A stretch of 64,000 nt of DNA, taken from positions 5,074,902-5,138,901 of the forward strand of contig NC_087076.1 in NCBI RefSeq assembly GCF_026151205.1, written 5' to 3'. This DNA comes from Bolinopsis microptera (lineage: Eukaryota > Ctenophora > Tentaculata > Lobata > Bolinopsidae). The position numbers and the translations under genes were made by a program. Below the pieces are notes generated by a model, which saw nothing but the letters and a program-made list of their open reading frames with translations, ran no database searches and was not told the DNA's origin. Shown here in pieces: positions 1 to 64,000 of this stretch (positions are counted from its first letter, which is position 1; every line of letters starts with the position of its first letter).

Positions 1-1896
1 TAGAAGGAGAAGGTAGAAGGAGAAGGTAGTGCGATTAAGGATACAGGTAGTGTATGTCAGGTAGAAGGAGAAGGTAGAAGGAGGAGAGGTAGTGCGATTA
101 AGGATACAGGTAGTGTATGTCAGGTAGAAGGAGAAGGTAGAAGGAGAAGGTAGTGCGATTAAGGATACAGGTAGTGTATGTCAGGTAGAAGGAGAAGGTA
201 GAAGGAGAAGGTAGTGCGAATTAGGATACAGGTAGTGTATGTCAGGTAGAAGGAGAAGGTAGAAGGAGAAGGTAGTGCGATTAAGGATACAGGTAGTGTA
301 TGTCAGGTAGAAGGAGAAGGTAGAAGGAGGAAGGTAGTGCGATTAAGGATACAGGTAGTGTATGTCAGGTAGAAGGAGAAGGTAGAAGGAGGAAGGTAGT
401 GCGATTAAGGATACAGGTAGTGTATGTCAGGTAGAAGGAGAAGGTAGAAGAAGGTAGAAGGAGAGGTAGAAGGGAGAAGGAAGCGATAAGGATACAGGTA
501 GTGTATGTCAGGTAGAAGGAGAAGGTAGAAGGAGGAGGTAGTGCGATTAAGGATACAGGTAGTGTATGTCAGGTAGAAGGAGAAGGTAGAAGGAGAAGGT
601 AGTGCGATTAAGGATACAGGTAGTGTATGTCAGGTAGAAGGAGAAGGTAGAAGGAGGAGGTAGTGCGATTAAGGATACAGGTAGTGTATGTCAGGTAGAA
701 GGAGAAGGTAGAAGGAGAAGGTAGAAGGAGAAGGTAGTGCGAATAAGGATACAGGTAGTGTATGTCAGGTAGAAGGAGAAGGTTGAAGGAGAAGGTAGTG
801 CGATTAAGGATACAGGTAGTGTATGTCAGGTAGAAGGAGAAGGTAGAAGGAGAAGGTAGTGCGAATAAGGATACAGGTAGTGTATGTCAGGTAGAAGGAG
901 AAGGTAGAAGGAGGAGGTAGTGCGATTAAGGATACAGGTAGTGTATGTCAGGTAGAAGGAGAAGGTAGAAGGAGAAGGTAGAAGGAGGAGGTAGTGCGAT
1001 TAAGGATACAGGTAGTGTATGTCAGGTAGAAGGAGAAGGTAGAAGGAGGAGGTAGTGCGATTAAGGATACAGGTAGTGTATGTCAGGTAGAAGGAGAAGG
1101 TAGAAGGAGAAGGTAGTGCGATTAAGGATACAGGTAGTGTATGTCAGGTAGAAGGAGAAGGTAGAAGGAGAAGGTAGAAGGAGGAGGTAGTGCGATTAAG
1201 GATACAGGTAGTGTATGTCAGGTAGAAGGAGAAGGTAGAAGGAGAAGGTAGTGCGATTAAGGATACAGGTAGTGTATGTCAGGTAGAAGGAGAAGGTAGA
1301 AGGAGAAGGTAGTGCGAATAAGGATACAGGTAGTGTATGTCAGGTAGAAGGAGAAGGTAGAAGGAGGAGGTAGTGCGATTAAGGATACAGGTAGTGTATG
1401 TCAGGTAGAAGGAGAAGGTAGAAGGAGAAGGTAGTGCGATTAAGGATACAGGTAGTGTATGTCAGGTAGAAGGAGAAGGTAGAAGGAGGAAGTAGTGCGA
1501 TTAAGGATACAGGTAGTGTATGTCAGGTAGAAGGAGAAGGTAGAAGGAGGAGGTAGTGCGATTAAGGATACAGGTAGTGTATGTCAGGTAGAAGGAGAAG
1601 GTAGAAGGAGAAGGTAGTGCGATTAAGGATACAGGTAGTGTATGTCAGGTAGAAGGAGAAGGTAGAAGGAGGAAGTAGTGCGATTAAGGATACAGGTAGT
1701 GTATGTCAGGTAGAAGGAGAAGGTAGAAGGAGAAGGTAGTGCGATTAAGGATACAGGTAGTGTATTTCAGGTAGAAGGAGAAGGTAGAAGGAGGAGGTAG
1801 TGCGATTAAGGATACAGGTAGTGTATGTCAGGTAGAAGGAGAAGGTAAAAGGTAGTGCGATTAAGGATACAGGTAGTGTATGTCAGGTAGAAGGAG
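1..1896. repeat. 61-bp minisatellite array (right end)
   Basis: About 31 tandem copies. Each copy is a 35-bp core beginning GTAGTGCGATTAAGGATACA and ending TGTATGTCAG, followed usually by two copies of a 13-bp purine-rich subrepeat, GTAGAAGGAGAAG. Unit starts at 26, 89, 150 and 211 give spacings of 63, 61 and 61. Units with one, three or more 13-mers occur, for example 430-490, near 700-740 and 960-990. The array is already running at base 1, so its left end lies outside the window. The unit is not a multiple of three and carries TAG in the subrepeat, so it is not coding. Copies are nearly identical, with variants such as GCGAATAAGG and a GGAGGAG subtype, which implies recent homogenisation. 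Confidence 0.97.
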
Positions 1897-2168
1897 AAGT
1901 AATGTAATCATCCTAAATCCTCCACGCCCTGCCCTGTTCTGATCATCTTATGTATATCTAATGTAATTACACATGTCTTGTAGTGTATGCCAGCCTCCAA
2001 TCAAATCAGGAAATGTGCACCCATTTAGGATTGAAGTTACCACTGTGTGTACCCCCCCCCCCCCCCCACTGAATACTGCCGAGTTATCAGTATTTAGTGA
2101 TGTTAGAATAGTATCGAGTTAGAGTACCTCTATTGGGTTAAATAATAAACAAATTAATTAATATCAAC
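1897..2168. other. low-copy DNA with a C16 tract
   Basis: This is unique-looking, AT-rich sequence right of the minisatellite. It holds a run of 16 C at 2052-2067 and, at about 2100-2120, the word GTTAGAATAGT followed by GAGTTA. That word pair recurs near 3031-3050 ahead of a similar ATG. No gene is recognised here. Confidence 0.6.
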
Positions 2169-2273
2169 ATGTCTACCGGTGACAAAACAAGATCTAATCA
2201 AGAACAATTAAACCAGTAGCTTGTTAGCTCTGTGACAGACGAAGTAATGTTGGCTAGACAAGGGCAAAACTAA
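2169..2273 (+). pseudogene. coding-like fragment with an in-frame TAG
   Basis: An ATG in a good eukaryotic context (ATCAACATG) opens a frame of 16 codons beginning MSTGDKTRSNQEQLNQ. A TAG at 2217-2219 interrupts it, 17 more coding-like codons follow (LVSSVTDEVMLARQGQN), and TAA lies at 2271-2273. The hydrophilic composition with Q, E, S and T looks like the start of a gag-like or regulatory protein, but I cannot assign a family. It may be a decayed gene start, a transposon remnant or chance. The 5' flank shares words with the flank of the open frame at 3067. Confidence 0.3.
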
Positions 2274-2379
2274 AACACCATGTAAGATATTTATTAATTA
2301 TAGCCTGATTCGGAACTTGGAGTGGTAATCCAAAAACATTATCATGAGGATAACTTTTAATATACAACGGGGAAGATAA

Positions 2380-2511
2380 CCAAGATCTGAACAAGTAAAC
2401 ACCTACTCTAATACACACAAAGAGTTCTGCAAGTTTGAGAGGGAACTAAAAGAGGAAGTGAACTGGAGGAGGAGGAGGAGGAGTGAATATACAGTCTACA
2501 CTACACAGTAG
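2380..2511 (+). CDS. possible exon or gene remnant, hydrophilic
   Basis: A 43-codon open stretch between TAA (2377-2379) and TAG (2509-2511). It reads as a charged peptide with the core THKEFCKFERELKEEVNW and then five Arg from a GGA repeat. The composition is more protein-like than its surroundings, and it lies about 110 bp downstream of the fragment at 2169. No ATG is in frame, so it could only be an internal exon or a decayed coding piece. A chance open frame is quite possible. Confidence 0.2.
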   Translation, partial: PRSEQVNTYSNTHKEFCKFERELKEEVNWRRRRRSEYTVYTTQ

Positions 2512-2539
2512 GCAGCACGCAGCAGTAGGCAGCACGCAG
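2506..2539. repeat. 17-bp perfect tandem duplication
   Basis: CAGTAGGCAGCACGCAG occurs twice with no gap (2506-2522 and 2523-2539). This is a simple local duplication in low-copy DNA. Confidence 0.95.
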
Positions 2540-2638
2540 CACCCTCACTTGGTGGCAGACACAGGGACACACTGTATTTAGTGTACTACAGACAGAGAGA
2601 CAGAGCGTCCCTAGTAGACTGGGAGTGGGCCAGTTATA

Positions 2639-2674
2639 TGGGAATAATATGAGAATAATATGAGAATAATATGC
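2639..2674. repeat. 11-bp tandem repeat, three copies
   Basis: The motif GAGAATAATAT, with a first copy beginning GGGAATAATAT, is repeated three times in a row. It is AT-rich and noncoding in appearance. Confidence 0.9.
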
Positions 2675-2936
2675 GAATCAGAGGATTATTCATTGCATGT
2701 GAATAATGTAGCTAGATAGAACCTGTGCATAAAAATGGGGATGCGCAGTATATCTTTAATATTTGTAATATCCGAACAATAAAGTGACAAATTGTCAGAA
2801 AATGGGTAATTTTCCAAGACAGACAGAAAGAGACGACAAAGAACAATAACAAATTACACCAGTCCAAAAAAGGAAGAGTGATCTGCAGCTTCACGACGAG
2901 GACTGGGAGGAGAGGAGGCTGCTCGTGGGGAGGACT

Positions 2937-2974
2937 GGGTTGTATCACGTGATACGTGACACGTGATACAACCC
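2937..2974. promoter_or_regulatory. perfect 15-bp inverted repeat carrying two E-boxes
   Basis: The left arm GGGTTGTATCACGTG (2937-2951) and right arm CACGTGATACAACCC (2960-2974) are exact reverse complements separated by 8 bp. Each arm carries CACGTG, and the left one sits in the 12-bp palindrome TATCACGTGATA. CACGTG in a TCACGTGA context is the classic site of bHLH-zip factors of the USF, MITF and TFE type. The structure could be a regulatory element about 95 bp upstream of the ATG at 3067, or the terminal hairpin of a small mobile element. I see no flanking target duplication. Confidence 0.6.
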
Positions 2975-3066
2975 TGTGCTATCGGCTTCCCACAGGCCGG
3001 AACCGCCAACCAACCGCACTCCGTGACGGTTGTTAGAATAGTGACTGAGTTATAGACAGCAGAAAC

Positions 3067-3231
3067 ATGTCAACATTTGACACAGTCTGCGGAAGTTGTA
3101 GTACTGGGTTAGAGATTGTCAGGCATGGCTCCAGCTCAAAATCTGAATTTTACTCTCCTAAACATATTTTAATATCTCTCAAAACAGTCTCAATTGAGTA
3201 CAGAAGTCAATTGACCCGTAGTTTAAACTAA
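3067..3231 (+). CDS. possible first exon or small ORF, 54 aa, unknown
   Basis: The ATG lies in AGAAACATG, and the frame runs 54 codons to TAA at 3229-3231. The N-terminus MSTFDTVCGSCSTGLEIVRH has a CxxC pair at residues 8-11 and a Ser-rich stretch after it. No homology is recognised. It begins about 90 bp after the CACGTG inverted repeat, and its 5' flank (GTTAGAATAGT, then GAGTTA, then AACATGTC) matches the flank of the ATG at 2169. The two may therefore be related gene starts. It could be the 5' exon of a longer gene or chance. Confidence 0.3.
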   Translation: MSTFDTVCGSCSTGLEIVRHGSSSKSEFYSPKHILISLKTVSIEYRSQLTRSLN

Positions 3232-3249
3232 ATTTGACAATTATTGTGT

Positions 3250-3329
3250 GAACATTTTCAAATCGTTTGGGTGGGTGCAAGACCAAACTGAGTGGGTGCA
3301 ACATCCTTTGGGTGGGTGCGCACCCACCC
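3250..3329. repeat. GGGTGGGTGC repeats ending in a 20-bp perfect palindrome
   Basis: The word (GG)GTGGGTGC occurs three times between about 3269 and 3319. The last copy joins its own reverse complement, giving GGGTGGGTGCGCACCCACCC at 3310-3329, which is perfectly self-complementary. Open frames reported across this block on both strands (about 3179-3489) follow from the palindrome and I do not regard them as genes. Confidence 0.85.
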
Positions 3330-3578
3330 GCACCTACACGGTGGAGCCATGCCTGGAGATTGTTACTATGGTTACTGGTTACAGAGCACGGTACCGCCAT
3401 CACGTGACCAACTGAAGTACTTACTAGTTTTACCCCTCACTATTACCCAACTCAGTAAAATTATACTTGGTCAAATTATTTACATGTAGTTATAAACAAC
3501 CTTAAAAATAAATGTATAAAATCTAACCATTTTGAGGCATCACATTGCTTTTCTCTGAATACAGACTTCAGGTATTAA

Positions 3579-3719
3579 TTAACAGTAACTATACGTGCTA
3601 TTGATACAGGACACAGGTTTAGCAAAGAAAATGAGTAACATGAATAACAGGTTGAACAATAGTAGGTTATCGTATGACTTGGCAGCCAAAGCAGGAAACT
3701 CTTCAGTCTTCATTGTCAT
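3579..3719 (-). CDS. possible terminal exon with a hydrophobic segment
   Basis: A minus-strand frame of 46 codons ends in TAA (plus 3579-3581). It starts MTMKTEEFPALAAKSYDN and runs into a hydrophobic stretch, LLLFNLLFMLLIFFAKP, long enough for one membrane helix, then a short Cys/Ser/Tyr tail. It lies downstream, in transcription order, of the exon at 4133-4213 and could be the 3' exon of the same gene. The nearest good acceptor (TTTCAG at plus 3739-3744) would enter this frame at a TAA, so the splice join is unproven. Confidence 0.22.
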   Translation of the reverse strand: MTMKTEEFPALAAKSYDNLLLFNLLFMLLIFFAKPVSCINSTYSYC

Positions 3720-3910
3720 TAAAATTAAATACTCTAATTACTGAAACTGTTCAAGTTAATTGCTTTGTTTAAAGTAGATACTTAATAAAGTAGTAAATTA
3801 AATAAAGTAGATACGAGCTACTAAAGGACAGCAACGAGGGAATTAACAACTGTAATTTAGATACCAGGCAAAAAAGAAGCACAATATCAGATATATCCCC
3901 TCCCTACCCC

Positions 3911-3926
3911 TAGTAGTAGTAGTAGT
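3911..3926. repeat. (TAG)n microsatellite
   Basis: About five TAG triplets in a row. There is no other signal within 3730-4132 beyond AT-rich, intron-like sequence. Confidence 0.85.
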
Positions 3927-4132
3927 GAAAGCAATCAAATGAACCCTGGTATTATCCCTGGTGTAAAGAGAGCGGACAATGTGTACTTTATTACAGCCTC
4001 CACATCACATCATATGAAATAACATAAAATAGAGTTAATTATCACGTATATATTATATTAGCTAAAGCTTTATCTCTAATATCTCTACTACAGATAAAGC
4101 AGATAATCAGCTAGTTACAAAGTAATATTTAC

Positions 4133-4213
4133 CTCTTCCTTTCTCCGCTCTACTTTCTGTAACCTTAGTTCCCGTACTACTGTGTCGGCTCCCCTAAACT
4201 TCTCTATTACCGT
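4133..4213 (-). CDS. internal exon, charged helical segment (27 aa)
   Basis: On the minus strand an acceptor (GTTATTTTTCAG, just right of 4213) and a donor (GAG then GTAAAT, just left of 4133) bound exactly 81 nt. This is open in phase 0 at both ends and encodes 27 residues that start TVIEKFRGADTVVRELRLQK and end VERRKEE. The alternation of charged and Leu/Val residues suggests an alpha helix or coiled coil. Good splice sites, phase symmetry and protein-like composition make this the best gene evidence in the window. The exon sits in AT-rich introns, and the rest of the gene is not resolved. No family is recognised. A phase 0-0 exon can be skipped without a frameshift. Confidence 0.6.
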
Positions 4214-4217
4214 CTGA

Positions 4218-4287
4218 AAAATAACAAGTTTAAAATAACAAGTTTAAAATAACAAGTTTAAAATAACAAGTTTAAAATAACAAGTTT
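4218..4287. repeat. five perfect 14-bp repeats next to a splice acceptor
   Basis: AAAATAACAAGTTT is repeated five times (70 bp). Read on the minus strand, the unit AAACTTGTTATTTT forms the polypyrimidine end of the intron, and the last copy runs into the CAG acceptor of the exon at 4133-4213. The intron end itself appears to have been amplified. Confidence 0.9.
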
Positions 4288-4717
4288 AGTTTAAGGTTCA
4301 GTTATAAATTTTAAATTGCTGAAAAAATTCAAAGTTATTAGGTTCAGGTAGTGAGTGAACAAAATTTAAAATCTGAAACCGGGGTAAAATCTACAACTGC
4401 ATATTGGTGAATTGTGAAGAATAAGAGTAAAGAGACTTTAAAATACAATAAATGTAGTAAGATAAGCTAACGTTACAAACCTAAACTACAATGTTACTTC
4501 CAACCTTGCACCAGCCCTCTAACTTTCTAATAAGCAAACGGTTAACACACTAAGTTAACACACTAAACGCAAGAAGAAAAACACAACATACCACATTTCA
4601 CATATACTTTGCAAAGTGTCTCCCTCACACAGGACTATAGACACCTATATCCGGACCATGGGTAAAAGGGACAACCTTCAAACAGGGTGCCGACAACTAG
4701 TATTCTTAGTGACAAAG
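4288..4717. other. AT-rich, intron-like DNA
   Basis: No further splice-bounded frame stands out. TTAACACACTAA-type words are doubled near 4541-4566. An ATG at 4658 opens a short cysteine-rich frame (35 codons, to TAG), which arises from the 21-bp duplication in the next feature. Confidence 0.4.
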
Positions 4718-4784
4718 TGCACGTGCAATGGCGTAAAGTGCACGTGCATTAACACGCGGTGTTAGTGAGTGTATCTAGCACGTG
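4718..4784. promoter_or_regulatory. E-box cluster: three CACGTG within 65 bp
   Basis: CACGTG lies at 4720-4725, 4741-4746 and 4779-4784. The first two sit in identical 10-bp palindromes, TGCACGTGCA, inside a 21-bp direct repeat starting AAAGTGCACGTGCA. The cluster is upstream, in minus-strand sense, of the exon at 4133-4213, so it may belong to the promoter of that gene. This is inferred from sequence motifs only. Confidence 0.5.
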
Positions 4785-4985
4785 TTACAGTAAGCAAGAT
4801 CAGGTAGATACTGCAGGTGAGGGATGTAATTAATTTGTCAGATTAATTGGAGGTCATTAGGAAGTGAGGCAGCAGTTTCAAGTAGTAGCCAGTAGGATGT
4901 AGTTATAAGCTATTGAAGAATATTATTTCATGATTCTACACGTACTTTAAAAATTTAATCACAGACTTTAAGCAAAACATAAACG

Positions 4986-5174
4986 TTATATAACGTTAAT
5001 ATTTATAAATAATAATAAATATAAATGTTTCCGAGCATAATAGAATTTCACGAACAAAAGCACGACTAAAAACACGGACGGAGCGATAACGAAGTTACTT
5101 CTGGCAATAAAACTAGCTAATACCCAACACAACAGTGCTAAGTGTGCAGCAAGGACACGGACCGGATAATACAA
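4986..5174 (-). CDS. hydrophobic open frame, doubtful
   Basis: The minus-strand frame begins only with a TTG codon (YYPVRVLAAHLALLCWVLAS and onward). It contains two to three hydrophobic stretches and ends in AT-rich, low-complexity sequence. It could be a signal-peptide or membrane exon of the same minus-strand gene, since an AG lies shortly before it. The absence of ATG and the AT-driven Leu/Phe/Ile content make chance likely. Confidence 0.15.
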   Translation of the reverse strand: MYYPVRVLAAHLALLCWVLASFIARSNFVIAPSVFLVVLLFVKFYYARKHLYLLLFININVI

Positions 5175-5207
5175 TATAGTATCTACTAACTAACCCAGCC
5201 AGACCAA

Positions 5208-5234
5208 GGGGGGGGGGGGGGGGGGGAGGGGGGG
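5208..5234. repeat. G19-A-G7 homopolymer tract
   Basis: Nineteen G, one A, then seven G. A further run of nine or ten G lies at 5587-5597, just before the large array begins. No gene is supported in 5235-5601; the open minus frame at 5286-5501 has no ATG context or splice support that I trust. Confidence 0.9.
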
Positions 5235-5601
5235 TCAGCTGTTATTTGCTGTGATGAGCGGCTAAAAACAGCTGCACCCCCCTTATTACTTTATAACTGT
5301 TGCTCTACCACCACTAGGCTTGTGAGAATCTAGTATATTACTACTGTTACAGCTCAAGTGATACAGGTATAGTACCAGTGTATAGTAGTTACAGTTACTA
5401 TCTGAACGAATGAGATGTCTGGATATATAAAAACATGTTCTACCACTCAGCCCACAGGAGCTAGGAAACATTAACAGAGATATTGGTATTATTAATACCA
5501 CTACTCGTCATAACCTATTACCTACCTGTAAACTTGTGTAGTATTACTAACTTAGAGAGCAATAGCAGACAGTGTCTCTAGAAAGGTGGGGGGGGGGTAA
5601 C

Positions 5602-8600
5602 TCTAGAACTGGGATACAGATATTGTTACTTGTACCATACTCAGACGAAGTGCTCTACTCTAAACTGTATACATATATTGTTAGCTTGTACCATACTCGA
5701 CGACAGCAGCGCTCTACTCTCAACTAGGAACAGCTATGTTAGCTTGTACATACTCCAGAAAACAACAGTGCTCTACTCTAAACTGGGATACAGATTTTGT
5801 TAGCTTGTACCATACTCAGACGACAGCGCTCTACAACTTCAAACGTGATCCAGACTTGTTAAGTTTGCCATACTCAGACGACAGCGGTCTACACTAAACA
5901 GGATACAGATATATTGTTTAGCTTGTACCATACTCAGACGACCAGCGCTCTACTCAAAACTGGGAAACAGATATTGTTAGCTTGAACCATACTCAGACGA
6001 ACAGACGCACTACACTAAACTGGGATACAGAAATTGTTAGCTTGTACCATACCTCAACGACAGCGCTCCTAACTCTAAACTGGGATAACAGATATTTGTG
6101 TTAAAGCTATGTACCAAACTCATACTACAGCGCTCTAACTCTAAACGGAAACAGATATTGTTAGCTTGTACCATACCAGACGAACAGGTTTCACTCTAAA
6201 CAGGGGATACAGATATAGATTAGCTTGTACCCATACTCATACGACAGCGCTCTTTCTCTAAACTGGGATACAGATATGTTAGCTTGTACCATACTTCAGA
6301 CGACAGCGCTCCCACTCAAACTGGGAATACAGATATTGTTACTTGTACCATACACGAGACGACAGCGCCAAGCTCTAACTGGGATAACAGATAATGTTAG
6401 CTTGTACCGAAACTCAGACGACAGTGCTCAACATCTAAACTAGGATACAGATATTGTTAGCTTTACCTATCTCAGACTACAGGCGCTCTACTCTAAACTG
6501 GGATACAAGATATTGTTAGCTGTACCATACTCAGACGACAGCGACTCTACACAAAACTTGGAAACGAGAAAATGTTAGGCTTGTACCATACTCAGACGAC
6601 AGCGCTCTACTTCTAAACTGGACACATATATTGTAGCGTTGTACATACCGACTACAAGCGCTCTACTCAAACTGGGATACAGATATTATTAGCTTGTACC
6701 ATACCAGACGACAGCGCTCATACACTAAACCTGGGATACGAGAAATTGTTAGCTTGGTACCAAGACTCAGATCGACACGCCTACAGTAAACTGGGATACA
6801 GATAATGACTTAGCTTGTACCATACACAGACGACAGCGCTCTAAACTCTAAACTGGAAACACATATTGTTAGCGTTGTACCATACTCAGACTACAGTGCT
6901 CTATCTCCACTACACTGGATACAGATATTTGTTGAGCTTGTACCATACTCAGGATACAGGCGATCTACTCTAAACTGGGATACAGATATTGTTATCTTGT
7001 ACCATACTCCAGACGACAGCGCACTACTTCTAAACTGGGATACAAGATAATGTTAGCTTGTACCAACTCAGACGACAGCGGCGCTCTACACAAACTGGGG
7101 ATCCAGATAATGTTAGTTGTGCCAGTACTCAGACGACAGTGCTTCTTCCCTAAACTGTGAACAGATATTGGTTAGCTAAGTACCATAACTCAGACTAACA
7201 AGCGCTCTAACTGAAACTAACTGGGATACAGATATTGTATACTTGTACCATACTCAGCCGACAGCGCTCTACTCTAAACTGGAAACAGATATTGTTAGCT
7301 TTGTACCATACTCAGGACGACAGCGCTCTACAGTAAACTGGAAAACAGATATTGTTAGTTTACCATACACAGAGACAGCGCACTACTCTACACCTAGGTA
7401 TACAGATATTGTTAGCATGTACCAAACTCCAGACGACAGCGCTCTCTCTTTAAACTGGATACAGATATTGTTAGCCTTGTACCATAACTCACGACACGCT
7501 CTACAGTAAACTGGGATACAGATATTGATAGCTTGTACCATACTCAGACGACGAAGCGCTCTACTGTAGAACGGGGATACAGATAAAGTTAGCTTGTACC
7601 AAATACTCAGACGACAGCGCTCAACTCTAAAACTGGGATACAGATCTTGTCGATAGCTTGATACCATACTCAGAACACAGCGCTCTACTCTAAACTTGCT
7701 ACAGATATTGTTAGCCTTGTACCATACTCTAGACGACAGCGCTCACTCAACACTGGGATTTACAGATATAGTTAGCTTGTGCCATACTCAGAACGATCGC
7801 GGTCTACACTAAACTGGGGATACAGATAATATAGTGTTAGCTGTACCAAACGTCAGAAGCGACAGCGCTCTACTCTTAAACTGTGATTCAGATATTTAGC
7901 TTGTACATACTCAGACGACAGCGCACTACTCCTAACCTAGATACAGATATGTTAGCATTACCATACTCAGACGACAGCGCTCTACTCTAAACTGGGATAC
8001 AGATATTGTTAGCTTGTACCATACTCAGAGACGACAGCGGCTCTACGCTAAACAGGGATACAGATATAGTTAGCTTGTACCATACCCAGACGACAGTGTT
8101 CTAACTCTAAACAGGGATACAGATGATTGTGTAGCTTGTAACCATACACAAGACGACAGCGCCGTCTATGAAACTCTAAAACTGGGATACAGATATTGTT
8201 AGCTTACCAAACTCAGACGAAAGCGCTCTACTCTAAACTGGGATACAAGATATTGTTAGCTTGTACATACTCAGACGACAGCCTCTCCTCTAAACTGGGT
8301 ACAGATATTGTTAGCTTGTACCATACTCAGACGACAGCGCTCTACTCTAAACTGGGAATAACAGAAATTGGTTACTTGTAACCATACCCAGGACGACAGC
8401 GCTCTAACTCAAACCAGGGATACAGATAATTGTAGCTTGTACATACTCAACGACAGTGCTCTACTCTTAACTAGGATACATATAATTGTTAGCTTGTAAC
8501 CATACGCAGACGACAGCGCTCTACTCTAAACTGGATAACAGAGTATGTTAGCTTGTCCAAACTCAGACGACAGCGCTCTACTCTAAACTGGGATACAGAT

Positions 8601-10550
8601 ATTGTTTAGCTTGTACCATACTCAGACGACAGCGCTCTAACGCTAAACTGGTATACAGAAATTGTTAGCTTTACATACTCAACGACAGAGCTCTACTCTA
8701 AAAAACTGGGATCTACAGTATATTTTTTACTGTACAATGTACCATACTCAGACGACAGGCTCTACTCAAAACTGGGATACAGATTTGTTAGCTGTACCAT
8801 ACTCAGACGACAGTGTTTTTCTACTCTATACAGGATATCAGAAATTGTAAGCTTGTTACCATACTCAACGACAGCGCTCTACTCTAAACTGGATACAGAT
8901 ATTGTTAGCTGTACCATACACAGACGACAGGGCTCTTCTCTAAACAGGGTACCGATATTGTTAGCTTGTACCAAACTCAACGACAGCGCTACTACTCTAA
9001 CCCAGGATACAGATATTGTTAGCTTGTACCATACTCAGACGACCACGCTCTAAACTAAATCTGGGGATACAGAATAGTTAGCTTGTACAGAACACATACT
9101 ACAGGTGCTCTACACAAATACTGGGATACAGATAATGTTAGCTTGTACATACTCAACGACAGCGCCCTAATCTCTAAACTGGGATACAGATATTGTTAGC
9201 TTGTACCATAGCTCAGACGACAGTGTTCATACACTAAACAGGGATACAGATATTGTTAGCTTTGTATCCCCATAACTCAGTCAGACGACAGCGCTCTACT
9301 GTAAACTTGGATACAGATATTGTTAGCTTGTACCAACTCAGACGACAAGCGCTCTACACTCAACTAGGATACAGATATTGTGAATTAGCTTGTGAGCCAT
9401 ACTCAGACGACAGCGCACTACTCGTAAACTGGGATACGATATATGTTATCTTGTATTACGCATAGCACAGACGACAGCGCTCTACTGTAAACTGGGAATA
9501 CCGATATTGTTAGCTTGTACCATACACAGACGACAGACAGCTCATCTACTCTAGACTGGGATACCATATATTTTAGCTGTACCATACTCATACGACAGTG
9601 CTCGACTCTAAACTGGGATACGATATTTGGTTTACTTGTTAGCCAGTACTCAGACGACAGCGCTCTACTCAAACTGGAAACAGAATATGTTAGCTTTACG
9701 CAAACTCAGACACAGTTGGCTTCTACTCAAAAATTGGGATACAGATTGATTTTTTTTGTGGGTTTTTTTTTATTTTGTTAGCTTGTACCATGACTCAGAA
9801 CGACAGTGCTCTACTCTAACTTGGAAACAGATATTGTTAGCTTGTACCATACTCCAGACACGAGTGCTCTACGTCTAACCATGGATACAGATATTGTTAG
9901 CTTTGTACCATACACAGACGACAGTGTTTCTACTCTAACTGGGAAACAGATAAAGTTTAGCTTGTACAATACTCATACGGACAGCGCTCTACTCCAGACT
10001 GGGGATACCAGCTATTGTTATCTTGTACCAAACGTCAGACGACAGAGCTCTACTCTAAACGGGATACAGATATTGTTAGCTGTACCATAGCACAGACTAC
10101 AGCGCTCTACTCAAATAAACTGGAACAGATAGTTGTTAGCTGTCCATACTCATACGTACAGCGCTCAACTCTAAACTGGGATACAGATATTGTTAGCTTG
10201 TGCATATAACTCAGAGCACAGCGCACTACCTCTAAACTGGGATAACAGATAATTGTTAGCTTGTACCATACTCAGAAGACAGCGCTCTACTGTAAACATA
10301 GGGATACGAAAGTTGTTAGCTAGTACCACACTCAACTACAGCGCTCTACTCTAAACTGGATAGCCGATATAGTTAGCTTGTACCATACTCAGACGACAGT
10401 GGCGTCTACTCTAAACTGGCTACAGATATTGTTAGCTAGTACGACAACCCTACGAAAAGCGCACTACGTCTAAACTGGGATACAGATAATTGTTTTGCTT
10501 GTACCATACTCAGACGACAGTGCTCTACTCATAAACTGGATACAGTAAGG
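5602..10550 (+). repeat. A1: 58-bp satellite, 5'-truncated array
   Basis: About 85 copies of a 58-bp monomer with the words CTCTACTCTAAACTGGGATA, CAGATATTGTTAGCTTGTAC and CATACTCAGACGACAGCG. It begins abruptly after TCTAGAAAGGTGGGGG with no trace of block E. It is about 1.6 kb shorter than A2-A4, and aligning from its right end shows the missing part is the left. A low-complexity T-rich interruption lies at 9745-9782. Confidence 0.97.
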
Positions 10551-10797
10551 ATTTTTTTTTACAAATGTCTCAGACCATAGCAAGATCTGTGAATTTTAGC
10601 AGAAGACCCACTCGACAGCGCCAATTTGCGCATTTATTATCCCAAGCCCGATACCCACTTTGCGCTCCCTATTATATTAACATCTCGTAAACGTCATAAT
10701 GAAGGTTCCTTTATTCAGTTTAAAGATTAAGTTTTTTTCGATTCTCGGCACGTAGCGCCGACACGACACGTAGCCGGTGCGAAGCTTACTTTGGTTG
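10551..10797 (+). repeat. L1: unique linker between A and B
   Basis: This linker is shared by all units. It opens with a T-run and AACAAATGTCTCAGACC, includes CCGATACCCACTTTGC, and ends in a doubled CACGTAGCCG word before the first B monomer. It contains GCAGACCCACTCGACAGCG-like sequence that joins words from satellites D and A. Confidence 0.9.
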
Positions 10798-12330
10798 GCT
10801 AGGATGGGGGGAAGGCGCAGCCGCCCCAGAAATATTTGTGAGAAGTATGTGATTTAGACGACAATTGGCTAAAGAAATTATTAGGACAGTAATAATCAGA
10901 CATCACAATAATGACAAATTTGGGGGGCTAGGGGTGCGCCGCCCTGGCCATCGAATATTTTTGAGAAATAGGGTGTTCCAGACGACAATTGTAGACAGCA
11001 ATAATCAGAGCATACAATAATAGCAAGTTTGTGGCGGGGGTGGGTGGGGGGGGGGGCGCAACCCCCGTGAAACTTTTGATAAATAGGGTGATTCAGACTA
11101 CATTTGCAATAAAAGAAATTTGTAGGAGAGCATAATCAAACCACAAATATATAAAGTTTGGTTGGCAAGGGGAGCGACCCTCCAGGAAAATTTTTGAAAA
11201 TAGGGTGATAAACTGCATTTGGCATTAAAAGAAATTTTGGTGGATAGTAATAATCAGACATCACAAAATATCAAGTTGGGGGGCCGGGGGGGGTGGGGTT
11301 GCGACAGCCCCCAGAAAATTTTGAGAAATATATGTGTTTTAGACGACATTTGGCATTAAAGAAATTTGAGGACAAATAATCAGACATCACCATAATCTAA
11401 TAATACCAATTGGAGGCAGGGGGGCGCACCCCCCGAAAATATTTGAGAAAATAGGGTGAATTCAGACGACATTAGGCAATTAAAGAAATTAGTAGGGCAT
11501 AAAATCCTGAACATTAGACAATAATAAAATTTGGATTGGCTAGGGAGGGGCTGGGGGGCGCAGCCAATCAGAAAATTGTTGAGAAATTATGTGTTTTTTA
11601 GACGACATGTTAGTCATTAAAGAAATTTGTAGGACAGTAATTAAATCAGACAATCCACAATAATAAGTTTGGAGGCTAGGGCAGCGCATCCCTGCCTTCG
11701 GAACATTTTGAGAAAAAGGTGTAACCAGACGACATTTGTGGGACACAATAATCAGACCTAACAATAAGACAAGTTGGTGGTCTGGGGGTTGGCGCAGAAA
11801 ATAAACAGACATCACAAAAATATAAAGATTGGGTGACTGGTGGGGGGGGGGCGCAGCCCCAAGAAAATTTTTTTAGAAATTATTTGTTTTAGAGACGACA
11901 TTAGGCAATTAAAGATAGTGTAGGAAGCGGCGATAATACAAATTTGGGTGCAGTTTCCCCCTGAAATTTTTGAGAAATAGGTGTTCCAGACGACATTTGG
12001 TGAGACAGCAATGAATCACCAGTACAATAATACAAGATTGGTGTCAGGCTGGGGGGGAGCGCTTGATAATAATCATGACATCAAATAATATAAAGATGGG
12101 GGAACTGGGGGGGGGGGGGGGGGGCGCAGCCCGCCCAATAAAATTTTTTAGAAATATTTGGTTTTAGACACATTAGGCATTAAAAAATTTGTAGGAGCGG
12201 CGAAAATACAAAGTTGGGTGCACCCCCGGAAAAATTTTTTGAGAAATATGGAGATTTCAGACGACATATTGTCATTAAAATTTGTTAATATTTCAACATC
12301 ACAAAAATACAAAGTTGGGGGGATAGGGTG
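10798..12330 (+). repeat. B1: satellite of about 119 bp with G-runs
   Basis: About 13 tandem copies. The monomer contains GACGACATTTGGCATTAAAG, AATTTGTAGGACAGTAATAA, TCAGACATCACAATAATA, a G-run followed by GCGCAGCCCCC, and AAAATTTTTGAGAAATAGGG. The G-run and C-run around GCGCAG can pair, giving every monomer a GC hairpin. Shorter subtypes lacking part of the unit occur near the right end. A run of 18 G lies at 12107-12124. Confidence 0.93.
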
Positions 12331-12560
12331 GAACTCAGTCTACTTGGTCACATTGAATAAGACTTATTGTATGGGGGATGGATTTGGGAATAATTTACGA
12401 AATGCTAAAGACGATTTGACCTGTTGCGTGTCTGTTTATCAAACATACATAGAACACAGCCCACTTACCAGCGAAGACCATTGCATGGGGACTAGGGCTT
12501 ATTTTTTTGGGGTTCAATTATTTATTTTTTTCCGGGCTTCCCCCATGCTACGTGTTCTGC
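12331..12560 (+). repeat. C1: unique segment between B and D
   Basis: Conserved in all four units, from GAACTCAGTACTTGGTCACA to CTACGTGTCTGCATTC. It contains AATAAGTACATATTGTAT, TTGCCTGTCGTGTCGTTTA, ACTTACCAGGCGACCATTGC and a T-run. I looked for snRNA, tRNA and 5S features and found none. The 142-codon frame at 12158-12586 is an accident of this copy and is not open in the others. Confidence 0.9.
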
Positions 12561-15500
12561 ATTCTAGTTGCCGACCCCACTATTAGAGTGGCAGACTCAA
12601 CATTTAGGTTTGCCAGACCCACTATTCTTAGAGTCCAGACCCACAATTCTGGTTTCCATATCCTCATATTCTAGTTCATAGACCCCCAATTTGGTTGACA
12701 GAGTGAAGGAATTACCAAATCTGGTTGCCGAGATTCACTCTTCCTAGAGAGGAGACCCACTCTTCTAGTAGGTACTGAGTCAAACCGCACTAGTTCTAAA
12801 ATGCAGACCCACCATTCTAAGCCAGAACCCACTCTCTTCTGAGGCGAAGAACCTCCCATTCTGGTTGCCACCCCACTCTTCTAGAGAGTAGACCGACCAA
12901 TCCGATTGCCGACCCACATCTTGAGTGAAACACCCACATTTCGGGTTGCCGACCCACTAGTCTAGACTCTAGACCCAGACGGCCGCATTCTGGTTGCCAT
13001 ATATCCTGTATCTAGTTTAACCCCCAATTCTGGTTGAACACTTGACAGAGTGTATGACTTACCATTCTGGTTGCCAGACCCACTCATCTAGAGTGGAAGA
13101 CCCCACTATTCTAGAATTCTACCCACCGATTCTTGGTGCCAGACCCACTCTTCCTAGTAAGAAGACCCCACTAAACAGAAATCCTGACCCACCTATACTT
13201 GTTTCCAGACCCACTACCCTAAGGCAGACCCACCATTCTGATTGCCAGACTCACTCACTTGATTCCCTAAATTGCCGACCATATTCTGGTGCCAGACCCA
13301 CTCATAAAGATTGCAGACACACCAATCTAGTTGCCAGACCCACGTCTACTAAAGTGTAACCCACCTATTATTCCTAGAAAGACCCACCTTTCGGGTTTGT
13401 CAGACCTCACCTTCAAGGGTTCGTACACCCACCATTCTGGTTGCCAGACCCAACTTCTTAGATTGCAGACCCACCATTCCAGCTGCCAACCCTCTCATCT
13501 CCAAGTCAGACCCACTACTCTGGTTGTCAGACACCAATTCTTCAAGGGTGTAGCTTACACCCACACATTCTGGTTTGCCATACCAACTTCTAGATTGCAG
13601 ACCCACCATTCCAGCGGCCAGAACCGCACCACTCGGTGGTCCAGACCCACTCTCAAGGGGTACCCCGGGTTTTGTTTTAAAAAAACACCCACCATTCTGG
13701 TTGCCAGACCAACTCCAGAATTGCAGACCCACCATTCCAGCTGCCAGAACCCACTTCTTCTCAATGCATATCTACCACTCTGTTGGTCATACTCCACACT
13801 TAAAGGGTGCAGACTGCAGTACCGACCGTTCTGGTTGCCAGACCCAATAGAAGATTGCAGACCCTACAATCTAGCATGCCAAACCCACTCTTCTCAATGC
13901 AGACCACCACTCTTGGTTGTCAGACCCACACTTGATCCTTGAAGCCTGAAGGTGGTGCAGACCCACCATTCTGGTTGTTATAAACCAACTTACTAATTGC
14001 AGACCCCACACCATTCCAGCTGCCAAGACCCACACATCATTCCAAGAGGCAGATCTACCACTCAGGTTGTCAGGAACCCAAACCCACTTCTTTAACCTAA
14101 GGTGCAGACCCCACCAATCATGTAGCCATAGAACCCACTCTAATTTGCAGTAACCCCACCATTCTAGCCTTGCCCAGAGAAACCGCACTTCTAGAATTGC
14201 CGACCCAACATTCTACTTCTAAAGCTTGCCGATAACCCACTCTTCTCAAGTGCAGACCCACCACAACCTGCGGTTTTCATACCACTCTTCAAGGGTGCAG
14301 GGACCCACCACTTTTATCTGGTTTGCAGCCCCTCATCAAGTGACGTACACCCACCTTTCTGGTTGCCGAGACCCACTTCTCAAGATTGCATACCCAGCCA
14401 TTCCAGCTGCCAAGACCCACTCGTCTCAAGTTTCAGAACCCACCACGGTTCGGGTGTCAGACCCACTCATTTTCAAGGGTTGTTCGAACACACCACTATT
14501 CTTTGTTCCTGGTTGCCATACCAACTGAATAGATTGCAGGTCCCACCCTAGTTCCAAGCAGTCTCAGATGAGTGGCAGATGAACCCACTCTTCTCCAAGT
14601 CCATACCACACCATTCTGTTGTCAGAGAAGGACCACCACTCTAAAAGGTTGAACGCCTCCACCCACAGCCCCCGCCTTCAACAACCATTTAGCGGCCAAA
14701 ACCACCCCACGCTTCTCTCTCAAGTGCAGACCTCCCCCACAACATTCCAAACTTCATGGTTTGCCGACCCCACTCTTCTAGAGTGAAAGTGACCTCATTA
14801 TTCTCGATGCTGATTTCCACAATTCTGGTTGCTAGAAAGAAGAAGATAACCAACTCCTAGATTGCAAGGCAGACAACCCCAAACCATTGCAATATCCATA
14901 GCCCGCCATATATAAAGAAGACCCCCCCACTCATTCTCCATGCCAATTACTCCCACCATTCATGTTTGAGTCGCACAGACGCCCACGTCAACCTCGTTAA
15001 GACCTCTTATCTCGAATGAGATCTCCCCAATTCTGGTTGCATTGCTATACCAACTTCTAACTTCTAATTGGCAGACCCTAAAGACTCCGACACCTCCAGG
15101 AACCATGCAGCGAAAGCAGACCCCATCCAACCTTACTAGATTTGCATACGGACCACAGCGGAATCCCCAACTCAGACTGATAATGCAGGGACCCACCAAT
15201 CTTATTTCCCTGTCATTCCAACATTACCAGGCCGCAAGAACCACCCTACTTCCCCCGACTCTTTCTCAAAGTGCAGAACCCCACCCACCATTCTGGTTGT
15301 CATACCCACATCATTAAACCTTCACAATGGTGTCGACGCCCAACAATATATAATTCAGGTTAACAAAGAACCCCCACCATCCCCTAGATTTGCATATGCA
15401 TACCCAAAAGCCCACCCACCATTCCCAACTGCCTATATTGCATACATGAACCTAACGAACTTCGCCCGCCACACCATTCACCGCTGCCTAGAGTATTAAC

Positions 15501-15690
15501 TCACCGCACTATACACATTGCCCAAACCAAAACCCCCACCACACCACTCAGATGTCCAGACCACGCTTAAGGGTAACAGACCCATCATTCTGGAATGCCA
15601 GAACCCACTCATTCTATTCTAGATTGCAGACCCACCATTCTAGCGGCCAGTCCCACTCTCCGCAAGTGCAGAACCCACCACTCTAAAGCA
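12561..15690 (+). repeat. D1: 42-bp satellite, longest and most degenerate copy
   Basis: Tandem 40-46-bp monomers built of CAGACCCACCATTCTGGTTG and CCAGACCCACTCTTCTAGAG variants. It is about 500 bp longer than D2-D4. The stretch at about 14600-15560 is much more scrambled, with non-D insertions such as those around 14880-15130 and 15310-15500. These may be old divergence or poor consensus. Confidence 0.93.
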
Positions 15691-17954
15691 ACAGGGGGTG
15701 AAATAATATCAACAAATGGGTCCGAAATAACAAATACACAAAATAAATTCCGAACCCTCCACGTGTGTGTGGCTGGTTGGCACTAACGGGTGGTGGTTCC
15801 ACTTGTTTATAGTACAAAGGTTGTGGGCCTTGCCAACGTCAAAGTTCCCATAGGAACCAACATGGAAGACATCACAACAGCCTAACCAGCGCACCAGAAA
15901 TTTCTCTTTCCGATATTCAGTGTTACAAGAATAGTAACACACACAAATGACTAAACATTGGACAATCCTTTGATTACGATAAGCTCTAGAGAGCTACTAA
16001 ATCACCGAGGAAATTCTCATACAGCTTTCAGTCCATCGAAGTACCCACCACAGAGCTAAGGATTCAATCGCTATCCTGACAACAAGACAACACTGATATT
16101 GAGAGTCCAGGGCACTTCCTCCCTCCAGTAACCATCTTTTCAGGTCATTTCCAGTTAAAACCCGTAATGCGTAAGGCTGGACACACGCTAAGACACAGCG
16201 CGTGCTAAGACAGCATTAGGGATTTAAAATCTGACTACGAGGACACACTGATAGCTGAGAATTCCCCTGACACTTCTCTCCATAACCACTTTTCAGGACT
16301 CGTTAGCATTGGCCACACTCTTCATTGAAGTGTTACTGACGGCTCTAACAATCATCTAGTAGCAGCATAGTTAGACTGACAAAACCCATACTGGTTCATT
16401 CAGTGTTCTACGCGAAGAATCTCAAACACTCGAAGAACAGTTTCATACTGGACCTCCTGCAGAGCTTCTTTTTCACAGCCTGCCCCATTGACACGGGACC
16501 CTTAGATCTACAGTACCCTGGGGGAGCATAGCTCACTAAGCATAGTGGACCTATAGTTCTGAGACGCAAAGCTAACCGGATCAGAGATAAACATCTATGC
16601 AATGCATAGTAGGGATGCGAAATAGAACATACAATGTTTATCGAAGCAATAACTTCCAATCTTTTGATTCCTTTTTTTTTAGCTCGACGATACATGGTAA
16701 CAGTTTCATGACTGACATTCCTCCTGTCAGGTTAATTGAGGAAATCATACCGCTATTTGCGTTATTACATGGCAAGTATCTGGACTTATGATAACTTAGA
16801 TCTCCATCAACATAAATTCCTCCATATACCCAGCTGCATTTAAAGTAAAAGCGCTTAACAGCACCAGTTTTTAACTCCAGATCGATCTGAACATCTCAGA
16901 CCACGTCACAATGGTAATTCCACATCGAGATGACTTCGTCGCAGACATTAAGGAGTATACGGTAAAGAACTACGAAGAATTCGCAAGGGACGATCAATCC
17001 AATCATCAACCCCATAGGACCAGGAACCCTTCCTCCCAAATAGCCAGAAAAAACACTCCAGTGGACAAAGGAACTTCCCACTTGTGATGTTCCTCCACAA
17101 ATTAAATACAGGAACTTTTATTTTTCTGGAACACACATCAGATGCTAACATGGACGCAATTCAGAATAGGTCATCAGCCCACTAGTTTTATTTACAGAAC
17201 GTGGCAAACAACGTCAACTTCATACGCAAGATTGCAACACTGTTTCGGATAACAGCAACATCCCGCACCTCCTCTACTAGTGCAAAAAAAATCCAGATCA
17301 TGACGTCAGAATTAGAATAATTGGTAAACTCTACCTAAAACACCAGTAAACTACATCATATCTTCAATATTGATGGAACAGTCGACAAGACAGGATAGGG
17401 AAAGACTCTTTTGGGTAACCTCCCTTGGATTCTTCAACCAAGAACTTCGCTAAAACCCATACTAGGAACTCACAAAACCATAAGCCCATCTCCCATAGAG
17501 ACATATCTCCCAGCTTTGACCTTGCTCGTAAGTCCGCTTGTCTACCCGCAGAATTACTACAACGAAAGTGGGTTTGCTCTGAGACAGTACGTGACAGCTT
17601 CAAGACTCCAGGGTTCTGTGCAGTTGATATTTATTATTAAATATTTCGTAAATACTTTGGGGAGTCCAGGCGAGCACTAGAGAGTTGCCATTCGTGGGCA
17701 ACGGTGAGAAGGCCTCCATCTTTACGTAAGAGCCAGAAACCGTTGACCCAAACAGAGAGCGATAGAATATCACAATAAAGATTGTTTAATTTTGCAAAAA
17801 TTTCTCGTCATGTGACAACCTTCCCACCCGCCCTCAACCCCTACCCCTCCCCCCCTAAAAAACTCATCGATTTTGCTCCCGCTAACATGATTTTTTCTGA
17901 AAATTTTTGTCAGCAGATCATAAATATAGCCAATATGTAAAAAAAAAAACCTTA
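15691..17954 (+). repeat. E1: unique spacer, about 2.26 kb
   Basis: The spacer starts ACAGGGGGTGAA and ends with an A-run and CCTTA before A2. It is conserved in E2-E4 apart from indels. It contains a degraded palindrome (15967-16010), an internal duplication (16076-16150 and 16231-16300), an AATAAA signal (about 17775) and a C-rich/G4 block (17819-17857). No intact frame is found; the longest open stretches differ between copies. Confidence 0.93.
17819..17857 (-). other. G-quadruplex motif in E1
   Basis: The plus strand is C-rich, so the minus strand reads runs of four or more G separated by 1-5 bases, which fits a G-quadruplex. It is conserved in all four spacers, about 100 bp before the A array. 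Confidence 0.6.
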
Positions 17955-20900
17955 GGATACAGATATTGTTAGCTAGTACCATAACTCAGACACACGCTCT
18001 ACTCAAAACTGGATAACAGATTATTGTTAGCATTGTACCATACACAGAACAAAAGCGCTCTACTCTAAACTGGATGACAGATATTGTTAGCTTTTACCAT
18101 ACTCCAACGACAGTGCACTTTGCTCTAAACTGGGATACAGATCTTGTTTAGCTTGTACCATAAAAAAAAACTCCATACTACAATCGCACTACACTAAACT
18201 GGATCTACAGAAAATTGTTAGCTTGTACCAGACTCAGATCGTACCGCGCTCTACTACTCTAAACTGGATACCGATATTGTTTACTGTACCTACCACAGAC
18301 GACAGCGTCTCTAGCACTACGCTAGGATACAGATATTGTTATCTTGTACCTACTCAACACAGCGCTTCTACTCTAAACTGGAATACAGATATTGTTAGCT
18401 TTTTACCATACCTCAGAACGACAGCGCTCTACTCTAAACTGGATATCAATAATGTATAGCTTGTACCATACTCATACTAACACGCTCTACTGTAAACTGG
18501 GATACAGATAATGTTGTAGCATGTACCATACACTGACGACAGCGCTCTAACACTAAACTGGGATATTCAGATATTGTTAGCTTGTACCATACTCAGACGA
18601 CAGTCTCTAACTAAACTGGGATACAGAATATTGTTCGCTTGATACATACTCAGACGACAGGCGCTCTACACAAAACTGATACAGATGAGTTGTTAGCTGT
18701 ACCATACTCGAGACGACAGCGCTCTACTCTACACTGGGATACAGATAATGTTAGCTTGTACCATACTCGCTGACGAAAGCGCTCTACCTCTAAACTGTTA
18801 TACAGATAATTTTAGCATTTTGCCATACTCAGACACAGTTCTCTTCTCTAAACTGGGATACAGATATTGTTAGCTTGTACCATACTCAGACGACAGCGCT
18901 ACTACTGATAAACTGGGATACAGAGATATGTTAGCTTGTACCATACTCAACGACAGCTCTTCAAACTTTACTCTAACTGGGATACACATATTGTATAGCT
19001 TGTAACCATACTCCAGACGACAGCGCTCTACAGCTCTAAAACTGGGATACACATCTGGTAAGCTTGTACCATACTCAGACGACAGCGCTCTACTCTAAAC
19101 TGGTGAATACACATATTGTTAGCTTGTACCATAACAACTCACAACGACCAGAGCTCTAAACCTAAGAACTTGGGGAAACAGATATTGTTAGCTTGTACCA
19201 AACTCAGACGAACAGCGCTCTACTCTAAACTGGGATACACATATTGTTACTTGTACCATACTCAGACGACAGTGCTCTACTCTAACTGGGATACAGATAG
19301 TGTTATCTTGTACCATATACCATACGACAGCGCTCCTACTGTAAACTGGATACAGATATTGTTACCATTGAACCATACTCATAACGACAGCGCTCTACTC
19401 TAAACTAGGATCAGATATAGTTATTTGTACCATACTCAGACGACAGCGCGTCAACACTAAACTGGGATACAGATATTGTTAGCTTGTACCGATACTCATG
19501 ACTACAGCGCTCTACTGAAAACTGGGATACAGAGTATGTATGCTTGTACTAAACATACTCAGACGACAGCGCACTACTCAAGACGGGGATACGGATATTG
19601 TTAGCTTGAAACCATACTCAGAAGACAGTGCTCTACCTCTAAACTGGATAACAATTCAGATATTTGTTAGCTTGTACCATACTCAACACGACAGCGCTCT
19701 ACTCTAAACTGGATACAGATCATGTTAAGCTTGTTACCAGTACACAAAAAACGACAGTGCACTACTCTAAACTGGGAATACAGATTTTGTTAGCTAGTAC
19801 CAACTCAACACAGCGCTCTACTCTAACCAGGATAACAGCTATTGTTAGCTTGGTGCCATACTCAACGACAGCGGTCTACTCTAAACTGGTATACAGATAT
19901 ATTGATATCTTGTACCATACGCAGACGACAGCGCTCTACACTAAAAACTGGGATACAGATATTGTTTAGTGAACCAACCTCAGACGACAGCGCTCTACTC
20001 TACACTGGTATACAGATATTGTTAGCATGTACCATACTCAGTACCGACAGCGCACTACTCAAAACTGGGATAACAGATATGTTAGCTTGTACCCATACTC
20101 AGACACAGCGCTCTACTCAAAAACTGGGATACAGATATTGTTAGCTTTACCATACACAGACGACAGTAATTTTGTTATCTACTCTAACGGATACAGATAT
20201 TGTTAGTTGTACCATACTCAGACGACAGCGCACATCTCTAAACTGGGATACAGATAATGCAATGCTTGAACCATAACAGACGACCGGCGCTCTACTCTAA
20301 ACTGGATACAGATATTTTAGCTTGTACCATACTCAGACGACAGGCGCACTACACTAAACTGGGATACAGATAATGTTAGCTTGTACCATACTCAGACGAC
20401 AGTGCTCTACTCTAAACTAGGATACAAGATATTGTAGCTAGTACCATACTCAGAACGACAGTCGCTCTAACTCTAGACTGGTATACCAGATATTGTTAAG
20501 CTTGTACCATACTCAACGCAGCGCACTACTCTAAACTGGGATACCAGATAATGTTAGCTGGTACCATACTCAGACGAAGCCTCTACCCTAGAACTGGATA
20601 CAGATATTGATTAGCTTGTAAACCATACTCAGACGACACGCTCTACTCTAAACCTGGCTACAGATATAGTAAGCTTTTTACCATACTCAGAACGACAGCG
20701 CCTCTAATACTCAAAACTGGTATACCAGATAATGGTTAGCTTGTACCAACTCAGACGACAAGCGCTCTGACTGTAAAACTGGGATACAGGAAATTTGTTA
20801 GCTGTACCATACTCAGACGACAGCGCTTACTCTAACTGGGATACGACATATTGTAGTTGTAACTCAACGTCAGAACTGACAGTGCTCTACACTAAACTTG

Positions 20901-23900
20901 GATACAGAATTGTTTAGCTTGTACCATACTCGAACACAGCGCTCTACTCTAAACTGACTGGGATACCGATATTGTTTAGCTTGTACCATACTCAGGTCAG
21001 ACTACAGCGCACTACTCTAAACTGGATACAGATCATGTTAGCTTGGTCCCATACACAGAACGACAGCGCCTACTCTAAACTGGGATACAGATATTGTTGG
21101 CATGTGCCATACACAGACAACAGTGCTCCTTTCTCTAAACTGGGATACAGATATTGTTAGCTTGTACCATAACACAGACGACAGCGCTCTAACTGGTAAA
21201 CTGGGATACAGCTATGTTATCTTGTACCAAACTCAGACGACAGCGCCTACTCTAAACTGGGATAACAGATATTGTTAGCTTGAACCATACACCAGACGAC
21301 AGCGGCTCTACTGTAAAACTGGGATACAGAAAATCTTAGCTTTGTACCATCTCAACGACAGCGCTCTAACTCTAAACTATGATTACAGATATTGTTAGCT
21401 TGTACCATACTCAGACGACAGCGCTCTACTCTAAACTGGGATACAGATAATGTTAGCTTGTACCATACCAGACGACAGAGCGGCACTACTGTAAACTGGG
21501 ATACAGAAAGTTTTTAGCTTGTACCATACTCAGCTACGACAGCGCTCTACTGTAAACTGTGGATACAATTATTGTTAGCTTGTACATACTCAGAATCGAA
21601 CAGCGCTCCTTAACTCTAAACTGGGATAGCAGATATTGTTACTTGTACCATAACTCAGACACAGGCGCTCTACTCTAGAACTGGGATATACAGAAATTGT
21701 TACATGTACCATACTCAACACAGCGCTCTACTCTAAACTGGGAATACAGATATTGTTTAGCTTTGTGCCATACCAGACGACAGCGACTCCTCTAAACTGG
21801 GATACAGATATAATTGTTACTTGTACATAACACAGACACACGCCTACTCTAAACTGGGATACAGATATTGTTAGCTTGTACCATACTCAGACGACAGCGC
21901 TTCTAACACTAAACTAGGATACAGAATATTGTTAGCTTGTAACCATACTCAGACGACAGCGCACGACTACTCTAACTGGGATAACAGATATTGTTTAGCT
22001 TGTACCATACTCAGACGACACGCAGCTAAGCCTAACTGGAAAACAGATATGTGATATACTTGTACCATACTCAGACGACCGTGTTATCTACACTAAACTG
22101 GGATAACCGATATTGGTTAGCTTGTACCATACACAGGACGACAGCGCTCAAAACTCTAAACCTGGATACAGATATGGTAACTTGTACCATACTCAGACGA
22201 CAATCGCTCTACTCACAACTGGGATAACAGATATTGTAGCAAGTAACATACTCAGGACGACAGCGCTCCTTCTCTAAATCTGGGATACAGATATTGTATG
22301 CTTGTACCAAACACAAGTCACGACAGCTCTCTACTCTAAACTTGGATACAGATAATTGTTGAGCTTTTGTTACATATCAGACGACAGCGCTCTACTCTAA
22401 ACTTTTGATACAGATATTGTTTAGCTGAACCAAATTCAGACGACCGAGCTCTACTCGTAAAACTAGATACAGATATTGATAGCTTGTACCATACTCAGCA
22501 CGACATCGCTACTATACACTAAAACGAGTACAGATATTGATAGCTTGTACCAATACTCAACTACAGCGCTCGTAGCTCTAAACTGGGATACCAGAATTGG
22601 TTAGCTGTACCATACACAGACGACAGCGCCTACTCTAAACTGGGATACAAGATATTGTTAGCTGTACATACTCAGACGACCGAGTGCTCTACACTAACCT
22701 AGGGATCTACAGATATTGTTAGCATGTACAATGTACCATACTCAGACGACAGCGCTCTAGCCACTAAACTGTGATAACAGATATTGTTAGCTTGTACCAT
22801 ACTCAGACGAACAGTGTTCTACTCTAAACTGGGATAGCAGATATGTTAGCTTGTACATACTCCAGACGACAGCGCTCTACCAAAACTGGGATACAGAAAT
22901 TGTTAGCTTGTACCATACACAGACACAGTGCACTTCTCTATACTGGGATACAGATATTGCATAGCTGTACCATCTCAACACAGCGCTCTACTCTAAACTG
23001 GATACAGATATAATACTTGGTACCATACTCAGACGACCGCGCTCTACACTAATCTGGGGATACAGATATGTTAGCTTGTACCATACTCAGATCGAACAGT
23101 GCTCTACTCTAAACTTGGGATACATATATTGTAACATGTACCATACTCAGTACCGACAGCGCTCGTCTACTCTAAACAGGGATACAGATATTGTTAATGC
23201 TGTACCATACACAGACGACAGTGTTCTACTCTAAACTGGGATACAGATATTGTTTAAGCCTTGTACATACTCAGACGAGCGCTCATACGATGTAAACTGG
23301 GAAACAGATATTGTTAGCTTGTACCATACTCAGACACAGCGCTCTACTCTAACTCTAGGATACAGATATTGTTTAGCTTGTACCATAAACTCAGACGACA
23401 GCGCTCACCTAAACTGGGATACAGATATTGTTAGCTTGTACCATACTCAAACACAGCGCTCTACTGTAATCTGGGATACAGATATGTTAGCTTGTAACCA
23501 TACTCTAGACGACAGCGCTCTACTCCAAGACGGGAATAACAGATATAGTTAGCGTTGTACCAAACACCAGACGACAGTGCCAACTCTAAACTGGATACAT
23601 GAAATTGTTAGCTTGTACCATACTCAGGACGACAGCGCTCTACTCTAAACTGGTGATACAGATACAGATAGCTTGTACCATACACAGACACAGTGCTCTC
23701 CTCTAAACTGGGATACAGATTTTGTTTAGCTTGTACATACATACCAGACGACAGTGCTCAACTTCTAAACAGGATAACAGATATAGTTAACTAGTACCAT
23801 ACTCAGAGACGACAGTGCTCTACTCTAACCTGGGATACAGAAAATTGTTAGCTTGTACCATACTCAGACGGACAGTGTTCTAACTCTAGAACTGGGATAC

Positions 23901-24502
23901 AGATATTGTTAGCTTGTACCATACTCATACGACAGCGCTCTACTCTAGACTGGGATACAGATATTGTTAGCTTGTAACCATACTCAGAACGACAGTGCTG
24001 CTATCTACTCTAAACTGGGATAACAGAATTGTTACTAGTACCATAACTCAACGACAGCGCTCTACTCTAAACTGGGATACAGATCTTGTATCTGTACCAT
24101 ACTCAGACGACAGCGCTCTACTCTAAACTGGATACAGAATTGTTATCTTATGCCATACCTCAGACGACAGCGCTCTTACCTATAACTGGGATACAGATAT
24201 TTGTTAGCTTTTAACATACTCATACACAGCGCTCTATACAGTAAAACTGGATACAGATATTGTTAGCTTGTACCATACTCAGACTACAGCGCTCTACACT
24301 AAACTGTGTGATACAGATATTGTTAGCTTGTACTCCATACTCCAGACGACAGCGCCTCTACTCGTAAACTGGGATACTGAATTTGTTAGCCTTTTACCAT
24401 ACTCAGACTACAGCGCTCTACTTCTAAACTGAATCACAGATATTGTTAGCTTGTACCATACTCAGACGACAGTGCTCTACTCAATAAACTGGAATACATA
24501 AG
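17955..24502 (+). repeat. A2: full 58-bp satellite array
   Basis: About 113 monomers over 6.55 kb. It starts GGATACAGATATTGTTAGCT straight after the E1 A-run. A monomer with TGTACAATGTACC lies at 22725, 4,770 bp from the array start and 1,778 bp before L2. No genes are supported; all open frames are monomer translations broken by TAG in TTGTTAGC. Confidence 0.97.
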
Positions 24503-24750
24503 GTTTTTTTTTTTTAACAAATGTCTCAGACCCCATAGCTAGTCTGTGGAACATTTTAAGGCAGAAACCCACATCGACAAAGCGCCAAATTTGCGCATAA
24601 AGATCCCCAAGCCCGATACCCACTTTGCCTCCCAATTATATTAACATCTCGTAACTCATAATGAAGGTTCCGTTATTCATTTAAAAGATTAAGTTTTTTA
24701 CGATTCACGGCACGTAGACCGACACGACACGTAGCCGGGGCGAAGCATCT
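24503..24750 (+). repeat. L2: A-to-B linker
   Basis: The second copy of the linker described at 10551, with the same T-run start and doubled CACGTAGCCG-type word near the end. Confidence 0.9.
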
Positions 24751-26306
24751 TGGTTGGCTAGGGTAGGGGGGAAGCGCAGCCCCCCAGAAAAGTTTTGAGA
24801 AATTATGTGTTTTAGACGACATTTGGCTTAAAGAATTTTTAGGACAGTAATATTCAGACATCACAATAAAACAAAGTTGGGGGCTAGGGGGCGCAGCCCT
24901 TGCCTCGGAAAAATTTTTGAGAAATAGGGTGTTTCCAGACGACATTTGTAGGAAGCAATAATCAACATTACAATAATACAAGGTTTGTGGGCTGGTGGGG
25001 GGGTGGGTTGCGCAACCCCCCGGTAAAATGTTTTTGAGGAATAAGGTGATATCAGACGACATTTAATGGCATTTAAAGAAATTAGGTAGGAGAGCAATAA
25101 TCATACATCAGAATAATAAAAAGTTGGTGGGCTAGGGAGCGAACCCGCAGGAAAATTTTAGAGTAAATAGTGGTGATTAAAACGGCATTTGCATTAAAGA
25201 AATTTGTGATAGGTAATAATCATACATCACAATAATATAAAGTTGGGGGCCGGGGGGGGGGGGGGGGGCGCAGCCCACCCAGAAAATTTTTTGAGAAATA
25301 ATGTGTTTTAGACGACATTTGGGCATTAAAGAAATTGTTTGACAAAAAATCAGACATCTCAATAATCTACTAATACCAAGTTGGGAGCTGGGGCGCACCC
25401 CCCGAAAATTTTTGAGAAATAGGGTATTCAGGACGACATTAGGCATTAAAGAAATTAGTAGGCAGTATTAATCCGAACATCACAATAATCTAAAGGTTGT
25501 TGCTAGGGAGGGGGGGGGGGGCGCTAGCCAAACATAAAATTTATGAGAAAATGATGTTTTTAGACGACATTGACATTAAAGAAATTGAAGACTGTATTTA
25601 AAATCAACAACACAATAATAAGTGGAGGGCTAGGCAGGCGCAGCCCTGGCCTTCGGAAACTTTTTGAGAAATAGGGAGTTCCAACGACATTTGTGGGACA
25701 GCAATAAACCCCCTCATACATACAATAACACAAGGTTGGTGGGCTGGGTGGGTGGGCGCATAATAATCAGACATCACAATATAAAAGTTGGGGGACTGGG
25801 GGGGGGGGGGGGGGGGGGGGGGGCCGCAGCCCCAAGAAAATTTTAGAATTAGTTTGTTTCAGACGACATTAGGCAATAAAGAAATTTGTAGGACGGCGAT
25901 AATACAAAGTTGTGGGTGCCAGCCCCCGGAAAAATTTTGGAGAAATAAGGGTGTTGCAGACGACATTTGTGAGACAGGCAGATAATCATACACTACAATA
26001 ATACAAGATTGGTGGGCTGGGGGGGGGGGCGCAGTAATAACAGACATCACAATAAAATAAAGTATGGGGACTGTGGGGGGGGGGGGGGTGGCGCAGCCCC
26101 AAGAAAATTTTTTAGTAAAGATATTTGTTTTATACGAACATTAGGCATTAAAGAAATTGATGACGGCGATAATACAAAAGTATGGTGGTGCAGCCACCCG
26201 GAAAAAATTTGAGGAAATAGGTGTTTTCAGACGACCAACATCGATTGGCATTAGAATTGTAATTAAACATATACATCACAATAAATACAAAGTTGGGGGC
26301 TAGGGG
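24751..26306 (+). repeat. B2: 119-bp satellite array
   Basis: About 13 copies. G homopolymers are extreme here: 17 G at 25252-25268 and 26 G at 25798-25823. The monomer series is the same as in B1, including shorter GGCGATAATACAAAG subtypes near the right end. Confidence 0.93.
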
Positions 26307-26533
26307 AAAACAGTTACTTTTTCCTAGACCACATTGAATAAGTACATATTGTATAGTGGATTGGGAATAATTTGAACAAATGCGAAAGTCGATTGCCTGT
26401 CGTGTCGTTATAATCAAACAGTCATAAACACAGCCCAACTTACCAGTCTACATGCATGGGACTAGGGGTCTATATTTTTTTTGGGGAGTTCAATTTTTTT
26501 CCGGGGGGTCTTCCCCTTGGTCTACAGTGCCCC
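26307..26533 (+). repeat. C2: unique segment
   Basis: The second copy of block C. The GAACTCAGTACTT start is corrupted here to AAAACAGTTACTT, and the rest follows C1, C3 and C4. Confidence 0.88.
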
Positions 26534-29415
<2,882 letters not shown>

Positions 29416-29660
29416 GGGAAAAAAAAACAACAGGGTGAATAATATCAACAAATGGTCAACAAATCCTCCGCGAACCTCCCGTGGTGTGTCCCTGTTGGCA
29501 CTAACGGTGGTGTGCTCTCTTGATGATACAAAGGGGCCTTGCCAACTCAAAGATTCCAATAGAACCAGGGAAGGTCAACACTAACACTACCAACACCAGG
29601 CAATTCTCTTTCAGATATCAGTTACAAATATACACACAAAAGACGATACATTGGACATAC

Positions 29661-29696
29661 CTGTGAATTAGTAGCTCTACGAGCTCTACTCACCAG
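29661..29696. other. palindrome in E2
   Basis: Partly damaged copy of the 39-bp palindrome whose consensus arm is CTGGTGATTTAGTAGCTCT. The left arm is nearly complete and the right arm has lost a few bases. Confidence 0.6.
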
Positions 29697-31489
29697 GAAA
29701 TTCTCTTCAGCTTTCCAGTCCCATCGAAGTCACGCCACCGACAGAGCATAGTGATTCCAATTCGCTTCAACCTGACTACAAGACACACTGATTATGAGTA
29801 GTCCTGGGCACTATCTCCCTCCAGTAACACCAACGTTTTCAGGTCTTTTCATTAAAACAGCTAATGCTAAGCTGAAACACCTAACACAGGCACGTGATAG
29901 ACAGAATTAGGATTTTAAACTCTGACTACGAGACACACTGAAGGCGAGAATTCCTGACACTTCTTCCTGCCGAGTAACCGACTTTTATCAAGGGGACCGG
30001 GTCAAGCTTTGCCACACTCTTCATTGAAGTGTGACGGAACGCTCTAACAACATCTAGTAGCAGCAGAGTTTGACTGACACCCGTTACTGGTTCTATTCAG
30101 TTTCGACAGCGGAAGATCTCAACACTCCGAAAACAGTTCTCTCGACAACCTGGCAAGTCTTCTTTTTCACAGCCTGCCCCATTGACACGGGAACCCATTA
30201 GATGCAACAGTAACCCTGGTGGCGAGCATACTCCTAAAGCATAGGGTATGGACCTCTTTAGTTCTGAGACCAAAGCTTAACGATCAGGAATAAACATCAA
30301 TCAATGCTTATGATGCAAATAGAACTACAATGTTTATCGAATGCATTACCAATCTTTTTGATTCATTTTTATTTAGCTCGAGCGTTACATGGTAACATCA
30401 GGACTGACATTCCTCTTCAGTTTAGATTGAGGAAACATACCCGCTATTTGCGTTATACATGGCAAGTATCTGGACATATGATAACTTAGGATCTCTCCAT
30501 CAATCAGAATTTCTCTCAGATTCCAGGCTCATTTAAAGTTCGCTAAACAGCACCATTTTTAACTGCCAGGTTCGTTTCTGAAACAGCTCAGACCACTCAC
30601 TAGTAATCCACATCGAGTAGGACTTCGTTCCAGACAATATTGAGATACGGAAAGAGAGACTAGGCGGAAGAATCGCAAGTGTACGATCAATCCAACAACA
30701 TCCCCATAGACCAAACCTTCCTCCCAATAGGCCACACACAGTGACAAGAGAACATTCACAGTGTGAGTTCCTCACAATTAAATACAGGAACTTTTATTTT
30801 TTCTGGAACTCAACATCAGATGCTAACAGTCGCTTTCAGAATAGAGCAACAGCCCACTAGTTTTTATTTTCAGAACGTGGCAAACAACGCAACTTCAAGA
30901 TCGCAAGAATTTGCGAACAGACTTTTCGGAGAACGAGCAACAACCAGCACCTCCTCTACAAGCGCAATCCAATCATGACGTTCAGAATAAATTAATTGGT
31001 AAACTCTACCTTAACACCAGTAACTACTCATATCTTCAATTGTGGAACAGCGACAAGACTGGATAGGTAAACTCTTTGGTAAAGCCCCTTGGATTCTTCA
31101 CCAGGAACTTTCGCTAAACCCCATCTAGGTAACTCAACCTAGCCCTCTCCGCATAGAGACTATATCTCCCCATGGGGCTTGAACCTTGCTCGAATCCCTT
31201 GTCTACCGCAAAAGTACTACAACGGAAGTGGGATTATGCTCTGAGACAGTAGTGACAGCTACAAACTCCAGGGTCTGTTTGCACTGATATTTATTAATTA
31301 GGATTTTCGTAGTATACTTTGGGAGTCCTGGCGTGCAGCTAGCAGAGGTGGCATTCAGTGGTCACGGTGAGAAGGCACCATCTTAACGTAAGAGGGCCAG
31401 AAAACCGTGACGCAGAACAGAGAGAGAGAGAATATAACAAATAAAGATTGTTTAATTTTTGCAAAAAATTTAGCTCGTCATGTGACAAC

Positions 31490-31529
31490 CCTTCCCATCC
31501 CCCCACAACCCCCAACCCCTCCCCCCTAA
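31490..31529 (-). other. G-quadruplex motif in E2
   Basis: Minus-strand G-runs of four or more separated by short loops, in the same place as in the other spacers. Confidence 0.6.
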
Positions 31530-31637
31530 ATAACTGGCGATCGATTTTGTGCTGTCCCCCTCGCGAACATGAAGTTATTCTGAAAATTTTTGTCAAGACC
31601 AGATCTGTAACTATCAAATATTAAAAAAAAAACCTTA

Positions 31638-34600
31638 GGATACAGAAATTGGTTACTTGTACACAAAACAACCACCAATACTCAGACGACAGCGCTCTAC
31701 ACTAAAACTGGATACAGATATTGTTAGGCTTGTACATACTCAGGACAACAGCGTCTACTCTAAACAGGATACAGATATTGATTAAGCTTGTACCATACTC
31801 AGACGACAGTGCTCTCTCTAAACTGGGATACAGATATAGTAGCTTGTACCATACCAGAGACAGCGATCTACTCTAAACTGGGGATCTACAGCTATTTTAG
31901 CTTGTACCATACTCCAGACGACAGCGCCTCGTTACTCTAACCGGATACCGATATTTGTTAGCTTTCATACTCAGGACGACAGCGCTCTACTCTAAACTAT
32001 GATACGAGATAGTTGTTAGCATGGACCATACATCAGACGGACAGCGCTCTACTCTAAACTGGATACATATATTGTTAGCTTGTACCATACTCACATACTA
32101 CAGCTCTCTACACTTAAACGTGATACAGATTATTGATTAGCTTGCACCAAACCAGACGACAGCGCTCTACTGTAAACTGGAAACAGAATTGTTAGCATGA
32201 ACCATAACTCATACGACCAGCGCGCTACCACTAAACGGGATACAGAATATTGTTAGCTTTTACCATACTCAGACACAAGAGCTCTACTCAAAAACAGGAT
32301 ACAGATATTGTATAGCATGTAAAACCATACATCAGACGACAGCGCTCTACTCTAAACTGGGATAAGCAGATAATGTAGCTTGTACCATACTCCAACGACA
32401 GCGCTCTACTCTAAACTGGGATACAGATAATGATTAGCTTTACCATACTCAACGACAGCGCTCAACTCTAAACTGGGATGGGATACATATAATGTTAGTT
32501 GTGCCATACTCAGACACAGGCTCTTTCCTCTAAACTGGGTATAAGAAATAGTTAGCATTTGTACCATACTCAGACGACAGCGCTCTAGCTGTCAAACGTG
32601 ATACAGATATGTTAGCTTGTACCATACACAAGACGACAGCGCTCTACTCGAAACTGGATACACATATAGATAGCTTGTCCCATACTCAGACACCGCGCTC
32701 TACTCTAAACTGGATAGCACAATATTAGTTAGCTTGTACTAACACAGACGACCGGCGCTCTACTCAAACTGGGATACCATATTGTTTACGCATGTACAAA
32801 CCAGCACGACAGTGCACTACACTAAACTGGATACAGATATTGTTACTTGTACCATACACATACTACAGCGCTCTACTCTAACCTGGGATACACATATATG
32901 TTAGCTTTTACCATGTACTCAAGACGACATTGCTCTAAACTCCTAACTGTGGATACAGAAATGTTAGCTTGTATCACCATACACAGACGACAGCGCTCTA
33001 TCTGTAAACTGAGGCTTACAGATATTGTTAGCTTGTACAACACAGACGACACGCTCTAACATCAAAACTAGGATATAGATATTTTTAGCTTGTCCCATAC
33101 TAGACGACAGCGCTCTACTCTAAACTGGGATACAGATTTTGTATATCTTGACCATACTCAGACACAGCGCTCTATCTGTAAACTGGGATAAACCGATCAT
33201 GAGTATACTTGTACCCAAACTCAGACACAGCGCACTACTCAAGACTGTGATACAGAAAATGATAGCTGTACCATAACGCAGACGACAGTGCACATACATC
33301 AAAACTGGATACAAGATATTGTTAGCTTGTACCATAACTCAGACGACAGCGCTCTACTCTAAACAGGTAAACGAAATTGTTAGCATGTACATACTCAACG
33401 ACAGTGCTCAACTCGTAAACTGGGATACAGATTTTGATAGCTTGTACCAGACTCAGACGCAGCGCTCAACTCAAACTGGGATACAGATATTGTTAGCTTG
33501 TGCCATACACATACGACAGCGTTCTAACTCAAAACTGGGATACAGATAAAATGTTAGCTTGTACCATACTCTCAGACGACAGCGTCTAACTCCTAAACTG
33601 GGATTTTATCAAGGAAAAAAAATTATTGTAAGCTTGGTAACCATACTCCAGAACACAGCGCACTGGTCAAACTGGATCCAGATATTGATTACTTGTACCA
33701 TACTCAGACGACAGGCGCTCACTCTAAGCCCTGGGATACAGATACTGTTTAGCCTTGTACCATACTCATCAGAACGACAGCCTCTACTCCTAAACTGTGA
33801 TACAGATATTGTTATCTATATAACCCTACTTCAGACGACAGTGTTCTACTCTAAACTGGATTACAGATAGTTGTTCGCTTGTACCATACTCAGACGACAG
33901 CGCTCTACTCTAACTGGGATACAGATAACTGTTAGCTTTTACCAAACTCAGACACAGCAGCGCCTACTCTAAACTGGGAAACCGAATTGTTATCTTGTAC
34001 CATACTCAGACGACAGCGCTACTACTCAACAGGATACAGATATTGTTATCTTGTACCATACTCAGACGCAGTGCTCCTACTCTAAACAGGATACAGATAT
34101 TGTTAGCTTGTATACCATACTCAGACGACTGCGCTCTACACTAAACTGGGATACAGATATTGTTAAGCTTTGTACCATACTCAAGACACAGCAGCTCTAA
34201 CTCTAAAACTGGAAACAGCTATTTTTAGCTTGATACCATACTCCGACACACGCTCTACTCTAAACAGGGATACAGAATTGTTAGCTTGTACCATACACCA
34301 GACGACAGCGCTCTACTCTAAACTGGTACAGATATTGTTAGCTTGTACCATACTCAGAACGACAGCGCTCAAAACTCTAAACTGGGATAACCATTAGTAA
34401 TGCATTGATAGTCTTGTACATACTCAGACGACAGCGCACTACTTAAACTGGAATACTGATATTGTAAGCTGTACCATACACATACACAGCGCTCTACCTA
34501 ACTGGGATACAGCATATGATTAGCTTGTACCATACTCAGACGACAGTTGCACTACTCTAAACTACTGATACAGGATATTGTTAGCTTGAACCAAACTCAG

Positions 34601-37600
34601 GACGACAGCGCTCTACTCTAAACTGGGATACATATATTGTTAGCTGTACCATACTCAGACACAGCGCTCTAACTCTAAACAGGTATACAGATAATGTTAG
34701 CCTTGTACCATACTCCAGACGACAGCGCACTACTGCTAAACTGGGATACGCTATTGTTAGCTTGGTGAGCCATACTAGACTACAGTGCACATTCTCATAA
34801 ACTGGATACAGATATTGTTAGCGTGTACCATACTCCAGACGACAGCGCTCTACTGTAAACTGGGGATACAGATATTGTTTAGCTTGTACCTACTCCATAA
34901 CGACAGCGCACAACTCTAAACTGGGATATCGGATATTGTAAGCTTGATACCATACTCAGACGACAGATGCGCTCAACTGTAGGAACTGGGATACAGAAAT
35001 TGTTAGCTTTTACCATACTCAACGACAGCGCACTACTCTAAACTAGGAACAGATATTGTTAGCGTTGTACCATACTCAGACGACAGCGCTTTCTAAAAAA
35101 AATACCTCCCGAAACTGGGAACAGATTATTGTTACTTTTGTACCTATACGCAACGACAGCGCACTACTGTAAAACTGGGATACAGATATTGTTTAGCTTG
35201 TAACCATACTCAGACGACAGAGCTCATAACTGATAAACTGGGATACCCTATATGTTAGCTTGTACCATACTCAGACGACAGCGCTCTACTCTAAACTGGG
35301 ATCAGATATTGTAGCTTGTAACCATACTCAGACGACAGCTCTCTACGCCTAACTGGGATACAGATAATTGTTAGCTGTGTACCATACTCAGAAACGACAG
35401 CGCTCAACTCTAAACTGTGATACAGATAAAGTTAGCTTGTGCCATACTCAACGAGCAGCGTCAACTTAAACTGGGATACAGATATATTGTTATATCTAGT
35501 ACCAATACACAGACACAGCGCTCTACTCTAAACTGGGATACAGATATTGTTATCTGTACGCAAACTCAGACGACAGCGCTCTAATCTAAACAGGATACAG
35601 ATATGTTACTTGTACCAACTCAACGCCCTGCGCTCTACTCTAAAACTGGATAACAGATATTGTTAAGCTTGTACCATACTCCCAGACGTTACCGCGCTCT
35701 TACTCTAAGCCTGGTGATACAGATATTGTTAGCTTGAAAGCCATACTCAGAAGACACAAGTGTTCTACACTAAACTGGGATACAGATAAAGATCGCTTGT
35801 ACCAAAGCACATACGACAGCGCTCTAAACTCTAAACAGGATACAGATATGTTAGCTTGTACCTACACTCAGACGACAGCGCTCTATCTAAACCTGGGATA
35901 CAGATATTGTTACTTGTACAATACTCAGACGACATCGCACTTCTCTAAACTGTGATACAGATATTGATAGCATGTACCATACTCAGAACTACAGTCGCTC
36001 TACTCTAAACAGATACAGATATTGATAGGCTTGTACCAACACAGACGACAGCGCTCTAACTCTAAACAGGGCATACAGATATAGTTAGCTATGTACTCAT
36101 ACTCAGACGACAGTGCTCTACTCTAAACAAACTAGATACAGAATATTGTTTAGCTTGTACCATACTCAGACCGACAGCGCTCTACTCTAAACTGGGATAC
36201 AGATATTGTTAGCTTTGTACCATACCCAGACGACAGCGCTCTACCTAAACTGGTATACAGATATTGTTTAGCTTGTACCATACTCAGACACAGCGCTCAA
36301 CTCTAAACTGGATACAGATATTGTTAGCTTAGTACCATACTCAGACTACTTGCTCTACTCTAAACTGGATCACAGATATTGGTTACTGTACAATGTACCA
36401 ACTCCAGACGACAGCGCTCTACTCTAAACTGGGATCAGATATTGTTAGCTTGTACCATACTCAGACGACAGTGTTCTACTCTAAACTGGGATACAGATAT
36501 TGTTAGCTTGTACCAACACAGACGACAGCGCTCTACTCAAAACTGGGATACAGTAATTGTTAGCTTGTACCATACTCAGACGAACGTGCTCTTCTCTAAA
36601 CTGGGATACAGGATATTGTTACTATGTACCAACTCAGACGAAGCGCACTACACTAACTGGGCTACAGATAATGTTAGCGTTGTACATACTCAGACTCAGC
36701 GCTCTACTCTAAATGGGATACAGATATTTTAGCTTGAACCATTACTCAGACGACAGTGCTCCTAACACTAAAGCTGGTACACAGATTATATTTATCTTGT
36801 AACCATACTCAGACGACAGGCGCTCTACTCTAAACTGGGATACAGATATTGTTAGCTTATTGATACATACTCAGACGACAGTGTTCACACAAAACTGGGA
36901 TACAATAATGTTAGCTTGTACCAAACCCAGATCGACAGCGCTCTTACTGTAAAGACTTGGGATACAGATATTGTTAGCTTGTACCATACCAGACACAGCG
37001 CTCTACTCTAAACTAGGATACAGATATTGTTAGAGCTTGTACCATACTCAGACGACAAGCGCTCTACACAAACTGGATACAGATATTAGTTAGCATTGTA
37101 CCTACACAGACGACAGCGCACTACAGTATAACTGGGATACAGATAATGTTAGCTTGTACCCATACTCAGACTACACGCTCTACTCTCGACTGGGATACCG
37201 ATATTGTTAGCTTGTACCAAAGTCAGACGACAGTGCTCAAAACCTAACTGGGATACAGATATTGTTAGCTTGTACCATACTCAGACGACAGCGCTCTAAC
37301 TTCTAAACTGGGATACATATATAAGTTAGCTTGTACATACTCAGACCCCGAAAAAACAGGCTCTACACTAAACTGGGATACAGATTTGTTAGCTTTACCA
37401 TTCTCAGACTACAGTGCACTACTCTAAAACTGTATAACAGATATTGTTAGCTTGTACCATACTCAGAACGACGAGTGCTCTACTAGCTCTAAACTGGATA
37501 CAGATATGATTAGCATGTAATCCATACCATACGACAGTGTTCTAACTCTAAACATAACTGTGATACAGATATTGTTAGCTTGTACCATACACAGACGACC

Positions 37601-38166
37601 AGCGCTCTACTCTAGACTGGGAATACAGATATTGTAGCTTGTAACCATACTCAGACGACAGTGCTCAACTCTAAACTGAACTGGATACCAGATATTGTTA
37701 GCTTGACATACTCGACGAACAGCGCTCTACTCTAAACCTGGGATACAGATATTTTTACTTGTACCAAACTCAGACGAAAAGCGCGTCTACTACTCAACTA
37801 ACTGGATACGATATTGTTAGCTTGCGCAGAACTCAACGACAGCGCTCTGTAACTCTAAAACTGGGATACAGATATTGTTAGCCTGTACCATACTCAGACG
37901 ACAGCGCTCTACTGTACACATGGATACAGATATTGTTATCTTGTACCATACTCAGACGACAGCCCTACTCTAAACTGATACAGAATATGTTAGCTTGTAC
38001 CAATACTCAGACGACCAGCGCTCTAATCTAAACTGGGATACTGATATTGATACTTTACCTATACTCAGACGACAGCGCACTACTCTAAACTGGGATACAG
38101 ATATTGTTATCTTGTAACCATACTCAGTACGACAGTGCTCTACTCATAAACTGGGATACAATTAAG
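31638..38166 (+). repeat. A3: full 58-bp satellite array
   Basis: 6.53 kb, about 113 monomers. The TGTACAATGTACC variant monomer is at 36387, 1,780 bp before L3. Short private insertions at about 33604-33626, 35091-35110 and 37345 are low-complexity and look like base-calling debris. Confidence 0.97.
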
Positions 38167-38410
38167 GTTATTTATTACAAATGTCTCTGACCCATAGCTA
38201 AGATCGTGAATTTTAGGCAGACCCACTCGACAGCGGCCAAATGATTGCGCATAATGAGCCCCCAGCCCGATACCCATTTTGCCTCCCAATTATATTAGTC
38301 ATCACGTTAAAGTTGCATAATAGAAGGTTCCGTTAATTCATTTAAAGATTAAGTTTTTTTCTATTTCTCGGCACGTAGCCGCGACACGACACGTAGCCGG
38401 GGCGAAGCTT
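38167..38410 (+). repeat. L3: A-to-B linker
   Basis: Third copy of the linker, close to L1 and L2 in length and words. Confidence 0.9.
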
Positions 38411-39960
38411 CTTTGGTTTGGCAAGGGAGGGGGGAAGGCGTCAGCCCCCCAGAAAATTTTTGAGAAATTATGTGTTTTAAGACGACTATTTGGCTTTAAA
38501 AAAATTTTTAGGACAGTAAAAATCAGACATCACAAAAATACAAAGTTGGGTGGCTGAGGGGGCGCAGCCCTGGCCTTCTCGGACAATATTGAAAAATATG
38601 GGTGTTTCCAGACGACATTTGTAGTACCAAATAATCAGAGACAGATAACAAAAAAACAAGGTTGGTGGGCTGGGGGTGGGGGCGCAACCCCCGGAAAAGT
38701 TTAGTTGAGAATAGGTGATTCAGACGACATTTGGCCATTAAAGAAATTTGTAGGAAGCAATAATCATACATCAGAATAATATAAAGTTTGGAGGGCAATA
38801 GGGGAGCGAACCCCCAGGAAAATATTTGAGAAATATGGTGAATAAAACGGCATTTGGCATAAAGAATTTGGTGATAGTAATATCAGACATCACATAATAT
38901 AAAGTTGGGGGCCGGGGGGGGGGGGGGGGGGGCGCAAGCCCCCCAGAAATTGTTTGAGAAAATAATGTGTTTTAACGAGCAATTGGCAATAAAAAAATGT
39001 AGACAGTAATAATCAGACATCACAATAATCTAATAATACATAGTTGGAGCTATGGGGGCGCAACCCCCGCGAAATTTTGGAAATAGGTAGAATTCAGACG
39101 ACATTAGGCATTAAAAAAATTAGTAGGGGCAGTAATAACCAGAACAAACACAATAATATAATAGTTGGTTGGCTAGGAGGGGGGGGGGCGCAGCCAATCA
39201 GAAAATTTTTTGAGAAATTATGTGTTTTAGACGACATTTTACATTAAAGAAAATTTGTAGGACATTAATTATAATCAGAACATCACAATAATAAGTTGGA
39301 GGGCTAGGCAGGACTCAGCCCCAGCCTTCGAAACTTTTTGAGAATAGGGTGTTTCCAGACGACATTGAGGGAACCAGATATATCAGACATTACAATAATA
39401 CAAGGTGTGGGCTGTGGTGGGTGTGCGCAGTAATAAACATACATCCAAATAATATAAATATGGGACTGGGGAGGGTGGGGGCGCAGCCCCCAAGAAAATT
39501 TATTAGAAATTATATGTTAAGGGAACGACATTAGGCATTAAAGAAATTTTGTAGGACGGCTATAATACAAAGTTGGGGGGTGCAGCCCCCGGAAAATTTT
39601 GTGAGAAATAGGTGTTTCCAGACGACAATTGTGAGACAGCAATAATCAGAGACATTACAATAATACAAATTGGTGGGCTGGGGGGGGGCGGCTAGTAATA
39701 AGTCAGACATCCAATAATATAAAGATGGGGGAGCTGGGGGGGGGGGGGTGGGGGGCGTCAGCCCCCAAGAAAATTTTGTAAGAAATATATTTGTTTTAGA
39801 CGAATAAAGGGCATTAAAGAAATTGTATGACGGCGATAAGACCAAGTGGGGTGGCAGCCCCCCGGAAAATTTTTGAGAAATAGGTGTTTCAACGAACATT
39901 TGGCATTAGAAATTAGTAATATCAGACAATCACAATATATACAAAGTTGGGGCAAGGGGG
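38411..39960 (+). repeat. B3: 119-bp satellite array
   Basis: 1.55 kb. A run of 19 G lies at 38914-38932. Monomer order is parallel to B1, B2 and B4. Confidence 0.93.
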
Positions 39961-40180
39961 GAACTCAGTACTTGTCACATTGAATAAGTACATATTGTAT
40001 AGAGGGATTTTGGGAATGAATTACGAAATCTAAAGTCGATTGCCTGTCGTGTCGTTTAATACAAACAGTCATAAACAACAGCAGCCCACTTACCAGGCGA
40101 CCATTGCAAGGACTAGGGGGCTTATTATTTTTTGGGGTTCAATTTTTTTCCGGGGTTCTTCCCCCTTGGCTACGTTGTCT
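39961..40180 (+). repeat. C3: unique segment
   Basis: Third copy of block C, from GAACTCAGTACTTG to the first D monomer. Confidence 0.9.
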
Positions 40181-42800
40181 GCATTCTAAGTTTGCCCAGA
40201 CGCACTCTATTAGAGTGCAGACTCAACATTTGTTGCCAGACCCACTAATCTAGAGTCCAGACCCACAAATACAGGTGTCATATCTCCTATATTCTAGTTC
40301 AAAGACCCCCAATTCGGTTGACAGAGTGAAGAATTACCATTCAGTTGCCAGAATCACCTCTTTCTAGAGAGAAACCCAGTTCTCTTCTAGTAGTACAGAG
40401 TCAAGACCCACTATTCAAAAAATGCAGACCCACCATTTGGTTGCATACCCACTCTTCTGAGGGCGAGAGACCTAACATTCTGGTTGCCAGCCCCACTCAT
40501 CTAGAGTGTAGACGCCCATTCCGATTGCCAGACCGCACTATTCATGAGTGAACACCCACCTTCGTGTTGCCGACTCCATCTAATCAAGACTCTAACCTCC
40601 AGACGCACAATTCTTGGTTGCCATATATCCATATACTCAGTTTAGAAACCTGCCTCCAATTCTGTTGACACTTGACCAGAGTGGTAGACTTACCATTCTG
40701 GTTTGCCCAAGACCACCTTCTAGATGAAGACCCACTGATTCTAGAATTCTTACCCACCATACTTGTTGCATACCAACTTCTTAGCTAGAGTGAAAGAGAC
40801 CCACTATTCACAATTCTGACCCACCTAATCTTGTTTCCAGACCCTACTAACCTAGAGGTGCAGACCCACATTCTGTATTGCCAGACTCACTCATCTTTGA
40901 TTCCCTGATTCCGACGCCACAATTCTGGTTGCCAGACCCACTCTTATAGATGCAGACACACCAAATCTCGTTGCCAGACACCACGTCTTCTAAAGTAAAC
41001 CCACCTATATAATTCAAGATTGAAGACCCACCATTCGGGTTGTCCAGACACTACTCTTCAAGGGTGTACGTAACACCCACCATTCGGTTGCCAGACCAAC
41101 ATCTAGATTGCAGACCCACCATTCCATCTGCCAGACCCTCTCTTTCTCAAGTCCAGACCCACTACTCAGGTTGTCAGACCCAATTCTTTTCAAGGTGTAC
41201 TACACCCACCAATCTGGTTGCCAGACCCACCTTCTAGATGCAAGGACCCACCATTCCAGCTGCCAGACCCACCACTCGGGTTGACAGACCCACTCTTCGA
41301 ATGGTGTACGTACACCCACCATTCTGGTTGCCAGACCACTTCTAGATTGCAGACCCACCATTCCAGCTGCCAAACCCACTCATCTCAAGTGCATAACTAC
41401 CACACCTGGTTGTCAGACCACCTTTAAGGTGCAGACTGCAGACCGACCGTTTCTGGTTGCCAGACCCACTTATAGATAGCAGACTCCAACATTCGAGCTG
41501 CCAAACCCACTCTTCGTCAGTGCATACCCCCCACTTCTGGTTGTCGACCCACTCTTATCTGAAGCCTGAAGGGTGCAGACCCACCATTCTGTTGTAATAC
41601 CAACTTCTAATTGCAGACCCACCATTTCCACTGCCAGACCCACACATCTCAAGTGCAGATCGTACCACTCTGGTATGTCAGAACCCACTCGTTAAGCCTG
41701 AAGGGTGCAGACCCACCATTCATGTTGCCAGAACCCACGTCTATATTGCAGACCACCATTCTAACTGCCAGACCCACTTCTAGATTCAGACCAACATTCT
41801 AGCTGCCAACCCCCTCTTCACAAGTGCAGACCCACCAACTGGTTGTCAGACCCACTCTTCAAGGGTCAGACAGCCACCACACTGGTTGTCAGACCCACAC
41901 TTCAAGGTGGTACGTAACACCCACCATTCTGGTTTCCGGACCCACTTCTAGAGTGCAGACCCCAACCATTCCAGCTGCCAGACCCACAGCTTCTCACGTT
42001 CAGACCCACAAACTCGTGTGTCAAACCCACCTCATATCAAGGGTGTACGTACAACCCACAATTCTTGTGCCAGACCAACTTATAGTATAGGCAGTTCCCC
42101 CATTCATCTGCCAGTTTGAGTGCCAGAACCCACTCATCTCAAGACCCATACCCACATTCTGTTTGTCAGAACCCACACTTAAAGGGTGCAGACTCACCAA
42201 ATAGCGGCCAGACCCACGCTTCTCAAGTGCAGACCCACCACTCTGGTTGCCAGGACCCCACTCTTCTAAGGTGAAGACACATATTCCCGAATGCAGAACC
42301 ACAATTCTGTTGCTAGACAACTTCTAGATTGCAGACCCACCATTCAGCCGCCAGACCCACTCTTCCACAGGTGCAGACCCACCATTCTGGTTGTCATAAG
42401 AACCCCTCTTCTAAGAGTGGAAGAACTCATTATTCCTCGAATGCAGATCCACAATACCTGGTTGCTAGACCAACTTCAAGATTGCAGACCACCATTCCAG
42501 CCGCAAGAACCACGCTTCCAAGTGCAGACCCACCATTCTGGTTGACAGACGCCACCTCTTCAAGGGTGTAGACCTCAACAATTCAGGTTAACAGAGCCCA
42601 CCTTCTAGATTGCATATACCCACCATACTAGCAGCCAGAAACCCACTATCTCCAAGTGCAACACCCACCACTTCCTGGTTTCAGACACCAGTTTAAGGTA
42701 CAACCCATCATTCTGGTTGCCAGAACCCACTTCTAATTGCAGACCCACCATTCAAAGCCAGACCCACACTCTTCTCAGATGCATACACACCACATCTAGG
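40181..42800 (+). repeat. D3: 42-bp satellite array
   Basis: 2.62 kb with no insertion, so a good reference for the family. GTGTACGTACACCC palindromic monomers recur in the middle third, and the right third is a different monomer series that includes CTCATTATTCTCGAATGCAG. Confidence 0.93.
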
Positions 42801-43042
42801 ACATCAGGGGTGAATAAAATCAACAAATGAGTCACGAAATCCTCCCCGAACCTCCACGTGGTGTGGCCTGGTTGGCACTAACGTGGTGTGCTCTCTGTTG
42901 AGTACAAAGTTGGCCTGCCAACGCAAAGTTCCCATAGAACCAGAATCAACACTAACAGCTACCAAGCACCAGGAAATTTCTCGTTTCCCGGAATATCAGT
43001 TCCAAGATATGTACACACACAAATGACATACATTGACATCCT

Positions 43043-43080
43043 CTGGTGATTTAGTACTCAAAGAGCTACTAAATCACCAG
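43043..43080. other. palindrome in E3 (best right arm)
   Basis: The right arm AGAGCTACTAAATCACCAG is intact at 43062-43080. The left arm differs from its complement by one missing G and a T-to-A change near the centre. Confidence 0.75.
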
Positions 43081-44899
43081 AACTTCCTCATTTCACTTTT
43101 CCAGGTCCCATCGAAGTCCACCACCACAGAGCTATGGATTTCAAATCAACGCACAACTGACACAAGGACACACTGAATATTGAGTATCCTAGGCACTCCT
43201 CCCTCCAGAAACCACTTTTTCCAGGTCTTTTTCATTAAAACAGCTAATGCTCAAGGGCTGACACATTACACCAGACACAGGCTCGTGATAAGACAGAAGT
43301 ATGGAGTTAAAAACTCTGACAACTAGGACCACTGATACGAAATTCCTGAAACACATCGTCCTCCATAACCATTGTTCAGGGGACCGGGTTAAGCTTTGCC
43401 GACCCTCGTACATTGAAAGTGTGACTGACGCTCTACAATCATCTAGTAGCAGCAGATGTATGAATGATCACCCTTACTGGTTCTATTCATTTCTACAGCG
43501 TAGATCTCAACACTCGAAAACATTTCATCTCGTACATCCATCCGAGCTGCTTTTTCACAAGCCTGCCCCATTACACGGGGAACCCTTAGAATCTACAGTA
43601 CCGCTGGTGAGCAGCATAGCTCACTAAAGCATAGAGGACCTCTTTAGTTTCTGAGACGCAAGCTAACCGGATCATGAATAAACCTCAATGCAATGCTTAT
43701 GGGATGCAAATAGAAACATTCAAGGTTTATCGAAAGCATTACTCAATCTTTTGATCATTTTTTTAGCTCGACTGATAACATGGTAACCATTCAGTGACTG
43801 ACATTCCCTCCTCAGGTTAATTGAGGAAATCATACCCGCAATTTGCGTTATACATGGCAATATCTGGACTTATGAATAACTAGGATCACCATCAATGCAT
43901 GAAGTTCCCTCTCAGAATCCCAGGCTGGCATTTAAGCGCTTAACAGCACCATTTTTAACTCCAGGTACGTTTCTGAACATCTCAGACCAACTCACAAGGA
44001 ATTCACATCGAGGTAGACTTCGTTACCAGGACATTAAGGAATATACGGTAAAGAAATATCGGAATAATTCGCAAGTGGACGATCAATCCAACAACAACCC
44101 CATAGACCAGAACCCTTTCCTGCCCAAATAGCCACCACTGCAGTGACAAAGGAACATTCCACTTGTGTGTTCCTCCACAAATAAATACAGAACTTTATTT
44201 TTCTGGAACTGCACATCAGATGCTCACGATGGTACGCTTTCAGATAGGTCACAGCCCACTATTTATTTTCAGAACGTGGCATAACAACGTCCACTTCAAG
44301 ACGCAAGATTGCGAACACTTTTCAGGAGAGCAGGCAACATCCTCAGCACCTCCTCACAAGTGCATCCAGATCATGAAGATTCAGAAATTAGAAATAATTG
44401 GTAAACTCAACCTTAACACCAGTAAACTACATCATATCATTCAAATTTGGGAACAGTCGACAAGGACTGGATAGGAATACTCTTTTGGGTAACCTTCCTT
44501 GGATTCTTCAACCAGGAACTTTCGCTAAACCCCATACGTAGGAACTCCCAAGGCCCATCTCGCATAGAGACCTATCTCCCACGGCTTTGACCTTGCTCGA
44601 AGTCCCTTGTCTACCCGCAGAAGTAACTACAACGGTAGTCTTGTTTGCTCAGATAACAGGTAGTGACAGCTTCAAGACTCCAGGGTCTGTTGCAAATGAT
44701 ATTTTATATTTATATTTCGTATAATACATTTGGGAGTCCTGGCGTGCAGCTAAGCAGTAGTTGCATTCTGTGGGCACGGTGGAAGGCCGTCCATCTTAAC
44801 GTAAGAGGCCCAGAAGAACCGTTGACCAGAACAGAGAGAAAGAGAATATCAACAAATAAAAGATTGTTTAATTTTTGCAAAAGAATCTCGTCCATGTGA

Positions 44900-44942
44900 C
44901 AACCCTTCCCAACCCCCCTCAACCCCCTACCCCTTCCCCCCT
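44900..44942 (-). other. G-quadruplex motif in E3
   Basis: The plus strand reads CCCAACCCCCCTCAACCCCC followed by TACCCC and further C-runs, so the minus strand has at least four G-runs with loops of 2-4 bases. Confidence 0.6.
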
Positions 44943-45047
44943 AAAAAACTCAACGGATTTTTGCTTCCCCGCAACAAGATTTTTTTCTGAAATTTTGTCA
45001 GCCAGATCTGTAACATCCTATCAATAATGTAAAAAAAAAAAACCTTA

Positions 45048-48000
45048 GTATGACAGATATAGTTATGCTTTTACCAAACTCTGACGACAGCGGCTCAACT
45101 CTAAACTGGATAAACAGATATTGTTAGCTTGTACCATATCAGCACAACAGCGCTCTACTCTAAACTGGGATACAGATATTGTTAGCTTGTACCATACTCA
45201 ACGCAGTGCTTTCCTAAACTGGATACAGAATTGTTTAGCTTTACCATACACAGAACGAACAGCGCTCACGCTAAACTGGATCTACAGTAATTTAGCTTGT
45301 ACCATACTCCAGGACAGACAGCGCTCTAGAAACTCTAAACTGTGGATACAGATTTTGTTAGTTGTTACATACTCATCGGACCAGCGCACATACTCTAACT
45401 AGGATCCGAGAAATTGTTAGCCTTGATTACCATAACTCAGACGACAGCGCTCTACTCAAAACGGGATACAGATATTGTAAGGCTTGTACCAACTCAAGAC
45501 GACACGCTCTACACTAAACTGGGATACAGATATTGTAAGCTTGTACCATACACAGACGACAGCGTGCTCGTACGTAAACCATGGGAAATACAGATATTGT
45601 TAGCTTGTGACCATACTCAGACGACAGCGCGTCTACTACTCTTAAACTGGTATAACAGATTAATGTTAGCTTTACCATACTCAGACGACAGAGCTCTACT
45701 CTAAACTGGGATTCAGATATGTGTTATGCTTGTACCATTACTCCAGAAGACGACAGCGCTCTACTCGAAAACTGGGAACAGAATATTGTTAGCTTGTAAC
45801 CAAACTCGAGACGACAGCGCTCTACTCTAAACAGGGATACAGATCATGTTTACTTGTACCAACTCATACGACAGCGCTCTACACTAAACTGGATACAGAT
45901 ATTAGACGCTTGTCTCAACACAGACGACAGTGCTGTGCTTTCTCTCTAAACTGGGATACAGATATGTGGTTAGCTTGTTACCATACTCAACGACAGCGCT
46001 CTACTGTAAACAGGATACAGAATTGTTAGCTTGTACCATACACAGACTACACGCTCTACTCTAAACTGGGATAACACATAATTTAGCTTGTGACCATACA
46101 CAGACGACAGCGCACTACACTAAACTGGGTATACACATATAGTTTAGCTGTACCATACACATACGACAGGCGCGATAACTCTCTAAACGAGGGATAACAC
46201 AATTGTTAGCTTGTACATACTCAACGACATGCTACTACTCTAAACTGGGATACAGAAATGTTAGCTTGTACCATACTCCAGACGACAGCGCTTCTACTCA
46301 AACTTGGGGATACACTATTGTTAGCTTGAACCATACACATACGACAGTGCTCTACTCTAAACAGGATACAGATATTGTTAGCTTGTCCATACTCAACGAA
46401 CAGCGCTCTACTGTAAAACTGGGATACAAGAGATTGTTTAGCTGTACCATACTTCATACGAACAAAGCGCTCTACTCAAACTAGGATGCAATATTGTTAC
46501 TTGTACCAAACTCCAGACGACAACGCTCTAAACTCTAAACTGGGATACAGATATTGTTAGCTTTACCATACTCAGGGACGACAGCGCTCTGACTGTAAAC
46601 TGGGATACAGATATTGTTTACTTAGTACCAACTCAGACGACAGCGCTCTACTCTAGACTGGGCTAACAGATATTGTTTTACTTTTAACCACCATACTCAG
46701 AACGACAGTAGCTTCTACTCTAACTGAGATACAGTATATAGTTAGCTTTACCATAGACTCAACGACAGTCGCGACAACTCTACAACTGGGATACAGATAT
46801 TGAGCTAGCTTGGTATCCCCATACACTCAGACGACATGCTCTACTCTAACAGGGATACAGATTTTGTTAGCTTGTACCATACTCAGACGACAGCCTCTAC
46901 TCTAAACTGGGATACAGATAGTTTAGCTTGTGGCCATACACAGATACGACAGCGGTCTACTCAAAACAGGGATAAGAAATAATGTTAGCTTGTACCATAC
47001 TCTGACGGACATCGCTCTATACAAACTGGGATACAGATATTGTTAGCTTGTACCATCACAGACGACAGCGCTACTACTCTAAACTGGGATAAACAGTATA
47101 TTGTTATCTTGTACCATACACATACCGAACAGCGCTCTACTACTCTAAACTGGTATACAAGATAATGTTAGCATGCACCATACTCAGACGACAGCGCTGT
47201 AACTCTAAACTGGATACAGATATTGTTAGCTTGTACCATACTCATACGACAGTGTTCAACTCTAAACTGGATACAGATATTGTAGTTGTACCATACTCAG
47301 ACGACAGCGCTCTTCTCTATACTGGGATACAGATATTGTTAGCTTGATACCATACCTCAGACGACAGCGCTCTAACTCTAAACTTGGGATACAGATATTG
47401 TTAGCTGTACCATACGTCAGGACGACAGCGCACTACTCTAAACTTGGGATAATCAGATATTGTTATACTTTACTCATACACAGACGACAGTGCTCTACTC
47501 TAAACTAGGATACAGATAGATGTAGCTTGTACCATACTCAGACACAGCGGCACTACTGCTAAACAGGTGATACAGATATTGTTAACTGTACATACTCAGA
47601 ACGACAGCGCTCTACCTAAACTGTGGATACAGAATATTGTATAGCTTTGTACCATACTCAGACTACAGCGCTCTACTCTAAACTGGTTACATATATTTGT
47701 TAGCGTGTACCATACCTCCAACCACAAGCGCTCTACTCTACACTGGGATACAGATATTGTTAAGCTTGTCCATACTCAGACTAACAGCGCTCTACTCTAA
47801 ACGATACAGATATTGTTAGCTTTACCATACTCAGTACGACAGCGCCCTACTACTGTAAACTGGGAACAGATATTGTTTAGCTTGTACCATACTCAGACGA
47901 CAAGCGGCTCAACCTAAACTGGATACACATATTTTAGCTTGTACCATACTCAAGCGACAGTGCTCTACTCTAAAACTGGGATACAGATATTGTTAGCTTG

Positions 48001-51000
48001 TACCATACTCGGAAACGACAGCGCTCGTACTGCTAAACTTGGATTACAGATATTGTTTTAGCTTGTACCATACTCAGACGACAGCGCCTCTACTCTAAAC
48101 TGTGATACAGATATTGTTAGCTTGTACATACTCTAGAACGAAAAAAAACAGCCCTCCTATCTCCTACACTGGGATACATATAATGTAACTTGTGCCATAC
48201 TCAGACGACAGTGCTCTCTCTAAACTGGGATACAGATATTGTTATGCTTGTTACCATACTCAGACGACAGCGCTCTACTGTAAACTGAGTACAGATATTG
48301 TTAGGCTTGTAACCATACACAACCAGCGCGCTCTAAGCACTAAACTGGGGGATACAGATATTGTTAAGCTTGCTCCGTACCATACTCCAGACGACACGCA
48401 CCTACAGTAAACTTGGATACAGATAAAGTTAGCTGTACCATACTAGACGACCGCGCTCTAAACTCTAAACTAGTGATACCGATATTGATAGCCTTGTACC
48501 ATACCAGACGACAGCGCGCGTAAAGACTAAACTGGATACAGATATTGTTATGCTTGTACCATACTCAGACGACAGCGCTCTAACTAGTAAACTGTATACA
48601 GGTTTGTTAGCTTGTACCATACTCAACGACAGCGCTCACTGTAAACTGGGAATAACATAAATGTACTTTACCATACTCAGACGACAGCGCTCTACGCTAA
48701 ACTGGATACAGATATTGTTAGCTGTGTACCATACTCAGACTACAGCGTCTCTACTCTAAACTGGGATACAGATATTTGTTTGCTTGTAACCATCCTCAGA
48801 CGACAGCGCTCTACTCTAAAACTGGGAACAGATTAATGTTTAGCTTGTGCCATACTGCAAGACGACAGGCGTCCCTACTCTAAAACTGGGATACAGATAT
48901 AGTTGTTTTAGCTTGTAAACCATAACTCAGACACAGCGCTCTACTCTAAACTGGGAAAGCAGATATTGTAAGCTTGTATACCATACTCCCACGACACGCT
49001 CTACTCTAAATAGGATACAGATATGGTTACTTGTAACCATATCAGCACTGACAGCGCTCCTACTCGTAAACTGATACAGATAATTTTCTTGTACCATACT
49101 CCAGACGACAGCGCACTACGTCTAATACTGGGATACAGATATTGCATTGTACCATAAGAAAAACCTCTCCCCGCCCAACCCCCCCAGACGACAGTGTTCG
49201 ACCTAAACTGGGATACAGATATTGTTTGACTGTACCATACACAGACACACGCTCTGACTCTAACAGGATACAGATATTGTTTAGATTGTACCATACTCAA
49301 CCGACAGACGCTCTACTCTAAACGGATACATATATTGAAAGCTGTACCATACTCAGACGACAGCGCTCTTCACTAAACTGGGATAACAGATATGGGTTAG
49401 CTTGTACCATACTCAGATCGACAGCGCTCTACTCTAAAGCGGGATAACAGATATTGTTAGCTTTACCAAACTCAGACGACCAGCGTTCTACTCTGAAACT
49501 GGGATACAGATATTGTTAGCCGTGTACCATAACTCAGCGACATGCCTAACGTCGTAAACTAGGATATCAGAGATTGTTAGCTTGTACCATACTCAGAACC
49601 ACATCGTCTACACTAAACTGTGATACAGATATGTGTTCTTGTACCATACTTCAGACGGACAGAGCGCCTCTACTCAAAACTGGATACAGATATTGTTATC
49701 TTGTACGATATCATTACGACAGAAGGCCTAACTCTAAAATGTATACAATATTGTTAGCTTGTACCCATACTCAGAAGACAGTGCTCACTCTACACTGTAT
49801 CTACAGATATTGTTATCTTGTAGCAAAGTACCAAACTCAGAACGACAGCGCCTCTACTCTTAAACTGGATACAGAAATTGTTAGCTTTTACCCAAACTCA
49901 GACGACAGTGTCTACTCTAAACTGGGATACAGATATTGTTAGCTTGTACCATACTCAGCCGACAGCGCTCTACTCTAACTGGGATACAGATATTGTTAGC
50001 TTGTACCATACTCAACGACAGTGCTCTTCTCTAAACTGGGATAACAGAATTTTACTTGTACCATACTCAGACACAGCGCTCTACGCTAAACTGGGATACA
50101 ATATTGTTAGCTTGTACCATACTCAGAGACGAACAGCTCACTACGTCTAAACTGGATACAGAAATTGTAGCTTTACCATACTCATAACGACAGTGCACTA
50201 CTCTAAACTGGATACAGAAATTGTTAGCTTGTAGCCATACTCAGACCGACAGCGCTCAACTCTAAAACTGGGATACAGATATTTGTTAGCTTGTACCATA
50301 CTCAACGACAATGAACTACTCTAACACTGGGGATACAGATATTGGTTCAGCATTACCATACGTCATGACGACAAGCGCTCTAATCTGTAAACTGGATACA
50401 GATATTGTATTAGCCTGTACCATACTCAGAAGACAAGCGCTCTACTCTAAACTAGGATACAGATATTGTAGCTTGTACCATACTCAGACTACAGCGCTCA
50501 TACTCCTAAACTGGATACAGAAAATGTAAGCTTGTACCATACTCATACGACAGCGCTCAACCGTAAAACTGGGTATACCAAGATATTTTTAAGCTTACCA
50601 TACTCATACGACAGCGACTCTAACTCAACTGGGATAAACAGATGTGTTAGCTTGTCCAATACTGCAGACGACAGTGCTCTACTCTAAATCAGGGATACAG
50701 ATATTGATAGCTTGTACCACATACTCATACACACGCTCTACTCTAAACTGGAATAACAGATATTTGTGATCCTTACCATTACTCAGGACTACAGTGCTCT
50801 ACTCTAAACTGGGATACAGATTTTTTGTAGCTGTACCATACTCAACGACAGTGCTCTACTCTAAACTGGGATACAGATATTGTTTAGCTTGTACATACAC
50901 AGACGACGAGTGCTCTACTCTACAACTGGGATAGTCAGTATATTGTATAGCTTGTACGTCATACTCAGCATACGAGTGTTTCTACTCTAAACTGGGATAC

Positions 51001-51600
51001 AGATAATGTGTAGCTTGAACAAACTCAGACACAAGCCGCTTCTACTCTAGACTGGGATACAGATATATGAGCTTATGGAACCATACTCAGACGACAGTGC
51101 TCTACTCTAAACTGGGATACAGATATTGAGAGCTTGTACCATACACAGTACGACAGCGCTCGACACTAAACGGGGATAAACAGATATTGTTAGCTTGGTA
51201 GCCTTACTCAGAACGACAGCGCATCTAACCAAAACTGGATCAATATTGTTTAGCTTGTGCCATACTCAGACGACAGCGCACTACTCTAAAGCTGGATACA
51301 GATATTGTTGCTTTACCATACTCAGACGAACCAGCGCTCTAACTGTATAGACTGGGATACCGATAATGTAACATGTACCATCTCAGACGACAACGCTCTA
51401 CTCCTAAACTGGATACAGATATTGTTAGCTTGTACCATACACAACTACAGCGCTCTAACTCTAAACTGGATACTGATATTGTTAGCTGTACCCATACTCC
51501 GAAGACAGCGCGACTCACTCTAAACTGGGATACAGATATTGGTAGCTTTGTACCATACTCAGACGACGTGCTCTACACTGAAACTGGGATACAATAAGGT
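45048..51600 (+). repeat. A4: full 58-bp satellite array
   Basis: 6.55 kb. The variant monomer is corrupted here (TGTAGCAAAGTACC at 49819) but stands at the same offset, 4,771 bp from the start and 1,782 bp before L4. A private C-rich insertion lies at about 49155-49186. Confidence 0.97.
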
Positions 51601-51890
51601 TTTTTTGTTTTAGCAATGTCTCAGACCCCATAGCAATCCTGTGAATTAAGGCAGACGCCACACGAACAGGCGCCCAAAATTTGCGTAATTAAATTTATAG
51701 AATCAATATAATTGATACATTATGAGCCCAATCCCGATACCCACTTTTGCCTCCCAATTATATATATCATCTCGTAACTTCATAATGAAGGGTTCCGTAA
51801 ATTCATTTTAAAGATTAAGTATATATCGATTCTCGGCACCGTAGCCCGACACCACACTAGCCGTGTCGAAGCTTCTTTCTTTGGTTGGCT
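51601..51890 (+). repeat. L4: A-to-B linker with a private insertion
   Basis: About 45 bp longer than L1-L3. The extra AT-rich sequence, around 51685-51718 (TTTATAGAATCAATATAATT), interrupts the TTGCGCATAATGAGCCC region. It is not a copy of any nearby block. Confidence 0.88.
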
Positions 51891-53441
51891 AGGAGGGGGG
51901 AAGGCCAGCCCCCAGAACTTATTTGAGAAATTTTAGATGTGTTATCGACTCTTTTGGCTTAAAGAAATTTTTAGGACAGTCAATACTCAGACAACACAAA
52001 TAATACAAAGTTGGGTGGCAAGGGGGGCGTGGCAGCCCAGGCCGAATCGAAAATTTTGAGAAATCGGGTGTTCCAGACGACATTTTAGGACAAGCAAGAA
52101 ATCAGACATTACAAAAATACAAGGTTCGGTGGCTTGGGGGGGGGGGGGCGCAACCCCCGAAAATTTTGAGAATTAGGTGATTCGACGACTTTTGGCATTA
52201 AGAAATTTGTAGAGAGCATAATCATACATCAGAAAAATAAAAAATATTTGTGGGCTAGGGAGCGTAATCCCCCAGGGAGAACTTTTAGAAATAGGTGATT
52301 TAAAACGGCAATTTGGCATTAAGAAATTTGGAAAGTAATAATCAGACATCAACAATAATATAAAGTTGGGGGTCCGGGGGGGTGGGGGGGGGCGCGCAGC
52401 CCCCCAAAATGTTTTGAGAAATAATAATTGTTTTTAAAAGGATACGAACAATTGGCATTAAAGAAATTTTGTTGGACAGGTAATAATCAGAACATCACAA
52501 TAATCTAATAATACAAATTGGGAGGCTAGGAGGGGGGGAAAGGGGGGCGCACCCCCCGGAAAATTTAGAAACATAGGTGTATTCCGACAGCATTACGGCA
52601 TATAAAGAAATTAGTAGGGCATTAATAATCTGATAACAATCACAAGAATATAAAGTTATTGGCTAGGGAGGTGGGGGTGGCGCAGCCAATCAGAAAATTT
52701 ATGTTGAGAAATTATGTTTTTTTACGGGAACGACATTTGACATAAAGAAAATTTGTAGGAACAGTATTTATAATCAACAACACAATAATAAGTCGGAGGG
52801 CTAGGCAGGCGCAGCCCTGCCTTCGGAAACTTTTTCGAGAAAAAGGGTTTTCCAGACGACATTTGTTGGACAGCAAATCAGACAAACAAAAGTACAAGGG
52901 TAGAGGGCGGGGGGTGGGCGCAGTACTAATCATACATCACAATAAAATATAATTTGGGGACTTTGGTGGGGGGCGCAGCCCCCACGAAAATAGTTAGAAA
53001 TTATTGTTTAGACGACATTAAGGCATAATGAATTTGTAAGGACGGCGATAATACTAAGTTGGGGGTGCAAGACCCCGGAAAATTTTTGAGGGAATATGGT
53101 GTTCCAGACGACATTTGGTTGAGACAGCAATAATCAGACATTACAATCATACAGAATTGGTGGGGCTGGGGGGGGGGCGCCGTAGATAATCAACAGTCAC
53201 AATAATATAAAGTTGGGACTGGGGGGGTGGGGGGCGCAGCCCCCAAGAAAATAATTAGAAAATATTTTGTTTTAGAGCGACATTAGCATAAGAAAATTTG
53301 TAGGACGGCGATAATACAAAGTTGGGGGTGCAGCCCCCGGAAAATTATTGCGAAAATAGGAGTTTTTCAGTCAAGAGCGACAAATGGCATTAGAAATTTG
53401 TAATTTCAGACATCACAATAATACAAAGTTGGGGTCTAGGT
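51891..53441 (+). repeat. B4: 119-bp satellite array
   Basis: 1.55 kb. G-runs are shorter and more interrupted than in B2 and B3, which suggests homopolymer length is uncertain rather than fixed. Confidence 0.93.
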
Positions 53442-53660
53442 GGAACTCAGTACTTTCACATTGAATAAGTACATATTGTATATGGATTAGAATAGATTTA
53501 CGAAAATGCTAAAGTCGATGCCTGTCGTGTTCGATTTAAATCAAACAGTCATAAACACAGCCCACTACGAGGCGACCACTGCATGGTTGACTAGGGGCTT
53601 AATTATTTTTTTTTGAGGGGTTCAATTTTTTTTCCGGGGTCTATCCCCTTGACGACGTGT
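53442..53660 (+). repeat. C4: unique segment
   Basis: Fourth copy of block C. Confidence 0.9.
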
Positions 53661-56300
53661 CTGCATCTAGTTGCCAGACGCACACAATTATAGTGCAGAC
53701 TCAACATGTTTGGTGCCAACCCCCCTATCTAGATCCAGACCCACAATTCTGTTGTCATATCTCCTAAATACAAGTTCAGAGACCCCAATTCTGGTTGACA
53801 GAGGAAGAATTACCATTCTGGTTGCCATATTCACTCTTCTAGAGAGGAGACCCACCTTCCAAGTAGTACAGAGTCAAGACCCCACTATTCTCAAATGCAG
53901 ACCGCCACCTTTCTGGTTGCCAGCCCTCTCTTCTGAGGCTATGACCTACCTTCTGGTTGCCAGCCCCACTCTTCTAGAGTGTAGACGCACCATTCCGAGA
54001 TTGGCCTAGACCCACTATTTCTGAGTGAAACACACCACCTGTTCGGGGTTGCCAGGACCCACTATGCTAGAACTCTAGACTCCAGAAGCACAATCCTGGT
54101 TGCCATAATATCCTAATTCTATGTAGACCCCCAATTCTGGTTGACACTTGACAGAGAGTAGACATACCAATCTGTTGCCAGACCCACTCTTCTAGAGTGA
54201 AGACCCACTTTCCTAGAATTCGTTACCGCACCCTTCTTGTTGCCGTTAGACCCACCTCACAGCTGAGAGAGTAAACCCACTATCATGAAATTCTGACCCA
54301 CCTTCTTTGTTTCCAGAACCCTCTAGCCTAGGTGCAACGCCTCCATTCTGATTGGCCATAACTCCCTCATCTTGATTCCCTGATTGCCGACCCACTCTTC
54401 TGGTTGCCAGACCCATCTTAGTAGAGTGCAGACACAACCAATCTAGTTGCCAGAACCCCACCTCTTCTTTCTAAAGTGTAGACCCACCTATTATTCAAGA
54501 GTGAGGACCACCCTCGGGTTGTCAGACTCACTCTTCAAGGGTGTACGTACACCCACCATTCTGGTTGCCAGCCGCAACTCTAGATTGCAGACCCACCATT
54601 CGCAGCATGCCAGAACCCTCTCCTTCTCAAGTCCAGACCCACTACTCTGTTGACAGACCCATTCTTCAAGGGTGTACGTACATCCCACCATTTCCGGTTG
54701 CCAGACCAACTTCTAGATTGCAGACCCACCCATACCACTGCCAAGAACCACCACTCGTGGTGTGTCAGGCCACACTTCAAGGGTGTACGTACACCGCACC
54801 GATTCTGGTTGCCAACCATCTTCTAGATTGCAAGACACCACCATTCCAGCTGCCAGACCCACTCATCTCAATCAATATCACCACTCTGGTTGTCAGACCC
54901 ACTCTTTAAGGTGCAGACTGCAGACGACCGTTTCTGGTGCCAGACCCTTATAGATTGTCAGAACCCAACATTCTATGCTGCCAGACCCACACTTCTCAAG
55001 TGCAGACCCACCACTCTGGTTGTCAACCCACTCTTGATCTTAAGCCTGAAGGGTCCGACCACCAATCAGTTTGTTAGACCAACTTCTAGATTCAGACCCA
55101 CCATCCAGCCCAGACCCACACATCTCAAGTGCAGAACTACCACTCTGTTGTCAGACCCACTCTTTAAGCCTGAAGGTGCAGACCCACCATTCATGTTGCC
55201 AGAAACCACGTCTAGATTGCAGACCCACATTCTAACTCCGAGAACCCACTCTAGATTTGCAGACCCAACATTACGTAGCTGCCATACCCACTCTTCTCAA
55301 TGCAGACCCACCACACTGGTTTGTCAAGCCCTCACTATCTCAAGGGTGCAGACACACCACTCTGGTTGTCAGACCCACACTATCGAAGGTTGTACGTACA
55401 CCCACCATTTCTGGTTGCCGGACCCACGTTCCACGATTTGCAGACGCCAACCATTCCAGCGCCAGACCCACTCCTTCACAAGTTCAAGAGACCACCACTC
55501 GGTTGTCAGACCACTCTCAAGGGTGTACGTACACCCACTATTCTGGTTGCCGACCACTTATAGGATTGCAATTCCCAACCTTCCAGCGTCCAGTTGAGTG
55601 CCAGGATGCACTCTCTCCAAAGTCCAAACCCTCCAATCTGTTTGTTCAGGACCCACTCTTAAAGGGTGCCATACCTCACCATTTAGCGGCCAGAACCCAC
55701 GCTTCTCAAGTGGAGACCCACCACTCTGGTGCCGAACCCACTCTTCTAGAGTGAAGAACTCATTATTCTCGAATGCTAGATCCCCAATTCTGTTGCTAGA
55801 CCAAACTTCTAGGATTGCAGAACCTCCACCATTCCATCCGCCGATAGACCCCCTCTTGCTCAGTGCAGACGTACCCACATTCTGTTTGTCAACCCACTCT
55901 TCTAGAGTGAAGACTCATTATTCTCGAATGCAGATCCACAATTCTGGTTGCTAGACCAACTCTAGAGTTGCGAGGACCCACCATTCCAGCCGCAAGAAGC
56001 CTCTCTTCACAAGTGCAGACCCCACCATTCCTGGTTGTCAGACCCACTCTTCAAGGTGTAGACCCCAACAATACTGGTTAACATACCCACTTCTAGTTGC
56101 ATACCCACCATTCAAGCTGCCAGACCCACATGCACAAGTGCACACCCACCACGTCTGGTTGTCCAGACCCACTCTTTAAAAAGGGTACAGACCCAATCAT
56201 TTCTGGTTGCCAGAGAACCCACTTCTCTAGATTGGCAGACCCACCATTCAAGCTGGCCAGAACCCACTCTTCTCTAAGTGCAAACCCCCACTCTAGGCAA
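53661..56300 (+). repeat. D4: 42-bp satellite array
   Basis: 2.64 kb. Palindromic GTGTACGTACACCC monomers lie near 54540, 54672, 54782, 55391 and 55524. A 235-codon open stretch at 54890-55597 comes from the 42-bp periodicity and is not conserved as one frame in D2 or D3. Confidence 0.93.
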
Positions 56301-56544
56301 CAGGGTAGAATAATATCACAACAAATGGGTCACGATATCCGCTCCGACTCACGGGTGTGGCCAGGTTGGCACTACGGTGGTGTGCTCTCTTGGTTGAGTA
56401 CAAAGGTTTGGACTTGCCAACTCAAAGTTCCATCGGAACCAGAGTAACACTAAACACATACCCAGCACAGGGAAATTATCTCTTTCAGATATCCAGGAAT
56501 TGCAAGATAGTCCACACAACACCAGTACGATACATAGTGACAAT

Positions 56545-56585
56545 CCAGTGATAGTTAGTAGCTCTAAGAGCTACTAAATCACCAG
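56545..56585. other. palindrome in E4 (best preserved core)
   Basis: TAGTAGCTCTAAGAGCTACTA is present intact around the centre, and the right arm continues to AAATCACCAG. Only the outer left arm has two small indels. Confidence 0.8.
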
Positions 56586-58414
56586 GAACATCCGACTTTC
56601 GCTCCGTTTCCAGGTCCCAACGAAGTCAACCCACCACTGTAGCAAGTGAATCTCAATACGCACCTCCTTACTACAAGGACACACTGATATTGAAGTATCC
56701 TGGCACTTCTCCCTCACATAACCACATATCATGTCATTTATCAGTAAAAAACAGCTAATGCGTACGGCAGCCACATGGCGCTAACACAGGCTCATGGAAA
56801 AACAGAAATAGGGAATAAAACTCTGACAACGGAGGACCCACTGATAGCGAGAAATTCCTGACACTGTCTTCCTCCAGGATAACCACTTTTCATGGACCGT
56901 GTAAGCTGTTGCCACACACTTCATTGAAGTTTGACTGGACGCCACTACAAATCATCAGTAGCAGCATAGTTTGAACTGACATCCCTTACGGTTCTATTCA
57001 GTTTCCACCGCGTAAGATCTCAACACACGAAAACATTCATCTCGGACATCCAGCAGAGCTGCTTTTTCACAGAAAGCTCCCCAATACACGGGGAACCCTT
57101 AGACTACATACCCTGGTGCGAGCATAGCTCACAAAAGCATAGAGGACCTCTTAGTTCTGAGACGCAAGCTAACCGGAACATGAATAAACATCAATGCACT
57201 GCATAGGGGATGCAAAATAGAACATACCATGTTTATTCGAATGCATACTCAATCTTTTGATTCATTTTTTTAGCTCGACGTACATGGTAACATTTCAGAC
57301 TGAACATTCTCCTTCAGGTAATTTGAGGAAACAAACCGCTATTTGCGTTAAACCATGCAATATCAGGACTTATGATAACTTAGGATCTCCATCAATCATA
57401 AATTCCTCTCACGGATTCCCAGGCTGCATTTAAAGCGTCTTATACAACGCAAGCACCATCCACCTCCAGGTTTCGTTCTAGAAACATCTCAGACAACTCA
57501 CTAGGTATTCACATCGAGTAGGACTTCGATTCCAGACATTAAGAGTATAACGGTAAAGAACTAAGTCGGAAGAATTCGCAAGGGAACGAAAACATTCCAA
57601 CCAGCATCCCCATAACCCAGAACCTTCCTCCAAATAGCCACACTCAGTAACAAAGGAACATTCCCACTTTTGATGTTTCCTCCACAAATTAAGATACAGG
57701 AACTTTTATTTTTCTGGAACTTCACAACAGATGGCTAACATGTCGCTTTCAGAATATGTCACAGCCCACTAGTTTCTATTCAGAACGTGGCAAACAACGT
57801 CAACTTCAAGACGGCAAGATGTGCGAAACACCTTTTCAGAGAAGCACAACATCCGCAGCATCCTCCACTACAAGAGCATCCAGATCATGACGTTCAGAAT
57901 GAAATAATTGGTAAACTCTACCTTAACACCAGTAAACTACATCCATAACTTCAAATATGTGGAACATTCCGACAAGACTGGATAGGGAAAACTCTTTTGG
58001 GTTAACCACCTTGGATTCTTCACCAGGAACTTGTCGCTAAACCCCATACAAGAACTCAACCTAGGCGCATCTCCACGCATAGAGACAGAATCTCCCAGGC
58101 TTTGACCTTGCCTCGAAGACCCTGTCTACCCGCCAGAAGTACTACAACGGAAGTGGTTTGCTCAGAGACAGGAAGATGACAACAGCTTCAAGACTCCAAG
58201 GGGTTCTGTTGCATTGAGATTAATAATTTATGATTTCGTATATACATGGGAGACCTGGGCGTGCACTAGCAGGAGTGCATTCTGTGAGGCTCGTTGAAAA
58301 GGCCTCCAGCTTAAACGTAAGAGGACAAACCTGTTTGACCACAACAGAGAGAGAGATAATAACAACAAATAAAGATTTTAATTTTTGCAAAAAATTTCTC
58401 GTAACATGTGCCAG

Positions 58415-58456
58415 ACCCTCCCATCCCCCACTCAACCCCCTACCCCTCCCCCCCTA
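58415..58456 (-). other. G-quadruplex motif in E4
   Basis: Same minus-strand G-run block as in E1-E3. Confidence 0.6.
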
Positions 58457-58559
58457 AAAAACTCATCGGAATATTTTCTTCCCGCGAACCATATTTTTCT
58501 GAAATTTTTGTCAAGCCAGATCTGTAAAATCTATCAATATGAAAAAAAAAAGACCTTAT

Positions 58560-61500
58560 GATACAGATATTGTTAGCCTTGTACCATACTCAGACGGTAA
58601 CAAGTCGCACTACTCTAAACGTATAACAGAGTAATGTTAGCTTGTACCAACTCAGACAACAAGCGCTCTACTCTAAACTTGGGATACAGATATTGTTAGC
58701 TTGGACCATACTCAACGACAGTGCGCATCTCTAAACTGGGATACAGATATGTTGCTTGTACCATACTCAGACGACGAGCGCTCTACTCTAAACTGGGATC
58801 TACAGATATTGATAGCTTGTGACTCATAGTCAAGCGACAGCGCTCGACTCGTAAACTGATACAGATGATTGTTATCTGTACCATACTCAACACACGCCTA
58901 CTCTAAACTAGGTACAGATATTGATAGCTTGACCATACTCAGAACGACAGCGCGTTCTACTCTAACCTGGGATACAGATATTGTTAGCTAGTACCAAACA
59001 CAGACGACATCGCTCTTACTCTAAACAGGATACAATATTGATATCTTGTACCATACTCAACTACAGCGCCTACTGTAAACGGTGATAACAGATATTGTTT
59101 AGCTTGTACCATACTCAGACGACAGCGCTCTACTCTAAAACTGTGATACATATATTTTAGCTTGTAGCCATACTCAGACTACAGAGCTCTACTCTAAACT
59201 TGGGATACAGATATTGTTAGCTTGTACCCAATACCTCAGAACGACAGCGCTTTACTCTAAACTGGGAATACAGATATTGTTAGCTAGTGACCATACACAT
59301 ACGACAGCGCACTACTCTAAACTGGTATAGCAGATAATGTTAGCTTGTACCATACTCAGACGACAGCGCTCTACACTAAACGGGGAACAGAATTGTTAGC
59401 TTGTGGCCATACTCAGCGACGAGTGCACATCTCTAAACTGGGATACAGATATTGTTAGCTTGTAACCATACTCAGACGACAGCGCTCCTACTGTAAACTG
59501 GATACAGAATGTGTTAGTCTGTACAACTCAGACGACAGCGCTCTACTCTAAACTGGGAGAACACAAATTGTTAGATTGTACCATACTCAGCCGACAAGCG
59601 CTCTAATACTCTAAACTGGGATACAGCCAATTGTTAGCTTGTACCATACTCAGACACAGCGCACTACTCAACTAGGATTACACATATTGTTACTTGTAAC
59701 CATACTCAGACGACAGTGCACTACTCAAAACTGGGATACAGATATTGTTTACTTGTACCGATACACAGAACGACAGCCGCTCACTAACTCAAAACTGGTA
59801 TACACATATTGTTTAGCTTGTACCATACTCATAACGACAGTGATCAACTCTAAACAGGGATAACAGATATTGTTAGCTTACCAATACTCAGACGACAGCG
59901 CCTACTGTAAACGGGGATACCGAATATTGTTTGCTGTGTAACATACCTCAGACGACAGCGCTCTACTCTAAACTAGAAACAGATATTGTAAGCTTGTACC
60001 ATACTCAGAAACGACAGCGCTCAACTCTAAACTGGAAACAGATAATGTTACTTGTACCATAGCTCAGACGACAGCGTGCTCTAACTGTAACAGGGATACA
60101 GATATTGTTGAGCTATGTAACCATACACAGATCACAGCGCGCTAATCAGACTGGGATAACAGATATAGTGTAGCTGTACCATACCAACACAGTGGCTCAA
60201 CGTCAAAACTGGGATACAGGTATTGTTAGCTTTGTACCTACTCATACGACATCGCACTACTCTAAAGTCGGTATACAGATATGGTTAGCTTGAACCATAC
60301 TCAGACGACATTGATTGCTCTACTCTAAAAGGGATACATATTTTTGTTACTTGTACCAATACTCAGACGACCAGCGCACTAACTCTAACTGGATACAGCT
60401 ATTGAACATGGCAGTACTCAGACGACAGCGGTCTACTCTAAACTGGGATACGATAAATTGTTAGCATGTACCCATACTCAGACGACAGCGCTCAACTCCT
60501 TAAACTGGGTATACAGATAGTTGTTAGCTTGTACCATGACACAACTACAGCGCTCTACTCTAAACTTGGGATACAGAAAATTTAGCTGTACCATATCCAG
60601 ACCGACAGCGCTCTACTCTAAACTGAGGCTACAGAAATTTTAGCTTGTAACCATACCAGACGACAGCTGCTCTACTAACTCTAAACTGGATACATGATCT
60701 TAGTGTCGCTTGTACCAAACTCAGACCCCGACGTGTTCTACACTAAACTGGATACAGGATATTGTTAGCTTGTATCCATACCTCAGACGACAGCGCTATC
60801 TCAAACTGGATACAGAATTGTTAGCTTGACCATACCAGACGACAGCGCTCTACTCTAAACACTGGTGATACAGATATTGTAAGCTGTGTAACCAAACTCA
60901 GAACGACAGCGCTCTACTCTAAACTGGAAACAGATAATGATTTAGCTTGTACCATACCAGAACCCGACAGTACCTACTCTAAACTAGTATACAGATATTG
61001 TTACATGTACCATACTCAGACGACAGCGCTCTACTCTAAACTGTATATCAGATATTGTTAGCTTGTACCATAACTCCAGACACAGCGCTCTACTCTAACT
61101 GGGATACAGATAATGTTAGCTTGTACCACACTCAGACGAACAGCGCTCACTCTAAACTGGTATACAGATATTGTTAGCTGTGTACCATACACAGACGGAC
61201 AGCGCTCTACTCTAAACTGATACAGATATTGTTAGCTATACCATAACTCAGACGACATCGCTCTACTCAAACTGGTACGAATTTGTTAGCTGAACCATAT
61301 CTCATACGCGAGCGCTCTACTGTAAACTGATACGATATTGTTAGCATGTACCATAACTCCGACGACGACGTCTCCTACTCTAACTGGGATACACATATTG
61401 TTACTTTTTACCATACACAAACGACAGTGCTCTATCTAAACTGGGATACAGTATATTGTTAGCTTTACCAATACTCCGACGCCAGCGCTCTACTCCTAAA

Positions 61501-64000
61501 CTGGGATACAGATATTGTTAGCTTGTACCATACTCAGACACAGCGCTCCTACTCTAAACTGGGATACAGATAATGTAGATTGTAACATACTCAGAACGAC
61601 GCGCTCAAACTCTAAACAGGGATACAGATATTGTTAGCGTTGTGCCTACACAACGATCAGTGCTCCTTCTCTAAACAGGATACAGAAAATGTTAGCTTGT
61701 ACCAACTAGACGACAGCGCTCACTGGTAAAGCTGTGGATAGCAGATATTGTTAGCTTGTACCAAACTCAACGACAGCGCTCTACGTCTAAACTGTGAATA
61801 ACAAGATATTGTTAGCTTGTACCATACTCAGACGACAGCGATCTACTGTAAACTGGGATACAGATATTGTTATCTTTGTAATCCATACTCAACGACAGCG
61901 CAGTCTACTACTCAACTAAACAAGATACAGATAATGTTACTGTACCATACTCAACGACAGCGCTCTACTCAAACTGGATACAGATATTGTTAGCTTGTAC
62001 CAAACACAACGACAAGCGCTCTAAACTGTAAACTGGATACATATATTGTTAGCTAGTACCATACACAGACGACAGCGCCTACTGTAAAGCATGGAGTACA
62101 GATATTTGAATAGCTTGTACCATACTCTGACGACATCGCTCTACTCAAAAACAGGGATACAGATATGATAGCTTTAGGCCATACACAACGAACAAGCGCT
62201 CCGACTCTAAACTGGATACAGATATTGTTAGCTTGTACATACTCAGACGACATCGCTCACCTCTAAGACTGGGATACAGAAATTGTTTAGCTGTTCCATA
62301 CTCAGATACGACAGCGGACTAACACAAAACTGGGATACTATATATTGTTAGCTTGTACCATACTTCAGTACGAAGCGCCTCTACACTAAACTGGGGATAC
62401 AGAAATTGTTACATTGCACCATACTCCAACACAGCGCTCTACTCTAAAACTAGAGACAGAAATTGTTAGCATGTACCATACTCAGACGACAGCGCTCTAC
62501 TCTACATGATAACCAGATATTGTTAGCTAGTACCATACCTCAGGAAGACACAGCGCCTACTCTAAACTGGGATACAGATTTGTTAGCTTGTAACCATACA
62601 CAGGACGACATGTTCACTCTAAACAGGGATACAGAAATTGTTAGCGAATGTACCATACGCGTCAGACGACAGCGCTCTACTCTAAAGCTGGGATCAGATA
62701 TTGTTTAGCATGTCCCATACTCAGACGACAGAGCTCTACTCAAAACTGGGATACAGATAAAGTTATCTTGAACCAAACTCAACGGACAGCGCTCTACTCT
62801 AAACGGGATACCGAAATTGAATTAGCTTGTACCAACTCATACGACAGCGCTCTACTCTAAACTGGTATACAGATATTGGTTACATTACCATACTCAGACG
62901 ACAGCTCCTACTCAAACTGGGATACAGATATTGTTACTTGTACCATACTCATACGACAGTCTCTACTCTAAACTAGATACAAGATATTGTTAGCTGTACC
63001 ATACTCAGAGGCACAGCGCACTATCTCAAACTGGAAATCAGATATTGTTTGCTTGTACCAAACTCAGACGACAGCGCTCTACGCTAAACTGGTATACAGA
63101 TATTGTTAGCCTGTACCATACGTCAGACACAGAGCGCTCTACTACTAAACTGGATACAGATATGGTTAGCTTGTACCATACTCAGACGACATTGCACTAC
63201 TCTAGAACTGGATGCTACAGATATTGTTAGCTTGTACCAATGTACCTACTCCCAACGACAGCGGTCTACTCTAACTGGGATACAGAATTGTTAGCTTGTA
63301 ACATACTCAGACGACAGTGACCTACTCTAAACTGAGGATACAGATATGTTAGCTTGTACCATACTCAGACGTCAGCCTGCTCGACATCTAAACTGGATAC
63401 AGTATATTGTAAGCTGTACCATACTCAGGAACGACAGTGCTCGTTCTCTAAACTGGGAGTACAGATATATTGTAAGCTGTACCAACTCAGACCGACAGCG
63501 CTCTACTCTAAACAGGGATAGCAGAAGATAGTTAGGCTTTGTACCATAGTCGACTATCACGCTCTACTCAAATCTGGATACAGATAGGTTAGCCTTGTAC
63601 CATACTCAACACCGTGCTCTAACTCTAAACAGGGATACAGATATGTTAGCTAGTATACCACACTCAGAACGACAGCGCTCTACTCGTTAAAAACCCCCTG
63701 GGGAATACCGATATGTTAGCTTTACCATACTCAGACTGACAGTGTATCTACCTACTCTAAACTGTATACAGATATTGTTCGCTTGTACCATACACAGACG
63801 TACACGCGCTCGTACTGTAACCTGGGATACAGATATTGTTAGCTTGTACCTCCTACCAGACGGAACGACAGCGCTCACTCTAAACTAGGAACAGATATTG
63901 TTAGCTTGTACCATACTCAGACGACAGCGCTCTACTCAAACTGGGATCCAGATATTGTTAGCTTGTACCATAACTCAGACTACAGCCGCTCCTACTGTAA
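58560..64000 (+). repeat. A5: 58-bp satellite array, cut by the window end
   Basis: 5.44 kb of the expected 6.55 kb. The variant monomer (GTACCAATGTACC) is at about 63236, 4,676 bp from the start, about 90 bp earlier than in A2-A4. That indicates net loss of one to two monomers or read error. Confidence 0.96.

Follow-up and report, generated by a model that had tools for sequence, protein, structure and literature searches.

Here, we find that from about position 5,595 onwards the window (the whole 64,000-nucleotide stretch analysed, G000:C5:5074902-5138901, C5 being its contig) is uncorrected raw long-read sequence standing in an assembly gap. We give a probability of roughly three in four to the reading that this gap fill displays a real higher-order tandem array and has probably been wrongly placed. 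The array, with units above 10 kb made of a 58-bp satellite and one transposon, probably exists in the source DNA. Around 79 kb of C5 and 19-20 kb of contig C1 are raw-read filler: diversity measured in such filler is mostly sequencing error, and its positions are doubtful. The case also illustrates how a higher-order array can arise from a plain satellite through a single transposon insertion, since the insertion site, the satellite on both sides and the repeated block are all legible. The assembly searched comprises 264,652,675 bases in 232 contigs.

The letters are clean at window positions 1-5,594. From about 5,595, adjacent copies of the 58-bp array differ by 13-16% indels in the tandem-repeat analysis, and a fairly even noise (about 3-4% substitutions, 5-6% insertions and 3-4% deletions) continues to about 84,800, past the window end, where it stops inside block E and gives way to clean sequence. 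The preliminary description had let the repeat extend to 64000; it does fill the window from about 5,595, but the stretch runs on well past that limit. Compared with a clean copy of the element on contig C3, the five complete element copies show 2.9-4.1% substitutions, 4.6-12.9% insertions (the two highest values being due to local bursts) and 3.1-3.8% deletions. All five agree with the C3 element at 5,044 of 6,862 positions, and at only six positions do four or more of the five share a non-C3 call, each time a deletion. Genuine divergence between the copies was rejected, as they differ pairwise by about 18-23% but show no consistent departure from the clean unit. A supposed extra piece in copy 1 was also rejected; on reading, it consists of bursts of junk insertions. 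Copy 2 carries a run of about 224 A (29075-29298) that is absent from the clean unit.

Within the noisy stretch the block order A-L-B-C-D-E, already recognized in the preliminary description, indeed recurs in direct orientation (Table 1). Six element copies start there, the last two outside the window at 65022 and 78428. Five A blocks are complete, at 6,463-6,547 noisy bases each, and the last of them ends outside the window. TRF scores for the window repeats reach several thousand, so that chance repetition is not an issue. The 13.4-kb period first proposed holds as a repetition but not as a size, which is inflated by the raw-read noise: scaled to the clean C3 sequence, the unit comes to about 13,154 bp, with 6,782 bp of element and about 6,372 bp of satellite, the latter uncertain by about one monomer.

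Table 1. Features of the window (positions in window coordinates)
Feature	Position	Strand	Remarks
Clean left flank: 61-bp satellite at 1-1899, followed by different sequence	1..5594	+	diverged copy beyond the noisy stretch, same contig
Raw long-read fill	5595..64000 (to ~84,800, beyond the window)	+	judged from errors relative to clean C3 sequence
A1: 58-bp satellite, beginning inside a unit	5607..10545	+	
Element copy 1: hAT-like transposon with E inside it; bursts of insertions at ~14.0-15.6 kb	10546..17954	+	
A2: 58-bp satellite block	17955..24498	+	
Element copy 2	24499..31637	+	
Block E in copy 2: nested retroposon, ~1.98 kb	29453..31431	+	dispersed copies match query 35-2012 of 29420-31640
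A3: 58-bp satellite block	31638..38162	+	
Element copy 3	38163..45047	+	
A4: 58-bp satellite block	45048..51594	+	
Element copy 4	51595..58558	+	
A5: 58-bp satellite block, continuing to 65021 beyond the window	58559..64000	+	
Letters also placed in contig C1	47804..64000	+ (minus strand in C1)	end of the C1 copy falls between ~66,480 and ~68,400

A clean copy of the unit is present at C3:660,589-676,139, single and between other sequence. There, an insertion of 6,782 bp is flanked by the 58-bp satellite, with a left arm of about 2.3 kb and a right arm of 6,449 bp; among the matches listed, this satellite is clean at C3 alone and otherwise found only in the C5 and C1 fills. The inserted element is bounded by perfect 17-bp terminal inverted repeats, TAAGGTTTTTTTTTTAC and its exact reverse complement. 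Eight bp of the 58-bp monomer, GGATACAG, are doubled around it as a target duplication, the satellite-element junction reading GGATACAG-TAAGG (end sequence of the hAT-like element: TAAGGTTTT). Transposons of the hAT superfamily produce 8-bp target duplications and have short terminal inverted repeats with a YARNG start. The element shares both features, TAAGG fitting YARNG; it differs in that its body is largely minisatellite, with no transposase seen in it. Ends resembling those of the C3 element occur at loci L030-L040. Twelve loci, these and C3, were examined for ends, a subset of all element loci found; in 10 of them exact 8-bp target duplications stand beside the same ends, the exceptions being L032 and L040. 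The B-C-D part is dispersed, with at least 81 match rows, satellite pieces among them (best 28 of 445 candidates scored). Eleven element copies outside the array measure 3.9-5.2 kb, and the C3 copy owes most of its greater length to E.

Two minisatellites lie inside the element. For B, clean sequence gives TRF periods of 136 and 261-264, and not the period of about 119 bp reported at first; for D, the period is 21/42. The longest ORF of the element (180 aa) is in D, and no Pfam match above the cut-off was obtained for the four ORFs scanned among its 10 of at least 90 aa. Judged by its ends and target duplications, L, B, C and D together are one dispersed hAT-like non-autonomous transposon, with E as a second element inside. 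The initial view of three unrelated satellites and two unique spacers survives for the 58-bp satellite; the rest is a single dispersed transposon holding B, D and the nested E.

Block E is itself dispersed, as a 1.98-kb sequence with at least 51 match rows including those of the window and C3 (best 40 of 398 candidates scored). Its copies have flanking repeats of 13-14 bp at 10 of 11 loci and of 9 bp, exact, at L021; inside the C3 element the target duplication is AATATCAACAAAT. The 3′ end is (GA)n and there are no inverted repeats. Shorter copies anchored at the 3′ end start at 278, 417, 1007, 1095 and 1410, whereas a few pieces lack 3′ sequence instead. The one 90-aa reading frame of E that was scanned had no Pfam match. 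Target duplications of variable length, a simple 3′ tail, the lack of inverted repeats and 5′-truncated copies together characterize E, on its sequence features, as a likely non-LTR retroposon nested in the hAT-like element.

The tandem order is best addressed in the A blocks. In all five complete blocks, the first 4.07 kb tracks the monomer order of the C3 right arm and the last 2.3 kb that of the left arm, each beating 12 of 12 shuffles, and the best-fitting right-arm/left-arm composites measure 6,331-6,389 bp. When the register is moved in steps of 58, the right-arm end falls at 4,052 in six of six A blocks, A1 included. This value describes register and length only; a join shifted by up to nine monomers scores alike. 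The start of A1 falls within a unit (right-arm register 1,566): with the register scanned, its head scores 3,667 against a maximum of 3,616 in 20 shuffles, and with the register one monomer off, 3,537 against a shuffle mean of 3,548.

Thirty-five substitutions relative to the C3 arms are common to the five complete A blocks, whose noise is independent (19 in five of five, the rest in four of five), and all fall within positions 2,381-5,068; the first 2,380 and last 1,303 positions hold none. Ten more shared calls are deletions. Under equal noise, the element shows zero such shared substitutions in 6,862 positions. The A blocks are therefore C3 sequence beside the element on both sides, with a middle 2.7 kb of their own, which was not found in the C3 arms in a comparison that covered all but 1,543 of the 6,449 right-arm bases. 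A simple arm join at 4,052 was dropped, the middle being like neither arm. We had also considered a marker 1.78 kb before the element as left-arm sequence, and one of the two markers proved absent from the left arm. Whole-block comparisons were too blunt: alignment of A blocks to the right arm favoured the unshifted register in five of five cases by small margins, and a MAFFT consensus of the blocks fits either C3 arm at only about 92%.

Could the tandem order nevertheless be an artefact, in which the C3 locus with its one unit was read several times and these raw reads were chained via the 58-bp satellite, with no element array behind them? C3 does show one unit, the element copies are identical to that of C3 within noise, and a gap filler can misuse repeats (PMC7476103). 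However, re-readings of C3 chained together could not give five A blocks of one length with 35 common substitutions over 2.7 kb absent from the C3 arms; moreover, the gap closer uses one segment from one read per gap, as PMC7476103 describes it. We consider such chaining quite improbable and take the array as probably real: six element copies stand head to tail in the noisy stretch, an arrangement seen in no clean locus, with A-block sequence shared between them. The claim of tandem units above 10 kb is thus probably correct, and the suspicion of an assembly artefact that accompanied it is borne out as regards base quality and probably also as to position, whereas it does not hold for the order of the units.

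The position is a separate issue. The reverse complement of C1:19024001-19027000 is identical to window 52483-55482 over 3,000 of 3,000 letters, whereas the two other units, among the matches listed, reach 81-82% identity with that segment. This identity makes the placement on C5 doubtful. The C1 copy begins at window 47804, where it abuts unrelated clean C1 sequence. Five 80-base probes were taken from C1 beyond this point: the closest one matches at 66403, and for the remaining four there is no match in 144 kb of C5; only 52483-55482 was compared letter by letter, the rest of the C1 copy being placed by its junction, one probe and paired search scores. The methods in PMC10232365 name wtdbg for the B. 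microptera assembly and PacBio CLR and HiFi libraries for the three species of that work; TGS-Gapcloser was used there to close gaps, along with Purge Haplotigs and, for polishing, Pilon. The fill reads were presumably CLR, and the gaps considered here were presumably closed by TGS-GapCloser from a long read. In that program, according to PMC7476103, candidates are segments taken out of long reads, the highest-scoring one is used per gap, and one read may yield candidates for several gaps. The use of one read in two gaps, on C5 and on C1, fits this behaviour.

Since the array and C3 have one insertion site in common and, within noise, one element sequence, we favour as its home a C3 array collapsed to one unit in the assembly, or an allele of C3. 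An array truly located on C5 beside the left flank, in one haplotype, with C3 as a separate copy of the unit, seems unlikely to us. In its favour, the left flank passes straight into the satellite, and no sizeable repeat common to both sides accounts for a false join there (the matches are three, with E 0.001-0.008, and span 27-36 aligned columns); also, the A blocks differ from the C3 arms in their middle part. But C3 and the array agree, within noise, in the element, its insertion site and the satellite next to it, which is what a single locus should give; identical letters stand in C1; the right join falls within the dispersed block E; and A1 opens in mid-unit. A functional centromere or a spacer of ribosomal genes, both raised in the preliminary description (the second as a large intergenic spacer), is a reading to which we give hardly any weight. 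Both can be built of large satellite units. Nevertheless, the 64,000-base window has no Rfam match at the gathering threshold, and no RNA gene, ribosomal ones included, was found in it; the satellite, among the matches listed, is confined to C3 and the C5/C1 fills; and a protein-kinase exon (PF00069, E = 8e-10) lies about 0.5 kb past the right end of the C3 satellite. This exon maps to L053:777-1007, minus strand, at C3 ~676.6-676.8 kb.

We propose the following history. A plain 58-bp satellite array would have been entered by one hAT-like non-autonomous transposon with its own minisatellites, doubling 8 bp of the monomer, and the 1.98-kb retroposon E would have entered that element before or after this event. 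Unequal exchange between the satellite on both sides of the element, which seems the simplest origin of the array, could then have set element and satellite head to tail in units of about 13.15 kb. Finally, a raw read through the array would have filled the C5 gap between two probably allelic copies of a region, part of its letters filling the C1 gap, and one clean unit would have been left in the assembly at C3:660.6-676.1 kb. As it stands, the array is satellite plus selfish DNA, with no sign of a host function, and none is needed as an explanation. With the kinase exon so close, copy number could conceivably influence a gene. We only tentatively suggest, as a possibility clearly short of even odds, a young macrosatellite of this comb jelly with units of about 13.15 kb, possibly variable in copy number between alleles, larger than assembled, about 0.5 kb from a protein-kinase gene and begun by one transposon insertion into satellite.

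A tandem array of a transposon in satellite is a known type of structure; this case of it is new, and is seen through an assembly defect. The mammalian macrosatellites D4Z4 and DXZ4 have kilobase-size tandem units at one or few places, as here, but our unit of about 13 kb combines satellite with nested transposons and no gene was seen in it. In rye, the pSc200 and pSc250 satellite arrays are described as co-amplified with adjacent transposons (PMC4857426): satellite and transposons likewise expand jointly, with recombination as the proposed cause, but in massive subtelomeric blocks with varied junctions, whereas the array here has one insertion, one site and a regular unit. Transposons with internal tandem repeats, a subject reviewed in PMC9659126, include the DNA transposon Tetris of Drosophila virilis (PMC4079207). 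The hAT-like element resembles Tetris in this respect; yet the repeats of Tetris itself, as reported there, became satellite, whereas here the satellite is the target and the transposon the passenger. Among the titles found for ctenophore satellite DNA, none is on such an array.

The sequence of the left C5 flank returns to the right of the noise in pieces of 88-92% identity, one 127-bp piece reaching 99%, and both copies share 61-bp and 11-bp satellites; they are probably allelic, representing diverged haplotypes. The 61-bp satellite, rich in AGGTAGAAGGAG, occupies about 5.6 kb in each copy (window 1-1899 and L010; L013-L014). A piece of about 850 bp, CATCGATGGTAAATAC...GCATTTACCATCCTTGA, is present in the right flank copy only (L014:3721-4590, compared with window 5540-5570); it has inverted-repeat-like ends with CTTAGAG on both sides and is likely a transposon-insertion difference between haplotypes. 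Conversely, a stretch of about 1 kb (window ~3118-4084) is missing from the right copy, and in it sits a dispersed repeat of about 210 bp (window 3145-3355, also in L004-L008) with dozens of genome match rows at 80-91% identity. Other short arrays occur nearby (L014-L016, C5, window-scale 98.6-123.3 kb), with units of 14, 20, 30, 31, 35, 40, 41, 46 and 64 bp; the 41-bp array contains GTGCACGTGCAC.
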